Assembly: GCF_001570525.1 (NCBI RefSeq)
Contig: NZ_BBXC01000010.1
Location: 434,001-498,000 of the forward strand
From: Herbidospora sakaeratensis
GTDB lineage: Bacteria > Actinomycetota > Actinomycetes > Streptosporangiales > Streptosporangiaceae
DNA: 64,000 nt
Direction: 5' to 3'
Part shown: piece after piece, positions 1 through 64,000 of the stretch
How the letters are laid out: each line of letters begins with the position of its first letter
Position numbering within the stretch: the first letter of the stretch is position 1
The notes under the pieces: model-generated
What the model saw: the letters and a program-made list of their open reading frames with translations, nothing else
Database searches by the model: none
Told to the model about the DNA's origin: nothing
Position numbers and translations under genes: made by a program

Positions 1-360
1 GCGCGGGGACAACGGCGTGCCCGGCGGGACGGGTGGCGGCACGTGCGGCGGCACGGCCGGCTGGGCGTTCTGGCCGTCGGTCAGCGCGGCGAAGCCGGTG
101 GCGGTGAGCACGGGCACGCCGCCGACGGTCAGCCGGAGCGCGTGCCCGGCGTTCACCTGGAGCACGGCCCGGCACGTCCTGGTGAGGGGAGGCCCCGCCT
201 GGTCCGGCTGGACGCACGCCGACACCGCGGCGCCCGTCAGGTCGGCCCCGGTCAGCACCGGTGCGCCGCCCACGGTCAGCCGGTGCGCGGACACGGGGGC
301 CGCCGTGCCCTGGTGGTCGCAGGTGAAGACGCCCGCCGTGGTCAGCACCGCGCCGCTCAT
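1..360 (-). CDS. PAAR-like spike-tip candidate of the CIS (3' end outside window)
   Basis: The ATG at 360 overlaps the stop of the VgrG-like gene in an ATGA arrangement, and the frame stays open to the window edge, so only the first 120 residues are seen. It begins MSGAVLTTAGVFTCDHQG and contains two similar halves, each with an 'RLTVGG.PVLT' stretch, and cysteines near residues 14, 49 and 60. From about residue 100 it becomes proline-rich (PPHVPPPVPPG). The place right after a VgrG-like spike in a CIS operon, with short beta-rich duplicated segments, fits a spike-tip (PAAR/DUF4280-like) protein. The family was judged by eye and by position only. The C-terminus could carry an effector extension. 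Confidence 0.5.
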   Translation of the reverse strand, partial: MSGAVLTTAGVFTCDHQGTAAPVSAHRLTVGGAPVLTGADLTGAAVSACVQPDQAGPPLTRTCRAVLQVNAGHALRLTVGGVPVLTATGFAALTDGQNAQPAVPPHVPPPVPPGTPLSPR

Positions 361-1919
361 ACCGGCCCGCCGACGTCCATCGTGCCCATCACCTTGACCT
401 TGACGTTGTTGGCGACGATCTCGATGTCGCCCGTGGCGGTGAAGGTGAGCGAGCTGCCCGTCTTGTGCTCCAAAACGATCTTCTCCAGGCCCGGCGTGTC
501 GTCGAACGTGATGTGGTGCCCGCCGGGCGTGGTGAGGGTGCGCACGGTGTTGACCCCCGGCGGGGCGATCACCGGCTTGGGGGTGGTGGTGCTCCACAAC
601 GAGCCGATCACGTACGGCCGGTTGAAGTCGCCGTGCTCGAAGGCCACCAGCACCTGGTCGCCGGCGTCGGGCAGGCAGAACAGGCCGGCGGCGACCCCGG
701 CCATCGGCGTGGCCACCGGCGCGGTCACCACGTCGGGGATGTCGGAGAACCAGGGGAAACGCAGCGCCACCTCGTACCGGAGCGGGTCGGCGGCGACCAC
801 CTCGGCCACCACGACGCCCTGCGGGGACTCGCCGCGGTCGGGCGGCGGGTCCTCGGACAGCGCTTTGCGCAGCAGTTGCACGACGTGCGCCCCGGCCTTC
901 TGGGTGACCTCGAACTCGGTGCGGTAACCGCGCCCGTCCAGCGTGTGCACGACCCGCTTGAGCCGGTAGACCCCGCTGAAGCGGCGGCCCACCCCGCGCA
1001 CCGAGACGAACCGGCCGGCGCGCAGGTCCGGCAGGCCCATGCAGGCGCCGGTGGCCTCGTACATGCCCTCCAGGAGTTGCTGGAGGAGGGACTTGGCGAG
1101 CGCGACCGCGTCCAGCGGGGTGGAGACCGGGCGTCCGCGCACCACACGGCGGCCCAGCCCGGTGAGCGCGCCGAGCGCGGCGCTGCCCAGCCGCTCCAGG
1201 ATCGAGTCGAGGTCGAGCGCGGTGGCGCTCATCACGCCGACGATGCTCTGCGCCAGCTCCTGGCTGTAGCCGCGCACCACCTGGAGGCCGGCCATGCCCG
1301 CGTTGCTGACCCGGGGGCTGAAGGACGACAGGTTCGTGCCCCACTCCAGGACCAGCGCCTCGGTCTGCGGGCGGGGGAACCGGAAGTAGAGCTTGTCCCA
1401 CCAGACGTACACGTCGAAGAAGTTCACGGCGGCGCGCTCCTTGAGCAGCGCCATGTCGGTGGAGGCCCGGTGCAGCACCTTGTGCGGGAAGGGCGCCGGG
1501 TCCACCACCGGGATCAGCCCGGCCTCCAGGGCGATCTGCGCGGCGATCGCGCTGTCGTTGGTGAAGCGGAAGGCCGGCCGGTCGGGCATCTCGTGCCGCA
1601 GCCGGTGCGACTTGTCGTAGCCGCGGATGGTGAAGGTGGGCGCGCCCGACTCGGGGAAGTCGGGTTCGATCGAGGCGATCTCGCCGAGCATCATCGGGGT
1701 GAGCCGGTCGCCGTAGCCGATGTGGATCTCGACGTTCTTGCCGAGCTCGAACAGCGGGGAGTCGGTGAAGCGGTTGCCGCTGTTGTCCAGCACGACGGTG
1801 AACATGTCGGCCAGTTCCAGCGAGTTGTCGTAGCGCACGCTGAGCAGATGGCGGCTGACGTCGGCCGACAGCGTGACGCCACTGACGCGGACGTCCGCCC
1901 GGGGGGCCAGGGTGTCCAC
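357..1919 (-). CDS. VgrG-like / gpV-gpD baseplate spike protein of a contractile injection system
   Basis: 520 residues. The N-terminal two thirds reads as a phage late-control gpD/VgrG hub: 'VRYDNSLELADMFTVVLDN' near residue 30, 'GYDKSHRLRHEMPDRPAF' near 100, then 'KVLHRASTDMALLKERAAVN'. An OB-fold gp5 needle-base segment lies at about 366-440, with 'VVAEVVAADPLRYEVALRFP' and 'DQVLVAFEHGDFNRPYVIGS'. A short repetitive beta segment follows, ending 'NNVKVKVMGTMDVGG'. This protein should form the trimeric spike under the tube. It starts 4 nt after the LysM gene and overlaps the PAAR-like gene by 4 nt, so the genes are translationally coupled. The family assignment is strong; which effector it carries, if any, cannot be seen. 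Confidence 0.9.
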   Translation of the reverse strand: MDTLAPRADVRVSGVTLSADVSRHLLSVRYDNSLELADMFTVVLDNSGNRFTDSPLFELGKNVEIHIGYGDRLTPMMLGEIASIEPDFPESGAPTFTIRGYDKSHRLRHEMPDRPAFRFTNDSAIAAQIALEAGLIPVVDPAPFPHKVLHRASTDMALLKERAAVNFFDVYVWWDKLYFRFPRPQTEALVLEWGTNLSSFSPRVSNAGMAGLQVVRGYSQELAQSIVGVMSATALDLDSILERLGSAALGALTGLGRRVVRGRPVSTPLDAVALAKSLLQQLLEGMYEATGACMGLPDLRAGRFVSVRGVGRRFSGVYRLKRVVHTLDGRGYRTEFEVTQKAGAHVVQLLRKALSEDPPPDRGESPQGVVVAEVVAADPLRYEVALRFPWFSDIPDVVTAPVATPMAGVAAGLFCLPDAGDQVLVAFEHGDFNRPYVIGSLWSTTTPKPVIAPPGVNTVRTLTTPGGHHITFDDTPGLEKIVLEHKTGSSLTFTATGDIEIVANNVKVKVMGTMDVGGPV

Positions 1920-1922
1920 GGC

Positions 1923-2540
1923 TCACCGTTCCGGGATGACGAGGGGCCGGCCGGACGGCAGGCGCAGCGGGTCGAGCAGGTCGTTGGCGCCGGCGATCTC
2001 ACGCCACCGGCCCGGGTCGCCGAGGTAGGCGGCGGCCAGGCCGGGCAGGGTGTCCCTGTCGGTGACCGTGTGCAGCGCCGGAGCCCCGGCGAACAGGCCG
2101 CGCCGCGTCTCGAACTCCACCTCGGTGTACTCGCGGAAGGTGACCGACACCCGGGCCCGGACCGGCGTGCCGTCCGGCAGGAACATGGTGAAGCGCTGGT
2201 CGGCCTGGGCCAGCACGCACCGGAAGGAGAAGCGGCCCATCACGAACAGCAACACCGGCGGGGCGAACGTGCGCGGCGCCGGGTGCAGCAGCCGCACCAG
2301 GCCGTTGGTGTGCGCCCTGACGTCGCTCTGCTGCTCGTAGGTGTCGAAGTACAGGTCCATGGTCAGGGTGCGGGTCCGGCCGCGCACGTACTGGACGGGC
2401 GAGGCGGCCAGGCCGGGCACGCCGATCTCGGCCAGCTCGTTGCCCTGCTCGATCCGGTACTCCTCCGGGTTGTACATGACCTGCAGCCGTTCGCCGCTCC
2501 CGGTGTCGACGACGAGCGCCTTGGCGAGTTGCGCGGCCAT
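1923..2540 (-). CDS. LysM-containing CIS baseplate/tube-cap protein
   Basis: 205 residues. The N-terminal part ('LQVMYNPEEYRIEQGNELAE', 'RTRTLTMDLYFDTYEQQSDV') matches the CIS tube-associated N-terminal domain found in Afp7/PVC7-type proteins. Residues about 155-205 ('DTLPGLAAAYLGDPGRWREI..NDLLDPLRLPSGRPLVIP') form a LysM-like module. Such proteins join the inner tube to the spike hub. The gene sits 2 nt after the DUF4157 gene and 3 nt before the VgrG-like gene, in the usual order tube-binding protein then spike. The start at 2540 is the first in-frame ATG at the operon junction. Confidence 0.88.
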   Translation of the reverse strand: MAAQLAKALVVDTGSGERLQVMYNPEEYRIEQGNELAEIGVPGLAASPVQYVRGRTRTLTMDLYFDTYEQQSDVRAHTNGLVRLLHPAPRTFAPPVLLFVMGRFSFRCVLAQADQRFTMFLPDGTPVRARVSVTFREYTEVEFETRRGLFAGAPALHTVTDRDTLPGLAAAYLGDPGRWREIAGANDLLDPLRLPSGRPLVIPER

Positions 2541-2542
2541 CC

Positions 2543-3415
2543 TCAGGCCCCCCGTTCCAGCTCGATCGCGAGGTCGGCGCGGAGCTGGCGGGAGCCCTGC
2601 TCGCGCAGTTCGCCGCGCAGCACCTCACGCACCATCGCGCGCAGCGTGCCCGGGTCGAGCGTGGCGGCGGCGGAGGAGGCGGGCACCACGCCGGGCCGGT
2701 CGGTGCGCGCCGTCATCGGCCGGGCGGCGGGGGAGGAGGCCGCCGGGGACGGCGTGGCCGCGGCCGTCCAGCCTGCCGTGCCGGCTCCGGACGCCGGGGC
2801 GGGCGGCGACCAGCCGGGGAGGGCCGGGGACCTCGGTGACGCCGGGGCGTGGTGGGCGTGCTCGACGGCGAGCGCGGCCCGCTCCTCCCCGGCCCTTCCC
2901 TCGGCGGTGGCCCGGTGCGGCGCGCCGCCGGTGCGGTCCGGCTCGGTGGCGTGCCAGACCTCGTGCGCGAGCAGCGCCAGGCTCTCGGGCCGGGCCGACT
3001 CGGGGCGGCCGAGGAAGATCTCCGTGCCGAGGGTGACCGCGTCCGCGGCGTGCGCCGCCGCGACCCGCGCCGCGTGCGCGTCGTCGTGCACGCGGACCCG
3101 ATCGATCGCGGGCCCCACGACGGGGAGCAGCCGTTCGCGCACATCCCCCCGCAGCGGGCGGCCCGGCCGGCCGGGAGCCGGGTCCCGCACCGGCCACTCC
3201 GGCCACTCCGGCGTCGACGGCGCGGGGTCGTGGCCGAGCGGCGGCACCCGGACCTCGGTCCGGCGGCGCGGGCTGTCGCCGGGCACCGGAAACGCGCGCT
3301 CCCGGTCCAGCACCCGCGCGAGCGGGCCCAGCCAGCCCGGCGCGGCGGTCCGGCGGGCCCGCAGCGCGCCGGCCTGAACGGCCAGCCGCTGCCCGGCGGT
3401 CTTCTCGTGGTCCAT
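2543..3415 (-). CDS. DUF4157 HExxH protein associated with the CIS
   Basis: 290 residues. Residues about 95-160 form a DUF4157-like core: 'PAIDRVRVHDDAHAARVAAA', then a zinc-peptidase-like HEVWH at 151-155 inside 'LALLAHEVWHATEPD'. DUF4157 proteins accompany extracellular CIS loci and are regarded as candidate payloads or processing peptidases. The remainder is Pro/Ala-rich and looks disordered, ending in a charged helix ('MVREVLRGELREQGSRQ'). The third zinc ligand is not obvious. ATG at 3415 lies 7 nt after the DUF6760 stop. Whether it is an effector, a chaperone or an active protease cannot be told from sequence. Confidence 0.82.
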   Translation of the reverse strand: MDHEKTAGQRLAVQAGALRARRTAAPGWLGPLARVLDRERAFPVPGDSPRRRTEVRVPPLGHDPAPSTPEWPEWPVRDPAPGRPGRPLRGDVRERLLPVVGPAIDRVRVHDDAHAARVAAAHAADAVTLGTEIFLGRPESARPESLALLAHEVWHATEPDRTGGAPHRATAEGRAGEERAALAVEHAHHAPASPRSPALPGWSPPAPASGAGTAGWTAAATPSPAASSPAARPMTARTDRPGVVPASSAAATLDPGTLRAMVREVLRGELREQGSRQLRADLAIELERGA

Positions 3416-3422
3416 GCGTCGC

Positions 3423-3572
3423 TCACCCCCTCTCGGCCTGGTCGAGCACCGTGCGCAACCAGCGGCGGCGCTCGGCGTGGTCGAGGTTCATCAGCTCGGT
3501 GTGGGTCCAGTGGACGTGACGTCCGAGTCGGGCGACCTCCTGGTAGACCCGGTCCAGGGGGTAGCCGCGGAT
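3423..3572 (-). CDS. DUF6760-type small CIS protein lacking a visible start codon (possible frameshift product)
   Basis: This 49-codon frame reads IRGYPLDRVYQEVARLGRHV and ends 'RRRWLRTVLDQAERG' before TGA at 3425-3423. It closely matches the short DUF6760 proteins of actinobacterial CIS loci, which normally start just before the YPLDxVY motif. Here there is no ATG, GTG or TTG upstream in frame; the nearest near-cognate codons are CTG at 3608-3606 and ATC at 3572-3570. The frame is -1 relative to the overlapping tail-assembly-like gene, and the two meet at a run of five Gs (minus strand, 3578-3574). A -1 slip there would produce a fusion. A homopolymer sequencing error or a non-canonical start are alternatives. 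The 5' limit given is only where the conserved homology begins. Confidence 0.62.
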   Translation of the reverse strand: MRGYPLDRVYQEVARLGRHVHWTHTELMNLDHAERRRWLRTVLDQAERG

Positions 3573-3943
3573 TCCCCCGGCAGGGGAGCCTCCATCTCGA
3601 ACCCCGCCTCGCAGTGCGGGCAGCTCACCGCCACCAGCGGCGACGTCAGCCCGTTGAGGCGGTTGTAGAGCTCCTGGAGATAGGTGAGGTCCTGCGAGAA
3701 CAACCCTTCGACGACGGCGGGGTTGACCTCGGTCAGGCTGCCGAGCCGCACCACCACCCGGGCCAGCAGGATCACGATCAGGTACGTCGGCAGCGCCCGC
3801 ACCCTCGGGTCCTTCATCGGCAGGATCTCGTCGGCGGCCGTGGCCAGCCGCATGACCCCGTCGCGGTGCAGGGTGCCCTCGGCGTCGAGGTAGCCCAGCG
3901 GCAGCGTGAACGCGTACTCCGTGCTGAAGGCCGACACGCTCAC
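3491..3943 (-). CDS. Small tail-assembly-like CIS protein with CPHC motif
   Basis: 150 residues from GTG at 3943, which overlaps the tube stop codon by 4 nt (GTGA). The authentic-looking part is about the first 124 residues ('EYAFTLPLGYLDAEGTLHRD', 'MKDPRVRALPTYLIVILLAR', then 'CPHCEAGFEMEAPLPGE'). The last 25 residues are simply the DUF6760 region read in the wrong frame, rich in Ser, Thr and Pro. Proteins of this type follow the tube gene in actinobacterial CIS operons, where phages place tail-assembly chaperones. The role as chaperone is inference. A longer version fused to DUF6760 would arise from -1 slippage at 3578-3574. Confidence 0.75.
   Translation of the reverse strand: MSVSAFSTEYAFTLPLGYLDAEGTLHRDGVMRLATAADEILPMKDPRVRALPTYLIVILLARVVVRLGSLTEVNPAVVEGLFSQDLTYLQELYNRLNGLTSPLVAVSCPHCEAGFEMEAPLPGESAATPWTGSTRRSPDSDVTSTGPTPS
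3574..3578 (-). other. Candidate -1 ribosomal slippage site (G5 run)
   Basis: On the minus strand the tail-assembly-like frame reads CCG GGG GAA. Slipping back one base in the G run gives GGG GGA ATC CGC, which continues directly into the DUF6760 frame. P-site re-pairing is perfect (GGG on GGG) but A-site re-pairing (GAA to GGA) is poor, so this is not a textbook slippery heptamer. The same geometry is well known for lambda G/GT-type tail chaperones. Confidence 0.35.
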
Positions 3944-4383
3944 ACCGCCCGCACGATGCCCTCGTGCACCAGGACCAGGGTCTCCACCGCGATCTCGTGG
4001 CCGGTGGCGTTGAAGGCCGGGCCCTCCCACTTGGTCGGCCAGGCGTTGACGAAGTTCCAGCGCACCACCTCGGTGCGGTTGGCCAGGTCGTACACGACGA
4101 TCGAGCCGTTCTTGCGCCGCACCCGGCCCTCGATGATCGACTGCCGCCACTCCCACAACTCGGTGGAGTCGGTCAGCCCCCACTTGAGGGTGATGTCGGA
4201 GTAGGTGGTCTTGCCGGGGGCCTTGCGCACGGTCGTGTTGTGGCCGCCCTCCCGGTTCTCGACCACCTCGGTGACCGACTCGATGCCACTGCACTCGGTG
4301 AAGCTGGCCTGGGCGATGCCGTCCAGCTCGACGAGGAAGTTGAAGTTCACGTACGGGTCGACCCGTACCCCTGTCTGCGCCAT
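3940..4383 (-). CDS. CIS inner tube protein (gp19/Hcp-like)
   Basis: 147 residues, the usual length for a phage T4 gp19-type tube subunit. Diagnostic stretches are 'VDPYVNFNFLVELDGIAQAS', 'FTECSGIESVTEVVENREGG' and 'RRKNGSIVVYDLANRTEVV', ending 'FNATGHEIAVETLVLVHEGI'. It polymerises inside the sheath to form the conduit driven into the target. The gene follows the sheath by 6 nt and overlaps the next gene by 4 nt. A single tube gene is visible; a second paralogue, found in some CIS, may lie outside the window. Confidence 0.95.
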   Translation of the reverse strand: MAQTGVRVDPYVNFNFLVELDGIAQASFTECSGIESVTEVVENREGGHNTTVRKAPGKTTYSDITLKWGLTDSTELWEWRQSIIEGRVRRKNGSIVVYDLANRTEVVRWNFVNAWPTKWEGPAFNATGHEIAVETLVLVHEGIVRAV

Positions 4384-4389
4384 CGCGGC

Positions 4390-6279
4390 CTAGCCCTCCT
4401 GCACCTGGGAACCGCCCTGCGACATGCCGATCCGCACCACCACGAACTCCGCGGGCCGGACCGGCGCGACCCCGATGTCCACCACGAGCCGCCCGAGGTC
4501 GCGTACGGCGGGTGGGTTGTTCTCGTCGTCGATCTTCACGTGGAAGGCCTCGGCCGCGGTGGCGCCGAACAGCGCGCCGTCCGTCCACACGCGGGTGAGG
4601 AACTCGCTGACCGTGCGCTCGACCCGTTTGCGGAGCGACAGGTCGTTGGGCTGGAAGACGGCCCAGCGCAGCCCCTCCTGGAGCGACTCCTCGATGAACA
4701 GGAACAACCGCCGCACGTTGACGTAGCGCCAGGCCGTCTCGTGCCGGGGCGCGGTGGTCCTGGCGCCCCACACCATTGGGCGGGCGTTGCCGGCGAAGGC
4801 CTGGATCACGTTGACCCCCGCGTCGTTCAGCTCGCCGAGCTCGGCCGCGTCCAGTGCGCGCGTCACGCCGAACGCCCCGGCGACCGGTTCGTTGGCCGGC
4901 GCCTTGTGCACTCCGTGCCGGGCGTCGCTGCGCGCGTAGACCCCGGCCAGGTGACCCGAGGGGGGCACCGCGAAGGTGCCGCGCCCCGCCGGGTCGGAGA
5001 TCACCAGCCACGGGTAGTAGAGGGCGGCGTAGCCGCGTTCCGAGGTCAGCTGTTCCCTGACTCCCAGCACCCCGCCGTCGGCCAGCGGGGAGAGGGCGTC
5101 GGGGGCGTCCAGCACGGCGAAGCGGTCGCCCATCCTCTCGCAGTGCTCGACCACTTTCTGCTGCACGGTGACCAGGTTCACCGCGTCGGGCACGCAGACC
5201 ACGGTGACGTCGTCGACCCGTTCCAGCGCGGTCAGCGCCGCCTCGTAGGAGGCGGCGTCGACCCCGTCGAGCCGGTCGGCGGTGCCGCCGGCCAGCGGGG
5301 TGGCCGTCAGGGCGGCGGGCAGGTTGGATGGCGCGGCGTGCGTGCCGGGTTCGTCCGGCAGCACCACCTCGACCAGAGGCGAGGACAGCACCCCGGCGAA
5401 GTGGCGGCTGTGGCGGGGGTCCATCGACAGGTTCTCGAACGTCTGCACCCCGCCGGGGCCCGTGACGTCCAGGGTGAACTCCGCCGAGGTCACCGAGGGT
5501 GTCCCGGGGTAGGAGTTGGCCAGCGCGGCGCCGATCTCGACGACGTCGCCGGCGGCCCGCTCGACCACCACCGACTCGGTCGTGGCGCCCTGCTGGAGGG
5601 TGAGCACGGTGCCCCGTTCGACGCCCTGCGGCTTGTCCACCCGGAACCGCCGCTGGCCCGCCGCGAGGTCGGCGGTGCGCACCGTCTTGTCCTGGACGGC
5701 GGTGGCCAGCGGCGCGGTCAGGACGAGCTGCTCGCCCCTGATCCGCTCGACCTCCGCGACCGTGCCGTCGATGTCCACCAGGTCGCCGGGCGTGAACCGC
5801 CGGGCCTCCTGCGCCGACGGCAGCGTCACGAGGTTCCCGGCGGCCGAGGCGTGCTCCACCCTGACCTGGAGCACCTTGGCGCCGGTCACGATCTGGGTGG
5901 CCCGGACGGCGACCCTGATCGTGTTGCCCGCGGGGCCGTCGTCCCGCGCCCGCACCACCAGGGTGACGGCCGAAGGGGTGCCCCGGTCCCGCAGTTCCAG
6001 GGCCGCCCGGGTGGCCGTGCCGACGCGCACCACGTAGGCGACCGAGCCGCCGTTGTCGAAGAAGCCGCGCACGGCGTGGGCCAGGTAGCGGCGCGGGGCG
6101 GTGACGTACTCGCCGAACTGGGCGGTGAACTGCGTCCAGTTGGTGATCTTCACGGCTCGTCCGGTGGGCCCGCGCAGGGCCGGGCCGATGAACGCCGCCG
6201 TGCTCGTGCCGACCCCGGAGACGGGGCCGGTGGCGGTCGTCTCCTCGACGTAAACGCCTGGTGCTCGATATTCCGGCAT
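4390..6279 (-). CDS. CIS contractile sheath protein
   Basis: 629 residues from ATG at 6279, chosen because a GGGAGG Shine-Dalgarno sits 7-8 nt upstream and the protein then begins MPEYRAPGVYVEETTATGPV, the classic sheath N-terminus. The C-terminus holds the conserved sheath lock region ('ETAWRYVNVRRLFLFIEESL', 'LTRVWTDGALFGATAAEAFH', 'VDIGVAPVRPAEFVVVRIGM'). Residues about 130-320 form the variable surface insertion. Sheath subunits contract to drive the tube. It is the first gene of the minus-strand operon visible here, with 208 bp of non-coding DNA upstream. Confidence 0.95.
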   Translation of the reverse strand: MPEYRAPGVYVEETTATGPVSGVGTSTAAFIGPALRGPTGRAVKITNWTQFTAQFGEYVTAPRRYLAHAVRGFFDNGGSVAYVVRVGTATRAALELRDRGTPSAVTLVVRARDDGPAGNTIRVAVRATQIVTGAKVLQVRVEHASAAGNLVTLPSAQEARRFTPGDLVDIDGTVAEVERIRGEQLVLTAPLATAVQDKTVRTADLAAGQRRFRVDKPQGVERGTVLTLQQGATTESVVVERAAGDVVEIGAALANSYPGTPSVTSAEFTLDVTGPGGVQTFENLSMDPRHSRHFAGVLSSPLVEVVLPDEPGTHAAPSNLPAALTATPLAGGTADRLDGVDAASYEAALTALERVDDVTVVCVPDAVNLVTVQQKVVEHCERMGDRFAVLDAPDALSPLADGGVLGVREQLTSERGYAALYYPWLVISDPAGRGTFAVPPSGHLAGVYARSDARHGVHKAPANEPVAGAFGVTRALDAAELGELNDAGVNVIQAFAGNARPMVWGARTTAPRHETAWRYVNVRRLFLFIEESLQEGLRWAVFQPNDLSLRKRVERTVSEFLTRVWTDGALFGATAAEAFHVKIDDENNPPAVRDLGRLVVDIGVAPVRPAEFVVVRIGMSQGGSQVQEG

Positions 6280-6341
6280 GCAAGTCCTCCCGGCGTGCCC
6301 TGAGCTTCGGCACATCTCACCATGGGGTGGCGGGAGGCGCT

Positions 6342-6359
6342 TGAGTACCCCCGTACTCA
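6342..6359. promoter_or_regulatory. Perfect inverted repeat upstream of CIS sheath gene
   Basis: TGAGTAC-CCCC-GTACTCA, 7-bp arms with a 4-nt spacer, lies 63 bp upstream of the sheath start in the 6280-6487 intergenic region. A dimeric regulator operator is the simplest reading; a small hairpin is possible. No clear -10/-35 pair was identified. The rest of this intergenic stretch shows nothing else recognisable. Confidence 0.4.
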
Positions 6360-6487
6360 TATCGTCGCTTTAACCAGATGAGAAATTCGCCGGGCCGATA
6401 TCGCAGGTCAGGCCCTATTTGATGACCTGTGGAGAATGGCGGTTACGGCCCGGAACCTCGCTGCCGGTAGAGATATCCGATAAACAC

Positions 6488-7843
6488 TCAGAGCTGGATC
6501 GACTTGACCTCCAGGAACTCCTCCAGCCCGAACCTGCCGAACTCGCGCCCGTTGCCCGACTGGCGGTAGCCGCCGAACGGGGCCAGGGCGTTCCAGTGGC
6601 CGCCGTTGACGTCGACCTGCCCGGCCCTGATCCGCCGGGCGACCGCGCGGGCCTCCTCGTCGGGGCCGAAGACGCCGCTGGTCAGGCCGTAGCTGGTGCC
6701 GTTGGCGATGGCGACGGCCTCCTCGGCGTCGTGGTAGGGGATGACCGTCATCACCGGCCCGAAGATCTCCTCCTGGGCGATCGCCGAGGCGGGGTCGACG
6801 TCGGCGAAGATCGTGGGGTGGACGTAGGCGCCCGTGTCGTAGGGGCGTCCGGGGCCGCCGAAGACCAGGCGGGCGCCGTCGGCGACGCCCCGCTCGATGT
6901 AGCCGTGGACCTTGTCGCGGTGCTGCTCCGACGCCATCGGGCCGATCATCGTGGTCTCCAGGAGAGGGTCGCCGACGGTGTACGTCTCGGCGATCGCCAC
7001 CGCCCGCGCGACGACCTCCTCCTGGAGGTGGGCGGGCACCAGCAGCCGGGGCCACGAGCCGCAGACCTGGCCGCCGTTGGTGAAGGACATGGCCACGCCG
7101 TGGGCGACGGCCGTGTCGAGGTCGGCGCCGTCGAGGATCACGTTGGCGCCCTTGCCGCCCAGTTCCAGGGCGACCCGCTTGACCGTCTCGGCGGCCACCG
7201 CGCCGATCCGGCGGCCGGCCCGGGTCGAGCCGGTGAAGGAGATCATGTCGATGCCGGGGTGGGCCGAGATGGCTTCGCCGACGACGTCGCCGGTGCCGTA
7301 CACGACCGTGAAGACGCCGGCCGGCAGGCCGGCCTCGGCGGTGATCTCGGCCAGCACCCGCGCCGTGAGCGGCGCGATCTCCGACGGCTTCCAGACCACC
7401 GTGTCGCCGGCGACCAGCGCGGGAGCGAGCTTGGAGACGATCTGCTGGAGCGGGAAGTTCCACGGGGTGATCGCGCCGACGACGCCGATCGGCTCCCGGA
7501 CGACCAGCGAGGTGCCGATGGTCTCGGTCCAGGCGAAGGTCTCCGCGAGGGCGGCGAACGACTGGGCGACGGCCACCGGGAACTGGATCTGCGCCGTGCG
7601 CGCCAGGCTGATCGGCGCGCCCATCTCGGCGGTGATGAGGGCGGCCAGCTCGTCGGCACGGGCGGCGATGCCCGCCCCGACGCGGCCGACGATCGCCGCC
7701 CGGTCGAGGGGGTCGGTCGCGGCCCAGGCGGGGAGGGCGGCGCGGGCGGCGGCCACCGCCCGGTCGACGTCGGCGGCGGTGCCGGCGGGCACCTCGGCGA
7801 CCACGTCGCCGGTGGCGGGGTTGAACACGGGGATGTTTGTCAT
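6488..7843 (-). CDS. NAD(P)-dependent aldehyde dehydrogenase family protein
   Basis: 451 residues from ATG at 7843 (MTNIPVFNPATGDVVAEVPA). Family landmarks are all present: 'GAITPWNFPLQQIVSKLAPA' with 'VVWKPSE' (cofactor binding), 'FTGSTRAGRRIG', 'LELGGKGANVI' with the catalytic Glu, 'NGGQVCGSW' with the catalytic Cys, and 'EEIFGPVMTVIPY'. The C-terminus is 'GGYRQSGNGREFGRFGLEEF', typical of class-3-like bacterial enzymes. It oxidises an aldehyde to the acid; the substrate is not evident. It is divergent from the XRE-type regulator at 7940 and probably controlled by it. Confidence 0.93.
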   Translation of the reverse strand: MTNIPVFNPATGDVVAEVPAGTAADVDRAVAAARAALPAWAATDPLDRAAIVGRVGAGIAARADELAALITAEMGAPISLARTAQIQFPVAVAQSFAALAETFAWTETIGTSLVVREPIGVVGAITPWNFPLQQIVSKLAPALVAGDTVVWKPSEIAPLTARVLAEITAEAGLPAGVFTVVYGTGDVVGEAISAHPGIDMISFTGSTRAGRRIGAVAAETVKRVALELGGKGANVILDGADLDTAVAHGVAMSFTNGGQVCGSWPRLLVPAHLQEEVVARAVAIAETYTVGDPLLETTMIGPMASEQHRDKVHGYIERGVADGARLVFGGPGRPYDTGAYVHPTIFADVDPASAIAQEEIFGPVMTVIPYHDAEEAVAIANGTSYGLTSGVFGPDEEARAVARRIRAGQVDVNGGHWNALAPFGGYRQSGNGREFGRFGLEEFLEVKSIQL

Positions 7844-7939
7844 GTCATCGAAGCTGCCGGGCGCGGCGATCCGCATCCAGGGACGAAGTGTCCGTGCCTG
7901 AGCGGAATCAGCCCAGGTCCGGAGCGTGTTGACCTGGAC

Positions 7940-8764
7940 ATGCAACGGGCCAGACTCGCCGACTTCCTGCGCACCCGGCGCGCGGCGCTCCAGCCCGAGG
8001 ACGTGGGCCTGCCGAGAGGCTCCCGCCGCCGGACGGGCGGGCTGCGCCGTGAGGAGGTCGCGGCCCTGTCGGCCATGTCGACCGACTACTACAGCCGGAT
8101 CGAGCAGCAGCGCGGCCCGCAGCCGTCGGAGCAGCTGCTCGCCGCCATCGCCCGCGCCCTGCGGCTCACCGACCAGGAGCGCGACCACCTGTTCCGCCTC
8201 GGCGGATACCCCGTCAAGCCGCGGGCGAAGCCCGCGCGCAGCGTCAATCCGGGCATGGCGCGGATCTTCGACAACCTCCCGCCCGACGCCGCCGCGCTCG
8301 TGGTCACCGACCTGGGCGAGACCCTCCGCCAGACCCCGCTGGCGCGCGAGCTCCTCGGCGACGGCCTCGCCTACGAGGGCCTCTCGGCCAGCCTCCACTA
8401 CCGGTGGTTCGACGATCCGGCGGTACGAAAGATTCATCCGCCCGAAGACCACGCCACGGTGGGCCGGGAACTGGTCGCCGACCTTCTCCGCATCCACACG
8501 CGTGACGGCGAGAGCTCCCGCGCGGGGGAGATCGTCCGGGCGCTGCTGGCCCGCAGCCCCGAGTTCGCCGCGCTCTGGCGTGCGCACCCGGTGCCCGGCC
8601 CGGTGTGCGCCAGGAAGCGGTTCGTGCACGTCACGACGGGTGCGCTCGACCTCGACTGCCAGATTCTGGTCGATCCCGACCAGAGCCAGTCACTGCTGGT
8701 CTACACCGCCACAGCAGACTCACCGGCCGCCGCCAAGCTCAGGCGGATTGGTTTGAACGGGTAG
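7940..8764 (+). CDS. XRE-family regulator with MmyB-like ligand-binding domain
   Basis: 274 residues from ATG at 7940. Residues 1-80 are an XRE helix-turn-helix ('LADFLRTRRAALQPEDVGLP', 'GGLRREEVAALSAMSTDYYS', 'LARALRLTDQERDHLFRLGG'-like). The C-terminal part fits the MmyB-like ligand-binding fold seen in many actinobacterial regulators next to dehydrogenase genes: 'LVVTDLGETLRQTPLARELL', 'RAHPVPGPVCARKRFVHVTT', 'LDCQILVDPDQSQSLLVYTA'. It is transcribed divergently from the aldehyde dehydrogenase with 96 bp between starts, so it is the probable regulator of that gene. The ligand is unknown. No strong ribosome binding site was seen. Confidence 0.88.
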   Translation: MQRARLADFLRTRRAALQPEDVGLPRGSRRRTGGLRREEVAALSAMSTDYYSRIEQQRGPQPSEQLLAAIARALRLTDQERDHLFRLGGYPVKPRAKPARSVNPGMARIFDNLPPDAAALVVTDLGETLRQTPLARELLGDGLAYEGLSASLHYRWFDDPAVRKIHPPEDHATVGRELVADLLRIHTRDGESSRAGEIVRALLARSPEFAALWRAHPVPGPVCARKRFVHVTTGALDLDCQILVDPDQSQSLLVYTATADSPAAAKLRRIGLNG

Positions 8765-8960
8765 CCAAACTAAAGGGTTGCGCGGCCACCGATGCTGAAC
8801 GCCTCATTTTGTAACGGTCCAGTTACGCGGTGCACAACGCTGTGACCTGCGTCTTTTCGTCGATGTCAACTCGTTATCCGTTCACACGGTGCGCTCCAGA
8901 CACGTGCGTGTTACAAACCTCATTAATTGATTGCCGAGACAAATGAAAGGCGGTGACCGC

Positions 8961-10226
8961 GTGACGCATCCACACCGCAGCGCCCGCGCGGCCGGCACCG
9001 CCCTGCCGAGCAGCGCACCGATGCTCCGGCAGACCAACCTTTCCCTCGTCTTACGCCACCTGCGCGATCACCCGGCGCAATCCCGGGCCGACATCGCGGA
9101 GGCCACCGGTTTGCACCGGGCCACGGTCTCCAACCTGGTGGCCGAACTCCTCGACCGGCGACTCGTCCGGGAGACCGGCACCGAGCACGCCGGCGCGATC
9201 GGCCGCCCCCGGCGGCCGGTGACACTGCACGGCGCCCACGTCGGCGCGCTGGGTTTGGAGATAAATGTCGACTACATCTCCGCGCACGGGTCCGACCTCA
9301 GCGGCCAGGTCCTCGTCGAACGGCGCATCGCCTTCGACGCCATGGCCGGCGGCCCCGATCTCTCCCTGCGCCAGCTCGGCCGCGTGGCTCTGGAGGCCGT
9401 CGAGGCGATGAAGACGGCGGGGGCCACCCCCGCCGGGCTGAGCGTGGCGGTCCCCGGTCTGGTCGACGTGGCGAATGGCGTCGTCACCCTCGCCCCGAAC
9501 CTGGGCTGGCACGATCTCCCCCTGGCCGCACGGCTCTCGGCGGCCCTCGGACCGTGGCGCGTTCCCGTCACGGTCGACAACGACGCGAATCTCGCGGCAC
9601 TGGCCGAACACACGTCCGGTGTCGCCGCGGGCACGTCCCACCTCGTCTACCTGACGGGCGAGGTCGGCGTGGGCGGCGGCATCGTCCTGGAAGGGAAGCT
9701 GCTCCGCGGCGCGGACGGCTTCTCCGGCGAGATCGGCCACCTGCCGGTCGACCCGGGCGGCTCCCGCTGTGGTTGCGGGAGGCACGGCTGCCTGGAGACC
9801 AAGGTGGGCCTCGCCGCCCTCATGAAAGCGGCACACCCGGAGACCTCGCTCCCGGCCTCCGACCCGGAGGAGCGGGCGATCGAGATCGCCAGAGGACTGA
9901 CCGCGGGCGACAGCCGGATGGCTGCGGCGGTCGCACAGGTGGGCAAGTGGCTCGGGCTCGGCGGCTCGATCCTCGCCAACCTGTTCAACCCGCGTGTCAT
10001 CGTCGTCGGCGGTTACTTCGCCACGCTCGCCGAATGGCTGCTGCCGCCCGCGCAGGCCGAACTGGAACGGCTGGTGGTGGCCCGATCAGCCAGCCAGTGC
10101 CGGTTCGTCGCCTCCGACCTCGGTTTCGGGGCCGCCGCGCGCGGCGCCGCGAGCGTGGTCGTCAATCGGCTCATCGACCATCCGACCATGATCCCTGATC
10201 CGATTCCCCGGCTGGCGCCTCACTGA
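8961..10226 (+). CDS. ROK family transcriptional repressor / sugar-sensing protein
   Basis: 421 residues from GTG at 8961, preferred over an ATG at 8931 because AAAGGCGGT lies just before it. A winged HTH occupies about residues 20-90 ('LRHLRDHPAQSRADIAEATG', 'LHRATVSNLVAELLDRRLVR'). The ROK domain follows: 'LSVAVPGLVDVANG', 'VTVDNDANLAALAEH', 'GEVGVGGGIVLEGKLLRGAD' and the zinc motif 'GSRCGCGRHGCLE'. Such proteins repress carbohydrate genes until a sugar or sugar phosphate binds. It precedes the large secreted ThuA/dehydrogenase gene on the same strand by 135 bp and may control it. The 8765-8960 gap holds only a weak GTAAC-N6-GTTAC repeat. Confidence 0.9.
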   Translation: MTHPHRSARAAGTALPSSAPMLRQTNLSLVLRHLRDHPAQSRADIAEATGLHRATVSNLVAELLDRRLVRETGTEHAGAIGRPRRPVTLHGAHVGALGLEINVDYISAHGSDLSGQVLVERRIAFDAMAGGPDLSLRQLGRVALEAVEAMKTAGATPAGLSVAVPGLVDVANGVVTLAPNLGWHDLPLAARLSAALGPWRVPVTVDNDANLAALAEHTSGVAAGTSHLVYLTGEVGVGGGIVLEGKLLRGADGFSGEIGHLPVDPGGSRCGCGRHGCLETKVGLAALMKAAHPETSLPASDPEERAIEIARGLTAGDSRMAAAVAQVGKWLGLGGSILANLFNPRVIVVGGYFATLAEWLLPPAQAELERLVVARSASQCRFVASDLGFGAAARGAASVVVNRLIDHPTMIPDPIPRLAPH

Positions 10227-10244
10227 CGGCGCCGGCCCCACAAG

Positions 10245-10264
10245 CCTGGAGGTGGCACCCTCCA
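10245..10264 (+). terminator. Short hairpin after ROK gene
   Basis: CTGGAGG-tggcac-CCTCCAG forms a 7-bp stem with a 6-nt loop 18 nt after the ROK stop, without a T-run. It may be a weak terminator or a 5'-leader structure for the following secreted-protein gene. Confidence 0.35.
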
Positions 10265-10361
10265 GCCCGTGCAGTACCGCAACACCCCCCATGTAACACA
10301 AGTGGCACCAGCGAGGCGGCGCTCGCTTGCCTGACATCCCCAGTCAGGAAAGGGATTCCCC

Positions 10362-13300
10362 ATGTCACCACGTTCTCGAACGTGGGCCAGGCTCTCCGAG
10401 ATCCTGCCTTTCAAGAGAAAAGTCTCTCTGCGCCGGACCGTGGCGGTCGCGTCGGCAGCCCTCATGCTGCCCATGCCCGTCCTGGCCTTCTCCGCTGCTC
10501 CGGCCAGCGCAGCCGCTGAACCCGAGTTCAAGGTCCTCGTCTTCTCGAAGACGACCGGCTTCCGGCACGACGCGATCCCCGACGGCATCGCGGCCATCCA
10601 GAAGCTCGGCACCGAGAACAACTTCGCGGTCGACGTGACCGAGGACAGCGCCCAGTTCACTGACGCCAACCTGGCGCAGTACAAGGCCGTCATCTTCAAC
10701 TCGACCACCGGCGACCCGGTGAGCACGGCGGACCAGAAGGCCGCCTTCGAGCGTTACATCAAGGCCGGCGGCGGCTTCGTGGGCATCCACGCCGCCTCCG
10801 ACGGCGGTTACAGCTGGGACTGGTACCGGCAGCTGGTCGGCGCGTACTTCAAGTCGCACCCCGCCATCCAGCAGGCCACGATCGTCAACGAGGACAAGGC
10901 GCACCCGTCGACCTCGCACCTGCCGACCTCGTGGACCCGGACCGACGAGTGGTATGACTTCCAGGCGAACCCGCGCAACGCGGTGCACGTCCTGCAGTCG
11001 CTGAACCAGAAGTCGTACACCGGCTCCACCCAGGGCATCGACCACCCGATCTCCTGGTGTCAGGACTTCGACGGCGGCCGTTCCTGGTACACCGGCCTTG
11101 GTCACACCAAGGAAAGCTACGTCGAGGCCAACTTCACCAAGATGCTGCTCGGTGGTATCCGTACCGCCGCCGGCGTCGAGAAGGCCGACTGCTCCGCCTC
11201 CCTGACCGGGAGCTACGAGAAGGTCGCCCTCGACACCAACACGTCGAACCCGATGATGACCGACATCGCCAAGGACGGGCGGGTCTTCTACATCGACCGT
11301 CTCGGTGACGTCAAGATCATCAAGCCCTCCGGTGGCACTGTCACCGCCGGCAAGATGAACGTCTTCACCGCGAACGAGTCGGGCCTCCTCGGTCTGGCGC
11401 TCGACCGGAACTTCGACACCACCAGCTGGCTGTACCTGTTCTACTCGCCGGCCAGCGGCGGCAACGTCGACCGGCTGAGCCGCTTCACCATCGTGGGCGA
11501 CGCGATCGACTTCTCCTCCGAGAAGGTCATCCTCAACGTCCCGGTCCAGCGGGCCGAGTGCTGCCACCACGGCGGCGGCATGCTCATGGACCACAAGACG
11601 GGCGACCTGTGGCTGGGCACCGGTGACAACACCAACCCGTTCGCCTCGGACGGCTTCACGCCGATCGACGAGGGCAGCGGCCGTTCCTCCTGGGACGCCC
11701 AGCGTTCCTCGGGCAACACCAACGACCTGAGCGGCAAGGTGCTGCGCATCACCCCGCAGGCCGACGGCACCTACACCATCCCCGCGGGCAACCTGTTCCC
11801 GCCGGGCACCGAGAAGACCAAGCCCGAGATCTACGGCATGGGCTTCCGCAACCCGTTCCGCATCGGCATCGACCCGAAGACCGGCAACGTCATGGTCGCC
11901 GACTACGGACCCGACTCCGGTTCCGCCAGCGCCACCCGTGGCCCGCGCGGCACGGTCGAGTGGAACGCGCTCTCCGCGCCCGGCAACTACGGCTGGCCGT
12001 ACTGCGTGGGCAACAACACGCCGTACATCGACTACAACTTCCAGACCCGGACCTCGGGCTCGGCGTTCAACTGCGCCGCGCCGGTCAACGAGTCGCCGAA
12101 CAACACCGGTCTGACCAACCTCCCGGCCGCCAAGGCCGCGAGCATCTGGTACACCAGCGCGGTCGACCAGAACAACTTCCCCGAGCTCAACGGCGGCGCG
12201 CCGATGGCCGGTCCGGTCTACCGCTACGACGAGGCGCTCGCCTCGCCGGTGAAGTGGCCGGCTTACTGGGATGGCAAGGCCATCTTCGGTGAGTGGAACA
12301 ACAACACGCTGTTCTCGTTCCAGATGAACGACGCCGGCACCCAGCAGATCAAGATCAACCGTATCCTGCGTGACATGGGCTTCATCCGGCCCATGGACAT
12401 CAAGTTCGGTTACGACGGCGCGATGTACCTGGTCGAGTGGGGCTCGGGCTTCGGCGGCGACAACGCCGACTCCGGCATCTACCGCATCGAGTACGTCAAG
12501 GGCGCCCGCCCGCCGATCGCGAAGATCACCGCTGACAAGACCGACGGCCCGGCTCCGCTGACCGTCAACTTCTCCAGCGAGGGTTCGCGCGACCCCGACG
12601 GCAACCCCATCACCATCGAGTGGGACTTCAACGACGACGGCACGGTCGACTCGACCGCCGCCAACCCCTCGTACACCTACACCCAGGCCGGCAACTACAG
12701 CGCGGTCCTCACGGTGAAGAACGCCGAGGGCGTCGCCGCGCACGCCAACGTCCCGATCGTGGTCGGCAACACCCGCCCGGTCGTGAACATCACCCTGCCC
12801 CCGGCAGGTGGGTTCTTCGAGTTCGGCGACCAGGTGAAGTACACCATCACCGCCACCGACGCCGAAGACGGCACGATCGACTGCACCAAGGTGCAGCTGC
12901 AGGCCTACCTGGGCCACGACAGCCACGGCCACCCGCTCGACCAGAAGACCGGTTGCTCGGGCACCATCCAGACGCTGTCGGACAGCGGCCACGGCATCAA
13001 CGACAACCTGTACTACATCCTTGAGGCGACCTACGCCGACCAGGGTGGCGCGGGTGGCGCCGGTTCGCTGACCGGCCGTTCGGAGGTCATCCTCCAGCCG
13101 AAGCGCAAGCAGGCCGAGCACTTCACCGAGACCGGCCGGGTTCAGGGCGGCACCGGCACGGACACCCCCGGTGTCCAGCTGGAGACCACCACCGACCCGC
13201 TGGGCGGAAACCAGAACATCGGTTTCACCAACGACGGTGACTTCTGGGCCTACAACCCGGTGAACCTGTCGGGCATCGACTCGGTGAGCCTCCGCGTCTC

Positions 13301-16145
13301 GTCCGCCGGCCCCGGCGGCACGGTGCAGATCAAGACCGGCAACCCCAACACGGGCACGCTGGTCGGCTCGGTCGACATCACCCCCACGGGTGGCTGGCAG
13401 ACCTTCAAGGACGTCTCGGTCCCGCTGACGAACGTCCCGACGACCACCGCTCCGCTGTACTTCATCGTCCGCAAGCCGGCCTCCGCCGGTAACGGCGACT
13501 ACCTGCTCAACTTCAACTGGGTCGACTTCGTCGGCAAGGGCGTCACCGACAACCAGCGCCCGACGATCACCGCGACCGGCACCCCGCTGACGGGCACCGC
13601 GCCGCTGAAGGTGGACTTCACCTCCACCGCGACCGACCCCGACGGCGACACCCCGCTCACGTACAAGTGGAACTTCGGCGTCACCGGCGCCGCTCAGCCC
13701 ACCACGGCGAACGCGAGCTACACCTACAACGCGCCGGGCACCTACGTCGCCACCGTCACGGTGACCGACGCCAAGGGCTCGTCGAACTCCGCCTCGGTCA
13801 ACGTCAAGGTCGAAGCTCCGAACGTCACCTGCTTCTCGGGCCGCTCGGACGACTTCCTCGGCAGCACCCTCGACCGCAACCGCTGGTCGGTTCTCCGTGA
13901 GAACCAGGACCTGCGCGTGGCCGACGGTTCGCTGGTCATCCCGACCTCCGCGACCGAGATCTACAACACCGGCAACACCCAGCCGGTGAGCAACATCGTG
14001 CTCCAGCCCCTCCCGCAGGGCGCCTGGACCGCGACCGCCAAGGTCACCATGCGCGCCGACCAGCAGTACCAGCAGGCCGGTCTGGTCGTGTACGGCGACG
14101 ACGACAACTACGCCAAGATGGTCATCCAGGGCCGCGCCGCCACGGCGACGCCCGACCACGCGCAGCGCATCTTCCAGTTCATCCGCGAAGAGGCCGGCGC
14201 GCCCAACGAGGTCTCGGCGAGCAACACCTCCAACCTCGGAGACGCCTTCCCGGACACGTTCTACGTCCGGTTCTCCAGCAACGGCAGCAACCTGAACGCC
14301 TCCTACTCGGCCGACGGCACCACCTTCACGGCGATGTCCGAGACCAAGCAGCTGGCCGGGATCACGAACCCGCGCATCGGCCTCATCTCGTTCGCGAGCA
14401 CCGGCCAGCGCACGGTCGTGGACGCCAAGTTTGACTGGTTCAGCATCACCCCGGACGACACCGCCACCGGTTCGACCGACCCGAACGACGACTTCAACGG
14501 CACCACGATCGACCCGTGCCGCTGGAACGCCATCGTCCGTCCGGACTCCACCACCGCCACGGTCACCGGCGGCAACCTGGAGCTCACCACCACCACCGGC
14601 GACATCTACGGCACCGGCAACTCCGGTCCGAAGAACTTCATCCTCCAGACCGCGCCCTCGGGCGACTGGACCCTGGAGACGAAGGTCGACGCCTCCACGC
14701 TGAGCGAGCAGTACCAGCAGGGCGGCCTGATGGTGTACACCGACGACGACAACTACGTGAAGTTCGACCTGCTCACCACCAACGCGCCCGGCGCGACCGT
14801 GGTGCGTGGCGTCGAGCTGCGTAGCGAGGTCGCCGGCACCGTCCAGAACCCGCAGCCCAACGCCAACCCGGGCACCGGTGTGGTGTGGCTGCGCCTGAAG
14901 AAGACCGGCACGGTCTTCCAGGGTTCGTACTCGACCAACGGCACCACCTGGACCGACATGTCGGCGACCGTCAGCAACACCGCGGTCGGCACTCCGAAGA
15001 TCGGTGTCTACACCATCGGCACCAACCAGCAGGCCGCCAAGACGGTCAAGTTCGACTACTTCAAGCTGACCAAGGCCGGCGCGGTGGACACCACCGCTCC
15101 GACCACGACCGCCACGACCACCCCGACGGCTCCGGCCGCCAGCGGCTGGTTCACCTCGGCGGTTCTGGTCAACCTCGCCGCCACCGACAACTCGGGTGGC
15201 AGCGGCGTCGACAAGACCGAGTACCAGATCGACGGCGGCGCCTGGACCACGTACACCACCGCGTTCTCGGTCGCCGGCGACGGCAATCACACCGTGAACT
15301 ACCGGTCGGTGGACAAGGCCGCCAACACCGAGGCGACCAAGTCGCTCGCGCTGAAGCTCGACGTGACCGCTCCCGTCACCACCGCGGACTTCCTCCCGGT
15401 GGGCCAGGGCACGGTTCCGGTGGCTCTCGCGGCGACCGACGCCACCTCGGGTGTCGAGAAGATCGAGTACGCCCTGGACGGCGGCGCCTGGACGACCTAC
15501 ACCGCGGCGGTCAACGTCACCGGTGTCGGCGACCACACCCTGCAGTACCGCGCCACCGACAAGGCGGGCAACGTCGAGACGGCCAAGGCCGCCACGATCA
15601 AGATCGAGGAGACTCCCACGGAGCCCACGATCCTGATCTCGGGCGTGTCCGAGGGCGCCTCGTACGGTGACAGCACCAACGTCACCCTCGCCTGGGAGGT
15701 CGCGGGCACCGGCATCAAGACCGTCGTGGGCACCCTCGACGGCCAGCCGGTCACGTCCGGTGCGGTCCAGGAGCTCTACCGTCTCGGCCTCGGCGAGCAC
15801 ACGCTCACCGTGACCGTCACCACCAACTCGGGTGGCACCTACTCGCAGTCCGTCACGTTCAAGACGACCACCTCGACCGATGACATCTCGGCCCTGATCT
15901 CGCGCTTCAAGGACGCCGGTCAGCTGACCGCGACCGCGGCCGCGAAGCTTCAGGACGACATCAACAAGGTCATGGTGTCGGAGAACAAGGAGCGCGAGCG
16001 GGACCAGAAGAAGATCGTCAAGAAGCTCACGCGCTTCATCGAGGCGGTCAACGACCCGAAGAACGTGACCAACGTCGTCGTGAAGGCCACGCTCATCCGT
16101 GACGCCAACGCGCTCATCGTTGAGAACGGCGGCAACCCGGTCTAA
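10362..16145 (+). CDS. Giant secreted ThuA / PQQ-type sugar dehydrogenase / PKD / CBM mosaic protein
   Basis: 1,927 residues from ATG at 10362 (AGGAAAGG 8 nt upstream). Order by eye: long signal peptide to about residue 50 ('VLAFSAAPASAAAEP'); ThuA-like domain 52-270 ('VLVFSKTTGFRHDAIPDGIA', 'GGGFVGIHAASDGGYSWDWY'); glucose/sorbosone dehydrogenase beta-propeller about 285-710 ('GLLGLALDRNFDTTSWLYLF', 'ECCHHGGGMLMDHKTGDLWL', 'DLSGKVLRITPQADGTY'); PKD about 717-800; CBM6-like about 915-1060; second PKD about 1065-1150; two related concanavalin-like (DUF1349-type) domains about 1154-1367 and 1373-1573; two OmpL47-type beta repeats about 1580-1750; Ig-like segment; charged helical tail. The role is extracellular carbohydrate degradation or oxidation. 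The sequence is Thr/Asn-rich with C-ending codons like a highly expressed exoprotein. No sortase signal was seen. Confidence 0.92.
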   Translation: MSPRSRTWARLSEILPFKRKVSLRRTVAVASAALMLPMPVLAFSAAPASAAAEPEFKVLVFSKTTGFRHDAIPDGIAAIQKLGTENNFAVDVTEDSAQFTDANLAQYKAVIFNSTTGDPVSTADQKAAFERYIKAGGGFVGIHAASDGGYSWDWYRQLVGAYFKSHPAIQQATIVNEDKAHPSTSHLPTSWTRTDEWYDFQANPRNAVHVLQSLNQKSYTGSTQGIDHPISWCQDFDGGRSWYTGLGHTKESYVEANFTKMLLGGIRTAAGVEKADCSASLTGSYEKVALDTNTSNPMMTDIAKDGRVFYIDRLGDVKIIKPSGGTVTAGKMNVFTANESGLLGLALDRNFDTTSWLYLFYSPASGGNVDRLSRFTIVGDAIDFSSEKVILNVPVQRAECCHHGGGMLMDHKTGDLWLGTGDNTNPFASDGFTPIDEGSGRSSWDAQRSSGNTNDLSGKVLRITPQADGTYTIPAGNLFPPGTEKTKPEIYGMGFRNPFRIGIDPKTGNVMVADYGPDSGSASATRGPRGTVEWNALSAPGNYGWPYCVGNNTPYIDYNFQTRTSGSAFNCAAPVNESPNNTGLTNLPAAKAASIWYTSAVDQNNFPELNGGAPMAGPVYRYDEALASPVKWPAYWDGKAIFGEWNNNTLFSFQMNDAGTQQIKINRILRDMGFIRPMDIKFGYDGAMYLVEWGSGFGGDNADSGIYRIEYVKGARPPIAKITADKTDGPAPLTVNFSSEGSRDPDGNPITIEWDFNDDGTVDSTAANPSYTYTQAGNYSAVLTVKNAEGVAAHANVPIVVGNTRPVVNITLPPAGGFFEFGDQVKYTITATDAEDGTIDCTKVQLQAYLGHDSHGHPLDQKTGCSGTIQTLSDSGHGINDNLYYILEATYADQGGAGGAGSLTGRSEVILQPKRKQAEHFTETGRVQGGTGTDTPGVQLETTTDPLGGNQNIGFTNDGDFWAYNPVNLSGIDSVSLRVSSAGPGGTVQIKTGNPNTGTLVGSVDITPTGGWQTFKDVSVPLTNVPTTTAPLYFIVRKPASAGNGDYLLNFNWVDFVGKGVTDNQRPTITATGTPLTGTAPLKVDFTSTATDPDGDTPLTYKWNFGVTGAAQPTTANASYTYNAPGTYVATVTVTDAKGSSNSASVNVKVEAPNVTCFSGRSDDFLGSTLDRNRWSVLRENQDLRVADGSLVIPTSATEIYNTGNTQPVSNIVLQPLPQGAWTATAKVTMRADQQYQQAGLVVYGDDDNYAKMVIQGRAATATPDHAQRIFQFIREEAGAPNEVSASNTSNLGDAFPDTFYVRFSSNGSNLNASYSADGTTFTAMSETKQLAGITNPRIGLISFASTGQRTVVDAKFDWFSITPDDTATGSTDPNDDFNGTTIDPCRWNAIVRPDSTTATVTGGNLELTTTTGDIYGTGNSGPKNFILQTAPSGDWTLETKVDASTLSEQYQQGGLMVYTDDDNYVKFDLLTTNAPGATVVRGVELRSEVAGTVQNPQPNANPGTGVVWLRLKKTGTVFQGSYSTNGTTWTDMSATVSNTAVGTPKIGVYTIGTNQQAAKTVKFDYFKLTKAGAVDTTAPTTTATTTPTAPAASGWFTSAVLVNLAATDNSGGSGVDKTEYQIDGGAWTTYTTAFSVAGDGNHTVNYRSVDKAANTEATKSLALKLDVTAPVTTADFLPVGQGTVPVALAATDATSGVEKIEYALDGGAWTTYTAAVNVTGVGDHTLQYRATDKAGNVETAKAATIKIEETPTEPTILISGVSEGASYGDSTNVTLAWEVAGTGIKTVVGTLDGQPVTSGAVQELYRLGLGEHTLTVTVTTNSGGTYSQSVTFKTTTSTDDISALISRFKDAGQLTATAAAKLQDDINKVMVSENKERERDQKKIVKKLTRFIEAVNDPKNVTNVVVKATLIRDANALIVENGGNPV

Positions 16146-16173
16146 CCGGTAGTCGCAGTACAACCTGGATAGA

Positions 16174-16209
16174 GGGTGCCCCGCGCGCCGTTGTGCGCGC
16201 GGGGCACCC
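16174..16209 (+). terminator. Strong intrinsic-type terminator after ThuA gene
   Basis: A perfect 15-bp stem, GGGTGCCCCGCGCGC paired with its complement, with a 6-nt loop (CGTTGT), lies 29 nt after the stop and is followed by GCCTGTTTTC. It separates the giant gene from the small secreted-protein gene. Confidence 0.88.
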
Positions 16210-16292
16210 GCCTGTTTTCAAGGCAGATTCACTAGCGCGAGCCACGGCCGGCCTCCGGCCGACCGCGACTCGCTTTGAAGGGACCCCCACGA

Positions 16293-16850
16293 ATGAACAA
16301 GGCACTGAGGTACGCCCTGGCCGTCGTGCTGGCCGGTCTCGGCCTGCTGCTCGGCGCGCAGCAGGCCATGGCCGCGGCGGACGGCCCGATCAAGCTCGAG
16401 GTCGCCGGCGACGGCGGCCGTAACGTGAACGTCCTGGCGACCTGGAAGAAGGACGGCTCGCCCGTCACCGAGGTCCTGACCGCGACCCTGTTCGCGGAGA
16501 GCGCCGACGGGAGCCGCACGTTCGGCCCGGTGCCGCTGATGTCGGCCCCCGAGGGCCAGAACCTCTACAACCCGTCCGAGCTGCTGCCGGACGGCGAGTG
16601 GAAGGTCACCGTGAAGGCCACCAAGCCGAGCAAGGCGCAGGCCTCCGTCAAGGTGACCTCGGGCGAGGTCGCCAACGTGCCCACGACCCAACCGCTGACG
16701 ACGGCCAAGATGGCCGAGCGCGCGGTGGCGGCCGAGGAGAGCTCCTCGGAACTGCCGCTGCTCCAGATCGGCATCATCGGCGGCGCGGTCGTCGCCGCGG
16801 TCGTGGTGTTCTTCGTGCTGGTCCGGAGCCGGCGCGCACCGGTGCGGTAG
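16293..16850 (+). CDS. Small secreted protein with C-terminal membrane anchor, unknown function
   Basis: 185 residues from ATG at 16293 (GAAGGGA 10 nt upstream). Signal peptide 'LAVVLAGLGLLLGAQQAMAA' to about residue 30. A single Ig-like beta domain follows ('IKLEVAGDGGRNVNVLATWK', 'PDGEWKVTVKATKPSKAQAS'), then a transmembrane helix 'LQIGIIGGAVVAAVVVFFVL' and a short basic tail. The layout resembles small copper-chaperone or YtkA-like exported proteins, but no metal ligands were seen. It follows the ThuA gene after a strong terminator, so expression may be separate. Confidence 0.7.
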   Translation: MNKALRYALAVVLAGLGLLLGAQQAMAAADGPIKLEVAGDGGRNVNVLATWKKDGSPVTEVLTATLFAESADGSRTFGPVPLMSAPEGQNLYNPSELLPDGEWKVTVKATKPSKAQASVKVTSGEVANVPTTQPLTTAKMAERAVAAEESSSELPLLQIGIIGGAVVAAVVVFFVLVRSRRAPVR

Positions 16851-16893
16851 AACCGGGCGCAGATCGGCAAGTTCTCGGCGGAACCTCCGGAAT

Positions 16894-17862
16894 GTGATGC
16901 TTCGTCTTCCAGGCATGGGGCGTTACTCCGGAGGTCACGTCGTCGCCGTCGGCGTGACCGTCATGACGCTGTGCCTCGGCGGCGCGATCCTCGCGCTCGA
17001 CCACCTGATCGCCCGGGAACCCGCCTATTTCGGGATCTCCGGGACGGTCTCCCGCATCGACCAGGACACCGACCAGATCGACGTGGCCTACCGCGACGGA
17101 CAGGGCGCGCAGCGGTCCGTCCGCTTCGCCGTCCGCGACCCGGCGCTGTTCAAGCCCGGCGACCGCTTCGGCCTGCTCCTCCTCACCCCGGCCGGCACGA
17201 TCTATCCGGAAGAGGTGTACGGCCAGTATGTGAGCGGCCACCCCAGCCCTCCGGCACTCGAGATCGCCCCGCGAGAGGTCCGGAGCGTCCTGCTCCCCGT
17301 CGCGATCTTCCTGCTGGCCTGCTGGACGGTCCGCGCCTACTTCACCGCCTCGGCCACCGACGCGCCGGTGATCCGCGCCCGGGCCCGGAACCGGACCCCG
17401 ATCGGCGACGTGGCCGCCGGGATGGAGAACCGGCTGCTCAGCCGGCACCTGGTGGAACTCAACACCTGGGACACCGGGCACCCCGAGACGCTGCTCCAGC
17501 CCGTCTTGTGGAGCCCTGACCTGGAACGGCTGGTCGACGGCACCATCGTGCGCATCCGTCTCGGCCGCGGTCCGCTGCGCCGGGCCGTCATCGACCTCCC
17601 CGACGGCGGCCGGTTGTGGCCGGCGGGCCGCGCCCGGCGCGTGCACGAGGGAGAACGGGTCTCGGCCGTGCCCCCGGAGTCCACGTGGCCGTCGTTGCTG
17701 CTCGCCGTGGTGAGCCTGGGCTCCGGCGCCGTGCTGGCCTTCGTCCTCAAGGGCGCCTTCGGCGCGATGGCGCTCCCGGTGGGGCTCGCCGTGGGCGTCG
17801 GCCTCGGCGCGCACCTGTGGGCCTGGTCGGGCGGTTTCGCCGGCCGCCCTCCCGATCACTAG
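16894..17862 (+). CDS. Membrane protein with DUF3592-like layout, unknown function
   Basis: 322 residues; GTG at 16894 is directly followed by ATG at 16897 and either may be used. Predicted helices: about 16-36 ('VVAVGVTVMTLCLGGAILAL'), 130-145 ('SVLLPVAIFLLACWTVRAYF'), and a C-terminal pair about 268-310 ('LLLAVVSLGSGAVLAFVL', 'MALPVGLAVGVGLGAHLWAW'). The loop between the first two helices is an OB/SH3-like beta segment ('GISGTVSRIDQDTDQIDVAY', 'FKPGDRFGLLLLTPAGTIYP'), as in DUF3592-type proteins. It ends 4 nt before the convergent CATRA/TIR gene. Function unknown. Confidence 0.65.
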   Translation: MMLRLPGMGRYSGGHVVAVGVTVMTLCLGGAILALDHLIAREPAYFGISGTVSRIDQDTDQIDVAYRDGQGAQRSVRFAVRDPALFKPGDRFGLLLLTPAGTIYPEEVYGQYVSGHPSPPALEIAPREVRSVLLPVAIFLLACWTVRAYFTASATDAPVIRARARNRTPIGDVAAGMENRLLSRHLVELNTWDTGHPETLLQPVLWSPDLERLVDGTIVRIRLGRGPLRRAVIDLPDGGRLWPAGRARRVHEGERVSAVPPESTWPSLLLAVVSLGSGAVLAFVLKGAFGAMALPVGLAVGVGLGAHLWAWSGGFAGRPPDH

Positions 17863-17866
17863 CGCG

Positions 17867-19240
17867 TCACGGCAGGTGGTGGCCGACGCCCCGCCGGTAG
17901 GACTCCTGGTCGCCGAAGTCGCCGGCCGTCAGCCACTCGCCGCCCGACAGGTCGACGGGGCAACCCGCCAGCTTGAGCCGGTGCGCCAGCCGGGTCCGGA
18001 ACAGCACGTCGTCGGCGACGGCCACCACGTCGCGGCCGTCGATGCCGCTGATCGGCCGCATCGCGCCGAACGTCAGCACGACCAGGTTCTTCGGCCGCAG
18101 CGCGAACGCCATGCCGAGCTCGACGAGCACGTTGGGCCGCGCCTGGGACACCTCGCGTTCGGGCCCGAAGTCGGGGTGCAGGCGGACCAGGTCGTCGGGC
18201 GTCATCAGCACCACGATCGCCTGGACGTACGGCAGCGCCTCCAGCAACACGGCGCCCGTCCGGGCGACCAGTGTCTCCCCCTCCAGCGGACGCAGGTCGA
18301 GCGCCCGCAGCAGCGTGAAGACGGCGTCGCGGGCCTGGAGGTCGCGGCCGTGCACGACGAACACGTCGCGGCCCCGCACCTCGGGCACGACGACGGCCGG
18401 GTCGATCGCGTCGTGCAGGTAACGCGCGTCGTCGTCGAGCCGTTCGGTCAGCGATCGGGCCAGGTCGGCGTCGTCGGCGAACGGGCCGCCCTGGAGCAGC
18501 AGCGGCGGCAGGTCGACCGACCGGAGCATGTTGCCGACGGCCGTCTCCACGGTGTGCCGCATCCGGCGGACGTCGGCGATGCGCCGCCCGGCGTCGAAGG
18601 TGCCGGGGATCGGCCGGCCGCCGCCCTCGCGGAGCCAGACGCCGAGCTCGTAGCGCATCTTGGCGGCGTGCAGGAGATAGCGGGCCAGCGGCGGGATCTC
18701 GTGCACGCCCCGGCCCCGGACGAAGGCGTCGGCGATCGGGGCGTCCTCGAAGGCGATGAGGAACCGGCGGGTCCGGCGGTAGTCGACATCTCCGCCGCGT
18801 TCCCAGACGGCCAGCCCGTCGGCGGTCGTCACCGGCCCGAGCCAGTGGGGCTCCGACTGGACGCCGCCGCCGTGGGCCAGGAAGAGCCGGGCCTCGCCGA
18901 GGAAGTCGCGGTGCGCGACCACCGCCGACCAGGTGGCGTCCCAGCTCTGCCAGTCGCCGCCGGTCAGCCCGAGCGACAACACCAGCACGTCGTGGTGGAC
19001 CCGCACGATCGCCTGGCAGTCGCCGCGCCCCGCGCCGGCGAGCGCGGCCTCGGCCCCGGGCGGGTAGCCCCGCGACGCGGGCACCTCGACGGGCAGGTCG
19101 AGGATCTTCTCGGTGAGGCCGAACGCCTTGCGGCACTCGGCCCACAGTTGGCGGAAGGCGGGGGCGCCTTCGAGGGTGGCGTACAGATGGACCACGAACT
19201 GCTGTTCGAGGGGCACCCGCCGGCGGGCGAAGTCGGTCAC
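17867..19240 (-). CDS. CATRA-like N-terminal domain fused to CAP12/Pycsar-type TIR-like domain
   Basis: 457 residues from GTG at 19240. The C-terminal third (about 300-430) is a PF10137-type TIR-like domain: 'RDVFVVHGRDLQARDAVFTL', 'ALPYVQAIVVLMTPDDLVRL', 'SQARPNVLVELGMAFALRPK', including the Glu in 'VLVELG' expected to act in NAD cleavage. The first about 230 residues resemble the CATRA (caspase/TPR-repeat-associated) domain of actinobacterial conflict systems: 'EQQFVVHLYATLEGAPAFRQ', 'CQAIVRVHHDVLVLSLGLTG', 'FLGEARLFLAHGGGVQSEPH', with a helical linker after it. It probably acts as a cytoplasmic NADase effector triggered through its N-terminus, perhaps in phage defence. The TIR call is firm; the CATRA call rests on recalled pattern. 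Confidence 0.75.
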   Translation of the reverse strand: MTDFARRRVPLEQQFVVHLYATLEGAPAFRQLWAECRKAFGLTEKILDLPVEVPASRGYPPGAEAALAGAGRGDCQAIVRVHHDVLVLSLGLTGGDWQSWDATWSAVVAHRDFLGEARLFLAHGGGVQSEPHWLGPVTTADGLAVWERGGDVDYRRTRRFLIAFEDAPIADAFVRGRGVHEIPPLARYLLHAAKMRYELGVWLREGGGRPIPGTFDAGRRIADVRRMRHTVETAVGNMLRSVDLPPLLLQGGPFADDADLARSLTERLDDDARYLHDAIDPAVVVPEVRGRDVFVVHGRDLQARDAVFTLLRALDLRPLEGETLVARTGAVLLEALPYVQAIVVLMTPDDLVRLHPDFGPEREVSQARPNVLVELGMAFALRPKNLVVLTFGAMRPISGIDGRDVVAVADDVLFRTRLAHRLKLAGCPVDLSGGEWLTAGDFGDQESYRRGVGHHLP

Positions 19241-19261
19241 AGTCTTTCGATCGGCGTGGGG

Positions 19262-20290
19262 CTACCCGGCGTTTCGCAGGGCCGCCTCGACCGCCTCCCG
19301 CACGCGGGCGTCCTCGCGCTCCCTGCGCCGCGTCTTCCGCCCGCGCATCAGCACGAACCAGCCGGCCACGATCGCGATCAGCGCGATCAGGAGGGCGAGC
19401 TGCGTCCACGGCAGCGCCCACGCGTCGGCGGTGGCCCGCACCGGGTCGAGCGAGGTGGTCGCGCCGGAGGCGTCGGTCAGCAGCGGCATCACGACCGTCG
19501 TCGCGGCCAGCCGGAACGCCGGCGCCACGCTCTTCACCGGGACCGACACCTGCCAGCTCTCGCCGGGCAGCAGTTCCGGCGAGCCCGCGATGTCGCCCGC
19601 GTCGGAGGACAACCAGCCGAACGGGCCGGCCACCGACATGGTCTGCTTGGCCGACAGGACCGCGTTGCCGGTGTTGTGGAGCGTGTAGCTGATGGTCGCG
19701 TCGCCCGCGCCGAACGGGTTGAAGGTGCCGGAGTAGCGCATCTTCACGTTCTCGACGGTCAGAGTGGGCTTGAGCGCGCCGCTGACGCGCAGCTTGACGC
19801 GGATGCCGAGCCGCCGGTCGACGTTGATGCCCTCGGCGGTGGACGCCTGGGTCAACGAGGTCAGGATGCCGCCCACGTAGTCGCCGGGCGGGGCGTTGCT
19901 GGGCACGTTCACCGAGAACGGCACCTTGGCCGACGCGCCGGGGGCGATCGTGACGGAGGCGCGGCCGGCGTGCACCCACGCGCCGACGCCGATCGACTTC
20001 TGGCCCTTGGCCAGCAGGTCGAGCCGGCCGGTGTCGGTGGTGTAGCCGTCGGCGGCGTACACGGTCAGGGTCAGCGGGGCCGTGCCGCGGTTGGCGACGA
20101 GCAGGCCGTCGTCCAGGCGGGCGCCGGGGTTGATCGAGTACGTGTAGCTGGAGCGGTCGGCGCCGAAGGCGTTGGCGTCGGTCCGGACCGTCCAGGCGAC
20201 GTCGCCGTCGTCGGCGAGCGCGGGGGCGGCCGGCAGCACGATGATCGCGCAGGCGGAGAACAGGGCCAGGGCGGTACGGAACAGGCGCAT
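19262..20290 (-). CDS. DUF916/WxL-interacting-like surface protein with C-terminal membrane anchor
   Basis: 342 residues from ATG at 20290 (GAGGA 7 nt upstream). Signal peptide ends near 'LPAAPALADDGD'. The ectodomain has two beta modules: 'SYTYSINPGARLDDGLLVAN' to 'SVNVPSNAPPGDYVGGILTS' (peptidoglycan-binding DUF916 type) and a second from 'LTVENVKMRYSGTFNPFGAG' (WxL-binding type). A transmembrane helix ('LALLIALIAIVAGWFVLMRG') and a long charged cytoplasmic tail close the protein. In Gram-positive WxL systems such proteins hold WxL proteins at the wall. The upstream gene on the same strand carries a WxL-like domain, supporting a partner role. Confidence 0.8.
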   Translation of the reverse strand: MRLFRTALALFSACAIIVLPAAPALADDGDVAWTVRTDANAFGADRSSYTYSINPGARLDDGLLVANRGTAPLTLTVYAADGYTTDTGRLDLLAKGQKSIGVGAWVHAGRASVTIAPGASAKVPFSVNVPSNAPPGDYVGGILTSLTQASTAEGINVDRRLGIRVKLRVSGALKPTLTVENVKMRYSGTFNPFGAGDATISYTLHNTGNAVLSAKQTMSVAGPFGWLSSDAGDIAGSPELLPGESWQVSVPVKSVAPAFRLAATTVVMPLLTDASGATTSLDPVRATADAWALPWTQLALLIALIAIVAGWFVLMRGRKTRRREREDARVREAVEAALRNAG

Positions 20291-20351
20291 CTCGAATCCT
20301 CGGACGAAAAGACGGGGTGAGCGCCCACCGGCGCCCACCCCGCGACTGCGA

Positions 20352-22295
20352 CTAGCTGGACAACGCGGTGATGGTCAGGGTGGCGCGGTAGCCACCGTTC
20401 TCCACGTCGCCGGGGATCTTCAGGGTCAGGTCGGCGCCGAGCTTGGCGACGCCCTTCGGGTGACCCTGGTCGGCCGAGCCGAGGCCGCGCGACTTCGCGA
20501 GGCCCTGGCCGTTGTCGTCGAACCCGGAGACGACCGGGTTGCCGGCGCGGGCGCCGGCGCCCGCCTCGACGACCTTCGGAGCCCAGCCCAGGTAGGAGCC
20601 GGCGAAGGTCTTGGCGCCGTCGCTGAAGTCGCTGACGCTGGCCGAGATCGACCAGGGGGCCTGCGAGCGGCGGTTGTCGGAGACGACGATCGGGTTGATC
20701 GAACCGGCGGCCTCGAAGTGGTCGCCGTTCTTCTCCTCGGCGGTGCCGAGGTCGACCAGGCCGTTGTAGCCGTCGATGGTCCAGCCGAACTCACCCGGGG
20801 CGGCGTTCGGCACGTCGACCGAGAGGGCCTGGCCCTCGCCGTTGTAGGGGTGCACGGTGACCTTGTCGACGGTGGAGCCGACCGGCTTGGCGGCCGGGTC
20901 GTTGTCGCAGGACACGCCCTTCTCGACGGCCGCGTTCGGGGCCGCGCAGGTGCCGCTGCGGAGGTTCTCCACGACGAGCTTGTCCTTGCGGACGCCGACC
21001 TTGACGTAGGTCCGGACGTGCTCCTGGTTCTGCACGGAGTTGTACCAGTACGTCGAGGGGTTCAGCGGGTCGGGGCCGTTGCCGGCGCCCGAGCTGGGCT
21101 GGTCGGTCTTCGGCGCGGAGATGTCGTAGTACTTCGACCCGGAAGCGGAGTTCGAGGTGATGTACAGCACTCCGCCGGGGCCGGCCGTGACGTCGGCCGC
21201 GCCGGGCTGCTCGTCGGGGTTGGCCTTCTCGCTGTTCTTGATCAGGTACGACCGCGAGTAGCTGTGGTCGTGACCCTGCAGCACCAGGTCCACGCCGAGG
21301 CTGGAGAATGCGGTCGGGAAGTCGACCCGCCGCACCTTGGCGTCTCCGTCCTGGGCGTGCGCGGCCGGCGAGTAGATCGCGTGGTGGAAGACGAGCACCT
21401 TCCACTTCGCCTCGTTGCCGTGCTGGTTGATGACGTCGGTCACGTACTTCACGTGGGCCGCGTCACCGCCGCCGCCCTGGGAGGTGGCGTAGCTGTTGCT
21501 GTTGATGTCGATGAACAGGACGTCCTTGTAGACGAACCAGTAGTTCCCGCCGGACGTGTTCGACGCGGGGTTGCCGTTGCCGTAGAGCGGGCCCGAGCGG
21601 TCCGTGTTGGGCACGGTGAAGTGCTGCTCGTACGCCTTGCTGCCGACGTCGTGGTTGCCGATGGTGGCCACCCACGGGTACTGGCGCAGACCGTCGGGCG
21701 CGAGGAACGCGTCCCACTGGGTCTCGGTGCCGGCGGTCTCGACCTGGTCGCCGCCCGAGACGAGGAGCTCGGCGTCGGGGTTGGCGGCGGTCGCGACGTT
21801 CACGGTGTCGACCCAGCCGGCCTGGTCCTTGGCGACGTCGCCGGAGGAGCCGATCTGCGGGTCGCCGAAGAACAGGAAGTCGTAGTCGCCCTCGAAACTC
21901 TGCGTCTTGAACGCGTAGACGGGCGACCAGTTGTCGTCGGTGCCCACCCGGTACGAGTAGGCGGTCGACTCCCGCAGGTTGGTGATGGTGGCGTGCCGGT
22001 TGAACTTGCCACCCGAAATGTTCGCCCCGCCGACGGCGTCGAAGGTGGCGGGGTTGGCCGGGAACTCGCCGTTGACGACCTGCTCGGTCGGCACGACCTG
22101 CACCTTCTGCGCAGTGTCGGCCGAGGAGTACCAGGTCACGGTCCGCTGGGCCTGGTCGGCGCCGACGCCCAGCACGATGCCGGTGAGCGTGGCGGCGTCC
22201 GCGGCGGCCGCGGGCACCGTGGCGCTGCTCAGGGCCACAGCCAGGCCCAGGAGCGCCGCGGTGGCGCCAGTGGCCACTCGTGTCACTAATGTCAT
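20352..22295 (-). CDS. Secreted purple-acid-phosphatase-like metallophosphoesterase with C-terminal WxL-like domain
   Basis: 647 residues from ATG at 22295 (AAGGA 7 nt upstream). Signal peptide to about residue 33 ('SSATVPAAAADAATLTG'), then a fibronectin-like purple-acid-phosphatase N-domain ('VTWYSSADTAQKVQVVPTEQ'). The calcineurin-like metallophosphoesterase domain has the metal ligands in order: 'FFGDPQIG', 'VSGGDQVE', 'TIGNHDVG', 'VFHHAIYS' and 'LQGHDHSYSR'. The last about 160 residues read as a WxL domain ('FGWTIDGYNGLVDLGTAEEK', 'SDFSDGAKTFAGSYLGW', 'NGGYRATLTITALSS'). It probably releases phosphate at the cell surface. It heads a unit with the DUF916-like partner 61 bp downstream. Confidence 0.87.
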   Translation of the reverse strand: MTLVTRVATGATAALLGLAVALSSATVPAAAADAATLTGIVLGVGADQAQRTVTWYSSADTAQKVQVVPTEQVVNGEFPANPATFDAVGGANISGGKFNRHATITNLRESTAYSYRVGTDDNWSPVYAFKTQSFEGDYDFLFFGDPQIGSSGDVAKDQAGWVDTVNVATAANPDAELLVSGGDQVETAGTETQWDAFLAPDGLRQYPWVATIGNHDVGSKAYEQHFTVPNTDRSGPLYGNGNPASNTSGGNYWFVYKDVLFIDINSNSYATSQGGGGDAAHVKYVTDVINQHGNEAKWKVLVFHHAIYSPAAHAQDGDAKVRRVDFPTAFSSLGVDLVLQGHDHSYSRSYLIKNSEKANPDEQPGAADVTAGPGGVLYITSNSASGSKYYDISAPKTDQPSSGAGNGPDPLNPSTYWYNSVQNQEHVRTYVKVGVRKDKLVVENLRSGTCAAPNAAVEKGVSCDNDPAAKPVGSTVDKVTVHPYNGEGQALSVDVPNAAPGEFGWTIDGYNGLVDLGTAEEKNGDHFEAAGSINPIVVSDNRRSQAPWSISASVSDFSDGAKTFAGSYLGWAPKVVEAGAGARAGNPVVSGFDDNGQGLAKSRGLGSADQGHPKGVAKLGADLTLKIPGDVENGGYRATLTITALSS

Positions 22296-22384
22296 TGCTT
22301 GTTCCTTATGTCGCAAAATGTTGCACAAGCGGCAAGAATGGTGCCGCTGTCCGGTTAACCGATCATTACGGCTGACTTGCGGGG

Positions 22385-23566
22385 TTATGGACTGTTCCAG
22401 AAGGTCCGCTCGACGAACCAGATCAGGCCCATGACCGCCACGCCCGCCGCGACCAGCCCCGTCGTCCAGCGCTCGGCCACCGGCGACCGGCGGCGCAGCA
22501 GGGCGAGCGCGGGGAAGATCAGCACGATGAGGCCCAGCTGAACGGCCTCGATGCCGACGTTGAAGACCAGCAGCGACCAGAGCAGCGTCCACGACCACGC
22601 CTCCTGGATGCCGAGCGCGCCGGCGAACCCGAGCCCGTGCACCAGCCCGAACAGGAACACCACGGCGAGTCGGGTGGCCCCGGAACGATCCAGGCGGTCG
22701 CCGAGCACGGCCGGACGCCGGAGCTGCCACAGGTGCCAGGCCGCGACGACGGCGATCGACAGGGCGATGACCGGCTCGACCAGGCTCGCCGGAACCGACA
22801 CGAGCCCGAGGGCGGCCAGCAGGAACGTCACCGAGTGGGCCAGCGTGAAGCTGGTCGCGACCAGCACGACCTCGCGCAGCCGCCGCGACCCGGCGATCAG
22901 GGCCAGCAGGAACAGCACGTGGTCGAGGCCGAACAGCAGATGCTCGGCGCCCAGCAGGAAGAACTCCGCGAACCGCGCGTACCAGGGCAGCGCCGTCGAG
23001 AACGACGGGTTGGCCGCGTCGAGGGCCGCGCTGCCGGAGATGCCGCCGAGCTCGTAGGTGACGATCGTCTTGGTGTCCTTGACGAAAGTCTCCGCGTCGG
23101 GGAACAGGGTGCTGCGCACCTCGTGCTCGCCCGCCTCGGGGCAGGCCCAGTCGAGCAGCAGGGCCGCGTACGGCACCCCCTCGCGCCCGCCGATCGAGAA
23201 GCCGCCCGACCTGGCCGGTGCGCAGGGCGCGCCCTCGGCGGTGACCGCGAAGCGTTTGGTCACGTAGGCGACGGCGGTGTCGGCGAACCGGTCGAGCGCC
23301 GCGGCCTGGGCCGCCCCGTCGTGCGATTCGAAGGCGGCGGTGCCGTCCTGGAACAGGGCGTCGTTCCGCTCCGCGTCGGCGGCGGAGACGACGAAGAGGT
23401 CGTACTCGAGCTCCAGCTTGGTGCGGATGTGGCCGGCCTCCCCGGCGGTGACGTCGACGTAGACGGTCGAGGTGAACCCGTGGGCGGCGGCCGGAGCGAC
23501 GCAGCTCAGCAGGGTGAGGGCCGCCGCGACGAGCCCGAGGGCGATCCGGCGGACGGGATGGGACAT
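22385..23566 (-). CDS. HupE/UreJ-like membrane protein with N-terminal extracellular domain
   Basis: 393 residues from ATG at 23566 (TAGGAG 7 nt upstream). Signal peptide ends 'CVAPAAAHGFTST'. The first half is an extracellular beta-rich domain with two cysteines ('GAPCAPARSG', 'LLDWACPEAGE'). The second half holds about six helices with the HupE/UreJ_2 signature 'AEHLLFGLDHVLFLLALIAG', then 'ATSFTLAHSVTFLLAALG' and 'FLFGLVHGLGFAGALG', with conserved His and Asp residues suited to metal binding. Relatives are linked to nickel, cobalt or copper handling. It precedes the metallophosphatase on the same strand by 89 bp and may serve its metal supply, which is inference. Confidence 0.82.
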   Translation of the reverse strand: MSHPVRRIALGLVAAALTLLSCVAPAAAHGFTSTVYVDVTAGEAGHIRTKLELEYDLFVVSAADAERNDALFQDGTAAFESHDGAAQAAALDRFADTAVAYVTKRFAVTAEGAPCAPARSGGFSIGGREGVPYAALLLDWACPEAGEHEVRSTLFPDAETFVKDTKTIVTYELGGISGSAALDAANPSFSTALPWYARFAEFFLLGAEHLLFGLDHVLFLLALIAGSRRLREVVLVATSFTLAHSVTFLLAALGLVSVPASLVEPVIALSIAVVAAWHLWQLRRPAVLGDRLDRSGATRLAVVFLFGLVHGLGFAGALGIQEAWSWTLLWSLLVFNVGIEAVQLGLIVLIFPALALLRRRSPVAERWTTGLVAAGVAVMGLIWFVERTFWNSP

Positions 23567-23727
23567 GGGACTCCTAACGTGACGAGAGAGCACATTCCTC
23601 GCCATGTGTGAACAGGAGTCGAACGGATCGCTAAATAACCGCAGAACCACCCTGACAACTACAAAACGGAAAAACGGGATAGCAGGATGTACGCGCACCA
23701 CCCGTACCACCCCGGAGGACGATCGTC

Positions 23728-24366
23728 TTGCTCCGCATCGCCGCCCTGGCGGCCGTACTGCTGCTGCTGACCGGATGCGGCGCAGACTGGTCCGAACCCC
23801 ACCCCGCGCCCAGCGCGATCGGCGCGCTGGGCCCGGGGTTCTTCTCCGCGCACCCCCGCCCCGAGGCGACCATCACCCCGTCGCCCGGCTCGTGGGACGC
23901 CGTCCGCCCCTCCGACGGCTACCGCGTCGTCCTGGTCGCCTCCGGCTCCGACGCCCCCACGAAGAACCTGGTCGCGGCCGTCGAGGACTGGGCCGGCGAG
24001 GTGGACGCCGACCTGCGGACCGTCGAGATCACCCATCCGCACGACCTGGTCCCCGGCCTCACCCGGGCGCTCGACCTGAAGCCCGACCTCATCGTCAGCG
24101 CGGGCAACGACCTCATCGACCCGATGGCCCTGGTGACCGCGAGCCACCTGTCGCAGCAGTTCCTCGTCATCGGCGCCGAACTCGCCGAGCCCACCCACAA
24201 CGTGACCTCGGTCGACTGGCCGGGGGCCTCGTTCCGCGGGGAGGGGCTGGGGGCGTCGTCGACGTACGACCCGGGGTCGTTCACCCCGGAGAGGTGCGCG
24301 TCGGCGATCAGGGCGGGCGTGGCGGCCGTGCTCAACGGGCTGACGGGAATCGTCGTCTGGCTCTGA
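23728..24366 (+). CDS. Lipoprotein, BMP/periplasmic-binding-like fold
   Basis: 212 residues from TTG at 23728, favoured by GGAGGAC 7-8 nt upstream. A lipobox LLTGC places the mature N-terminal Cys at residue 17. The remainder reads like one lobe of a BMP-type substrate-binding protein: 'GYRVVLVASGSDAPTKNLVA', 'LKPDLIVSAGNDLIDPMALV', 'LSQQFLVIGAELAEPTHNVT'. At 212 residues it is shorter than the family norm (about 330), so it may be a stand-alone lobe or a degenerate relative. No transporter genes lie beside it. Confidence 0.65.
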   Translation: MLRIAALAAVLLLLTGCGADWSEPHPAPSAIGALGPGFFSAHPRPEATITPSPGSWDAVRPSDGYRVVLVASGSDAPTKNLVAAVEDWAGEVDADLRTVEITHPHDLVPGLTRALDLKPDLIVSAGNDLIDPMALVTASHLSQQFLVIGAELAEPTHNVTSVDWPGASFRGEGLGASSTYDPGSFTPERCASAIRAGVAAVLNGLTGIVVWL

Positions 24367-24458
24367 ATCACATGGGGGGTTAACTCCCTGTCGGCCGAAT
24401 CGGCGCCGGAAATAATCTCTGGTTCTGTCAGCGATTCAGCCGATTAACGGGAGGAAGC

Positions 24459-25157
24459 ATGGAGTTCGTCCTCGGCCTTCTCCAGGCGATGATCCTCATC
24501 GGCGTCGAAGAACTACGGAACCGCTATTTCGCGGACACCTCCGAGCCCATCGACCTTTCCACCGGCCCGGTGCACGGTGAGCTGCACGCCACATTCGTGG
24601 CGGCCAGGGAACAACGGCCGTTGATGGTGATGGTCGGCCTCGTCCGCGGGGACTCGTGGCGGTTCAGCGTGCCGATGAAATACGGCGACCGGCTGCGGCT
24701 GCGGCTGGAAAGAGGCGTTTACCAGGTCACCGCTCTGTTCTTCGCGGAGGCGCCCGAGAACAGGGCGCTCACGCTGGTGGCCATCGCCCGCCACGAGATC
24801 AGGATCCTCTCCGACGGGCCGGAGAAGTTCGTGGTCAGAGGGCAGGCGGTCGACGACGCGGAGCGGGCCGAGATCGAGAGCGCGGTGCGATCCCCGGCGG
24901 AACCCGCCCGCCTGCCCGTGGTGACGGCGCGCGCCTCGTTCGCGCCGTCGATCGAAATCCTGAGCGCGCCGATCTGCGATTTCCGAGCGGAATCCGGAGA
25001 ACGTTGCGCCGTGCCCGTTCAGGAATCGCGAACCAATGGCCGGAGATGCCCCCGTCACGCCGACGGAGACGCCGAATTCGGCATCATCGCCTGGGCCGGA
25101 CACCACCCGTCCGACAATCTCTCATTGGAAGAACGATGGACGACAAGATCCTGGTGA
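24459..25157 (+). CDS. First gene of ubiquitin-like operon; unknown beta-rich protein with C-terminal Cys3His motif
   Basis: 232 residues from ATG at 24459 (GGGAGGAAGC just upstream). A hydrophobic N-terminus ('MEFVLGLLQAMILIGVEELR') precedes a beta-rich domain ('LMVMVGLVRGDSWRFSVPMK', 'LRLRLERGVYQVTALFFAEA'). The C-terminus carries a likely metal site, C-x9-C-x13-C-x2-H (ICDF...GERC...RRCPRH), followed by 'DAEFGIIAWAGHHPSD'. Both elements recur in the 82-residue protein encoded at 26951, in swapped order. The gene overlaps the Ubl gene by 22 nt. No known family was recognised; its location argues for a role in the Ubl pathway, perhaps as target or adaptor. Confidence 0.7.
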   Translation: MEFVLGLLQAMILIGVEELRNRYFADTSEPIDLSTGPVHGELHATFVAAREQRPLMVMVGLVRGDSWRFSVPMKYGDRLRLRLERGVYQVTALFFAEAPENRALTLVAIARHEIRILSDGPEKFVVRGQAVDDAERAEIESAVRSPAEPARLPVVTARASFAPSIEILSAPICDFRAESGERCAVPVQESRTNGRRCPRHADGDAEFGIIAWAGHHPSDNLSLEERWTTRSW

Positions 25158-25408
25158 ACCTCATCCACCCGACGGATGCGACGCAGATCCTCTCGGTGAA
25201 GGTGCCCCGCGGTTCCACGACCACGTGGCTCGTCGCCCAGATGATCGACGCGGGATTCATTCCGCCGCCCGGCCAGTCGGGTCAGTACAAACTCATGGAC
25301 ACCCGGTCGTCCCTCCAGATGAACGACGGCCAGACCCTCGGCGCCGCCGGCGTCGTCGACGGCGGGAACATCCGGGTGATGCACTCGACGAGCGGGGCGG
25401 CGTCATGA
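25136..25408 (+). CDS. Ubiquitin-like protein (YukD/EsaB-like beta-grasp)
   Basis: 90 residues from ATG at 25136. It reads as a single beta-grasp domain: 'DKILVNLIHPTDATQILSVK', then a helix 'TTTWLVAQMIDAGFIPPP', then 'GQYKLMDTRSSLQMNDGQTL' and 'VVDGGNIRVMHS'. The C-terminus is TSGAAS with no terminal diglycine, though an internal GG lies about 14 residues before the end. It is followed at once by E2-like, JAB and E1-like genes, the signature of bacterial Ub-like conjugation loci. It overlaps the gene on each side, so all are co-translated. Confidence 0.85.
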   Translation: MDDKILVNLIHPTDATQILSVKVPRGSTTTWLVAQMIDAGFIPPPGQSGQYKLMDTRSSLQMNDGQTLGAAGVVDGGNIRVMHSTSGAAS

Positions 25409-26016
25409 AGCCCGCCGAACTGGTCGAGCGCAGGCGCTTCGACCACCGGGTCGTCTCCGGCATGAGCGGCGACCTGTTCGACTTCGCGGCCTACCGCACC
25501 TCCGCCGACCTCCAGGCGTCCCGTGATCCGGTCGTCACGACCGAGGACGCCGGGGAGGCCAGCAAGTACCGCATGACCCTGCGGGTGCCCACCCTCATCG
25601 CCGCCGGGGAGTTCCGCGCCGAGACCGTCTTCGGGGTCGACCTCGACGTCCGCGACTACCCGCTCGCCGAGCCGCTCACCTGGGTCATCTCCGACCCCGT
25701 GCCGTGGTCGCCGCACTTCCAGAAGGGCAGCCCGATCTGCATCGGGGCGGAGTTCTGGACCGCGCGCAAAGGGCACGTGACCCTCGGCGACCTGGTCGTC
25801 CACGTCGCCCGGCTGCTCAACTGGGACGAGAAGGGCCGAGGCGGCGGCTACGTCGGCTGGAACGGCGAGGCGATCAAGTACCACGCCGCCCACTACCGGG
25901 GCCGGCCGCTGAACCCCGGCCTCCGCTACCCGGCGCTGCCCGCCTGGTTGCTGGGGGCCCCGGCCGAGCCGGCCCCGGCGTTCGAGATCGTCGAGCGCCG
26001 CCGGCTGGATCGGTAG
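25405..26016 (+). CDS. E2-like ubiquitin-conjugating enzyme (bacterial)
   Basis: 203 residues; ATG at 25405 overlaps the Ubl stop (ATGA). The UBC-like fold is suggested by 'YRMTLRVPTLIAAGEFRAET', a central beta meander with 'YPLAEPLTWVISDPVPWSPH', and the active-site segment 'HFQKGSPICIGAEFW', in which Cys112 is the expected thioester residue. It is followed by 'VTLGDLVVHVARLLNWDEKG', like the helix after the E2 active site. Bacterial E2s of Iyer/Burroughs/Aravind-type Ub loci share this short form without a canonical HPN. It should accept the Ubl from the E1 at 27196. Confidence 0.82.
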   Translation: MKPAELVERRRFDHRVVSGMSGDLFDFAAYRTSADLQASRDPVVTTEDAGEASKYRMTLRVPTLIAAGEFRAETVFGVDLDVRDYPLAEPLTWVISDPVPWSPHFQKGSPICIGAEFWTARKGHVTLGDLVVHVARLLNWDEKGRGGGYVGWNGEAIKYHAAHYRGRPLNPGLRYPALPAWLLGAPAEPAPAFEIVERRRLDR

Positions 26017-26022
26017 GGCGCC

Positions 26023-26946
26023 ATGGCCGGGAACGACTTCGAGATAGTGGCGCACCGCGTCGACGCGCCCTTCCGCCCCCGCACCGCCTACGCGGGCCAC
26101 CTCCGCTTCACGGTCGACCGGCACTTCAGCGTGTACGTCGCCCCCGCGGTCGCCGCCCGCCTGCGCCGCCTCGCGCGGGAGGCCGCGCCCCTGGAGACCG
26201 GAGGGCTGCTCGCCGGCCGGGCCTTCCGGGACGACCACGGCTCCTACCTGCTCGTGACCGCGATGGCCGCGGCGCCGCCGGTCGCGGGTGGTCACAGCAC
26301 CTTCCACCTCACCCCCGAGGGCACCGAGAACCTGCGGGCCGACCTCGCCGCCCACGACCCCAACGCCGACGTGACGGGCTGGTGGCACTCCCACCTGGCC
26401 CCGAGTTCGTACAGCTCCGTCGACCGCGCCAACCAGTCGATGTGGGCCAACCCCGCCCACGTCGGCCTGCTGGTCTTCGCCCAGGGTTCGCCCTGGGCCG
26501 CCCTGTACGTCGGCCCCGGCTCCCGGGGCGCCTTCCACTCCGAACCCTCCGACGTCGTGCACGACCCGGCCCCGCCGTCGCCCCCGCCCCCGCTCCCGCC
26601 TCCGCCTCCGCCGAAGCGGCGCCACCCCCTCCTCGTGGCCGCCTGCGCCGTCGGCGCGCTGGTGCTGATCGTGGAACTGCTGCACGTCCTGGCGGCCCTG
26701 CGCGGCGGCGATCCGCCCCCGCACGTGGCCTGGCGGTGCGTCGTCGACGGCGGCGGGACGTCCGCCACGTGCGCCGCCGACCTCGGGGCGCTGACCCGGC
26801 CCGAGTGGTTCGTGCGGGGCGGGAAGCCGGTCACGGCCCACGAGATCACGTTCCCGCTCCTCCCCGGCCCGAACGTGGTCCGGTTGCGGGTCGGCGGCGA
26901 GCGCGGCGACTACGACGTCGGCCAGACCGAACTGATCGGACGGTAG
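26023..26946 (+). CDS. JAB/JAMM-domain peptidase with membrane anchor and extracytoplasmic tail
   Basis: 307 residues from ATG at 26023. Residues about 45-170 form a JAB domain: 'APLETGGLLAGRAFRDDHGS' with the catalytic Glu, and 'GWWHSHLAPSSYSSVDRANQ' with His122, His124, Ser131 and Asp134 (H-x-H-x6-S-x2-D, one residue shorter than the usual spacing). A proline-rich linker ('SPPPPLPPPPPPKRRHP') leads to a transmembrane helix ('LVAACAVGALVLIVELLHVL') and a C-terminal domain with two Cys ('WRCVVDGGGTSATCAADLG'). It should trim the Ubl or reverse conjugates at the membrane. Fusion of JAB to a transmembrane segment and outer domain is unusual. Confidence 0.87.
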   Translation: MAGNDFEIVAHRVDAPFRPRTAYAGHLRFTVDRHFSVYVAPAVAARLRRLAREAAPLETGGLLAGRAFRDDHGSYLLVTAMAAAPPVAGGHSTFHLTPEGTENLRADLAAHDPNADVTGWWHSHLAPSSYSSVDRANQSMWANPAHVGLLVFAQGSPWAALYVGPGSRGAFHSEPSDVVHDPAPPSPPPPLPPPPPPKRRHPLLVAACAVGALVLIVELLHVLAALRGGDPPPHVAWRCVVDGGGTSATCAADLGALTRPEWFVRGGKPVTAHEITFPLLPGPNVVRLRVGGERGDYDVGQTELIGR

Positions 26947-26950
26947 GCCG

Positions 26951-27199
26951 ATGGAGCTCCTCATCATCGCCGTCGTCGTCGCGATCGTCGTCGGCCTCAT
27001 GGCCGGCGGCGGCCGCCTCCGACGCAGACGAGACGCCGCGGACCCCGAGTTCGACATCGTCGCCTGGCACGGGCGGGGGCGGCCCTCGGGCGACGGCTTC
27101 GCCAACGCCACCACGTGGGTCAAACGCGACGCGATCTGCCACCTGACCGGCCGTACGGCCGCCGACTGCGCCTGCGACCGGCACCGGGCGATCACATGA
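26951..27199 (+). CDS. Small membrane protein with Cys3His motif, part of the Ubl operon
   Basis: 82 residues from ATG at 26951, 4 nt after the JAB stop. An N-terminal transmembrane helix ('MELLIIAVVVAIVVGLMAGG') and basic patch RLRRRR are followed by 'DPEFDIVAWHGRGRPSGDG' and then C-x9-C-x-C-x2-H (ICHLTGRTAADCACDRH). Both segments recur in the 24459 protein. The acid-aromatic motif and Cys/His cluster suggest a small zinc-binding, membrane-tethered factor, possibly a conjugation target. The stop overlaps the E1 start. Confidence 0.72.
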   Translation: MELLIIAVVVAIVVGLMAGGGRLRRRRDAADPEFDIVAWHGRGRPSGDGFANATTWVKRDAICHLTGRTAADCACDRHRAIT

Positions 27200-28374
27200 C
27201 CGCCGACGCGCTCCATTCGCGATCACGCCTGGCGGGCTACGACCCCGCCCGGCTCGCCCGGGCCCGGGTCCTGGTGGTCGGCCTGGGCGCGCTGGGCCAG
27301 AACATCGTCCAGACGCTCGCGCTGAGCGGCGTGGGCCGGTTCGTGCTCGTCGACTTCGACGAGTTCGAGGACCACAACGCCACCCGCTCGCCCTTCTTCC
27401 CCGACGCCGAAGAACGGGCGCGCCTCGGCGGGCGCAAGGCCGCCTGCGTCGCCCACCGGGTGGCCGCGATCAGCACCGCCGCCGCCCCGGAACCGCTCTA
27501 CGGCGAGACCACGGTGCAGCTGGCCGGCGACGGCTGCGTGCGCTGGGCCGACGTCGTCGTCTCCGCCGTCGACGGCATCGGCGCGCGGGCGTGGCTGGCC
27601 GAACGGGCGCGGCTGCACGGCCGGCCGATGGTCGAAGGCGGGTTCTCCGGCCCGGAGTACAACTACTCCGTGTTCTCCGGCGCGGCCGGGGCCAACTGCT
27701 ACCGCTGCTTCAACCCCGTCACGTTCTCGTCGATGTCGTGCCGCGAGTACGCCCGCGAGGCGGCCCGGCAGCAGATCGTGCCGGCGATCCAGGCCACCGC
27801 CGCCGTCCTGGCCGGGATGATGGCCGAGCAGGTGATGAACGTCCTGCACGGCGACCACGGCGCCGACGGCCTGCGCTTCTACGGCGACATCCGGCGCGCC
27901 ACCTTCGACCGGGTCACCCTGGCGGTCAACCCCGACTGCCCGGGGGAGCACGACCCCCTGCCGGTCCGGCGGGCCCCGGCCGGGTCGGCGCGGCCGCGTA
28001 CGGTGGCCGACCTGCTGGAGATCGTCCGGCGGGAGACCCCCGACGGCTGGATCACCCCGTCGGAGCCGCTCGTCCGGACCGCCTTCTGCACCCGGTGCGG
28101 TGTGGTCTGCCGGGTCAGGGCGGTGGAGTCGTCGTGGGCGCGGGTGCCGCGTTGTTCAGACTGCGGCGGTCCGTGGCCCCCGGCGCCGGCCCTTCATCCC
28201 GGGCTGACCCTGATGATCCCGATCGCCGGGGCGCCCGATCCCGACGTGGCGGCCACCGAACTGGCCGATCTCGGCATCCTCCCCGGCGGGCACGCCGTCG
28301 TGGTGCCGACCGAGGGTGAGCGCCACCTCCTGGAGTTGCCCGGCGACCCATTGAGCACGTTCTCGCGCGCTTAA
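27196..28374 (+). CDS. ThiF/E1-like adenylating enzyme with C-terminal zinc ribbon
   Basis: 392 residues; ATG at 27196 overlaps the preceding stop. The adenylation domain shows the Rossmann motif 'LVVGLGALGQNIVQTLALSG', the ATP/Mg motif 'VDFDEFEDHNATRSPFFPDA' (DxD...N..R), 'DVVVSAVDGIGARAWLAERA' and a 'NCYRCFNP' Cys pair. A conserved-looking 'SMSCREYAREA' Cys could be the thioester residue. Past residue 290 an extra domain holds a four-Cys zinc ribbon ('FCTRCGVVC...PRCSDCGG'). It should activate the 90-residue Ubl and pass it to the E2. It is the last gene of the six-gene unit. Confidence 0.88.
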   Translation: MTADALHSRSRLAGYDPARLARARVLVVGLGALGQNIVQTLALSGVGRFVLVDFDEFEDHNATRSPFFPDAEERARLGGRKAACVAHRVAAISTAAAPEPLYGETTVQLAGDGCVRWADVVVSAVDGIGARAWLAERARLHGRPMVEGGFSGPEYNYSVFSGAAGANCYRCFNPVTFSSMSCREYAREAARQQIVPAIQATAAVLAGMMAEQVMNVLHGDHGADGLRFYGDIRRATFDRVTLAVNPDCPGEHDPLPVRRAPAGSARPRTVADLLEIVRRETPDGWITPSEPLVRTAFCTRCGVVCRVRAVESSWARVPRCSDCGGPWPPAPALHPGLTLMIPIAGAPDPDVAATELADLGILPGGHAVVVPTEGERHLLELPGDPLSTFSRA

Positions 28375-28552
28375 TGGTTTATATCGTGATATGGCGGGCG
28401 CATGGAATGACCATTGCGTGACCGTGGGGTGGCCTTTAGTATTGGCGGCGAGACGGGGGATCGCTTTTCTTTTCGGGGGCCTCATTGCGCATTCTCTTGC
28501 CTATGGAAGACGTGCCGAATAGTGAATTCGGCGAATTCCAGGAGGGGGCTTG

Positions 28553-29713
28553 ATGCCTGAGACGGGCGAAACTCCATTGAGCCGGTTGCCGGGCCCCACC
28601 GGGCTCGGCACCTCCGCGCTCCGGGTCCCCGCCGCCGACCCGCCCGAGATCCCGGCGATCGTCGACGGCCACCAGCCGCCCACGCCCGTGCTCGATCCGA
28701 CCCTCGTCGTCCGGCGCGGCGTGACCCCGCTGGCCTACGGGCCGCGCGACTGGGGCGACGGCAGCTATCCGCCGCTCTACGTCCCCGAGACGGTGCGGGT
28801 GAACGACGCCCTCGGCGACGAGGTCAACCGCCGCCTGGTCGCCTGGGCCGAGAGCGTCGGCCTCCACGAGGGACGCATCGACACCTTCCGCGACACCGGC
28901 TTCGGCCGCCTGGCCGCCCTGGCCCACGCCGACACCGACGAACCCGACCTGATCCTCATCGCCGCCCAGATGAACGCCGCCTGGTGGGCCGCCGACGACT
29001 ACTACGCCGACGAGACCGACCTGGGGGCCACCCCGACCGAGCTGCCGCCCCGATTGGCCCTGGTCACCTCGGCGATGGACCCGCCGCCTCCGGCCGGCGC
29101 CTACACCGTCCAGCTCGAAGAGGCGATCGCCGCCGACCCGGTGCTGCGGGCGCTGCGGTCGGCCACGGCCCACCTGAACCGCCACGCCACCCCGTCGCAG
29201 GTGATGCGGGCGTGCAACATCACCTCGCAGATGTTCGTGAGCTGGACCGCCTACGCCGCCTGGCGCTACTTCGAGGCGCCACCCCCGGTGTGGCGCTACC
29301 TGGCCGCCCGCCAGCACGACAGCTTCTACACGTCGATGGTGCTCATCGACGTCGTGGGCGAATACCAGCTCCCCGCAGACCTCTTCGCCGACCGGCGGTT
29401 CCACACGGCGCTCATGCAGGCCGGCACCGCCAGCGTCCTCGTCAACGACCTCTACTCGGCGGAGAAGGAGGCCGCCGACGAACTGCCCGACTCCAACGTG
29501 GTGCTGCTCATCGCCGCCGAGGAGAAATGCTCCATCCGCGAGGCCACCGAACGGACCGTTGCCCTCCACAACGACTTCGTCCGGGGTTTCGAAGCCAGCC
29601 AGAAATCATTGGCCGCCGTTCCCTCCACGGAACTCCAGCGTTTCCTGCGCGGCGCCCAGGCATGGATGGCCGGCTGTCTCGAATGGCACGGATCCAGCGA
29701 CAGGTACAGATAG
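28553..29713 (+). CDS. 2-methylisoborneol synthase-type terpene cyclase
   Basis: 386 residues from ATG at 28553 (GGAGGGGGCT upstream; a TTG lies 3 nt earlier). After a disordered Pro-rich N-terminus, typical of this group, the class I motifs appear as 'WWAADDYYADE' (Asp-rich) and 'VNDLYSAEKEAADE' (NSE/DTE type). 'QVMRACNITSQMFVSWTAYA' and 'WMAGCLEWHGSSDRY' also fit the 2-MIB synthase group. It cyclises 2-methyl-GPP to 2-methylisoborneol. The methyltransferase that makes the substrate is the next gene, 18 nt downstream. The encapsulin-like cyclic-nucleotide-binding gene that often heads such operons is absent here. Confidence 0.9.
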   Translation: MPETGETPLSRLPGPTGLGTSALRVPAADPPEIPAIVDGHQPPTPVLDPTLVVRRGVTPLAYGPRDWGDGSYPPLYVPETVRVNDALGDEVNRRLVAWAESVGLHEGRIDTFRDTGFGRLAALAHADTDEPDLILIAAQMNAAWWAADDYYADETDLGATPTELPPRLALVTSAMDPPPPAGAYTVQLEEAIAADPVLRALRSATAHLNRHATPSQVMRACNITSQMFVSWTAYAAWRYFEAPPPVWRYLAARQHDSFYTSMVLIDVVGEYQLPADLFADRRFHTALMQAGTASVLVNDLYSAEKEAADELPDSNVVLLIAAEEKCSIREATERTVALHNDFVRGFEASQKSLAAVPSTELQRFLRGAQAWMAGCLEWHGSSDRYR

Positions 29714-29731
29714 CGAAAGGAAATTCGTTCG

Positions 29732-30568
29732 GTGACCATCACCCAAAGCGATTACCAGCGCTCCGTGGCTGATTATTGGAACACCGAGAAGAACCCAGTG
29801 AATCTCCGCCTGGGTGAGGTCGACGGCATCTACCACCACCACTACGGCATCGGCGACGTCGACTGGTCGGTCTTGGAGGGACCGAGGGAGACCCGCGACG
29901 AGCGCATGACGAGGGAGCTCCACCGCCTGGAGTCGGCCCAGTCCGACTTCCTGCTGAGCCACCTCGGCGACATCAAGCCCCACCACCGGCTGCTCGACGC
30001 GGGTTCGGGCCGCGGCGGCTCGTCGCTGGTCGCCAATCTCCGGTTCGGCTCCCACGTCGACGGCATCTCCATCTCCGAGTCGCAGGTCGACTTCGCCAAC
30101 GAACAGGCGAAACTGCGCGGCGTCGACGACCGGGTGCGCTTCCACCTGCGCAACATGCTCGACACCGGCTTCGAGACGGGCGCCTACCAGGCGATCTGGA
30201 ACAACGAGAGCACCATGTACGTCGAACTCGCCCTCCTGTTCAAGGAGCACTCGCGCCTGCTGGCGCGCGGCGGGCGCTACGTCACGATCACCGGCTGCTA
30301 CAACGACGCCTACGGCCTGCCGTCGAAGGCGATCAGCCAGATCAACGCCCACTACATCTGCGACATCCATCCGCGCAGCCAGTACTTCCGGGAGATGGCC
30401 AACAACCGGCTGGTGCCGGTGAGCGTCGTCGACCTGACGGCGGCCACCATCCCCTACTGGGAGCTGCGGGCCAAGTCCCACCTGGTGACGGGGATCGAGG
30501 AGGCGTTCCTGAACGCGTACAAGAACGGCAGTTTCCAATACCTGCTGATCGCCGCCGACCGCGTCTGA
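29732..30568 (+). CDS. Geranyl diphosphate 2-C-methyltransferase
   Basis: 278 residues from GTG at 29732 (AAAGGAAA about 9 nt upstream). SAM-binding motif I is 'RLLDAGSGRGGSSLVANLRF'. 'VDGISISESQVDFANEQAKL', 'NESTMYVELALLFKEHSRLL' and 'RYVTITGCYNDAYG' match the GPP C-methyltransferase family, close to cyclopropane-fatty-acid-type methyltransferases. The start region 'YWNTEKNPVNLRLGEVDGIY' is also diagnostic. It methylates GPP at C2 using S-adenosylmethionine, feeding the terpene cyclase upstream. The two form a complete 2-methylisoborneol pathway. Confidence 0.92.
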   Translation: MTITQSDYQRSVADYWNTEKNPVNLRLGEVDGIYHHHYGIGDVDWSVLEGPRETRDERMTRELHRLESAQSDFLLSHLGDIKPHHRLLDAGSGRGGSSLVANLRFGSHVDGISISESQVDFANEQAKLRGVDDRVRFHLRNMLDTGFETGAYQAIWNNESTMYVELALLFKEHSRLLARGGRYVTITGCYNDAYGLPSKAISQINAHYICDIHPRSQYFREMANNRLVPVSVVDLTAATIPYWELRAKSHLVTGIEEAFLNAYKNGSFQYLLIAADRV

Positions 30569-30581
30569 CCTGAGGCGCCGA

Positions 30582-30608
30582 GGGCTCCGGATCCCCCTGC
30601 CGGAGCCC
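30582..30608 (+). terminator. Terminator hairpin after MIB pair
   Basis: GGGCTCCGG-atccccctg-CCGGAGCCC, a perfect 9-bp stem with a 9-nt loop, starts 14 nt after the methyltransferase stop. It is followed by TTAGTGTT, with no long T-run, as is common in high-GC genomes. Confidence 0.78.
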
Positions 30609-30622
30609 TTAGTGTTGCCCGG

Positions 30623-31669
30623 ATGAACTCCTGGCGCGAGGCCCGCCGTCACCTCAACGCGAACCGGCACGCCCTGGCCCGGCGGGCCGACCTGCTCTAT
30701 CCCGATCTGCCCCGGGTGGGCTCCACCCACCTGCTGACCCGCCCCGCCTGGGCGCTGCCCGAGCCGCTCGACCTGCACGAGGTCGTGTTGCGCTGGACCG
30801 ACGAGACGCCGCCGGTGCCGACACCGGACGGGATGACCTACGCCGAGGCGATGATCGCCCACGACCCGCCGAAGTTGTTCGAGAACCGCACCTGCTACCG
30901 CCTCCTCGACGTGACCTGGCCCGAGCTGACCTTCACGCGCGGCATGTACTTCGACGCCGTCAACGTGGGCGAGGCCGTCGGCCACGAGTTCGCCGCCGCC
31001 GACCTCGCCGCGGGCGACGACCTGCCCCTTCGTGGGCGGGTGCCCGATCCGACCGATCTGCGGGCCCGGCCGGCCCATCCGGCGATCTCGATGCTGACCC
31101 TGCGGCACGACCGCGAGAGCGGCGAGCTCACCTTCGTGCTCCACTGGCGCGACCCCGCGCTGGTCGCCCACGGAGGAGGGTTGTTCCAGGTCATGCCGGT
31201 CGGGGTGTTCCAGCCGTCGGAGGAGAGCCCGCAGGCGGAGCGGGCCGACTTCGACCTGTGGAAGTGTGTGGTCCGCGAGTACGCCGAGGAGTTCCTCGGG
31301 CGCTCCGAGCACTACGGCCCGGCGTTCGACTACGAGACCTGGCCGCTCTACCGGCGGCTGACCGACGCCCGCGAGAGCGGCGACCTGCGGTCGCTGGTGC
31401 TCGGCGTCGGCGTCGACCCGCTCACCTTCGCCACCGACCTGCTCGCCGTCACCGTCGTCGAGGCGCGCACCTTCGACGCCGTCTTCGGCGCGATGACCGG
31501 CGCGAACGACGAGGGCCACGCGACGGTGGGGGTCCCGTTCGACGCCGGGTCGGTCGATCGGCACGTCACCCGCGAGCCCATGCAGGCGGCTGGCGCGGCC
31601 GTGCTCCAACTCGCCTGGGAACAACTCTTGCGCGATCCCATCACAATGTTACGTTCATCGCGTCAGTAG
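30623..31669 (+). CDS. Nudix-like uncharacterised protein
   Basis: 348 residues from ATG at 30623. The N-terminus is helical and basic ('SWREARRHLNANRHALARRA'). A Nudix-box-like string 'WKCVVREYAEEFLG' lies near residue 213, preceded by 'GGGLFQVMPVGVFQPSEESP', which fits a Nudix-fold strand and insertion. The canonical leading Gly and full GX5EX7REUXEEXGU are not complete, so activity is uncertain. It may instead be a ligand-sensing Nudix-like regulator. It stands between the MIB terminator and a small secreted protein. Confidence 0.5.
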   Translation: MNSWREARRHLNANRHALARRADLLYPDLPRVGSTHLLTRPAWALPEPLDLHEVVLRWTDETPPVPTPDGMTYAEAMIAHDPPKLFENRTCYRLLDVTWPELTFTRGMYFDAVNVGEAVGHEFAAADLAAGDDLPLRGRVPDPTDLRARPAHPAISMLTLRHDRESGELTFVLHWRDPALVAHGGGLFQVMPVGVFQPSEESPQAERADFDLWKCVVREYAEEFLGRSEHYGPAFDYETWPLYRRLTDARESGDLRSLVLGVGVDPLTFATDLLAVTVVEARTFDAVFGAMTGANDEGHATVGVPFDAGSVDRHVTREPMQAAGAAVLQLAWEQLLRDPITMLRSSRQ

Positions 31670-31700
31670 TTTTCGGCAGCACGCCAAGAAGGGAACAACG

Positions 31701-32009
31701 TTGCTGCGTAAGCGCATCGCCGCCGTGACGGGAGCGGTCGCGGCCGCCGCCGCCGTCCCGCTCATCCTGTTCGCCGGGCCGGCCCAGGCGAACCCGACCA
31801 CCCCCTACATGTGCCCGTGGTCGATCGTCGACGCCACCGGCACCGCCCGCTACATCCACTCCTGGGTGCAGGGCTACGGCCAGATCATCTGCCACTACAA
31901 CGCCACCGCGACCATCAGCTGCCGCTGGAACGCCTACAACGGCGACCAGTGGTGGGGCTGGACCAACCCGTCGTTCTGCCCGCCCCGCGCCATCCCGACC
32001 ACGCCCTGA
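31701..32009 (+). CDS. Small secreted protein with four cysteines
   Basis: 102 residues from TTG at 31701 (AAGAAGGGAACAACG upstream). Signal peptide 'AAVTGAVAAAAAVPLILFAG' ending 'GPAQANPTT', then a mature part of about 70 residues rich in Trp and Tyr with four Cys (MCPW, IICHY, ISCRW, SFCPP), probably two disulfides. It resembles the many small exported actinomycete proteins of unknown role. No enzyme motif was seen. Confidence 0.65.
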   Translation: MLRKRIAAVTGAVAAAAAVPLILFAGPAQANPTTPYMCPWSIVDATGTARYIHSWVQGYGQIICHYNATATISCRWNAYNGDQWWGWTNPSFCPPRAIPTTP

Positions 32010-32024
32010 CATCCGCACCTGAGT

Positions 32025-32047
32025 GACGCTCCCGGACCGAGAGCGTC
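32025..32047. terminator. Hairpin between convergent genes
   Basis: GACGCTC-ccggaccga-GAGCGTC, a 7-bp stem with a 9-nt loop, lies 16 nt after the small secreted-protein stop and 41 nt past the convergent HAD gene's stop. It could end transcription from either side. Confidence 0.55.
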
Positions 32048-32087
32048 CCCGCCGGTTGGCCGGCGGCCGGTCCGGGCCTCCTGGACG

Positions 32088-32729
32088 TCACGGCACGACG
32101 GTGAAGGAGAGCAGCGAGAGCGCCTCCCGGGCGTTGCACGCCACGTGAGCGGCCAGCGCCGCGACGTCGGCCGGCAGCGGGTCGCCGTGGCGGGGGATCG
32201 CCAGCACCGTCAGCCCGGCGGCGTGCGCCGAACGGATGCCGTGGGGCGAGTCCTCGACCGCCAGGCAGTCGGCGGCGTCGAGGCCGAGTTCCTGCACCGC
32301 CAGCAGGTAGGGGTCGGGCGCGGGTTTGGGGCGGTCGACGTCCTCGCCGCACACGACCACCTGGAACCGGCAGGCCAGTCCGACGTGGACGAGCACCTTC
32401 TCGACGAACCGGCGCGGGCTGGCCGAGACGAGCGCCAGCGGGCCGAAGCGGGCCGCCTCCTCCGTCAGTTCGGCCGCTCCCGGCAGCAGGTCGATGGTCT
32501 CGATCGTGTCGAGCATGTTCGCGAGGCAGCCGTCGAGCACCCGCTGGACGGGCAGCCCGCCGCAGAGGCCGGAGACGTAGGCCGTCCAGCCGCCGTTGCC
32601 GTGCAGGGCCGCCGAGTCGGCCGCCGACCAGGCGTGACCGTGATCGGCGGTGAAGGCGGCGCAGGCCGCCGACCAGGCGCGGCCGCTGTCGATGAGGGTG
32701 TCGTCGAGGTCGAAGACGGTCGCGCCCAT
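32088..32729 (-). CDS. HAD-family phosphatase, beta-phosphoglucomutase-like
   Basis: 213 residues from ATG at 32729. HAD motifs: I 'VFDLDDTLIDSG' (Asp nucleophile), II 'ALVSASPRRF', III Lys in 'DRPKPAPDPYLLAVQELGLD', IV 'CLAVEDSPHGIRSAHAAGL'. A small helical cap lies between motifs I and II. It lies 1 nt downstream of the DHBP synthase gene on the same strand, so it could dephosphorylate a riboflavin-pathway intermediate such as 5-amino-6-ribitylamino-uracil phosphate. That step is inference from location; substrate choice in this family is broad. Confidence 0.87.
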   Translation of the reverse strand: MGATVFDLDDTLIDSGRAWSAACAAFTADHGHAWSAADSAALHGNGGWTAYVSGLCGGLPVQRVLDGCLANMLDTIETIDLLPGAAELTEEAARFGPLALVSASPRRFVEKVLVHVGLACRFQVVVCGEDVDRPKPAPDPYLLAVQELGLDAADCLAVEDSPHGIRSAHAAGLTVLAIPRHGDPLPADVAALAAHVACNAREALSLLSFTVVP

Positions 32730-32730
32730 G

Positions 32731-33360
32731 TCAGATCGCGGCCAGCTGGGGGATGGACACGAGCGTCAGCCCGTGGATGTCGGCGAAGGCCCGCAACTGG
32801 GGCAGCCGGGCCACCGACCCGTCGTCGTTGCAGACCTCGCTGAGCACGCCCACCGGCGACAACCCGGCCAGGCGCAGTAGGTCGACCGCGGCCTCGGTGT
32901 GCCCGCGCTGTTCGGCGATGCCCCCGGGACGGGCCCGCAGCGGGAACACGTGCCCCGGACGCACGAGCTGGTCGGGCCGGGTGGCGGGGTCGGCCAGCAG
33001 CCGCAACGTGCGGGCGCGGTCGGCCGCGGAGATGCCCGACTCGATGCCCTCCCTGGCGTCGGCCGAGACCGTGTAGGCCGTCTGCTCCGGATCCTCGCCG
33101 GCCGCCACCATCGGGGGCAACTGGAGCCGCTCGGCCACCTCGGGCGCCATCGGCGCGCAGATCAGCCCGCTGGTCCAGCGGACGAAGAACGCGACGGCCT
33201 CGGCGGTCGCGAACTCGGCGGCCAGCACCAGGTCGCCCTCGTTCTCACGGGAGACGTCGTCGGCGACGACGACCGGACGCCCAGCACGGAGATCGGCCAC
33301 GGCCGCGCCGACCTCGTCGAGCCGGACGCGCAGCGCAGGCGAATGATCACTCAGAGTCAC
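32731..33360 (-). CDS. ribB: 3,4-dihydroxy-2-butanone-4-phosphate synthase
   Basis: 209 residues from ATG at 33360. Diagnostic motifs: 'VVVADDVSRENEGDLVLAAE' (metal and substrate acids), 'FFVRWTSGLICAPM', 'GHVFPLRARPGG' and 'RGHTEAAVDLLRLAGL' (HTE). The C-terminus 'SVARLPQLRAFADIHGLTLV' ends without a GTP cyclohydrolase II domain, so it is the single-domain form. It converts ribulose 5-phosphate to the four-carbon precursor of riboflavin. It pairs with the HAD gene and is divergent from the first RiPP precursor gene 201 bp away. Confidence 0.92.
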   Translation of the reverse strand: MTLSDHSPALRVRLDEVGAAVADLRAGRPVVVADDVSRENEGDLVLAAEFATAEAVAFFVRWTSGLICAPMAPEVAERLQLPPMVAAGEDPEQTAYTVSADAREGIESGISAADRARTLRLLADPATRPDQLVRPGHVFPLRARPGGIAEQRGHTEAAVDLLRLAGLSPVGVLSEVCNDDGSVARLPQLRAFADIHGLTLVSIPQLAAI

Positions 33361-33482
33361 GACACGGAAGCTAGCACGCCGTGAGTGTCATGGCTTGCAC
33401 ATGACGCTTGTCACGTATCGCTGGTGTTAATCAGTTCTGGTGACGACGGTCGAACATGGCGAATCTGGACACGTGACGAAAT

Positions 33483-33511
33483 GGCAGCGAGTAGTCCAGA
33501 TACCCGCTGCC
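33483..33511 (+). promoter_or_regulatory. Leader stem-loop with GTCCAGA loop, upstream of precursor 1
   Basis: GGCAGCGAGTA-GTCCAGA-TACCCGCTGCC: an 11-bp stem with one mismatch and the same 7-nt loop as at 34049 and 35772. It lies about 50 nt before the precursor 1 start. Whether it works as RNA or as an inverted-repeat operator is unknown. Confidence 0.6.
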
Positions 33512-33560
33512 GAACCCCGCCGGAAACCGGTTATGCGCCGAGGCAGAAGGAGTTCCCCCA

Positions 33561-33887
33561 ATGGCCGAAAGCATTTACGTTCTTGGTGACGAAGACCGTC
33601 AGAAGTTCGCCCGCCTGATCGCCGCCGCATGGTCGGACGAAGACGTCAAGACCCGTTTCGAGGCCGAGCCCCGCACGGTGCTCGCCGAGTACGGCGTCGT
33701 GATTCCCGAGGGCATCCCGACCCCGCCGCTGCCCGCCCGCCCCGAGGGCGAGTTCAGCGTCGAGGAGCTGGAGATGGCGGCCGGCGCGCAGGCCGAGGGC
33801 ACCGCCGGCACCGCGGGCACGCTGGGCACCATCGGCGGCTGCTTCGGCACCGCCGGGACCTACGGCTCGGCCGCCGCCGCCATGTAG
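33561..33887 (+). CDS. RiPP precursor 1 with NHLP (nitrile-hydratase-type) leader
   Basis: 108 residues from ATG at 33561 (AAGGAG 8 nt upstream). The leader (about 1-76) is a nitrile-hydratase-alpha-like NHLP leader: 'DEDRQKFARLIAAAWSDEDV', 'EYGVVIPEGIPTPPLPARPE', ending 'EELEMAAGA', where a C39 peptidase would cut after Gly-Ala. The core is Gly/Thr-rich with repeated T-x-G triplets ('GTAGTAGTLGTIGGCFG', 'TAGTYG'), one Cys and an Ala-rich end. The Thr and Cys residues are the likely sites of dehydration or azole formation. It is a close paralogue of precursor 2 and shares its upstream sequence. Confidence 0.9.
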   Translation: MAESIYVLGDEDRQKFARLIAAAWSDEDVKTRFEAEPRTVLAEYGVVIPEGIPTPPLPARPEGEFSVEELEMAAGAQAEGTAGTAGTLGTIGGCFGTAGTYGSAAAAM

Positions 33888-33903
33888 TCACGCCTGCCTG
33901 ATC

Positions 33904-33941
33904 TGCCCCGGGGGCGCGGTTTCCGCCGCGCCTCCGGGGCA
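33904..33941 (+). terminator. Terminator hairpin after precursor 1
   Basis: TGCCCCGG-g-GGCGCGG pairs with a complementary right arm ending CCGGGGCA, one internal mismatch and a loop of about 6 nt (TTTCCG). It starts 17 nt after the stop and is followed by TTTCGCATTTCG. Confidence 0.75.
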
Positions 33942-33968
33942 TTTCGCATTTCGTGTCATCGATTCCAT

Positions 33969-33981
33969 ATGACGGTCATCA
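33969..33981 (-). promoter_or_regulatory. TGATGACCGTCAT motif upstream of precursor 2
   Basis: On the minus strand it reads TGATGACCGTCAT, 12 of 13 matching the element TGATGTCCGTCAT before precursors 5 and 6. It is an imperfect inverted repeat (TGA.G..CGTCA). A weaker copy (TGACAAGCGTCAT) lies at 33401-33413 before precursor 1. It could be the operator of one of the two response regulators in this cluster. Confidence 0.5.
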
Positions 33982-34048
33982 CATCGGTCCGGTGTTAATC
34001 GTTTCTGGCGGCGGTGGCGTTTCCTTGCGAATCTGAGAAAGACAGAAG

Positions 34049-34077
34049 CGCAGCGAGCAGTCCAGATGCCCGCTGCC
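34049..34077 (+). promoter_or_regulatory. Leader stem-loop with GTCCAGA loop, upstream of precursor 2
   Basis: CGCAGCGAGCA-GTCCAGA-TGCCCGCTGCC: the same loop and nearly the same right arm as before precursor 1, with compensating change T-A to C-G at the loop-closing pairs. About 50 nt before the start codon. Confidence 0.6.
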
Positions 34078-34128
34078 ACTCCCGTCGAATCTCGGCCGCG
34101 TGCCGAGGCGAATAAGGAGAGTGCCCCG

Positions 34129-34443
34129 ATGGCCGAAAGCATCTACATTCTCGGTGACGAGGACCGCGCGAAGTTCGCCCGCCTGATCGCCGCCGCGTGG
34201 GCGGACGAGGACGTCAAGGCCCGCTTCGACCAGGAGCCCCGCGAACTGCTCGCCGAGTACGGCGTCGTGATCCCCGAGGGCGTGCCCACGCCGCTGCTGC
34301 CCGCGCGTCCCGAGGGCGAGTTCAGCGTCGAGGACCTGCAGGTGGCGGCCGGCGCCCAGGTCGAGGGCTGCGTCGGCACCGCCGGCACGCTCGGCACCAT
34401 CGGCGGCTGCGCCGGCACCGCAGGCACCTACGGCTGCGCCTGA
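34129..34443 (+). CDS. RiPP precursor 2 with NHLP leader
   Basis: 104 residues from ATG at 34129 (AAGGAG 9 nt upstream), starting MAESIYILGDEDRAKFARLI, nearly identical to precursor 1. The leader ends 'EDLQVAAGA'. The core begins QVEGC and holds the same T-x-G run (GTAGTLGTIGGCAGTAGTYG) but with three Cys (EGCVG, GGCAG, YGCA) where precursor 1 has one. The close pairing of sequence and differing Cys count suggests recent duplication and core diversification. Confidence 0.9.
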   Translation: MAESIYILGDEDRAKFARLIAAAWADEDVKARFDQEPRELLAEYGVVIPEGVPTPLLPARPEGEFSVEDLQVAAGAQVEGCVGTAGTLGTIGGCAGTAGTYGCA

Positions 34444-34452
34444 CCCCGTCGA

Positions 34453-34505
34453 GGTGAACCGTCCCGGCGGCGTGGATCCCGCCTGCGCGCCCCGGGACGT
34501 TCACC
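34453..34505 (+). terminator. Terminator hairpin after precursor 2
   Basis: GGTGAAC-c-GTCCCGG at the left pairs with CCGGGACGTTCACC at the right, one bulged C, enclosing a GC-rich inner loop. It begins 10 nt after the stop. It would limit read-through from the abundant precursor transcript into the kinase-like gene. Confidence 0.65.
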
Positions 34506-34550
34506 GGCCGCCCCGTTGCCTAAGCGGCACCGGGGGGTCATGATCCGTTT

Positions 34551-35303
34551 GTGAGCAGACCGGGAGAGTCCGGGCAGCGGACGTCCGTTCGCGCACCCCT
34601 CGAGGTGCGGGTCGGGCGGGCCGCCATTGTCGCGTTCGCGCTGTTCCTCATCAGCCAGACCTTCGCCCACTACATCCAGAACGACCCCGGCAGGGCCGGG
34701 CCCGCCGTGATCCTGGGCGCCGCCGTGGTCGCCCTCTACGCCTGGGCCGCCATGGGCGCCCGGGGCCGGAGACGCTGGTGGATCGCCGGGGCGATGTCCG
34801 TGCTGGTCTACGCGCCGCTGCCGCTGCTGGGCGAGTGGTGGGCCATCTCGGGCGTCTTCCTCGCCGCGACGGCGCTGGGTTTCCTGTCGCGGAGGTGGGC
34901 GCTGCCCGCGTTCGTGCTGGTGCTCGTCGTGGAGCTGCTCAAGTCGCTGGCCCTCGGCGACACCATGGCGATGGCCATGTCGTGGATTCTGCTCGTCGCG
35001 GTGGCGTCGTTCCTGCTCGCGGCGCTCACCCGGTTCGCCGAGACGGCGCGGGTGCTCTACGAGACCCGGGCCGAACTCGCCGCCGCCGAGGTGGCCGCGC
35101 AGCGGGTGCGGGCCATGGGCGAGCTGGAGGGCATTCTCGGCAGCCGGCTCGACACCATCGCCCGGCAGGGCGTCGCGGTGCTCGGCAACGCCGACGGCGA
35201 CGCCGAGACGGTCCGCGGGCAGTTGCGCGGCATGCTCGACGTGGCGCTGGAGGCCCAGCGCGAGATGCGCGAGTTCGCGCACCGGGGTCAGCACCTCACG
35301 TAA
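34551..35303 (+). CDS. Degenerate histidine-kinase-like membrane protein (phosphoacceptor His replaced by Glu, no ATPase domain)
   Basis: 250 residues from GTG at 34551. Several helices occupy about 20-165 ('AAIVAFALFLISQTFAHYIQ', 'VVALYAWAAMG', 'MSWILLVAVASFLLAALT'), then a coiled coil and a HisKA_3-type dimerisation helix. Where the kinase at 52535 has 'RVRLAGELHDLLGQTLASIR', this protein has 'RVRAMGELEGILGSRLDTIA': the His is Glu. The protein stops about 60 residues later, without N, G1 or G2 boxes. It may heterodimerise with a full kinase of the cluster and act as a sensor or dominant regulator. It sits among precursor genes. It could also be a decayed kinase. Confidence 0.72.
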   Translation: MSRPGESGQRTSVRAPLEVRVGRAAIVAFALFLISQTFAHYIQNDPGRAGPAVILGAAVVALYAWAAMGARGRRRWWIAGAMSVLVYAPLPLLGEWWAISGVFLAATALGFLSRRWALPAFVLVLVVELLKSLALGDTMAMAMSWILLVAVASFLLAALTRFAETARVLYETRAELAAAEVAAQRVRAMGELEGILGSRLDTIARQGVAVLGNADGDAETVRGQLRGMLDVALEAQREMREFAHRGQHLT

Positions 35304-35330
35304 CGCGCCCCATCCATGATGAATATCACT

Positions 35331-35343
35331 TGATGTCCGTGAT
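35331..35343 (+). promoter_or_regulatory. TGATGTCCGTGAT motif upstream of precursor 3
   Basis: 12 of 13 match to the element before precursors 5 and 6. It is followed 4 nt later by TCGTTTCTGG, a 10-mer also present upstream of precursor 2 at 33999-34008. Lies 119 bp before the start codon. Confidence 0.5.
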
Positions 35344-35461
35344 GGTCGTTTCTGGTTCGTGCCCAGGCCGATGACAAAACTGATGGCACAGGCGGTCCCC
35401 TTCCCCACCTCCGGAGGACGTGCGAAACGCCCGACCCGGAGCCGCCGAATGAGGTGACTTC

Positions 35462-35749
35462 ATGCCGGAAGACTCGACCCTGCCCCCCGAACTCCGCACC
35501 CGGTTCGCCCGGTTCTCCGCTCTCGCCTGGTCAGACGAGACGCTCAGGGAGGACTTCGAACAGGACCCCCGCGCCGCGCTCGCCGCGGCGGGCATCGACT
35601 GGCCGGGCGACCTGCCGGTGCCGCCGCTGCCCGCACGGCCCGAGAACGCCATCGACCTGGAGAGCCTGGAGGCGTCGGCCGGCGCCGCACTCAGCACGAT
35701 CGGCACCGTGAGCTGCCCCACCGGGTGTTTCTCCCGTCAGAACAGCTGA
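35462..35749 (+). CDS. RiPP precursor 3 with NHLP leader
   Basis: 95 residues from ATG at 35462 (GAGGTGA 5-6 nt upstream). The leader keeps the family pattern: 'RTRFARFSALAWSDETLRED', 'DPRAALAAAGIDWPGDLPVP', 'ESLEASAGA'. The core is short, about 20 residues: ALSTIGTVSCPTGCFSRQNS, with two Cys and several Ser/Thr. It differs strongly from precursors 1 and 2 but resembles precursor 6 in 'STIGTVSC'/'ATISTVGC'. No GTCCAGA stem-loop lies upstream. Confidence 0.87.
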   Translation: MPEDSTLPPELRTRFARFSALAWSDETLREDFEQDPRAALAAAGIDWPGDLPVPPLPARPENAIDLESLEASAGAALSTIGTVSCPTGCFSRQNS

Positions 35750-35771
35750 TCACGTCTGTCATCCGGCGCCG

Positions 35772-35800
35772 GGTGGTGGGCAGTCCAGATGCCCACCACC
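35772..35800 (+). promoter_or_regulatory. Leader stem-loop with GTCCAGA loop, upstream of precursor 4
   Basis: GGTGGTGGGCA-GTCCAGA-TGCCCACCACC: a perfect 11-bp stem. The stem sequence differs from those at 33483 and 34049 but pairing and loop are kept, the pattern expected of a conserved RNA structure. About 43 nt before the precursor 4 start. Confidence 0.65.
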
Positions 35801-35843
35801 CCGCCGTCGAAGCATCTCATACCACGCTGCGGGGAGACCTGTG

Positions 35844-36122
35844 ATGACCCTAGACACCAACGGCCTGGACACCGCCCAGCGCAGAGTGTTCGGCGAGCTG
35901 ACCGCCCGCTCCTGGTCCGACGCCGGTCTCCGGCTCCGCTACGAACGCGAGCCCGTCGCCGTCCTGGCCGAATACGACATCCACCTGGCCGAGGGCATGC
36001 CCGCGCCGGCGCTGCCCCCGCGGCCCGCCGCCGAGGTCGTGGTCGAGACCCTCAGCGACCCGGTGGCCGTCACACCGCCGTGCCTCGACTTCTGCTTCTG
36101 CTGGATGCAGGTCTCCAAATGA
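35844..36122 (+). CDS. RiPP precursor 4 with NHLP-like leader and Cys/aromatic core
   Basis: 92 residues from ATG at 35844 (GGGGAGA 6 nt upstream; a GTG directly before it is an alternative). The leader matches the others: 'RRVFGELTARSWSDAGLRLR', 'YEREPVAVLAEYDIHLAEGM', 'PAPALPPRPAAEVVVETL'. The usual AAGA cleavage motif is replaced by 'DPVAVTPP'. The core 'CLDFCFCWMQVSK' has three Cys among aromatic residues and almost no Thr. It may be processed elsewhere or serve a different purpose. Its stop overlaps the HlyD gene start. Confidence 0.8.
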   Translation: MTLDTNGLDTAQRRVFGELTARSWSDAGLRLRYEREPVAVLAEYDIHLAEGMPAPALPPRPAAEVVVETLSDPVAVTPPCLDFCFCWMQVSK

Positions 36123-36832
36123 CGACGACCGCCGTCGAGACGTCCGGGGGCGAGCGCATCGAGCAGCTCGTCTCCACAGTGCGGACCAAGGCGTGGCTCG
36201 CCGCGGTCGCCCTCGTCGTGGTCGCGGGCAGCGGGGCCGGCTGGGCCTGGCTCGGGCAGGTCCGCGACGTCGTCCTCGCCTCCGGCGTGCTGGTGACGGG
36301 CGGCGGCCCCGCTCCCGTCGCCGCGCCGGTCGCGGGCAGCCTGGCCGAGGTGCTCGTCACGGCCGGGCAGGAGGTGGCCCCCGGCACGTCGCTGGCGGTG
36401 CTGGCCGGCGCCGACGGCACCCGGCGCGTCGTCGCCGCCGCGTCGGCGGGCCGGGTGATCCGCACCGCCGTGCCGGGCACGGCCCTGGCCGCGGGCGCCC
36501 CCGTCGCGGTCGTCGACCCGGCCGCCGGGCCGCTGAAGGCCGTGCTCCTGGTGGGCCCCGACCGGATCGGCGCGCTCACCGCGGGACAGCCGGTCACGGT
36601 CACCGGCGCGGGCCCCGGCAGGGTCAGCGCCGTCGACCCCTATCCCGCCTCGACCGACCAGCTGCGGCCCGTCTACGGCGACGCGCTCAAGGCCGACGGC
36701 CGTTATCTGGTGACCGTCGACCTCGACCGCCCGGCCTGGCCCGGCGCCACGCTGACCCCCGTCGCCGGGGAGATCACCGTCGCCACCGTCCGCCCGGTGG
36801 ACGCGCTGTTCCACGGAGGCCCCCGTGGCTAG
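36119..36832 (+). CDS. HlyD-family membrane fusion protein of NHLM secretion system
   Basis: 237 residues; ATG at 36119 overlaps the precursor 4 stop (ATGA). One transmembrane helix at about 27-48 ('AWLAAVALVVVAGSGAGWAW'), then a biotinyl-lipoyl-like segment: 'ASGVLVTGGGPAPVAAPVAG', 'LVTAGQEVAPGTSLAVLAGA', 'PVAVVDPAAGPLKAVLLVGP'. The long coiled coil of Gram-negative HlyD is missing, as expected without an outer membrane. It works with the two ABC proteins downstream to export matured peptides. Confidence 0.87.
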   Translation: MTTTAVETSGGERIEQLVSTVRTKAWLAAVALVVVAGSGAGWAWLGQVRDVVLASGVLVTGGGPAPVAAPVAGSLAEVLVTAGQEVAPGTSLAVLAGADGTRRVVAAASAGRVIRTAVPGTALAAGAPVAVVDPAAGPLKAVLLVGPDRIGALTAGQPVTVTGAGPGRVSAVDPYPASTDQLRPVYGDALKADGRYLVTVDLDRPAWPGATLTPVAGEITVATVRPVDALFHGGPRG

Positions 36833-38984
36833 GACCGCGACCCGCCCGGTCCGCACCGAGCGCCGCCCGCAGATGGAGGACGCCGACTGCGGGCCCGCCT
36901 GCCTCAGCATGGTCTTCGCCTACCACGGCCTGCGGGTCCCCCTCCACGAGATCAGGGAGCGGTCGGGCGTCGGGCGCGACGGCCTGTCGGGGGCGGGGCT
37001 CAAGAAGGCGGCCGAGGAGTACGGCTTCGACATCACCGGCTTCCGCCTGGACGCCGACGAACTGGCCGACTACCCCGTCCCCTCGATGATCTTCGTCGAC
37101 CAGCGCCACTTCGTGGTGCTGGAGGGCATGCGCAAGAAGTGGGCGTACGTCAACGACCCCGCGATCGGCCGGATCCGGCTCAGCCGGCCCGACTTCCGCA
37201 AGCGGTTCAGCGGGATCGTGCTGGTGCCGCGGCCCGGCGAGGGCTTCACGCCCGGCGGGAAACGGTTCCCGCTGGTGCGCTCCGCGCTCGGGAAGGTCCG
37301 GCCCTACCTCTCCACGCTGCTCGCCATCGCCGTGATGGCCTTCATGCTCGCGCTGCCCGCCGTGGCCACCGCGCTGCTCACCCGGCTGCTGCTGGGGGAG
37401 GTGCTGATCGCAGGGGAGGCCACCTGGTCGGCGCCCGTGCTGCTCGGCCTGCTGGCCTGCGCGGCGTTCACCCTGGTCGGGACCTGGTCGCAGCAGCGGC
37501 TGCTCGGCGCGGTGCAGACCGCGATGGCGGCCGACCTGTCGGGCCGGTACATGTGGCGGCTGCTCCGGCTGCCGGGCGACTTCTTCCACCGCCGGATGAC
37601 CGGCGGCCTGGTGATGAAGACCTCGTTCGGCGCGGGCCTGGCCATCCTGCTGTCCGACCGGGCCGCCGCCGCGGTGGCGGCCGTCCTGACGATGGTGCTG
37701 CACTCGGCGATCCTGTACGCCTTCCACCCGGCCTTCGCCCTGGTCGCCGGGGCCCTGGCGGCGGTCAACCTGCTGGCGATGCGCGCGGTCAGCCGGGCCG
37801 CCGCCCCGCACCAGCAGAAGCTGCTCTTCGACGAGCACCGCCGCGACGGCATGGCCTTCAACGGCATCTCGATGGCCGAGTCGCTCAAGGCCGACGGCGC
37901 CGAGGGCTGGTTCTTCCAGAAGTGGGCGGGCCTGTCGGCCAAGGCGCTGGCGACCACCCAGGACCTCATGCGGACCACACAGGCGCTCCTGGCGGTGCCG
38001 GCCGCCCTCGGCTCGCTCGCCGGCGCGACCATGGTGATCACCGGCGCGGTCCTGATGGCCAACGGCGAGGTCACCCTGGCCACGGTCATCGCCGCCCAGT
38101 TGCTCGTCGGCGCGTTCCTGGTGCCGGTCACCGCGCTGGTCGGCATCGGCGCCGAGGCCCAGATCGCGGTCGCCCAGACCAGCATGTACGACGACGCGAT
38201 CAGCGCCGAACCCGATCCCCAGTACGCCGCCCTCCCCGGCGCCCCCGAGACCGACGGCGGCCTGCGCGGCGCGGTCGAGTTCCACGACGTCAGCTTCGGC
38301 TACGACCGCCAGCGCGGCCCGGTCATCAGCGGCCTGTCGTTCCGGGTCGAACCCGGCCAGCGGGTCTCCGTCGTGGGGCGTACCGGCAGCGGGAAGTCGA
38401 CCGTCGCCCGGTTGCTCACCGGCGCGGTCAAGCCGTGGTCGGGCCAGATCCTCCTCGACGGCATCCCCCGCGAGCACTGGCCCCGGGAGACGCTCACCAC
38501 GTCGATCGGCTACGTCGAGCAGAACCTCCAGGTCTTCGAGGGCACCGTCGCCGACAACCTGACGCTCTGGGACCCGACCATCCCGCAGTACCGGCTGCAC
38601 CGGGCGTTGTCGGACGCCGGCCTCGCCGACGTCGTCGCCCGCCGAGGCGGCCTGTCGGGCGGCTGGATCCAGGAGCGGGGCCGCAACCTGTCGGGCGGCG
38701 AGCGGCAGCGGCTGGAGATCGCCCGGGCGCTCGTGTTGTCGCCTTCGGTGCTGGTGCTCGACGAGGCGACCAGCGCCCTCGACGCCGAGACCGAGGCGTT
38801 CGTCGACGCCAACGTGAAGTCGCGCGGCTGCACCAGCGTGGTGATCGCGCACCGGCTCAGCACCGTGCGCGAGAGCGACCTCATCCTCGTGCTCGACCGG
38901 GGGAAGGTCGTCCAGCGCGGCACCCACGCCGAGCTCATCGCCGTCCCGGGCCACTACCGCACGCTGGTCGAGGAAGCCTCATGA
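36825..38984 (+). CDS. NHLM-type peptidase C39 / ABC exporter
   Basis: 719 residues from GTG at 36825, overlapping the HlyD gene by 8 nt. A C39 double-Gly peptidase lies at about 15-130, with Cys in 'EDADCGPACLSMVFAYHG', His in 'VDQRHFVVLEG' and Asp in 'YVNDPAIGRI'. Six transmembrane helices follow, then the nucleotide-binding domain: Walker A 'GRTGSGKSTVAR', signature 'LSGGERQRLEIARALVL', Walker B 'LVLDEATSALDAET', H-loop 'VIAHRLSTV'. It removes the NHLP leader after the Gly-Ala site and exports the core. All catalytic residues are present. Confidence 0.95.
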   Translation: MARTATRPVRTERRPQMEDADCGPACLSMVFAYHGLRVPLHEIRERSGVGRDGLSGAGLKKAAEEYGFDITGFRLDADELADYPVPSMIFVDQRHFVVLEGMRKKWAYVNDPAIGRIRLSRPDFRKRFSGIVLVPRPGEGFTPGGKRFPLVRSALGKVRPYLSTLLAIAVMAFMLALPAVATALLTRLLLGEVLIAGEATWSAPVLLGLLACAAFTLVGTWSQQRLLGAVQTAMAADLSGRYMWRLLRLPGDFFHRRMTGGLVMKTSFGAGLAILLSDRAAAAVAAVLTMVLHSAILYAFHPAFALVAGALAAVNLLAMRAVSRAAAPHQQKLLFDEHRRDGMAFNGISMAESLKADGAEGWFFQKWAGLSAKALATTQDLMRTTQALLAVPAALGSLAGATMVITGAVLMANGEVTLATVIAAQLLVGAFLVPVTALVGIGAEAQIAVAQTSMYDDAISAEPDPQYAALPGAPETDGGLRGAVEFHDVSFGYDRQRGPVISGLSFRVEPGQRVSVVGRTGSGKSTVARLLTGAVKPWSGQILLDGIPREHWPRETLTTSIGYVEQNLQVFEGTVADNLTLWDPTIPQYRLHRALSDAGLADVVARRGGLSGGWIQERGRNLSGGERQRLEIARALVLSPSVLVLDEATSALDAETEAFVDANVKSRGCTSVVIAHRLSTVRESDLILVLDRGKVVQRGTHAELIAVPGHYRTLVEEAS

Positions 38985-41503
38985 GCGGATACCCCGTCAG
39001 CGAGATCGAGCTGATCGACCCCTACGCCTGCTGGACCGTCGTCAGCGGTTCGGTCGACGTGATGCTCTCGCCCGTCGACGGCGCCGGCCCCCGCCACCGC
39101 GTGGTCCGGGTGGAGAGCGGCGAGCTCATGCACGGGTTCGCCGCCACCGACCTGCCCGGCGGCTACACCGTCGTGGCCTCGCCCGCCGAGGGGACCGCCG
39201 TCCGCCGCGTCCGCCGCGACGCCGACGCCGTCTCCTCCTGGGTACGCCGCCTCAACGGCCCCACCGGCGCGGACGCCGCCCCCAGCCTCCGCGACCTGCA
39301 CCGGGGCACCCTCACGCGGGTGCTCATGCTGGCCGAGGCGGAGGAGGCCGACCGCGACCACTGGCGGGCGGCCCGCGCCCAGGCCGCCGACGACATGCTG
39401 CGCCGGTCGTTCGCCGACATCGCGGCCGCCGCCGGGGTCGCGCCGGTGCCGGGCAGCCCGCGTACGGCCGCCGACCGGGCCGTGGAGGTCGTCAAGGCGC
39501 TCGGCGACCACTGCGGCTTCGCCGCGCACGCCATCGACCCGGCGTCCACCGATCCGCTCGGCGCGGCGCTCGACCTGGCCAGGGCCCGGCACCGGAAGGT
39601 GCTGCTCGACGACGGCTGGTGGCGCGAGGCGACCGTGCCGCTGGTCGGCTTCCTCAAGGCCGGCGGGCGGCCGGTGGCGCTGCTGCCGCACAAGGGCGGC
39701 TACCTGATCGCCGACCCGTCGGAGGAGCGGCGCCGCGTCACCGACGAGGTGGCCGCGGCCCTCGACGCGCACGCCTGGCAGATCTATCCGCCGCTCGACG
39801 AGGGCCTCACCTCGCCACTCGCGCTGCTCCGCTACGGCCTGCGCGGCGCGGGCCGCGAACTGGCCTGGTTGCTGGCGGCCGGCGGCGGGGCCGCTCTGCT
39901 CGCGCTCGGCGTGCCGATGCTCACCTTCGTGCTGCTGACCGCCGCGCAGCACCCGGCCGACCAGCCGGCCATGATCTGGATCGCGGTCGTCATCGCGGGC
40001 GCGGTCACCGCCAGCACCCTGCTCCTGGCCGTGCGGAACGCGGTGCTGGTGAGGGTGCAGGGGCGGTTGCAGGAACGCCTCGAACCGGCCATCTGGAGCC
40101 ATCTCGTCTCGCTCGACCTGCCGTTCTACTCCCAATACAGCACCGGCAACCTGGTCCACCGGGCCAACGCCGTGGCCGACATGCGCAAGGCGCTCGGCGA
40201 GGCGGCGGTCAACTCGCTGCTCGGCGGCGTGTTCTCGCTGCTGGGCCTGCTGATCCTGGTCACTGTCGACTGGCGGCTCGCGCTGGTCGTGCTCGGCGGG
40301 GTGCTGGTGCTGCTGGCCGTGCTGGCCGCGCTCGCCGTGCGGCAGCAGAAGCACGAGCTGGTCATGCACGAGGAGTACGGCCGCATCTACTCCCTCCTGT
40401 ACGCCTGCCTCAGCGCCATCGACAAGATCCACGTCGCCGGGCGGGAGGCGCAGGTCTTCGGCCTGTGGTCACGGGCGTTCTCCGCCCAGCAGGGCGCGGC
40501 CTCGGCGGCCCGGCGCGAACGGGCCGTGTCGGCGGCGATCGGCGCGGCGGCCCAGCCGCTGCTGCTGCTCCTGCTCGCCTTCACCGGGTTGTCGCTGGAC
40601 GTGCCGGCGGCCTCGTTCGTGGTCGCGGCCGTGGCGCTGGGCCAGTTCGTCCTGGCGCTCGGCCAGGTCAGCCGGGCGGTGGAGGCGGCCTTCGCGCTGC
40701 TGCCCCGGTTCGAGCGGCTGAAGCCGCTGCTGGAACGCGCGCCCGAGACGCCTCCCGGGGCCAAGGACCCGGGCGAGCTGGCCGGGCTGGTCCGGCTGCA
40801 CGACGTGTCGTTCGCCTACCCGGGCACCGCCAAGCAGATCCTCGAAGAGGTGTCGATGGTGTTCCGGCCCGGCGAGTTCGTCGCCGTCACCGGCCACTCG
40901 GGGGCGGGCAAGTCGACGCTCGTACGCCTGCTGCTCGGCTTCGAGCCGCCGCGTACCGGACAGGTCCTCTACGACGGCGGTGACCTGCGCGACCTCGACC
41001 TGCGGCGGGTCCGCACCCAGGTCGGCGTGGTGATGCAGCAGGCCAGAGTGCTACGCGGCTCGGTGCTGGAGAACATCATCGGCGACGTGCCCGGGGCCCG
41101 CGAGGAGGACGCCTGGCGGGCGGCCCGGCTGGCCGACCTCGACGGCGACATCGCCCGGTTGCCCATGGGCATGCACACCATCATCAGCGAGGACAACGCC
41201 TCCTTCTCCGGCGGCGAGCTGCAACGGCTGCTCATCGCCCGCGCGCTGGTGAAACGGCCCCGGGTGCTCATCCTCGACGAGGCCACCAGCGCCCTCGACA
41301 ACGTCACCCAGGCGCTGGTCAGCCGCCGGATCGCCGAGCTCGACATCACCCGGATCGTGATCGCCCACCGGCTGAGCACCATCAGGTCGGCCGATCGGAT
41401 CTACGTACTCGACCAGGGCAGGGTCGTCGCCAACGGCACCTTCGAGGAGCTGATGGAGGACAACGAGCTGTTCGCCCGGATGGTCCGCCGACAGGAGGTC
41501 TGA
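38981..41503 (+). CDS. NHLM-type ABC exporter, second subunit with N-terminal regulatory domain
   Basis: 840 residues; ATG at 38981 overlaps the previous stop. The first about 280 residues lack C39 catalytic residues and begin with a cyclic-nucleotide-binding-like beta domain ('YACWTVVSGSVDVMLSPVDG', 'ELMHGFAATDLPGGYTVVAS'), followed by a pseudo-peptidase-like segment ('LKAGGRPVALLPHKGGYLIA'). Six helices and the ATPase follow: 'GHSGAGKSTLVRLLLG', 'FSGGELQRLLIARALVK' (Phe and Glu variants of LSGGQ), 'LILDEATSALDNVT'. This matches the second ABC protein of NHLM systems. It probably heterodimerises with the C39 protein. Confidence 0.93.
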   Translation: MSGYPVSEIELIDPYACWTVVSGSVDVMLSPVDGAGPRHRVVRVESGELMHGFAATDLPGGYTVVASPAEGTAVRRVRRDADAVSSWVRRLNGPTGADAAPSLRDLHRGTLTRVLMLAEAEEADRDHWRAARAQAADDMLRRSFADIAAAAGVAPVPGSPRTAADRAVEVVKALGDHCGFAAHAIDPASTDPLGAALDLARARHRKVLLDDGWWREATVPLVGFLKAGGRPVALLPHKGGYLIADPSEERRRVTDEVAAALDAHAWQIYPPLDEGLTSPLALLRYGLRGAGRELAWLLAAGGGAALLALGVPMLTFVLLTAAQHPADQPAMIWIAVVIAGAVTASTLLLAVRNAVLVRVQGRLQERLEPAIWSHLVSLDLPFYSQYSTGNLVHRANAVADMRKALGEAAVNSLLGGVFSLLGLLILVTVDWRLALVVLGGVLVLLAVLAALAVRQQKHELVMHEEYGRIYSLLYACLSAIDKIHVAGREAQVFGLWSRAFSAQQGAASAARRERAVSAAIGAAAQPLLLLLLAFTGLSLDVPAASFVVAAVALGQFVLALGQVSRAVEAAFALLPRFERLKPLLERAPETPPGAKDPGELAGLVRLHDVSFAYPGTAKQILEEVSMVFRPGEFVAVTGHSGAGKSTLVRLLLGFEPPRTGQVLYDGGDLRDLDLRRVRTQVGVVMQQARVLRGSVLENIIGDVPGAREEDAWRAARLADLDGDIARLPMGMHTIISEDNASFSGGELQRLLIARALVKRPRVLILDEATSALDNVTQALVSRRIAELDITRIVIAHRLSTIRSADRIYVLDQGRVVANGTFEELMEDNELFARMVRRQEV

Positions 41504-41504
41504 A

Positions 41505-44500
41505 ATGCCGGTCACCATCCCCCAGCACGAGGGACTGCTGTCGGTACCCGGCGGGGACGCCCGGCTGATGGCGGTGATCGCCGCCGCCGCGCCGTTCCAC
41601 GAGCGGGTGGCGGGCGACCACTTCGTGCCCGTCGCGGGGCGGTCGCGGCGGCAGGCGTCCGAGCGCACCCAGCGCTGGCTCCGAGCGGCGGTCGGCGACG
41701 ACGAGGACGCCAAACGCGCCGTGCTGCACCACCGCAACCGGTCGGGCCGCGACCTCGGCGCCGGGCTCGTCGACGTCCAGCTCGCCGACCCGCGACGGCT
41801 GCCCGACTGGGGATACGCCCTGGTGGACTTCCTGCTCGCGCAGCCGCCCACGGCCGCGGCCGACCCGGCGACCGGACGTCCCGGAGCCCCTTTCGTGGCG
41901 TTTCGGCGCGCCATGAACCGGCTCGTGGACGTCAAGGACGGGTCGGTCCGCGGCGTGCCCGTGACGGCGGAGGCCCGGGAGGACATCGCGGGCCAGCTGA
42001 TCGAGCGGCTGACCCAGGCGTGCTGGGCCGGGTTCGCGTTCGAGGCCCAGCTCGCCGGGACGTCCAACGACCTGTCGTCGTGGTTGCAGAGCCCCGGCCT
42101 GGACGTCAGCCAGTCGGGCTGGCTCGACCGGCTGGAGACGCTGCCCGGCCTCGCCTACGTCATGGGCACGACCTGCCTGCAGTGGCGGCGGGTCGTGCAC
42201 GAGCTGTTCGACCGGCTCCGCGCCGACCTGCCGCGGCTGCGCCGCACGTTGTGGGGCTGGGCCGCGCCCGGCCCGGTCACCGGCTACTCGGGTGACTCGG
42301 GCGACCTGCACAATCACGGCCGGGTGGTCACCCTGCTCACCTTCGCCTCGGGCGAGCGGGTCGTCTACAAGCCGAAGGACCTGCGGTCGGTCGCCGGGCT
42401 GATGGACGTCTGCACCCTGCTCAACAACCACGGCCTGCCGCTGGCCCTGCACACCCGCGAGGTCGTGCTGCGCGACGGCTACGGCTGGGAGGAGTACGTC
42501 GTCGCCGAGCCCAGCACCGACGAGGAGAGCGTGCGGCGCTTCTACACCCGGCTCGGCATGTTCGCCCGGCTGGCCCAGTTCCTCGAATGCCGCGACCTGT
42601 GGGCCGACAACCTCGTCGCGATCGGCGAGACGCCGGCCTTCATCGACCTGGAGAACGTCCTGCAGGGGCGCATCAGCCAGCCGGCCGTCATCGGCGAGCG
42701 CATCGAGGCGTTGTGGGGCAAGGTCGAGGACACGGTGGTCAAGACGGCCGTGGTCTCCTTCCCCCGGCCGATCGCGGGCGGCGTCCAGGCGCAGGACGTC
42801 GGCTGCCTGGCCGCGCTGCGCGAGCAGATCGCGGAGAACTCCGCCGGGTTCCCGGCCGGGTGGGAGGAGCCGCCCTACCGGCCGACCTGGGGCGACGGCC
42901 GCCTGGCCGACCCGCGCCACTACGCCGACGAGGTGGCCGAGGGCTACCGGCAGATGCAGGCGTGCCTGGAGCGCAACCAGGAGCTGCTCGCCGACGACTA
43001 CGGCCCGCTGGCCCTCCTCGAAGAGGCGCCGGTGCGCTACATCTGGCGCAGCACCTTCGACTGCGGCGACATGCTGCGCCTGAGCGTCAGCCCGGGGGCG
43101 CTGGTCGACGGCGTGGCCCGCGAGGTGTGCCTGGCCCACCTGTTCCGCAGCGCGATGGGCACGCTCCGGGTCGACCCGGGCCGCACCGACATCCTGGAGA
43201 TCATCGAGCAGGAGATCGACGCGTTCCGCCGGATGGACATCCCGCTGTTCCTGTCGAAGCCCGCCTCCGACTCGGCGTTCACCCCCGACGGCGTCGAGAT
43301 CCCCGGCCACTTCACCGGCACCGCCTGGCAGCGCCTCCAGGACCGGGTCGCCGACCTCGCCGGGTTCCCGCTGGAGGAGCACCTCGGCGTGCTGCAGACC
43401 TGCCTCGACATCACCGGCGCGGCCGAGGTGCCCGTGGAGTTCCCGGGCGCGGCCCCCCGGCCCAAGACGATCCGCGAGATCGGCCTGCACGCGTATGAGC
43501 AGGCGTCCCGGGGCGACGAGCCGCCGGTCGAGGAGCTGCTCGTCCGCGCGGGCGACCTGGCGAACGAGATCCTGGCGGCCGCCGTGCCGGTCGGGGGCGA
43601 CCGGTCGGCCTGGCTCGGCGTGGTCACCTACCCCGCCCACGGCCTCGACCAGGTCGAACCTCTCCACGGCGACCTGCTGACCGGCACCGCGGGCCTGGCC
43701 GTCTTCCTCTCGGAGCTGTACGCCAACACCGGCGCCCCCGGCCACTGGACCGCCGCCCAGGAGGCCCTCGACGCCTCGGTCGAGTTCGCCACCCTGTCGG
43801 CGCAGTCGGCCGTCTACCGCCGGATGTGCGGCGGCCTGTCACCGGTCGGCGCGTTCGTCGGCGTCGGCTCGGCCGTCTACGCGCTGAGCCGCTGCGGCGA
43901 GGCGCTGGGCGACACCCGGCTCATCGAGCGGGCCGCCGAGCTGCTCCCGCTGGCCGAGGCGCAACTGGCCGGGACCACCTCGGCCGAGCCGGTGCTCGGG
44001 CGGGCCGGCCTGCTGCTGGCCGTCCACAAACTCAGAGAGGCGTCGGCCACGGCGGTGCCGGCGGCCGACGCGCTGGCCCGGCGGCTGCACGACGAACTGA
44101 ACGAGGAGCTGCTCGCCGGGCCGCCCGCCCGGTTGCCCCACCCGCCCGGCGTGGCCGCCCTCGCCGGGGTGCCCACCGGCGCCGACGGGCTCACGTGGGC
44201 GCTCGCGAGCAGCACCGCCGCGTTCGGCGAGACCCCGGCCGAGTCGCTGACCGCGCACCGGTTCGCTCTCGACACCCCCGGCTCGCTGCTCGCCGCGGTC
44301 GCCACGGCCCACGCCCTCACCGGCGAGGTCCCGGCCGAGCTGCGCGACCGCGTCGCCCGGCAGTGCGCCCCCGCGCCCGCCCGCACCTGCGCCGGGCTCG
44401 TGGTCGACGCCGAGATCGCCCTGCACACCGCCCGCCTGACCGGCGACCAGGGGCTCGCGCGCACCGCCCGCGACCTGACCGCCGAACTGCTGCTCCGCCG

Positions 44501-44642
44501 TGACCACACCGGCCGCTGGTTCGCCGACCGGCGCCGGGCCGACCGGCTCTCCCTGTCCGCCGTCAACGGACTGGCCGCCGCCGGTCTCACCCTCCTGCGG
44601 CTGGCCGACGACGAGGTCGCCTCCATCCGGCTCGTGCACTGA
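41505..44642 (+). CDS. LanM-like type 2 lanthipeptide synthetase with degenerate cyclase domain
   Basis: 1,045 residues from ATG at 41505 (AGGAGG 6-7 nt upstream). The dehydratase (DUF4135) keeps most kinase/lyase residues: Asp267/His269 in 'GDLHNHGR', Lys289 in 'VYKPKD', Asp364 and Asn369 in 'RDLWADNL', Asp in 'FIDLE', Arg511 and Thr517 in 'VRYIWRST'. The usual His of D-x-H-x2-N is Trp366. The LanC-like part (about 700-1045) keeps its repeats ('GLSPVGAFVGVGSAVYAL') but not the zinc site: GxxHG is 'GVPTG', WCxG is 'ALDTPG', CHG is 'CAG'. It should at most phosphorylate and dehydrate Ser/Thr. Lanthionine ring closure is unlikely. Confidence 0.9.
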   Translation: MPVTIPQHEGLLSVPGGDARLMAVIAAAAPFHERVAGDHFVPVAGRSRRQASERTQRWLRAAVGDDEDAKRAVLHHRNRSGRDLGAGLVDVQLADPRRLPDWGYALVDFLLAQPPTAAADPATGRPGAPFVAFRRAMNRLVDVKDGSVRGVPVTAEAREDIAGQLIERLTQACWAGFAFEAQLAGTSNDLSSWLQSPGLDVSQSGWLDRLETLPGLAYVMGTTCLQWRRVVHELFDRLRADLPRLRRTLWGWAAPGPVTGYSGDSGDLHNHGRVVTLLTFASGERVVYKPKDLRSVAGLMDVCTLLNNHGLPLALHTREVVLRDGYGWEEYVVAEPSTDEESVRRFYTRLGMFARLAQFLECRDLWADNLVAIGETPAFIDLENVLQGRISQPAVIGERIEALWGKVEDTVVKTAVVSFPRPIAGGVQAQDVGCLAALREQIAENSAGFPAGWEEPPYRPTWGDGRLADPRHYADEVAEGYRQMQACLERNQELLADDYGPLALLEEAPVRYIWRSTFDCGDMLRLSVSPGALVDGVAREVCLAHLFRSAMGTLRVDPGRTDILEIIEQEIDAFRRMDIPLFLSKPASDSAFTPDGVEIPGHFTGTAWQRLQDRVADLAGFPLEEHLGVLQTCLDITGAAEVPVEFPGAAPRPKTIREIGLHAYEQASRGDEPPVEELLVRAGDLANEILAAAVPVGGDRSAWLGVVTYPAHGLDQVEPLHGDLLTGTAGLAVFLSELYANTGAPGHWTAAQEALDASVEFATLSAQSAVYRRMCGGLSPVGAFVGVGSAVYALSRCGEALGDTRLIERAAELLPLAEAQLAGTTSAEPVLGRAGLLLAVHKLREASATAVPAADALARRLHDELNEELLAGPPARLPHPPGVAALAGVPTGADGLTWALASSTAAFGETPAESLTAHRFALDTPGSLLAAVATAHALTGEVPAELRDRVARQCAPAPARTCAGLVVDAEIALHTARLTGDQGLARTARDLTAELLLRRDHTGRWFADRRRADRLSLSAVNGLAAAGLTLLRLADDEVASIRLVH

Positions 44643-44652
44643 AAGGAACACC

Positions 44653-46893
44653 ATGGACGCCAGGCCAGGATTTCGCCGGCACTTCCGCGTGGAGGTCATC
44701 GAGGGCGAAGGGGTCTTCCTCGTCTCCGAGCGCGACCTGCACCTGCTCACCGGACGCTCCATCGAGGCGGTGGCCGGCCTGCTCGACGGCAAGCACACCG
44801 TCTCCGACATCCTGGGCGCCGTCGAGGCCGACATCCCGCCGGAGCACGTCTACTTCGCGCTCCACCAGCTGAAGGAGCGCCGCCTCCTGGTCGACGTCAC
44901 CCAGGACCTCGACCGGGGTGCCGCCGCCTACTGGGAGATGGCCGGGCTCCAGGGTGAGGAGGCGGCCGAGGGCGTGCGGACCGGGCGGGCCGAGGTGGTC
45001 ACCGTGGGCGACGTCCAGGGAGAGGACCTGCGGGCGCTGCTGGCCGCCGAGGGCGTCGAGCCCGGCGAGGGCGCGCTGACCGTCGTGCTGACCGACGACT
45101 ACCTCCGCGAGGAGCTCGCCGAGATCAACCGGGCGCACCTGAAGGAGGGACGGCCCTGGTTGCTGGCCCGGCCGGTCGGCCCGGTGCTCTGGCTCGGGCC
45201 CGTCTTCCAGCCGGGCGAGGGCGGCTGCTGGCGCTGCCTGACGCAGCGGCTCGAAGGGCACCGGCAGTCGATCTCGTACCTGGAGAACCGGCTGCGCAGC
45301 AACCGGCCGCTGGCCCTGCCCACCGCCGACCTGGCGCTCACCCGCGACGCGGCGCTGCGCCTGGTCGCGGCCGAGGTGGTGAAGTGGCTGGCCGGGGCGC
45401 GCAGCCCGCAGCAGGGCGACGTGATCACCCTGGACACCCAGCGGCTCGGCACCGACCGCCACCGGCTCCGCGCCCGTCCGCAGTGCCCCGAGTGCGGCGA
45501 CCCGGGCCTGATGGCCGCCCAGGCGGAACGGCCGCTCGCGCTGGAGCCGCGGCCCAAGTCGTTCACCGCCGACGGCGGCCACCGCTCCCGCCACCCCGAG
45601 GACACCTTCGAGCGGTACGGCCACCTGATCAGCCCCGTCACCGGCGTCGTCAAGGAGCTCATCAAGATTGAAACGGGCAACCCGTTCGTCAAGACCTACG
45701 CGGCCGGGCACAACTTCTCCCGGCAGATCCGCGACCTGAGCGGGTTGCGGGCCGGTCTGCGCAGCCAGAGCGCCGGGAAGGGCACCACCGATCTCCAGGC
45801 CAAGGTCAGCGCCATGTGCGAGGCGATGGAGCGCTACTCGGGCATGTTCCAGGGCGACGAGTCGCGCCGCACCGCCAGCCTGCGGGAGCTCGGCGCCGAC
45901 GCGCTGCACCCCAACGCCTGCTCGCTCTACAGCGCCGAGCAGTACCGCACCCGCAAGGACCGCAAGGCCACCGCCAGCTACGACTTCGTCAACGACCCCC
46001 TCGACGAGGACGCCGCGATCGACTGGACCCCGGTCTGGTCGCTCACCGAGCAGCGGCACAAGTACCTGCCGACCGGCTACCTGTACTACTACCACCAGGA
46101 GAAGGACCCCTCCGGGCCCAACTACGCCTGGGCCGACTCCAACGGCAACGCCGCGGGCTCCTCGCTGGAGGACGCCGTCGTCCAGGGCTTCATGGAGCTC
46201 GTCGAACGCGACGCCGTGGCGGTGTGGTGGTACAACCGCCTCCGGCGGCCGGCCTTCGACCTCGCCAGCTTCGGCGACCCGTGGATGAGCGAGTTCCAGG
46301 AGGTGTACGCCGGCCTCGGCCGCGACATCCAGGTCCTCGACCTCACCAACGACCTGGGCGTCCCGGTGGCCGTCTCGGTCAGCCGCCGCCTCGACGGGCC
46401 GACGGAGGACATCGTGATGGCCTTCGGCGCCCACTTCGACGCGCGCATCGCCGTCCAGCGGGCCCTCACCGAGATGAACCAGTTCATCCCGGCCGTCATC
46501 GACGTGGGCCCGGACGGCCGCACCCGCTACCGGTTCCACGAGGGCGACCAGATCAACTGGTGGAAGAACGCGCGCGTCGACGACCACCCCTACCTGGCGC
46601 CGTCGGGTGCGGCCGTGCCGGCCTCGGCGTACGACCGGCCGGCCACCGGCGACCTGCTCGACGACGTCGCCGCGGCCCGCGCGCTGGTCGAGGAGCGCGG
46701 CATGGAGATGCTCGTGCTCGACCAGACCCGGCCCGACATCGGGCTGCCCGTGGTCAAGGTCGTCGTGCCGGGCATGCGCCACTTCTGGCGGCGGCTGGCG
46801 CCCGGCCGCCTCTACGACGTGCCCGTCCAGCTCGGCTGGTTGCCCGAACCGACCCCGGAGGACCAGATGAACCCCATCACGATGTTCCTGTGA
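44653..46893 (+). CDS. Fused E1-like/YcaO azoline cyclodehydratase (TOMM C-D protein)
   Basis: 746 residues from ATG at 44653 (GAAAGGA upstream). Residues 8-85 form a PqqD-like leader-binding winged helix ('FRVEVIEGEGVFLVSERDLH', 'YFALHQLKERRLLVDV'). An E1-like ocin-ThiF region holds a four-Cys zinc site ('GCWRCL', 'CPECGDPG'). The YcaO domain starts near residue 350: 'SQSAGKGTTDLQAKVSAMCE', 'AMERYSG', 'GNAAGSSLEDAVVQGFMELV', 'ERDAVAVWWYNR'. These are the ATP-binding Glu-rich motifs. The C-terminus ends PTPEDQMNPITMFL instead of PxPxP. It converts Cys (and perhaps Ser/Thr) in cores to azolines. It recognises the NHLP leaders. Confidence 0.94.
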   Translation: MDARPGFRRHFRVEVIEGEGVFLVSERDLHLLTGRSIEAVAGLLDGKHTVSDILGAVEADIPPEHVYFALHQLKERRLLVDVTQDLDRGAAAYWEMAGLQGEEAAEGVRTGRAEVVTVGDVQGEDLRALLAAEGVEPGEGALTVVLTDDYLREELAEINRAHLKEGRPWLLARPVGPVLWLGPVFQPGEGGCWRCLTQRLEGHRQSISYLENRLRSNRPLALPTADLALTRDAALRLVAAEVVKWLAGARSPQQGDVITLDTQRLGTDRHRLRARPQCPECGDPGLMAAQAERPLALEPRPKSFTADGGHRSRHPEDTFERYGHLISPVTGVVKELIKIETGNPFVKTYAAGHNFSRQIRDLSGLRAGLRSQSAGKGTTDLQAKVSAMCEAMERYSGMFQGDESRRTASLRELGADALHPNACSLYSAEQYRTRKDRKATASYDFVNDPLDEDAAIDWTPVWSLTEQRHKYLPTGYLYYYHQEKDPSGPNYAWADSNGNAAGSSLEDAVVQGFMELVERDAVAVWWYNRLRRPAFDLASFGDPWMSEFQEVYAGLGRDIQVLDLTNDLGVPVAVSVSRRLDGPTEDIVMAFGAHFDARIAVQRALTEMNQFIPAVIDVGPDGRTRYRFHEGDQINWWKNARVDDHPYLAPSGAAVPASAYDRPATGDLLDDVAAARALVEERGMEMLVLDQTRPDIGLPVVKVVVPGMRHFWRRLAPGRLYDVPVQLGWLPEPTPEDQMNPITMFL

Positions 46894-48215
46894 TCGGCCT
46901 GCGCGCGGACGCCGTCGTCGCCTGGCAGGACGGCGTCCTGACGATCGCCCACACCTTCGGCGTCCAGGCCGCGCGCGGCCTGACCCCCCGCATCGCGGCG
47001 CTGCTCGGCGAGCTCCCCGGCGCGCTCGTGCACGAGGACGACCTGGCCGAACGCCTGCTGGAGCAGGGCGGGTCGAGCGAGGAGGTGGCCCTGCTCTACC
47101 TGGTGCTCGACCGGCTGCACCAGGTGCTCGTGCACACCGTCGACCCGCTGCTCCGGGTCGTCCCGATCGCCCGCGACGCGACGTTCCGGCTGCCGAAGCT
47201 GGCGCCCGACGACACCGTGCGGTTGTCGCGGTTCGCGCTGGTCCGCCTCGCGGACGACGGCCTGATCCTGGAGTCGCCGTTGTCGCGGCACCGGGTCACC
47301 CTGACCGAGGAGGCCATGCCGCTGATCGCGGCGCTGGCCCGCGGGGTGCTGGTGAAGGAGGCGCCCGAGGCGCTGGCCCATCTCGTCGCGGCCGGCCTGG
47401 CGGGCGACGAGCTGATCGAGGACGACCACCCCGCGCTGCGCGCCTGGGAGTTCCACGACCTGCTCTTCCACAGCAGGTCCCGGGTCGGCCGGCACGACCA
47501 GCCCGTCGGCGCGACCTTCCGGTTCCGCGGCGAGACGCCGCCGGAACCGGCGCTCAAACCGCTGCCGGAGGGCCCGGTCACCGACTTGTTCCGGCCCTCG
47601 CTCGACGAGCCGAGCCCGGCCTTCACGACGGTGCTCGAAGGCCGCCGGTCGGTGCGCTCCTACGCGTCGGCCCTCACGGCCCGCCAGCTCGGCGAGCTGC
47701 TCTACCGGACCGCCCGGGTCAGGGCCGTCTTCAGCCCGACCGAAGGCGCGCCGTACGAGACCAGCAGCCGCCCCTACCCCGGCGGCGGGGCCTGCCACGA
47801 GCTGGAGCTCTACCTGACCGTGCGCGAGTGCGAGGGGCTGGAGAGCGGCGTCTACTACTACGACCCGCTCGGCCACCGCCTCGTCCGGTTGGCGGCCAGG
47901 GCCGAGGACCAGCGGGCGATGCTGGCCGTCGCGAGCATGTCGACCGGCTACACCGCGCAGCCCGACGTCCTGGTCACCATCACCTCGCGTTTCCAGCGCA
48001 TGTCGTGGAAGTACGCCGGGCTGGCCTACGCCGCGTCGCTGAAGAACGTCGGCGTGCTCTACCAGACCTTCTATCTCGTGGCCACCGCGATGGGCCTGTC
48101 GCCGTGCGGCCTCGGCGCGGGCGACGCCGAACTGGCGGCCCGCACCTTCGGGCTCGACTGGGCCGCCGAGTCGTCGGTCGGCGAGTTCCTCATCGGCGGT
48201 ACGCCCGGCTTGTGA
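46890..48215 (+). CDS. SagB-type FMN azoline dehydrogenase
   Basis: 441 residues; GTG at 46890 overlaps the YcaO stop. The nitroreductase-like C-terminal half begins 'FTTVLEGRRSVRSYASALTA', then 'SSRPYPGGGACHELELYLTV', 'SGVYYYDPLGHRLVRLAARA', 'WKYAGLAYAASLKNVGVLYQ' and 'ATAMGLSPCGLGAGDAELAA'. These match SagB (McbC) dehydrogenases, including the Lys and Tyr used in azole formation (here 'YYYDPLGH'). The N-terminal half is a partly degenerate SagB-like/winged-helix region. It oxidises azolines to azoles with FMN. The stop codon lies within the regulatory repeat that precedes precursor 5. Confidence 0.92.
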   Translation: MIGLRADAVVAWQDGVLTIAHTFGVQAARGLTPRIAALLGELPGALVHEDDLAERLLEQGGSSEEVALLYLVLDRLHQVLVHTVDPLLRVVPIARDATFRLPKLAPDDTVRLSRFALVRLADDGLILESPLSRHRVTLTEEAMPLIAALARGVLVKEAPEALAHLVAAGLAGDELIEDDHPALRAWEFHDLLFHSRSRVGRHDQPVGATFRFRGETPPEPALKPLPEGPVTDLFRPSLDEPSPAFTTVLEGRRSVRSYASALTARQLGELLYRTARVRAVFSPTEGAPYETSSRPYPGGGACHELELYLTVRECEGLESGVYYYDPLGHRLVRLAARAEDQRAMLAVASMSTGYTAQPDVLVTITSRFQRMSWKYAGLAYAASLKNVGVLYQTFYLVATAMGLSPCGLGAGDAELAARTFGLDWAAESSVGEFLIGGTPGL

Positions 48216-48281
48216 TGTCCGTCATGGGTGACAAATGTCGTCTGCATCTGCCGACCACCCGCCGAATTCCGGATCGTTGCA
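48203..48281 (+). repeat. 79-bp regulatory direct repeat, copy A (before precursor 5)
   Basis: From GCCCGGCTTGTGATGTCCGT to ATTCCGGATCGTTGCA, same length as copy B at 48638-48716 and about four-fifths identical by eye. It overlaps the last codons of the SagB gene and contains TGATGTCCGTCAT at 48213-48225 and TGTCGTCTGCATCTGCC. It is probably the precursor 5 promoter region, copied along with the precursor gene. Confidence 0.72.
48213..48225 (+). promoter_or_regulatory. TGATGTCCGTCAT motif upstream of precursor 5
   Basis: Imperfect inverted repeat (TGATG..CGTCA), 96 bp before the precursor 5 start, overlapping the SagB stop codon. Exact copy at 48648; near-copies at 33969 and 35331. Confidence 0.55.
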
Positions 48282-48320
48282 GGTGAGAGAGCTACGTACC
48301 GACACGATGAGGAGCGTCTG

Positions 48321-48632
48321 ATGGCCGAGAGCATGTACGTGCTCGGAGAAGACGACCGCAAGAAGCTGGCCCGCCTGATCGCCGCGGCGTGGTCGGACGC
48401 CGAACTGCAGGCGCGCTACGCCACCGAGCCCCGGGTCGTGCTGCGTGAGTTCGGCATCGTCTATCCGGCCGGTGTGCCCACCCCGCCGCTGCCGGCCAAG
48501 CCCGAGGGCGAGTTCGAGATCGCCGACCTGGAGAGCGCGGCCGGGGCGGCCGGCCTCACGACCGGCAGCGTCGGGGAGCCGTGCGCGTCGTGCTACTCGC
48601 AGGGCGCGACGTGGATCACCGGCAACCACTGA
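48321..48632 (+). CDS. RiPP precursor 5 with NHLP leader
   Basis: 103 residues from ATG at 48321 (GAGGAG 7 nt upstream). It begins MAESMYVLGEDDRKKLARLI and continues 'AWSDAELQARYATEPRVVLR', 'FGIVYPAGVPTPPLPAKPEG', 'ADLESAAGA'. The core AGLTTGSVGEPCASCYSQGA, then TWITGNH, has two Cys in a C-A-S-C arrangement plus several Ser/Thr. It lies after the modification genes, unlike precursors 1-4. Confidence 0.9.
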   Translation: MAESMYVLGEDDRKKLARLIAAAWSDAELQARYATEPRVVLREFGIVYPAGVPTPPLPAKPEGEFEIADLESAAGAAGLTTGSVGEPCASCYSQGATWITGNH

Positions 48633-48637
48633 GCGAT

Positions 48638-48716
48638 GCCCGGTTTGTGATGTCCGTCATGGGCGGCCGGTGTCGTCTGCATCTGCCCCCCGTCGCCAAG
48701 ATTCCGGATCGTTGCA
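48638..48716 (+). repeat. 79-bp regulatory direct repeat, copy B (before precursor 6)
   Basis: Copy of the element at 48203-48281; begins GCCCGGTTTGTGATGTCCGT and ends ATTCCGGATCGTTGCA. Differences cluster in two short blocks, leaving TGATGTCCGTCATGGG, TGTCGTCTGCATCTGCC and the 3' end unchanged, which points to constraint on those parts. Confidence 0.72.
48648..48660 (+). promoter_or_regulatory. TGATGTCCGTCAT motif upstream of precursor 6
   Basis: Exact copy of the motif at 48213, 82 bp before the precursor 6 start codon. Confidence 0.55.
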
Positions 48717-48741
48717 CGTATCGAAGGAATGAGAGTGCCCG

Positions 48742-49038
48742 ATGGCCGAGTACCTGTACATCTTCGGAGATGAGGACCGCAAGAAGTTCGCCCGGTTGAT
48801 CGCGGTCTCCTGGTCGGACGGCGAGCTGCTGGCCCGCTACGAGGCCGAACCCCGGGTCGTGCTCGGCGAGTACGGCATCGCCTACCCCGAGGGCCTGGCC
48901 ACCCCGCCGCTGCCGGCCCGGCCGCGCGGCGAGTTCGACATCACCGAGATGGAGTTCGCGGCCGGCGCGGAGAACGGCGCGCTGGCCACGATCAGCACGG
49001 TCGGCTGCATCGCCCTGTGCCACTCGGACCCGCGATGA
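48742..49038 (+). CDS. RiPP precursor 6 with NHLP leader
   Basis: 98 residues from ATG at 48742 (GAAGGAATGAG upstream). Leader: MAEYLYIFGDEDRKKFARLI, 'SWSDGELLARYEAEPRVVLG', 'YGIAYPEGLATPPLPARPRG', 'TEMEFAAGA'. Core ENGALATISTVGCIALCHSD then PR, with two Cys and three Ser/Thr, resembling precursor 3. The stop overlaps the ABC ATPase start (ATGA), so precursor and exporter translation are linked. Confidence 0.9.
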   Translation: MAEYLYIFGDEDRKKFARLIAVSWSDGELLARYEAEPRVVLGEYGIAYPEGLATPPLPARPRGEFDITEMEFAAGAENGALATISTVGCIALCHSDPR

Positions 49039-49940
49039 ACGACCCGGTGATCGAGGTCGTCGACCTCAGGAAACGCTACGGGGACTTCACCGCGGTCGAC
49101 GGGATCTCGTTCGACGTCCACGCGGGCGAGGTGTTCGCCCTGCTCGGCACCAACGGGGCCGGCAAGACCACCACGATCGAGATCCTGGAGGGCTACCTGC
49201 GGCCCACCGGCGGCACGGCGCGGGTCTTCGGCCACGCCCCCGCCGACCGCGGCCCGTTCCGGTCGCGGATCGGGGTGGTCCTCCAGGAGTCCGGCCTGTT
49301 CGGCGACCTGTCGGCGGCCGAGACCGTGACCGCCTGGCGCCGGTTCACCACCGGCGCCCGGACCGTCGCCGAGGCCCTCGACCTGGTGGGCCTGTCGGAC
49401 CAGGCCGGCACCCGGGTCAAGCAGTTGTCCGGCGGCGAACGGCGCAAGCTCGACCTCGCCCTGGCCACGCTCGGCCGTCCGGACCTGCTGTTCCTCGACG
49501 AACCGACGACGGGCCTCGACCCCGAGGCGCGCCGCCGCATCCGCGACCTGGTCGGCGATCTGGCCGCCGGGGGCACGACGGTGCTGCTCACCACCCACTA
49601 CCTGGAGGAGGCCCAGGAGCTCGCCTCCCGGGTGGCCATCATGGACAGAGGCCGCGTCGTGGTGCACGGCACGATGGCCGAGGTGCTCGGCCGGGGCACC
49701 GGCCGGGTCGCCTTCGACCTGCCCGAGGGCGCGACCACCGACGGGCTGGAGGTCGGCCCGTCGGATGTGGTCACGGTGTCCGGCCGCAGCTGCCTGATCG
49801 TCACGGCCGAGCCCGAGTCGGCCGCCCACACCGTGCTCGGCTGGTCGGTCCGGCGCGGGGTGCGCATCAGCGGCCTCGACGTCCGCCAGGCCACGCTCGA
49901 AGAGGTCTTCCTGGACGTCGCCAGGGAGGTCAGGGCGTGA
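49035..49940 (+). CDS. ABC transporter ATP-binding protein (DrrA-like)
   Basis: 301 residues; ATG at 49035 overlaps the precursor 6 stop. Walker A 'LLGTNGAGKTTTIEILEGYL', signature 'QLSGGERRKLDLALATLG', Walker B 'LLFLDEPTTGLDPEARR', H-loop 'LLTTHYLEEAQELASR', and a C-terminal regulatory extension. It is of the DrrA/CcmA multidrug type and pairs with the permease downstream. Next to a RiPP cluster it most likely provides immunity or a second export route. Confidence 0.95.
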   Translation: MNDPVIEVVDLRKRYGDFTAVDGISFDVHAGEVFALLGTNGAGKTTTIEILEGYLRPTGGTARVFGHAPADRGPFRSRIGVVLQESGLFGDLSAAETVTAWRRFTTGARTVAEALDLVGLSDQAGTRVKQLSGGERRKLDLALATLGRPDLLFLDEPTTGLDPEARRRIRDLVGDLAAGGTTVLLTTHYLEEAQELASRVAIMDRGRVVVHGTMAEVLGRGTGRVAFDLPEGATTDGLEVGPSDVVTVSGRSCLIVTAEPESAAHTVLGWSVRRGVRISGLDVRQATLEEVFLDVAREVRA

Positions 49941-50668
49941 CCACGTACACGATCGCGCACTTCCGGCTGACCCAGCGGTTGTTCTGGCGCACCCCCGTGT
50001 CGATCTGGGTGGCCCTCGGCTTCCCCGTGCTGTTCGCCTGGTTGTTGCCGCTGGCGGTGCCGAATCCCGAGCGGCTGATCGTGGGCGTCATCGTGATGGG
50101 GGCCGGGCTGCTCGGGTTCGCGACGCTGCTGGAGTCGTTCGTCGTGAAACGCCAGCAGCTGATCCTCAAGCGGCTGCGCGGCACCGAACTGCCCGAGACG
50201 GCGATCTTCGGCGGCGAGATCCTGACCGTGGTGTCGATCGGGCTGGTCCAGCTCGTGGCGATCGTCGCCGTGGCGAACGGCGTGCACGGCCTGCCCCTGC
50301 CGGCCAATCCGGCGCTGCTGCTGGTGACCATGCTGCTCGGGCTGGCGGTGTTCGCCGCGATGGGCGTCGCGGTGAGCGGCCGCACCCCCTCGACGGGGGC
50401 CATCATCGCCGTCAGCCTGCCGTTCCACCTGCTCACCATGGGCCTGTCGGGGTTCGCGATCCCGTTCTCGGCCTTCCCCGACTGGGCCCTGACCGTCAAC
50501 GGCTTCCTGCCGTTCGCGCGGGTGGCCGAAGGGGTGTCCCTGTCCTACTTCGACCCCGACGCCGGAATCCCGGAGCTGGGGGCGGGGTGGCTCGTCCTGA
50601 TTGTCTGGTCGGTCCTGTCGCTGCTGGCGGCGAGGAGGTGGTTCAGGTGGGAACCGCGGAGAGGCTGA
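49937..50668 (+). CDS. ABC-2 type permease
   Basis: 243 residues; GTG at 49937 overlaps the ATPase stop. Six helices are expected: 'FWRTPVSIWVALGFPVLFAW', 'LIVGVIVMGAGLLGFATLLE', 'ILTVVSIGLVQLVAIVAVAN', 'LLVTMLLGLAVFAAMGVAVS', 'IIAVSLPFHLLTMGLSGFAI', and a C-terminal 'WLVLIVWSVLSLLAARRWFR'. It is the ABC2 partner of the ATPase. The end overlaps the kinase gene by 22 nt. Confidence 0.92.
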   Translation: MTTYTIAHFRLTQRLFWRTPVSIWVALGFPVLFAWLLPLAVPNPERLIVGVIVMGAGLLGFATLLESFVVKRQQLILKRLRGTELPETAIFGGEILTVVSIGLVQLVAIVAVANGVHGLPLPANPALLLVTMLLGLAVFAAMGVAVSGRTPSTGAIIAVSLPFHLLTMGLSGFAIPFSAFPDWALTVNGFLPFARVAEGVSLSYFDPDAGIPELGAGWLVLIVWSVLSLLAARRWFRWEPRRG

Positions 50669-51828
50669 CCGGCGTCGGCCCCGGCACGGTCCGGCTCGCG
50701 CGCATCGCGGCGGCGGTCTTCACCGTGGGCATGGCGATCTTCGCCGTGCTCCCGCTCGCGGAGGTCCTCGGGAGGTTCCCCGGCGTCCGGGGCGCCCTGG
50801 CGGTGCTGCTGCTGACCGGGCTGACCGGGGGTTACCTGTGGCTCGGCGTGCGGGCCGTGCTCGGCCGGGGCGGCCGGCCCGACCTGGTGGTGCTGGGCGC
50901 GATGACGGCGGTGGCCGTGGCGTTGCCGTTCGCCGCGGGGCCCTCCTGGCTGAGCCTCGGGTTCATGCTCCCGTACGCCTATGCGGTGACCCTGCGCGGC
51001 AGGGCGGCGTGGGCGGGCTTCTTCGCGGCGCTGATCCTGGAGGTCGGGCTGTCGGCCGGCCCGAACCCGAGCTGGGTGATGTTCAGCGGGCTGCAGAGCC
51101 TGCTCACGGCGGCCGCGCTGGCCGGCCTGACCATCTTCGCGACGCTGCTGAGCGAGCTGCAGCGCACCCGCGAGGAACTGGCCCGGCTCGCCATCACCGA
51201 GGAGCGGCTGCGGTTCGCCCGCGAGCTGCACGACGTGCTCGGGCACAACCTGTCGGTGATCGCGATGCGCACCGAACTGTCCATGCGCATCCCCGCCGAC
51301 CAGCGGCCCAAGCTCAACCGGGAACTGACCGAGATCCACGACATCGCCCGGCGGTCCCTCCACGACGTGCGCGCCGTGGTCAAGGGCTACCGCGAGATGT
51401 CACTGGAGAAGGAGCTGAGCGGGGTCAGGAAGGTCCTGGAGAGCGCCGGCGTCAAATGCGACTTCGCCGCCCTGCCGGTCACGCTGTCGGCGGAGGTCCG
51501 GGTCGCGCTGGCCTGGGCGATCCGCGAGGCCGCCACCAACCTGCTGCGGCACAGCGACGCCACCGTCTGCCTGCTCGACGTCGAGGAGGACGGCGACCGG
51601 ATCAGGGTCACCGTCTCCAACGACGGTGTACGCCCGTCGCCGCCCGCGAACGCCGCCGACGCCGCCGTGGGCGGGAGCGGCCTGGCCGGGCTCGACGAAC
51701 GCCTCGCACAGGTCGGCGGGAACTGCGACCGGCACCTCGAAGACGGCTGGTTCACGCTGTCGCTGGACGTTCCCGGCCGCCCCACGGCGGCGGCCGCTCT
51801 CACCTCTGCCACAGGAGACCGGAAATGA
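50647..51828 (+). CDS. NarL-type sensor histidine kinase 1
   Basis: 393 residues from GTG at 50647 (AGGAGG 7-8 nt upstream). Multiple helices at about 15-165 form a membrane sensor with almost no extracellular loop. HisKA_3: 'RLRFARELHDVLGHNLSVIA' with the phospho-His. ATPase: N box 'WAIREAATNLLRHSDATV', G box 'VGGSGLAGLDERLAQVGG'. It ends overlapping the response regulator start. It probably senses membrane or peptide-related signals and controls exporter or precursor expression. Confidence 0.93.
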   Translation: MGTAERLTGVGPGTVRLARIAAAVFTVGMAIFAVLPLAEVLGRFPGVRGALAVLLLTGLTGGYLWLGVRAVLGRGGRPDLVVLGAMTAVAVALPFAAGPSWLSLGFMLPYAYAVTLRGRAAWAGFFAALILEVGLSAGPNPSWVMFSGLQSLLTAAALAGLTIFATLLSELQRTREELARLAITEERLRFARELHDVLGHNLSVIAMRTELSMRIPADQRPKLNRELTEIHDIARRSLHDVRAVVKGYREMSLEKELSGVRKVLESAGVKCDFAALPVTLSAEVRVALAWAIREAATNLLRHSDATVCLLDVEEDGDRIRVTVSNDGVRPSPPANAADAAVGGSGLAGLDERLAQVGGNCDRHLEDGWFTLSLDVPGRPTAAAALTSATGDRK

Positions 51829-52466
51829 TCAAAGTTCTGATCGCCGAGGACCACGATCTCATCAGAGGAGCCCTGATCGCCCTGCTGTCGGAGGAGCGGG
51901 ACATCCGGGTCATCGAGGAGGTCTCCCGGGGCGACGAGATCCTGCCCGCCGTCGTCGACAGCAAGCCCGACGTGGCCCTCCTCGACATCGGCCTGCCCGG
52001 CATCGACGGCCTGGAGGCGGCCGGCCTGATCAAGGAGCTGGAGCAGCCGCCGCCGGTGCTGATCCTCACCAGCGTCGGCTCGCCGGGCAACTTCGACCGG
52101 GCGATGGCCGCGGGCGTGCGCGGCTTCCTCGTCAAGGACGCGCCCGCCCACCGGCTCACCGACGCCATCCGCGCGGTGGCCAGGGGCGAGCGCTACATCG
52201 ACCTCGACCTGGCCGACGACGACGGCGACGGCGGCCGGGAGCCGGAGATCACCACCAACCCGCTGACCGCGCGGGAGATCACCGTGTTGTCGGCGCTCGC
52301 GGCCGGCGGGCGCGGCAGCGATCTGCGCGGCAGCCTCGGCCTGTCGGCCCACACGATCCGCAACTACCTCGCCGCCGCCCGCCTGAAGACCGGCGCCCGC
52401 AGCGACGAGGAGGCCGTCCGCATCGCCCGTGCTAACGGGTGGTTAAACGACAATGCCGACTGTTGA
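51825..52466 (+). CDS. NarL/FixJ-family response regulator 1
   Basis: 213 residues; ATG at 51825 overlaps the kinase stop (ATGA). Receiver: 'KVLIAEDHDLIRGALIALLS', phospho-Asp in 'VALLDIGLPGIDGLEAAGLI', 'LTSVGSPGNFDRAMAAGVRG', Lys in 'GFLVKDAPAHRLTDAIRAVA'. A LuxR-type HTH follows an acidic linker: 'LTAREITVLSALAAGG', 'LGLSAHTIRNYLAAARLKTG'. It is a candidate binder of the TGATGTCCGTCAT elements. Confidence 0.94.
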   Translation: MIKVLIAEDHDLIRGALIALLSEERDIRVIEEVSRGDEILPAVVDSKPDVALLDIGLPGIDGLEAAGLIKELEQPPPVLILTSVGSPGNFDRAMAAGVRGFLVKDAPAHRLTDAIRAVARGERYIDLDLADDDGDGGREPEITTNPLTAREITVLSALAAGGRGSDLRGSLGLSAHTIRNYLAAARLKTGARSDEEAVRIARANGWLNDNADC

Positions 52467-52493
52467 TCGCGAACCGCTTAAGCGTCACGATCA
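52464..52493. promoter_or_regulatory. Nested palindrome between the two two-component pairs
   Basis: TGATCG-cgaac-CGCTTAAGCG-tca-CGATCA: a perfect 10-bp palindrome enclosed by 6-bp arms. It starts within the response regulator 1 stop and ends 41 bp before the second kinase. It is a likely operator or promoter-proximal element for the second pair, not a terminator, since no T-run follows. Confidence 0.5.
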
Positions 52494-52534
52494 GTAGGAA
52501 ACTTGACGCCTCGGACACGTAGCGGAGACCACTC

Positions 52535-53683
52535 GTGGCGCAGCAGAACGAAGCGCAGGTCAGGGGGCTGTCGATAGGTGTCGTCGTGCCGACGGGCGCG
52601 CTCTGGGGCCTCACCCCCATCGCGTTCCTGCTCAGCGGCGACCCGCTCCGGGCACTGCTGTCGGGCGTCCTGCTCGCCGGCCTCCTCGTCGTGTACTGGA
52701 AGGTCGTCGTCGGCCACATCGCCGGAACCGGCCCCGGGCCGCACGCCGGGCGGATCTTCGCCCTGTTCGCCGTCGTCGTCTACGGCTCGTTCCCGCTGCT
52801 CGGCCTGGCGTGGGCGTACATGCCCCTCATCGTCGGCACCGCGGCCCTGCTGCTGCTCCGCTTCCGCCTCGCCGCGCCCGTGCTGGCCGTGGTGGCCGCC
52901 GCCGAGATCCCGCTGACGGCGGCCATCGGCGAGGTCTCCCGCACCGCCGCCCTGCAGGCCGCCGCCGCGGTCTTCGTCGCCTCCGTGGTCGCCGCCGGGA
53001 TGGTCCACTACGCCAGGTTCATCAGGGAGCTGCGCGAACTGCGGGCGGTCCTGGCCGAGATGGCCGTGGACGAGGACCGGGTCCGGCTGGCCGGGGAACT
53101 GCACGACCTGCTCGGCCAGACGCTGGCGTCCATCAGGCTCAAGACCGAGGTCGCCCTGGCCCTGTTCGACCGCGACCGCACCCGCGCCATGGACGAGATC
53201 GAGGCCACCATCGCCATCGCCAGCGAGGCCCGCGAGGAGATCGGCGACGTCGTCGCCGCCCGCCGCTCCCTCGACCTGGGCGCCGAACTCTCCGCCGCCG
53301 TCGCCCTGATCGAACTGACCGGCGCCCGCTGCGACCTGCGCCTCGGCATCACCGAGATCGACGAGGTCACCGGCGACGCCCTCGCCTGGATCGTCAGAGA
53401 GGCCGCCACGAACGTCGTCAGGCACAGCACCGCCCGCACCTGCGTCATCCAGCTCGACGACAAGGACGGCCGCATCCACCTGCTGATCGGCAACGACGGC
53501 GCCCGCCGCGCCACCAGGGGCGACGGCTCGGGCCTCATCGGCCTCCGGCAGCGCGTCGACCGGCTGCACGGCGAACTGCGGGCCGAAGAGACAGGCACGG
53601 ACGGTTTCGAACTGCGGGTCTGGCTGCCCGCCGTCCCCGATCAGGAGAGAGTGATCACCGTTGATTCGCGTTCTGCTGGCTGA
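52535..53683 (+). CDS. NarL-type sensor histidine kinase 2
   Basis: 382 residues from GTG at 52535. Helices at about 13-160 ('LIGVVVPTGALW'-type start, 'IFALFAVVVYGSFPLLGLAW', 'AAVFVASVVAAGMVHYARF'). HisKA_3 motif 'RVRLAGELHDLLGQTLASIR'; N box 'WIVREAATNVVRHSTART'; G box 'GDGSGLIGLRQRVDRLHG'. It overlaps the response regulator 2 gene by 23 nt. Its membrane and dimerisation parts resemble the degenerate kinase at 34551, suggesting common origin. Confidence 0.93.
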   Translation: MAQQNEAQVRGLSIGVVVPTGALWGLTPIAFLLSGDPLRALLSGVLLAGLLVVYWKVVVGHIAGTGPGPHAGRIFALFAVVVYGSFPLLGLAWAYMPLIVGTAALLLLRFRLAAPVLAVVAAAEIPLTAAIGEVSRTAALQAAAAVFVASVVAAGMVHYARFIRELRELRAVLAEMAVDEDRVRLAGELHDLLGQTLASIRLKTEVALALFDRDRTRAMDEIEATIAIASEAREEIGDVVAARRSLDLGAELSAAVALIELTGARCDLRLGITEIDEVTGDALAWIVREAATNVVRHSTARTCVIQLDDKDGRIHLLIGNDGARRATRGDGSGLIGLRQRVDRLHGELRAEETGTDGFELRVWLPAVPDQERVITVDSRSAG

Positions 53684-54305
53684 AGACCACGGTGTCGTAC
53701 GCGGCGCCCTCGCCGTCCTGCTGAACCTGACCGGCGACATCGAGGTCGTGGCCGAGACCGACCGGGGCGACAAGGTCGTCGCCCAGGCCCTCGCCGCCCG
53801 CCCCGACGTGGCCGTGGTCGACATCGAGATGCCGGGAGCCGACGGGATCGAGGCGACCTGCCGCCTGCGAGCGGCCCTGCCGACCTGCCGGGTGCTCATC
53901 CTGACGGCCCTGGCCCAGACGACCCTGCTCAAACGCGCCATGGACGCCGGCGCCAGCGGCTTCCTGCTGAAGGACGCCCCGACCGAACGACTGGCCGAGA
54001 GCATCCGCCGCATCGCCGCCGGAGAACGGGTCATCGACGCCTCCCTGGCGGTGGCGGCGATGACCGCGACGGCCTCCCTGCTGACCGAACGCGAGGCCGA
54101 CGTGCTGCGGCTGGTCGGCCTGGGCGCGACGACGGGGGAGATCGCGGCCGACCTCCACCTGTCGGCGGCGACGGTGCGGAACTACATCTCCAACATCATC
54201 ACCAAGACGGGCGCCCGCAACCGGACCGACGCGGTGCGGATCGCGGTCGACTCGGGCTGGATCGAACGACCGAGACCTAACGCCGCGACACCGGCCCGTC
54301 GGTAG
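53661..54305 (+). CDS. NarL/FixJ-family response regulator 2
   Basis: 214 residues from TTG at 53661 (AGGAGAGAG upstream). Receiver: 'RVLLAEDHGVVRGALAVLLN', phospho-Asp in 'VAVVDIEMPGADGIEATCRL', 'LTALAQTTLLKRAMDAGASG', Lys in 'GFLLKDAPTERL'. HTH: 'LTEREADVLRLVGLGATTGE', 'LHLSAATVRNYISNIITKTG'. Its last 29 bp overlap the tail end of the convergent GAP1 gene. Confidence 0.94.
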   Translation: MIRVLLAEDHGVVRGALAVLLNLTGDIEVVAETDRGDKVVAQALAARPDVAVVDIEMPGADGIEATCRLRAALPTCRVLILTALAQTTLLKRAMDAGASGFLLKDAPTERLAESIRRIAAGERVIDASLAVAAMTATASLLTEREADVLRLVGLGATTGEIAADLHLSAATVRNYISNIITKTGARNRTDAVRIAVDSGWIERPRPNAATPARR

Positions 54306-56538
54306 GCGCGTACGACGCCGACCGGAAGAGCACGACCATGCCCGCGATCATGAGGAGCAGCGCGCCCAGCAGCAGCCCGACACTGCCGAAGTCGACGGAG
54401 ACGCCCGCTGCGGCGGCGGGAGGCGTCTCCACGGGCGCCTTCGTCGCGGCCGGCCTGACGACGGGCTTCACCAGGACGTTCGCCGACTCCCGCGCCGACT
54501 TCTCCGGATCGCCCTGGCCGGGCCCCGCCCGCCACGCCTCGATCAGCTGCGCCGAGACGCCGTCCAGGGTCGCCTCGACACCATTGGGCAGGCGCTGGCC
54601 CAGCACGTGGATCGTCCGGGTCGGCAGCACCTCGTCGAGCAGGCCGGACCGTTCGAAGGTGAGGGCCAGACCGTCCGGCAGGATCGCCATGGTGACGTCG
54701 CCCCGCTCGACCGCTTCGACGATGTCCCCGTCGGGCATGATCGACAGTTCGGGGTTGGGATGGCGCGCCTTCAGCGTCTCGGCGTCGAGGAAGTCGGCGC
54801 GGACCGCGATGACGGTCTCCTTCGAGGCGAGCGCCTCCGCGAGCTGATCCTCCTTGATCCTCTCCGGGTTGAAGATCAAGCCGTTCCGGATCGGCGGCGG
54901 GTTCAGCAGCGCGTGGTACCCGGGGTAGCTCGCGGCACTGCCGGTGATCACGATGTGCGGCCGGTCGGCGTTCAGGGTGGTGAACTCCCGCACCTCCGAG
55001 CTGTAACCCTGGTTGCGCAACATCTGGGCGTAGATGTCCGCCAGGAACCGGTCGCGCTGGTCGGCGTGAACGTTGATCGACTGCCGGACCTCCGGGACGA
55101 CGGCGGTCGTGGTGTCGACGGGCGCGGCCGTCTTCTCGCCGGGGCCGGTGAAGATGCCGAGCGTCGCGAAGAAGAAGAGCACCAGGCCGATGACCAGCGC
55201 GGATCCGCTGAAGACGTACTTCGCCGCCCTGCCGGGCAGCACCCGCTGCAACCAGGGCCGGTGACCGCGCATCGCCTTGATGACGTTCGTGACCTGCTTC
55301 GGGGTGCTCGACCTGTCCAGCAACACGTCGGCGATCTCGGTCCGGCAGGTGTCGGCGGTGAAGGCGGCCCTGGCCACCCGCGCATAACGGACTTCCGGAT
55401 TCTTGTACGCGCCGAACGGGGCCTCGAAGCAGTGGTGCTGGCGCATGGCCTTCTGCAGTTCCAGCCGGTCTTCATCGGTCTCGACCGCATCGAGCAGGTC
55501 CTGCAGCCGCGCGGACACCTCGGAATCCTGGCCCGCCATCTTGAGCAGCCCGACGAGTCTCACGATCGGCGGGCGGTCGTGCGGGACCGTGGGCCCGGAC
55601 AGGTCGGGCAGGTCGGGCCGGCGTGGCGTCTCGGGGACCCGGGAGACCTGTTCGGCGGCCGGCAGGGCGCACTCCTCCAGGAGGATGCGCGCCTTGAGAC
55701 AACCCGTCTCGTCGAACGAGATGGGCGAGGTCTTCTCCGCGAGCCGCTCCACCAGCTCCCGGGGCGGCACCCGGCGACCGCTGCTCAACAGGGCGGCGTA
55801 CTCCCGGGCCAGCGGTTCGGCGACCGGCATGGGCGCACCCTGCCGCCACGTCACGACGTGGGTGCCCTCGGCGGCGTGTTTGGCGAACGACAACCTGATC
55901 TTGTGGCCGGCGGTCGCGCTGACCCAGGTGGCGGCGGTCATGCGGGTGCGCATCCCGTAGGGGAGCAGCGAGGCGACCTCGTCGACGAAGCGCAGGCGCT
56001 CGATCATCGAGACGCCGTCGGCGCCGAGCACGCACACGTGCTTGCCGGTCATCAGGAGCGCGGCGGCGCTGGCGGCGTCGCCGTAGAGTTCGTCGTCCTC
56101 GGGCAGGCGGGAGAGGGCCCTGACCGCGATCGTGGGCGGCCGTGTGTCGGCGAGGTCCTTGAAGGCGTCGTACAGAGCCTCGTAACTCACCCGCTGCCCG
56201 GCGAGCTGGTCGTAGGGGATGTAGTACCAGCGGGTGCGGTAGATCTTGCGGTTGGTGCCGTCGCGGTGGCCCGACCACTCGTTCTGCAGGGCCAGCACGA
56301 CGTAGTAGGAGATGCCCTCGTCCTGCTGGCGGGTGCCCGCGAAGGCGATCGTCACCTGGGGCTGGTCGCCCGTGGCGCCCGTGGCGTAGCGGCTGCGGAT
56401 CTCGTCGAAGATGCCGAGGCTGAGCCCGTCGCTGTGGCCCAGCACCTCGTAGTCGTTGTAGCTGCCCGGCGGCTTGCCCTCCAGCGCCCACTCGTAGTCG
56501 ACGGTGACATGGCGGACGGTCACGGGGCTGTCGGTCAT
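54277..56538 (-). CDS. GTPase-associated protein 1 (GAP1)-type protein with membrane anchors and binding-protein-like domain
   Basis: 753 residues; ATG at 56538 overlaps the GTPase stop. The N-terminal 260 residues match the GAP1 N domain partnering GTPases in actinobacterial conflict loci ('VTVDYEWALEGKPPGSYNDY', 'ISYYVVLALQNEWSGHRDGT', 'LLPYGMRTRMTAATWVSATA'). A helical middle region precedes a transmembrane helix ('SALVIGLVLFFFATLGIF'). Then follows a domain like one of the OpuAC/periplasmic-binding lobes ('RDRFLADIYAQMLRNQGYSS', 'RPHIVITGSAASYPGYHALL', 'IMPDGDIVEAVERGDVTMAI'), and a second helix ('VGLLLGALLLMIAGMVVLFR'). The outer domain could sense an extracellular molecule and signal to the GTPase. 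Confidence 0.77.
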   Translation of the reverse strand: MTDSPVTVRHVTVDYEWALEGKPPGSYNDYEVLGHSDGLSLGIFDEIRSRYATGATGDQPQVTIAFAGTRQQDEGISYYVVLALQNEWSGHRDGTNRKIYRTRWYYIPYDQLAGQRVSYEALYDAFKDLADTRPPTIAVRALSRLPEDDELYGDAASAAALLMTGKHVCVLGADGVSMIERLRFVDEVASLLPYGMRTRMTAATWVSATAGHKIRLSFAKHAAEGTHVVTWRQGAPMPVAEPLAREYAALLSSGRRVPPRELVERLAEKTSPISFDETGCLKARILLEECALPAAEQVSRVPETPRRPDLPDLSGPTVPHDRPPIVRLVGLLKMAGQDSEVSARLQDLLDAVETDEDRLELQKAMRQHHCFEAPFGAYKNPEVRYARVARAAFTADTCRTEIADVLLDRSSTPKQVTNVIKAMRGHRPWLQRVLPGRAAKYVFSGSALVIGLVLFFFATLGIFTGPGEKTAAPVDTTTAVVPEVRQSINVHADQRDRFLADIYAQMLRNQGYSSEVREFTTLNADRPHIVITGSAASYPGYHALLNPPPIRNGLIFNPERIKEDQLAEALASKETVIAVRADFLDAETLKARHPNPELSIMPDGDIVEAVERGDVTMAILPDGLALTFERSGLLDEVLPTRTIHVLGQRLPNGVEATLDGVSAQLIEAWRAGPGQGDPEKSARESANVLVKPVVRPAATKAPVETPPAAAAGVSVDFGSVGLLLGALLLMIAGMVVLFRSASYAPTDGPVSRR

Positions 56539-57497
56539 CGCGGACGCCCCGTCCGGGCCAGGCGCTCACCGAGCCACAACATCGGCTCGACCACGTTGAT
56601 CGGGTAGACCGGCCCCCGGATGCGCAGCGCGGCGTGGTCGGACTCGTCGGGGATGAGGTTCAGGTAGTCGTGCCAGTCGAAGGTCTCGGTGTGCGGGTTG
56701 ACGTAGAAGCCGATCGATGACGTGACGTAGAACTTGATGTGGCTCTTGTGGAAGAACTTGTCGAGCGAGTTGATCACCATGTCGGCGGTGCCGGTGGCCG
56801 AGACCCTCGACAACTGGCCGAACAGGTCGCGCGCCTCGTCGCTGCCGACGACGGGGAACCGGTGTTTGTCGTCGAGCTCGATCAGGCCCCGCTTCTCGGC
56901 CGTCTGCAGGACGCGGGGGTCGTCGAACTTGGTGATGCACACCGCGATGTGGTGGGGCAGCTTGCCGCCGTCGAACTCGTTGCTCTCCAGCATCTTCTCG
57001 GCCAGCCGGTTCAGCGGGCCGTGGAGATGGTCGTAGGCGTCGCCGACCTCGAACTCCCTGATCGGGTCGAACAGGAACACGATGCCGCGGCTCTGGGTGA
57101 GGTTGGCCATCAGCTCCTCCTGCCGCTCCTCGGCGCCCCCGGTCCGGCCGGTCCGTTTGCCGGGCGCGAAGTGGCCGCCCGGCGCGTCGACCATGGTCAG
57201 CCCGATCGTGGTGGACGCCCGCCTCGACGAGCGCCGGAACAGGCTCCGCTGCGCCGGGCCGATCAGCGCCCACTGGTAGGTCTCCAGGGCGGTGCTGGCC
57301 TCGGGGAACTCCTTGCCCGAGGTCAGCGCGCTGGTCATCTCGGTCAGGTAGGCGGTCGACTCAGGGTTCTGCCCGATGATCTTCCAGTCGTCGTCGCGGC
57401 GGTTCAGCGCGATGGACAACGCGGCCAGCAGCGTCGTCTTGCCACTACCGGGAGCCCCCCACATGGCGATGTGATGGCGGGGCGATTCGGGCTGCAT
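56535..57497 (-). CDS. TRAFAC-type small GTPase of a GAP1 conflict system
   Basis: 320 residues from ATG at 57497. P-loop 'MWGAPGSGKTTLLAALSIAL'; switch II-like 'LTMVDAPGGHFAPGKRTGRT' with the DxPG; 'GIVFLFDPIREFEV'; 'VCITKFDDPRV' as the NKxD equivalent (TKFD). 'VTSSIGFYVNPHTETFDWHD' may mark the end of the GTPase fold. It overlaps GAP1 by 4 nt and lies 2 nt after the third gene, so the three form one transcript. It is the switch of the system. Confidence 0.88.
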   Translation of the reverse strand: MQPESPRHHIAMWGAPGSGKTTLLAALSIALNRRDDDWKIIGQNPESTAYLTEMTSALTSGKEFPEASTALETYQWALIGPAQRSLFRRSSRRASTTIGLTMVDAPGGHFAPGKRTGRTGGAEERQEELMANLTQSRGIVFLFDPIREFEVGDAYDHLHGPLNRLAEKMLESNEFDGGKLPHHIAVCITKFDDPRVLQTAEKRGLIELDDKHRFPVVGSDEARDLFGQLSRVSATGTADMVINSLDKFFHKSHIKFYVTSSIGFYVNPHTETFDWHDYLNLIPDESDHAALRIRGPVYPINVVEPMLWLGERLARTGRPR

Positions 57498-57499
57498 GG

Positions 57500-58918
57500 T
57501 CAGTACTCCACGTCGATCAGGGGGAACGGGACGGGAACGGCATCGGGGACGAGCCCGAGACCGGAGACGAGCCCTCTCAGGTCGAGCGCGTCGAAGTTGG
57601 CCAGCGCCGCCGAGCCCAGCTGCCGCCACACCCGCGACAACCGGTCGCCCGACTGGTAGTCGACGATCGCGCCGAAGACGACGTGCCGCGACTGCTCCAG
57701 CCGGGTGGCGACGGCCCGCCAGTCGTGCCGGTGGGGGCAGGGCAGCACCCGCGAGGTGTCGAGCTTGGGCGGGTGCGGCGGCCGGTCGCCGATGGTCAGC
57801 AGCGCGACCGACGACGCGGGGTCGCGGGAGAGCCGCCGCTCGACGACGGCCAGCATGTCCTCCAGCTGGGCGGCGTGCGGATGGAACGGGTAGCCCTGCG
57901 TGATCGGGCCGCGTTCCTCCAGCTCGTCGAGGGTGTCCTGGGCGGCGGCGACGTCGACGCGCCAGGCGCGCACCTCGACCGGGACGTCTTTCACCGACCG
58001 GTCGAACGAGTGCGCCCCGTACGCCACCACCGAGACCGACAACCCCGGCCGGCCCGACAACGTCGAGACCACCTGACGGGCCCGGCCGACCCGCTCGGCC
58101 ACCTTGAGGGCCGGCCCGCAGACCTCGATCGCGCAGATCAGGTGCCCGGCGTCGGAGGGCCGCACGGGCAGCCGGGCGGGGACGTCGGCGACCAGCTCGG
58201 CCCAGCCGCGAGGGTCGTCGGTCAGGTGGGGGAGGCCGAAGCTCACCCGGCCGGGCCGCCGGAGTTCGGCCGTGACCTCGTAGGAGCCCGGGTGCAGCGC
58301 CCCGGACACCACCGACAGCAGCTGGGGTTCCTGCCCCTGCCAGGTGACCACCGCGAAGGCGGTGCCGTTCGGGCCGCCCTGCTCGCAGTGGAGCGTCAGC
58401 GTCGTGATCGCGCCGGGCCGGGCCTGGACGGGGAACAGCGGCACCGTCGCGAGTTCGAGGGTCCCGTCGGGACGGGGGCGTAAGACCACCAGGTCGTAGG
58501 AACGGGTCAGCGGATCGTCGCGCAGCACCTCGGTGATCACGGCGGCGGCCGAGGCGTCGACCCGCAGCGTCGGCGCGTCGGGACGGGCCGCGCGCAGCCA
58601 CTCGAACGCCTGGTCGGCCTGGGCGCTGCCGGGGGAGGAGCAGACGAGCAGCACGTCGTCGCCGGGGTCGAGGTCGGCCGCCCGGAGCAGGGCCGCGCGC
58701 TCCTGGCCCAGCTCGGTCCACGACGAGTGCCACCGGCGGCCGCGGGGCACCCCGTGGTCGTCGCGGACGACCTTGAACGAGGTGAGCCCGTCGGCGGCCG
58801 CCTCCACCACGCTCAGCCGGCCGATCGCGGGGAGACCCGCCACGGCCTTGGCGAGCGCCTTGCGAAGGAGATCGTTGTCGGGGTCGGGCACCGGGTGCGC
58901 CTCCGAGGGTGTCGTCAA
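57500..58918 (-). CDS. Third partner of the GTPase/GAP1 system, possible degenerate vWA-like protein
   Basis: 472 residues from ATG at 58918. No strong family match was recognised. 'KALAKAVAGLPAIGRLSVVE' and 'VLLVCSSPGSAQADQAFEWL' form an N-terminal alpha/beta part. A central beta sandwich includes 'AFAVVTWQGQEPQLLSVVSG'. The last third looks like a Rossmann/vWA-like fold ('LSVSVVAYGAHSFDRSVKDV', 'SSVALLTIGDRPPHPPKLDT') without a clear MIDAS. It begins the three-gene minus-strand operon, 173 bp from the divergent DUF4407 gene. It probably bridges the GTPase to an output. Confidence 0.6.
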   Translation of the reverse strand: MTTPSEAHPVPDPDNDLLRKALAKAVAGLPAIGRLSVVEAAADGLTSFKVVRDDHGVPRGRRWHSSWTELGQERAALLRAADLDPGDDVLLVCSSPGSAQADQAFEWLRAARPDAPTLRVDASAAAVITEVLRDDPLTRSYDLVVLRPRPDGTLELATVPLFPVQARPGAITTLTLHCEQGGPNGTAFAVVTWQGQEPQLLSVVSGALHPGSYEVTAELRRPGRVSFGLPHLTDDPRGWAELVADVPARLPVRPSDAGHLICAIEVCGPALKVAERVGRARQVVSTLSGRPGLSVSVVAYGAHSFDRSVKDVPVEVRAWRVDVAAAQDTLDELEERGPITQGYPFHPHAAQLEDMLAVVERRLSRDPASSVALLTIGDRPPHPPKLDTSRVLPCPHRHDWRAVATRLEQSRHVVFGAIVDYQSGDRLSRVWRQLGSAALANFDALDLRGLVSGLGLVPDAVPVPFPLIDVEY

Positions 58919-59091
58919 TTGCGGAGTGTCGTTAATAGGGGTGGGATGGCGCCGTAACGACTGTCAGTTCATTGGGTGAAGGTCCCGGTTTAAAGCAAAG
59001 TGCGATAATGCAGATAGGCTAGCGGGGGTTGGCCGTGACTGCGAGGATCTAGACCCAGCACAGAACGTGAAGCTTCACGGGTGGGGAAAAC

Positions 59092-60450
59092 ATGAGGCGC
59101 TTTCTGATCGCGTTATCCGGGGCGCGGCCTGATGTCCTGGCACGCTGTAAAGGCGAGACGGCGAAATTCGAAGGTGTCGGCGGAGCGGTGCTGACCACGG
59201 CGGTGATCGCCGTGATCTCGATGTGTTTCGCGCTGGTGAGCGCCCTCGACGTCAGCGTCTGGCTGGCGGTGCCGACCGCGCTGGTCTGGGGTCTGATGAT
59301 CCTTAGCCTCGACCGCTGGCTGGTCACCACGATGCGGAGCGACAGCCCGCGCCGTTTCGCGCTCGCGGTGCCGCGCCTTCTCATGGCCGTCCTGCTCGGC
59401 GCGGTCATCTCCACGCCATTGGTGCTGCAAATCTTCAAATCGGAAATCGATGCACAAATCGTAGAAATCAAGCAGCAGCGTGCCGAAGCGTTCGAACGCG
59501 AGCAGTCCTCGGGCGCCGTGGGCAAGAGCGTCGACGAACTCCGTGCCGATGTGACCCGGCTTCAGCAGGTCATTTCGTCCGGTGGGGACGTTCCGGTCGA
59601 CCTCTCGCAGGACGCCAAGATCAAATCACTTCAGGCCGACCGCGCGACCGCCGAGAAGCAGTCGGAAAAGCAGTACAAGGAATGGCAGTGCCAGCTCTAC
59701 GGCGGCGACGGCTGCACGAAGAAGGGCGACGGCCCTCTCGCCCAGAGCAGCAAGAAGGCCTACGACCGGAGCCAGGCCCGCATCGCCGACCTGAACCGCC
59801 AGATCGAGACCCGCAAGGGCGAGCTCACCGCCGCCGGCGCCGATGCCAAGGAGAGCAGGCTCGCCAGCGCCCGCGAGGCGCTGCCCAAGGCGCAACGGCA
59901 ACTCGACCTCGCGGTCGAGCGGCAGACCGACCTGCAGAACGTCTTCGACGAGGAGAACCTCGTCACCAACGGCCTGCTGATCCGGCTGCAGGCCCTCAAC
60001 GAGGTCACCGGCAAGGACTCCACCCTCAGCACCGCCCGCATCGTGCTCTTCCTGCTGTTCCTGCTGATCGAGTGCCTGCCGGTGATGATCAAGCTGATGA
60101 TGCGGCCCGGCAACTACGAGAAGGTGCTCGCCCTCGCCGAGAAGGACGAATACCGCAAGGCCCGCACCAGCTACAACGAGGGCGGCCCCCAGGGCGAGAC
60201 CGGCGAACCCGACCCGGGCGGCTCGTGGAACGTGTGGGGTGTCTGGTCCCGCCCGTCCGACACGGGCGACGGCTGGAAGTCCCCGGGCCGGCGCGGCCCC
60301 ACCGGCACCAGCGTCGAAGAACGTCCAGAACCGGTGGCCGGCCTGCGCGACGACGACGCCCTCCGCCGGATGAACGACACCCGCGCCGCGAAGCTGACGA
60401 GTATGGAACGCCCCGGCGGCGTGGAACTGCTGCCCGACGACGACCACTGA
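59092..60450 (+). CDS. DUF4407 membrane protein with long coiled coil
   Basis: 452 residues from ATG at 59092 (GGTGGGG 8 nt upstream). Typical DUF4407 layout: two N-terminal helix pairs ('AVLTTAVIAVISMCFALVSA', 'WLAVPTALVWGLMILSLDRW', 'RLLMAVLLGAVISTPLVLQI'), a long soluble coiled coil (about 120-290, 'ELRADVTRLQQVISSG', 'KAQRQLDLAVERQTDLQNVF') containing a small Cys pair ('WQCQLYGGDGCTKK'), and a C-terminal helix 'ARIVLFLLFLLIECLPVMIK' with a disordered tail. It precedes the kinase by 7 nt. DUF4407 proteins are often near kinase/STAND genes; their role is unknown. Confidence 0.88.
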   Translation: MRRFLIALSGARPDVLARCKGETAKFEGVGGAVLTTAVIAVISMCFALVSALDVSVWLAVPTALVWGLMILSLDRWLVTTMRSDSPRRFALAVPRLLMAVLLGAVISTPLVLQIFKSEIDAQIVEIKQQRAEAFEREQSSGAVGKSVDELRADVTRLQQVISSGGDVPVDLSQDAKIKSLQADRATAEKQSEKQYKEWQCQLYGGDGCTKKGDGPLAQSSKKAYDRSQARIADLNRQIETRKGELTAAGADAKESRLASAREALPKAQRQLDLAVERQTDLQNVFDEENLVTNGLLIRLQALNEVTGKDSTLSTARIVLFLLFLLIECLPVMIKLMMRPGNYEKVLALAEKDEYRKARTSYNEGGPQGETGEPDPGGSWNVWGVWSRPSDTGDGWKSPGRRGPTGTSVEERPEPVAGLRDDDALRRMNDTRAAKLTSMERPGGVELLPDDDH

Positions 60451-60457
60451 CCCCAGC

Positions 60458-62689
60458 ATGATCAACGAGAGATACGAGCTGATCCGTCAGCTCGGCGCCG
60501 GTGGCATGGGCACCGTATGGGTGGCCCGTGACACCCGGCTCGGCCGCAAGGTGGCGCTCAAGCGCATCACCCTGTCCGGCCACAAGGAGGCCGTCGAAAC
60601 CCAACGCCAACGCGCCCTGCGCGAGGCCAGGGCCGCCGCGTCGGTCAACCACTCGGCGGTGGTGCCCGTCCACGACTGGTTCCTCGACGACGACGGCACC
60701 CCGTGGATCGTGATGGCCTACATCGAGGGCGCCACCCTCGAAGAGTGGATGGAACAGGGCCCCCGCACCGAACGCGAGGTCGCCACCCTGGCCCGCCAGG
60801 TGCTCGGCGGCCTGATGGCCGTCCACCGCGTGGGCGTGCTGCACCGCGACATCAAACCCGCCAACATCGTGGTCACCCGCGACGAACAGGTGTGCCTGGT
60901 CGACTTCGGCATCGCGCGCATCGCCGGCGAAACGGGCGTCACGGCCACCGGCCTGCTGCTCGGCACGGTCGAGTACATGGCCCCCGAACGCGTCAACGAC
61001 CGCGCCCAGTCGCCGGCGGCCGACCTGTGGTCCTTCGGCGTGACCTTCGTCCACGCGCTGGAAGGCCAGTCCCCGTTCCGCCGCAGCAGCTTCCCGGCGA
61101 CGTTCCTGGCCATCCTGAACGACCCCTTGCCCCCACCCCGCCGCCCAGGTCCTCTGTACGACGCCCTGACGGCCGTTCTGCCGAAGGATCCAGGCCGACG
61201 CCTCCCCGCCGAAGCCTTGGCCGCCCGCCTGGACAGAATCCTCGCCCCGCCCCCTCGGACCACGCCGCCCAGAGAACAGCCCCCACCCGCGAGGCGTGCT
61301 CCAACGGCACCCCGGCCGCGGGACCCGCGGGATCAGAGGCGCCCGGCTGATCCCGGGCGGGCGCAGGGCGGATCGGCTGCGCCTGCACAACCGACGCCTC
61401 GTGCACAGGGCGAGCCGCCCGCACCCAGACGACCAGACCCAAATGCCCAGCGTGGTGAGGCAGGGCCAAGACAGTCGAAGCCACAAGACCAGCGAGGCCC
61501 GGCCGCCCCCAGGCCGTCGGATCCTCGTGCCCACGGCGGGTCGGCCGCGCCGGGGGAACCGGACCATCGCGGGCAGGGCGAGTCGGCCGCATCCCGGCGG
61601 CCGGACCCGCACGCTCAGCGTGGTCAGGCGGAGCCCAGGCCGTCGGATCCTCGTGCCCACGGCGGGTCGGCCGTGCCCGGGGAGCCGGGCTTTCGCAGGC
61701 AGGGTGAGTCGGCCGCATCCCGGCGGCCGGACCCGCACGCTCAGCGTGGTCAGGCGGAGCCCAGGCCGTCGGATCCTCGTGCCCACGGCGGGTCGGCCGC
61801 GCCCGGGGAGCCAGACCATCGCGGGCAGGGCGAGTCGGCCGCATCCCGGCGGCCGGACCTCCACCCTCAGCGTGGTCAGGCCGAGCCCAGGCAGCCGGAT
61901 CCTCGTGCACAGGTCTCGGGCCATCGTGGGCAGAGTGAGTCGGCCGCATCCGGACGGCCGGAGCCGCATGCCCAGCGGGGTGAGCCAGGGCGCAGGGAGT
62001 CGGATCCTCATGGGCAGGTCGAGTCGGCGGCATCCGGGCAGCCAGACCCGCACGCTCAGCGTGGTCAGGCGGATCCCCGGCGGCCAGACCCTCGTGGGCG
62101 GGGCGGCTCGGCCACGCCCATACAAGCAGGCCCCGGCCTGCAAGGTGGCTCTGCGCCCAGGCAGGGCGGTCCGGCCAGACCTGGGCAGCCGGATCCTCCC
62201 CCGCAGCGTGGGCGGGTTCCCGGGCGAGGCGACGTCGTCGACGAATCGGGTCGGCCCACCGTCTCCGTCGGGCGGATGGAGCCGCGTGGAGCGGCTCAGC
62301 GGCTCGACGACCTGGTGACGACCCGCCCCCAGGAGGTGGCCGCGACGTTGAGGGCCCTCCCGGTCGAACGGGCCGGGCGCATCCTCGGGTTGATGCGTCC
62401 CGAGGGGGCGGCGGCGGTGCTGGGCATCCTGCCCCCTGACCAGGGCGTGCGCCTTCTGCTGCACACCGGCGAGCGCATCGCCGGGACGTTGCTCGGCACC
62501 CTCGGCGTCACCTCGGCGGCGACGCGGCTCCTGGAGGCGATGACCCTGGCGCGGGCCGTCGGCGTGCTGGAGCACGTGCCGCCGGCCGTGACCGCCGGCC
62601 TGCTCAAGGCCTCCTCGGACGGCCGGTCGGGCCGCCTTCTCAAAGGTCTCAGCCCGGCCACCCGAGCACAGGTCACCGATACCTACTAA
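60458..62689 (+). CDS. Ser/Thr protein kinase with 14-residue tandem-repeat linker and MgtE_N-like C-terminal domain
   Basis: 743 residues from ATG at 60458, 7 nt after the DUF4407 stop, without a clear Shine-Dalgarno, so probably coupled. Kinase at 1-265: 'LGAGGMGTVWVARD', Lys in 'VALKRI', 'HRDIKPANIVV', 'VDFGIARIAG', 'GTVEYMAPERV'. Residues about 270-595 are a Pro/Arg/Gly/Ala linker built of 14-residue units (DPHAQRGQAEPRPS, DPRAHGGSAAPGEP, DHRGQGESAASRRP). The last 130 residues are helical repeats like the MgtE intracellular N domain ('VERAGRILGLMRPEGAAAVL', 'QGVRLLLHTGERIAGTLLGT'). It lacks PASTA or transmembrane segments. Confidence 0.9.
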   Translation: MINERYELIRQLGAGGMGTVWVARDTRLGRKVALKRITLSGHKEAVETQRQRALREARAAASVNHSAVVPVHDWFLDDDGTPWIVMAYIEGATLEEWMEQGPRTEREVATLARQVLGGLMAVHRVGVLHRDIKPANIVVTRDEQVCLVDFGIARIAGETGVTATGLLLGTVEYMAPERVNDRAQSPAADLWSFGVTFVHALEGQSPFRRSSFPATFLAILNDPLPPPRRPGPLYDALTAVLPKDPGRRLPAEALAARLDRILAPPPRTTPPREQPPPARRAPTAPRPRDPRDQRRPADPGRAQGGSAAPAQPTPRAQGEPPAPRRPDPNAQRGEAGPRQSKPQDQRGPAAPRPSDPRAHGGSAAPGEPDHRGQGESAASRRPDPHAQRGQAEPRPSDPRAHGGSAVPGEPGFRRQGESAASRRPDPHAQRGQAEPRPSDPRAHGGSAAPGEPDHRGQGESAASRRPDLHPQRGQAEPRQPDPRAQVSGHRGQSESAASGRPEPHAQRGEPGRRESDPHGQVESAASGQPDPHAQRGQADPRRPDPRGRGGSATPIQAGPGLQGGSAPRQGGPARPGQPDPPPQRGRVPGRGDVVDESGRPTVSVGRMEPRGAAQRLDDLVTTRPQEVAATLRALPVERAGRILGLMRPEGAAAVLGILPPDQGVRLLLHTGERIAGTLLGTLGVTSAATRLLEAMTLARAVGVLEHVPPAVTAGLLKASSDGRSGRLLKGLSPATRAQVTDTY
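61555..62044 (+). repeat. In-gene tandem repeats with 126-bp period inside the kinase linker
   Basis: The 5' end AGTCGGCCGCATCC of each unit recurs at 61581, 61707, 61833 (126 bp apart), then 61938 (105 bp) and, degenerate, 62022 (84 bp). All spacings are multiples of 21 bp, i.e. of seven codons. The first three copies are nearly identical over 126 bp, so recent expansion is likely. Confidence 0.85.
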
Positions 62690-62880
62690 TCGGCATTTTC
62701 CTGGCAAATAGGAAATGTTTTGGAACGGGCGAATTATGGCTCAGGCGTCCTATATTTTCGGGCCGTTAACAAATAGAACGTTGTAAGTGTTACCCATATG
62801 GCGCACGTGACCGGATAAGGTCACCGATGTCAGTTGCCGGCGGAGTCGGCGGGGGCCGTCATCTTTTGAGGCGGAGTCGA
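62690..62880. other. Intergenic region before NB-ARC gene
   Basis: 191 bp, AT-richer than its surroundings, with stretches such as GGAAATGTTTTGG and CGTTAACAAATAG. No hairpin or clear promoter pair was identified. It probably carries the promoter of the NB-ARC gene. Confidence 0.4.
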
Positions 62881-64000
62881 ATGGTTCGTCGCAGGCGCAG
62901 GGTGTATGTGATCATGGCGCTCACACCCCTGTTGGCGGTGGCCGCCGGATTGTTGACGGAGGCCGCGGGCGGCGATCTGCCCGATTGGACGACGGGGTGG
63001 CGGGCCTGGCCGATGCTGGCCGTCGTGACCCTGGTCAGCAGCCTGTTCGCCCTGTACGCGTGGCGCCAGCAGGAAGCCCGTCCGCAGCCGAGAGTGTTCC
63101 CGAACGTGCGGTTGCCGGAAGAGTGGACGTGGCGCCCGGAAGCCGACATCGCGATCACGTCGCTTCTTTCCGGCATCTCTCCCGGCGTCGCCTTCCACGG
63201 GGCCGGCGGTTTCGGCAAGACGTCACTCGCCAAAGCCGTGAGCGAAGACGGCAGAATCCGCAGGCATTTCCAGGGCGGAGTCGTCTGGACGGAAGTCGGC
63301 CAGCCGCGCGGGCGAAGCGGCGCAGAAGTGCTCGCGAGCATTCACGCCGCCGAAGAGGAGCACCCGCCGAAATACGGCAACCAGCTCACCGACGTCGAGC
63401 GGCTGAGCGGCCATATCGGGGAATTGCTCGAGAAAAGCGGCCGGGTGCTGGTGGTGGTCGACGACGTCTGGAGCGAGGGCCAGCTCGAACCCTTCCTGTC
63501 TCTGGGAGACCGGGTCCGGCTCCTGGTCACCACGCAGAAACCCGGAGTGCTGCCGCGCCGGATGAAGCGGATTCCGGTCGGCGCGTTGTCCTCGGTGGTG
63601 GCCAGGAAGATGCTCACCGCGGAGTTGCCCAAACTGAGCCACGAGTTCCAGGACAAGCTGCTGCGCCTCACCCACAGGTGGCCCCAGCTGCTCAGCCTGA
63701 TCATCCGCCGTCTGGTCACCGACGTCGAGCGGGGACTGAACGCGAACCGCGCCGCCCAGAAGGTGATCGACCAGTTCCGGGAGGCGGGGGTCACCGCCTG
63801 GGACATCAAGGACAGCGGCATGCGCACGACCGCCATCGGGGCGAGCGTCGAATACAGCCTGCGGGTGTTGTCCAAGGACGCCCGCGCCCGGTTCCTCGAA
63901 CTGGGCATCTTCGCCCAGGACGTGGACGTCCCGCTCGACACCGTCGTCGACCTCTGGCACGTCACCGCCGGTCTCAACCAGGCCAGGTCGGAGCGCCTCT
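62881..64000 (+). CDS. NB-ARC-type STAND NTPase with N-terminal membrane segments (3' end outside window)
   Basis: The frame is open from ATG at 62881 (GCGGAG 6-7 nt upstream) to the window end, 373 codons. Two helices ('VIMALTPLLAVAAGLLTE', 'WPMLAVVTLVSSLFALYAW') precede an NB-ARC ATPase: P-loop 'FHGAGGFGKTSLAKAV', Walker B 'RVLVVVDDVWSEGQLEPF', 'VRLLVTTQKPGVL', GxP-like 'LTHRWPQLLSLIIRRL', then 'LSKDARARFLELGIFAQDVD' and the start of the winged helix. C-terminal sensor repeats (TPR, WD40 or similar) should follow outside. Such proteins detect invaders or stress and oligomerise. With the kinase and DUF4407 it fits a conflict system. Confidence 0.87.
   Translation, partial: MVRRRRRVYVIMALTPLLAVAAGLLTEAAGGDLPDWTTGWRAWPMLAVVTLVSSLFALYAWRQQEARPQPRVFPNVRLPEEWTWRPEADIAITSLLSGISPGVAFHGAGGFGKTSLAKAVSEDGRIRRHFQGGVVWTEVGQPRGRSGAEVLASIHAAEEEHPPKYGNQLTDVERLSGHIGELLEKSGRVLVVVDDVWSEGQLEPFLSLGDRVRLLVTTQKPGVLPRRMKRIPVGALSSVVARKMLTAELPKLSHEFQDKLLRLTHRWPQLLSLIIRRLVTDVERGLNANRAAQKVIDQFREAGVTAWDIKDSGMRTTAIGASVEYSLRVLSKDARARFLELGIFAQDVDVPLDTVVDLWHVTAGLNQARSERL

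Follow-up and report, generated by a model that had tools for sequence, protein, structure and literature searches.

Can one gene cluster equip its peptides with azoles and dehydro amino acids together? A run of genes at 33400..54305 in a 64,000-nucleotide stretch of Herbidospora sakaeratensis (contig NZ_BBXC01000010.1; hereafter the window) raises this question. Profile searches recovered every part of the RiPP cluster named in a preliminary description, namely six NHLP-type precursors, the NHLM exporter trio, a LanM-like protein, a fused YcaO cyclodehydratase and a SagB dehydrogenase (Table 1). That description regarded the combination as a hybrid class not known before. However, the same enzyme pairing is already on record in the dehydrazoles (PMC10676384) and in nostatin A (PMC11583998), so the gene set is essentially that of a characterised class. 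The cluster is probably an uncharacterised member of the dehydrazoles, whose pairing was described in 2023, and is placed there by gene set and residue pattern, the reference enzyme CcaM being known here by description rather than by sequence. The six small precursors of this soil actinomycete cluster very probably give rise to azole-bearing peptides, some of them additionally dehydrated.

Table 1. Features of the cluster, with positions in the window.
Feature	Position	Strand	Evidence
Precursor P1	33561-33887	+	Type A core, X-Gly-Thr triplets; TIGR04351 E 8.4e-15
Precursor P2	34129-34443	+	Type A core; TIGR04351 E 2.1e-14
Precursor P3	35462-35749	+	Type B core with S-T and S-C; TIGR04351 E 1.9e-6
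Precursor P4	35844-36122	+	Type C core (Pro/Cys/aromatic); TIGR04351 E 9.6e-16
HlyD-like subunit of NHLP exporter	36119..36832	+	TIGR03794 E 1.1e-10, below cut-off; PF13437
C39 peptidase-ABC exporter (NHLM ABC1), probable leader peptidase	36825..38984	+	TIGR03796 729 bits, cut-off of 853 missed; PF03412
NHLM ABC2 exporter subunit	38981..41503	+	TIGR03797 666 bits, cut-off of 709 missed
LanM-like dehydratase with zinc-less cyclase domain (LanMbC-like)	41505..44642	+	TIGR03897, catalytic residues, DxW, zinc-ligand loss
Fused leader-binding/YcaO cyclodehydratase, LynD/TruD type	44653..46893	+	TIGR03882 and TIGR03604 fused, both over cut-off
SagB/CyaGox-type azoline dehydrogenase	46890..48215	+	TIGR03605 170 bits, over cut-off
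Precursor P5	48321-48632	+	Type D core with S-C and T-T; TIGR04351 E 2.4e-17
Precursor P6	48742-49038	+	Type D core with S-T; TIGR04351 E 9e-16
Two-gene ABC-2 type transporter	49035..50668	+	PF00005/TIGR01188, PF01061
Two histidine kinase/response regulator pairs	50587..54305	+	PF07730, PF00072, PF00196 (first pair); NCBIfam (both); start of first kinase uncertain

Conservation of the gene set

A comparison of sister loci found the gene run in 14 further loci (15 clusters with the window), so a chance neighbourhood can be excluded. The YcaO gene adjoins the LanM-like gene in 15/15 loci, and YcaO and azoline dehydrogenase occur together in the window and in all 14 others. No YcaO was found near the 22 other LanM-like frames held by 21 comparison loci (11/11, 5/5 and 5/9 from three homologue searches, with four listed loci left out). 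In wider searches, which scored two candidates per genome and can have missed pairs elsewhere, LanM-YcaO pairs occurred in at least 3 of 394 genomes at E <= 1e-60, all three from the window's own family, and in at least 8 of 394 with a Micromonospora protein as the query (E <= 1e-40).

Among the 16 genomes of the family that have the close YcaO, 15 have the LanM. The remaining genome (G015) is missing the LanM-exporter block and keeps YcaO and SagB. In the tree, its YcaO groups with a Sphaerimonospora sequence (support 0.95) among the YcaO proteins of LanM-bearing relatives, which makes loss of the block the simpler reading; a recent gain was rejected on the same position.

The best solved relative of the YcaO protein is LynD (689 bits) and that of the SagB-type enzyme is CyaGox (218 bits), and the cluster holds the YcaO cyclodehydratase, dehydrogenase and leader-binding domain that characterise linear azole peptides (TOMMs). 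In the exporter trio, the match of the HlyD-like subunit to TIGR03794 is weak and confined to the first quarter of the model. Both ABC-2 transporter genes, possibly for self-protection, have a counterpart in 12 of the 14 other loci (not in L030 and L038). The two kinase/regulator pairs, probably involved in regulation, are found in 13 of the 14, and L040 has two kinase places and one regulator place.

The LanM-like enzyme

The LanM-like protein passes the TIGR03897 cut-off (329 bits against 304) and matches PF13575 with 264 bits. Together with eight conserved catalytic positions, the PF13575 match identifies the DUF4135 dehydratase domain that is typical of dehydrazoles. In an alignment of all 15 LanM sequences (alignment A1 omits two of them), the positions matching CylM D252, H254, K274, D347, N352, D364, R506 and T512 are kept in 15/15, and the CylM His349 position is Trp (DxW), also in 15/15; in the window protein this is Trp366. 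The CylM variant H349A is slow yet active.

The zinc-binding LanM cyclase that characterises class II lanthipeptides is not what we find here. The LANC_like match, at 37 bits, is over its cut-off but covers just the first third of that profile. In the columns of the Cys-Cys-His zinc ligands, the first position is Ala, Gly, Ser or a gap, the second is Cys in 14/15, and the third is Ala, Val or Glu; two of the three ligands are lost in all 15 proteins, and all three in Micromonospora. The 11 comparison LanMs in this alignment have Cys-Cys-His (8) or Cys-Cys-Cys (3). A canonical lanthipeptide was rejected on the loss of these columns, and the name "LanM-like", where it is read as denoting a lanthionine former, does not fit the protein. 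Judged by these residues, the cyclase domain is predicted to be zinc-less and class III-like, as in the dehydrazoles.

The preliminary description had also considered that the gene could be a pseudogene absent from sister clusters. We reject this, and likewise a chance neighbour: the frame is open in 15/15 clusters (1035-1076 codons in the 14 others), and pairwise dN/dS against the window is below 1 in 14/14 comparisons (0.13-0.34 in 13 and 0.64 in the most distant).

Precursors and their cores

All six leaders match NCBIfam TIGR04351 (TOMM_nitrile_2), although every score falls short of the curated cut-off (65 bits), and TIGR03793 weakly matches four, again below cut-off. The A-A-G or S-A-G leader end seen in five precursors is absent from P4. 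Distinct core types do exist; by conservation there are four rather than the three first described (A in P1 and P2, B in P3, C in P4, D in P5 and P6). The TVSCP-bearing type B core occurs in 15/15 clusters and type C in 14/15. The dehydrazole combination of NHLP-type leaders with Ser/Thr/Cys-rich cores is seen in these precursors. As predicted earlier, one machinery probably serves several different cores, since there is one operon and one leader set.

According to the rule published for dehydrazoles, Ser alone is dehydrated, directly ahead of an azole, and dehydration depends on the azoles and not on the leader (PMC10676384). Under this rule P3, P5 and P6 hold four candidate dehydration sites, two of them in P3, and P1, P2 and P4 hold none. 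The earlier expectation that azoles and dehydro amino acids would occur together is likely to be correct for some cores, with a dehydratase and full azole machinery in one operon, but under the rule not for these last three. In P1 and P2, Gly precedes every Ser/Thr/Cys of the core (8/8 in each, 16/16 together). In ten other clusters, by contrast, the type A cores carry Ser at two of these presumed pre-azole places and, in only part of them, at a third. Both this contrast and the rule-based split between P3/P5/P6 and P1/P2/P4 are new here.

We also compared the residue before each Ser/Thr/Cys with 4000 shuffles of 47 different cores of types A, B and D, which are related, so that significance is overstated. 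Thr was rare in this place (15 observed against a shuffled mean of 63.5; 0/4000 as low), while Gly (135 against 78.2; 0/4000 as high) and Ser (85 against 66.1; 4/4000 as high) were in excess. Within type D alone Gly was not enriched (20 observed, shuffled mean 21.9), nor was Ser within type C (1 observed, shuffled mean 4.4). YcaO may simply favour small residues, in which case the Ser/Gly preference would be no signature of dehydration.

By comparison with the sister cores, the dehydration sites of P1 and P2 appear to have been swapped out during evolution. We tentatively suggest, at somewhat less than even confidence, that one machinery with one leader type feeds two product lines: X-Ser-azole cores that become X-Dha-azole, and X-Gly-azole cores in which all sites were lost by Ser-to-Gly changes in one Herbidospora lineage. 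If so, selection toggles dehydration via the single residue ahead of each azole, and the dehydratase and azole enzymes are uncoupled precursor by precursor.

Proposed pathway and alternatives

We consider it likely that the cluster encodes a dehydrazole-branch NHLP (proteusin) RiPP of a Herbidospora-like actinomycete, made by the following pathway, in which each chemical step, the order and the cleavage sites are predicted from the observed gene set, homology, conservation and residue pattern. The leaders would dock on the YcaO protein through its N-terminal domain, and the protein would cyclise Cys, Thr and Ser, chiefly after Gly or Ser, to azolines. The SagB-type enzyme would oxidise these to azoles. 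The LanM-like enzyme would then phosphorylate and eliminate Ser directly ahead of an azole, so that Dha-azole pairs arise and no lanthionine rings form, and the C39 exporter would cleave after G-A/G-G before export. Under the Ser rule, P3, P5 and P6 would yield peptides with azoles and Dha, and P1, P2 and P4 azole-only peptides.

The cyclase domain is retained and constrained (dN/dS 0.24-0.44 in 13/14 comparisons, 0.70 in one), its part of the protein weakly resembles class III LanKC (NF038151, E 3.6e-6), and one zinc-ligand column is still Cys in nearly all clusters. As P3, P5 and P6 carry both Cys and Ser/Thr, the enzyme might still make (methyl)lanthionine rings zinc-free, in class III fashion, on Cys spared by YcaO, resulting in lanthionine-azole hybrids. 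We think this unlikely given that the other two ligand positions are gone throughout. Furthermore, carnazolamide is described as free of lanthionine even though the cyclase domain of its zinc-less LanMbC is needed for dehydration (PMC10676384). The universal Trp at the His349 position could instead mean that the enzyme is catalytically impaired or only a scaffold, and that the products are plain azole peptides; the relative that retains YcaO and SagB without LanM, and the three precursors that require no dehydration under the rule, would both agree with this. We find it quite unlikely, however, with the eight other compared CylM residues kept in every cluster, the dehydratase part constrained (dN/dS 0.06-0.31 in 13/14) and LanM in all but one of the family genomes that have the close YcaO.

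P1 and P2 also match the NCBIfam "thiocillin family RiPP" model over its cut-off (NF033482; 36.2 and 35.2 bits, cut-off 25), which would suggest a thiopeptide cluster. The pyridine core of thiopeptides requires two Ser, yet the P1 core has one and the P2 core none, and neither a LanB-type dehydratase nor a pyridine synthase was found among the scanned cluster proteins, so this reading is very improbable. On the dehydrazole reading, a single host could provide azole peptides of both kinds, those that carry dehydro residues and those that lack them, and the Trp common to 15/15 enzymes opens the mechanism of azole-dependent elimination to testing.

Comparison with known systems

The closest solved structures to the cyclodehydratase and azoline oxidase belong to the cyanobactins (LynD/TruD, CyaGox). 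Cyanobactins differ from the window cluster in leader type, and no PatA/PatG-like protease was found among the scanned cluster proteins, unlike in cyanobactins. A Lachnospiraceae cluster (Huo et al. 2020) is an earlier-reported case with both LanM and YcaO, according to PMC10676384. The novelty first claimed is further undercut by Walker et al. 2020 (PMC7268733), who mention a class II cluster of Herbidospora mongoliensis because it has as many as six precursors; in the open-licence literature we found no other paper on the window cluster itself. The H. mongoliensis cluster (L029) is very probably orthologous to that of the window, its LanM being 91% identical, though we find seven leader matches against the six published precursors.

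The open-licence literature searched has two characterised products of a LanM-like/YcaO pairing, carnazolamide and nostatin A, with one core each (PMC10676384, PMC11583998). The six natural cores here, several differing exactly at the residue said to be read by the dehydratase, offer a ready-made test of the Ser rule.

The dehydrazole class, as described for carnazolamide in 2023, combines YcaO, a dehydrogenase and NHLP leaders with a DUF4135 dehydratase whose cyclase domain is zinc-less (PMC10676384). The cca cluster of Chryseobacterium carnipullorum shares with the window the NHLP leader, YcaO and dehydrogenase, a DUF4135 enzyme without cyclase zinc ligands, and Ser/Thr/Cys-rich cores, of which P3, P5 and P6 have Ser ahead of predicted azole positions. 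The window differs in having six precursors rather than one and three cores without Ser before a predicted azole position. Unlike in cca, neither a radical SAM epimerase nor a methyltransferase or S8 protease was found between 33561 and 49038, where a C39 exporter is present instead.

Nostatin A (2024), from the nst cluster of Nostoc, is made with a LanM-like enzyme, cyclodehydratase, oxidase and proteusin leader, as in the window (PMC11583998). The nst cluster further encodes an epimerase together with a C-methyltransferase, and its product contains a thioether as well as a single Dhb ahead of an azole. As this Dhb derives from Thr, not every member of the class keeps to the Ser-only rule. 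The core of nostatin A consists largely of X-Dha-azole triplets, with the same period as in the sister clusters' type A cores, and the type A triplets of the window have Gly where nostatin A has the dehydrated residue.

Conservation of the cluster and related loci

A pattern scan of a genome collection of 84,980 species, which reaches close relatives only, returned 16 loci; a relative at 53-98% identity is present in 14. HlyD, both ABC subunits, LanM, YcaO, SagB and precursor leaders are present in all 14 related loci, and both kinase/regulator pairs in 13; in the Micromonospora locus (L040) kinases occupy two places and a regulator only one, and the ABC-2 pair is absent from L030 and L038. 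The remaining two loci, from Verrucomicrobiota, hold a distant LanM and NHLM exporters, with no YcaO found beside either LanM in the locus DNA. Across 341 genomes of the host's family, a YcaO with 72% identity or more occurs in 16 (the window's counted), and 15 of these also have the LanM, the exception being G015. Counts from the different searches are not independent because the genomes searched overlap.

In Herbidospora mongoliensis (L029), a seventh leader match with an aromatic/Cys core (ISADWWFPAPYCFCF...) lies upstream of the six. A ThiF/E1-like protein is encoded in the window ahead of the conserved run; sister loci were examined from 10 kb before LanM, a stretch too short to include its position. 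A second cluster in the window's genome (L086) has a related short leader, a core ending in ...KPSLSSAKWTYCG, a kinase/regulator pair, and YcaO and SagB proteins 41% and 43% identical to the window's, with no LanM match in that cluster. The same type occurs in G005 (L087), a genome without the main cluster. The window's genome (G000) has further YcaO matches, of which that on C7 shares 50% identity with the YcaO in the window.

Coordinates of features in the window and related loci
Feature	Locus or genome	Position
ThiF/E1-like protein	window	27115-28374
Seventh leader match (frame)	L029	from 1035
Relative of cluster without HlyD-ABC1-ABC2-LanM block	L090	G015:C2:225000-244999
Second cluster	L086	G000:C22:150000-169999
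Precursor frame	L086	from 8602
YcaO	L086	8859
SagB	L086	11027
YcaO matches (four places in a row)	G000	C33:39910-43429
YcaO match	G000	C10:385859
YcaO match	G000	C7:344806

The LanM-like enzyme

Aligned to CylM, all 15 orthologues have Trp at the position of His349 and retain eight other phosphorylation/elimination residues; the CylM H349A variant is reported to be active but slow (PMC4550811). At the three zinc-ligand columns (Cys, Cys, His), the orthologues have A, G, S or a gap in the first, Cys in the second in 14 of 15 (Ser in Micromonospora) and A, V or E in the third. Two of three zinc ligands are therefore lost in all 15, with one Cys persisting in 14. The 11 comparison LanMs in this alignment have Cys-Cys-His (8) or Cys-Cys-Cys (3). 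As a wider control, we used 22 other LanM-like frames at 21 of 25 such loci in related genomes; 21 frames have D-x-H and 21 at least one zinc-type motif, and no YcaO was found at any of the 21 loci, some shortened by contig ends. The identical zinc pattern search matched none of the 15 orthologues.

In a midpoint-rooted tree of 39 LanMs, the 15 orthologues form a single clade (support 1.0), nearest to L045 and two Verrucomicrobiota proteins. All three neighbours keep Cys at the ligand columns, and both Verrucomicrobiota proteins share the Trp. These two (L042, L043) have D-x-W as in the window's enzyme, yet a W-C-H-G motif is present, and NHLM exporters adjoin.

Pairwise dN/dS against the window was 0.13-0.34 in 13 of 14 comparisons (0.64 for Micromonospora), with weaker constraint in the cyclase part than in the dehydratase part in all 14. 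Together with the conservation, these values mark the gene as functional. On the same evidence, the cyclase domain is retained for a reason other than zinc-dependent ring closure, as in CcaM, the dehydratase of the dehydrazole carnazolamide, whose cyclase domain is reported to be required for dehydration (PMC10676384).

A natural deletion

The G015 locus begins with a type C precursor, followed by YcaO and SagB, then a type D-like precursor, a kinase and a regulator. It lacks HlyD, both ABC genes and LanM, the genes that separate P4 from YcaO in the window, and LanM has no match anywhere in the genome. Since the G015 YcaO is placed inside the LanM-bearing clade, the block was lost. Neither type A nor type B precursors were found within the 20 kb, and the only other leader match in the genome is weak (E 5e-5). 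CcaM is described as accepting only Ser directly before an azole and as not needing the leader (PMC10676384). Persistence of the type C core, with no Ser before an azole position, in a locus without LanM fits this rule; the type D-like core that also remains, with one S-T, does not fit. This is a single case.

Maturation and comparison with known systems

Most likely, azole formation would come first, followed by dehydration of azole-adjacent Ser in P3, P5 and P6; finally, the C39 exporter would cut behind G-A or G-G and release the peptides. We consider this general course, each chemical step of which is predicted, and the class assignment with it, probable.

The preliminary description read the combination as an unfamiliar hybrid class, a reading that the literature has overtaken. 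About 50 dehydrazole clusters are described, chiefly in Proteobacteria and Actinobacteria; they combine NHLP-like leaders with a YcaO and with a DUF4135 enzyme that has no zinc ligands in its cyclase (PMC10676384). The same paper cites an earlier Lachnospiraceae LanM/YcaO cluster. A LanM-like enzyme, a cyclodehydratase and an oxidase are also reported for a second product, nostatin A, in which the core consists largely of X-Dha-azole triplets and includes one X-Dhb-azole (PMC11583998). Haft et al. (2010) describe NHLP leaders next to one or the other enzyme set, and components of both in the genome of Azospirillum. Walker et al. (2020) mention a six-precursor class II cluster in H. mongoliensis and note that some class II clusters contain YcaO genes (PMC7268733). 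The gene set is thus of an already known kind. The cluster, well conserved and uncharacterised, belongs to a known class and offers an internal contrast that is useful.
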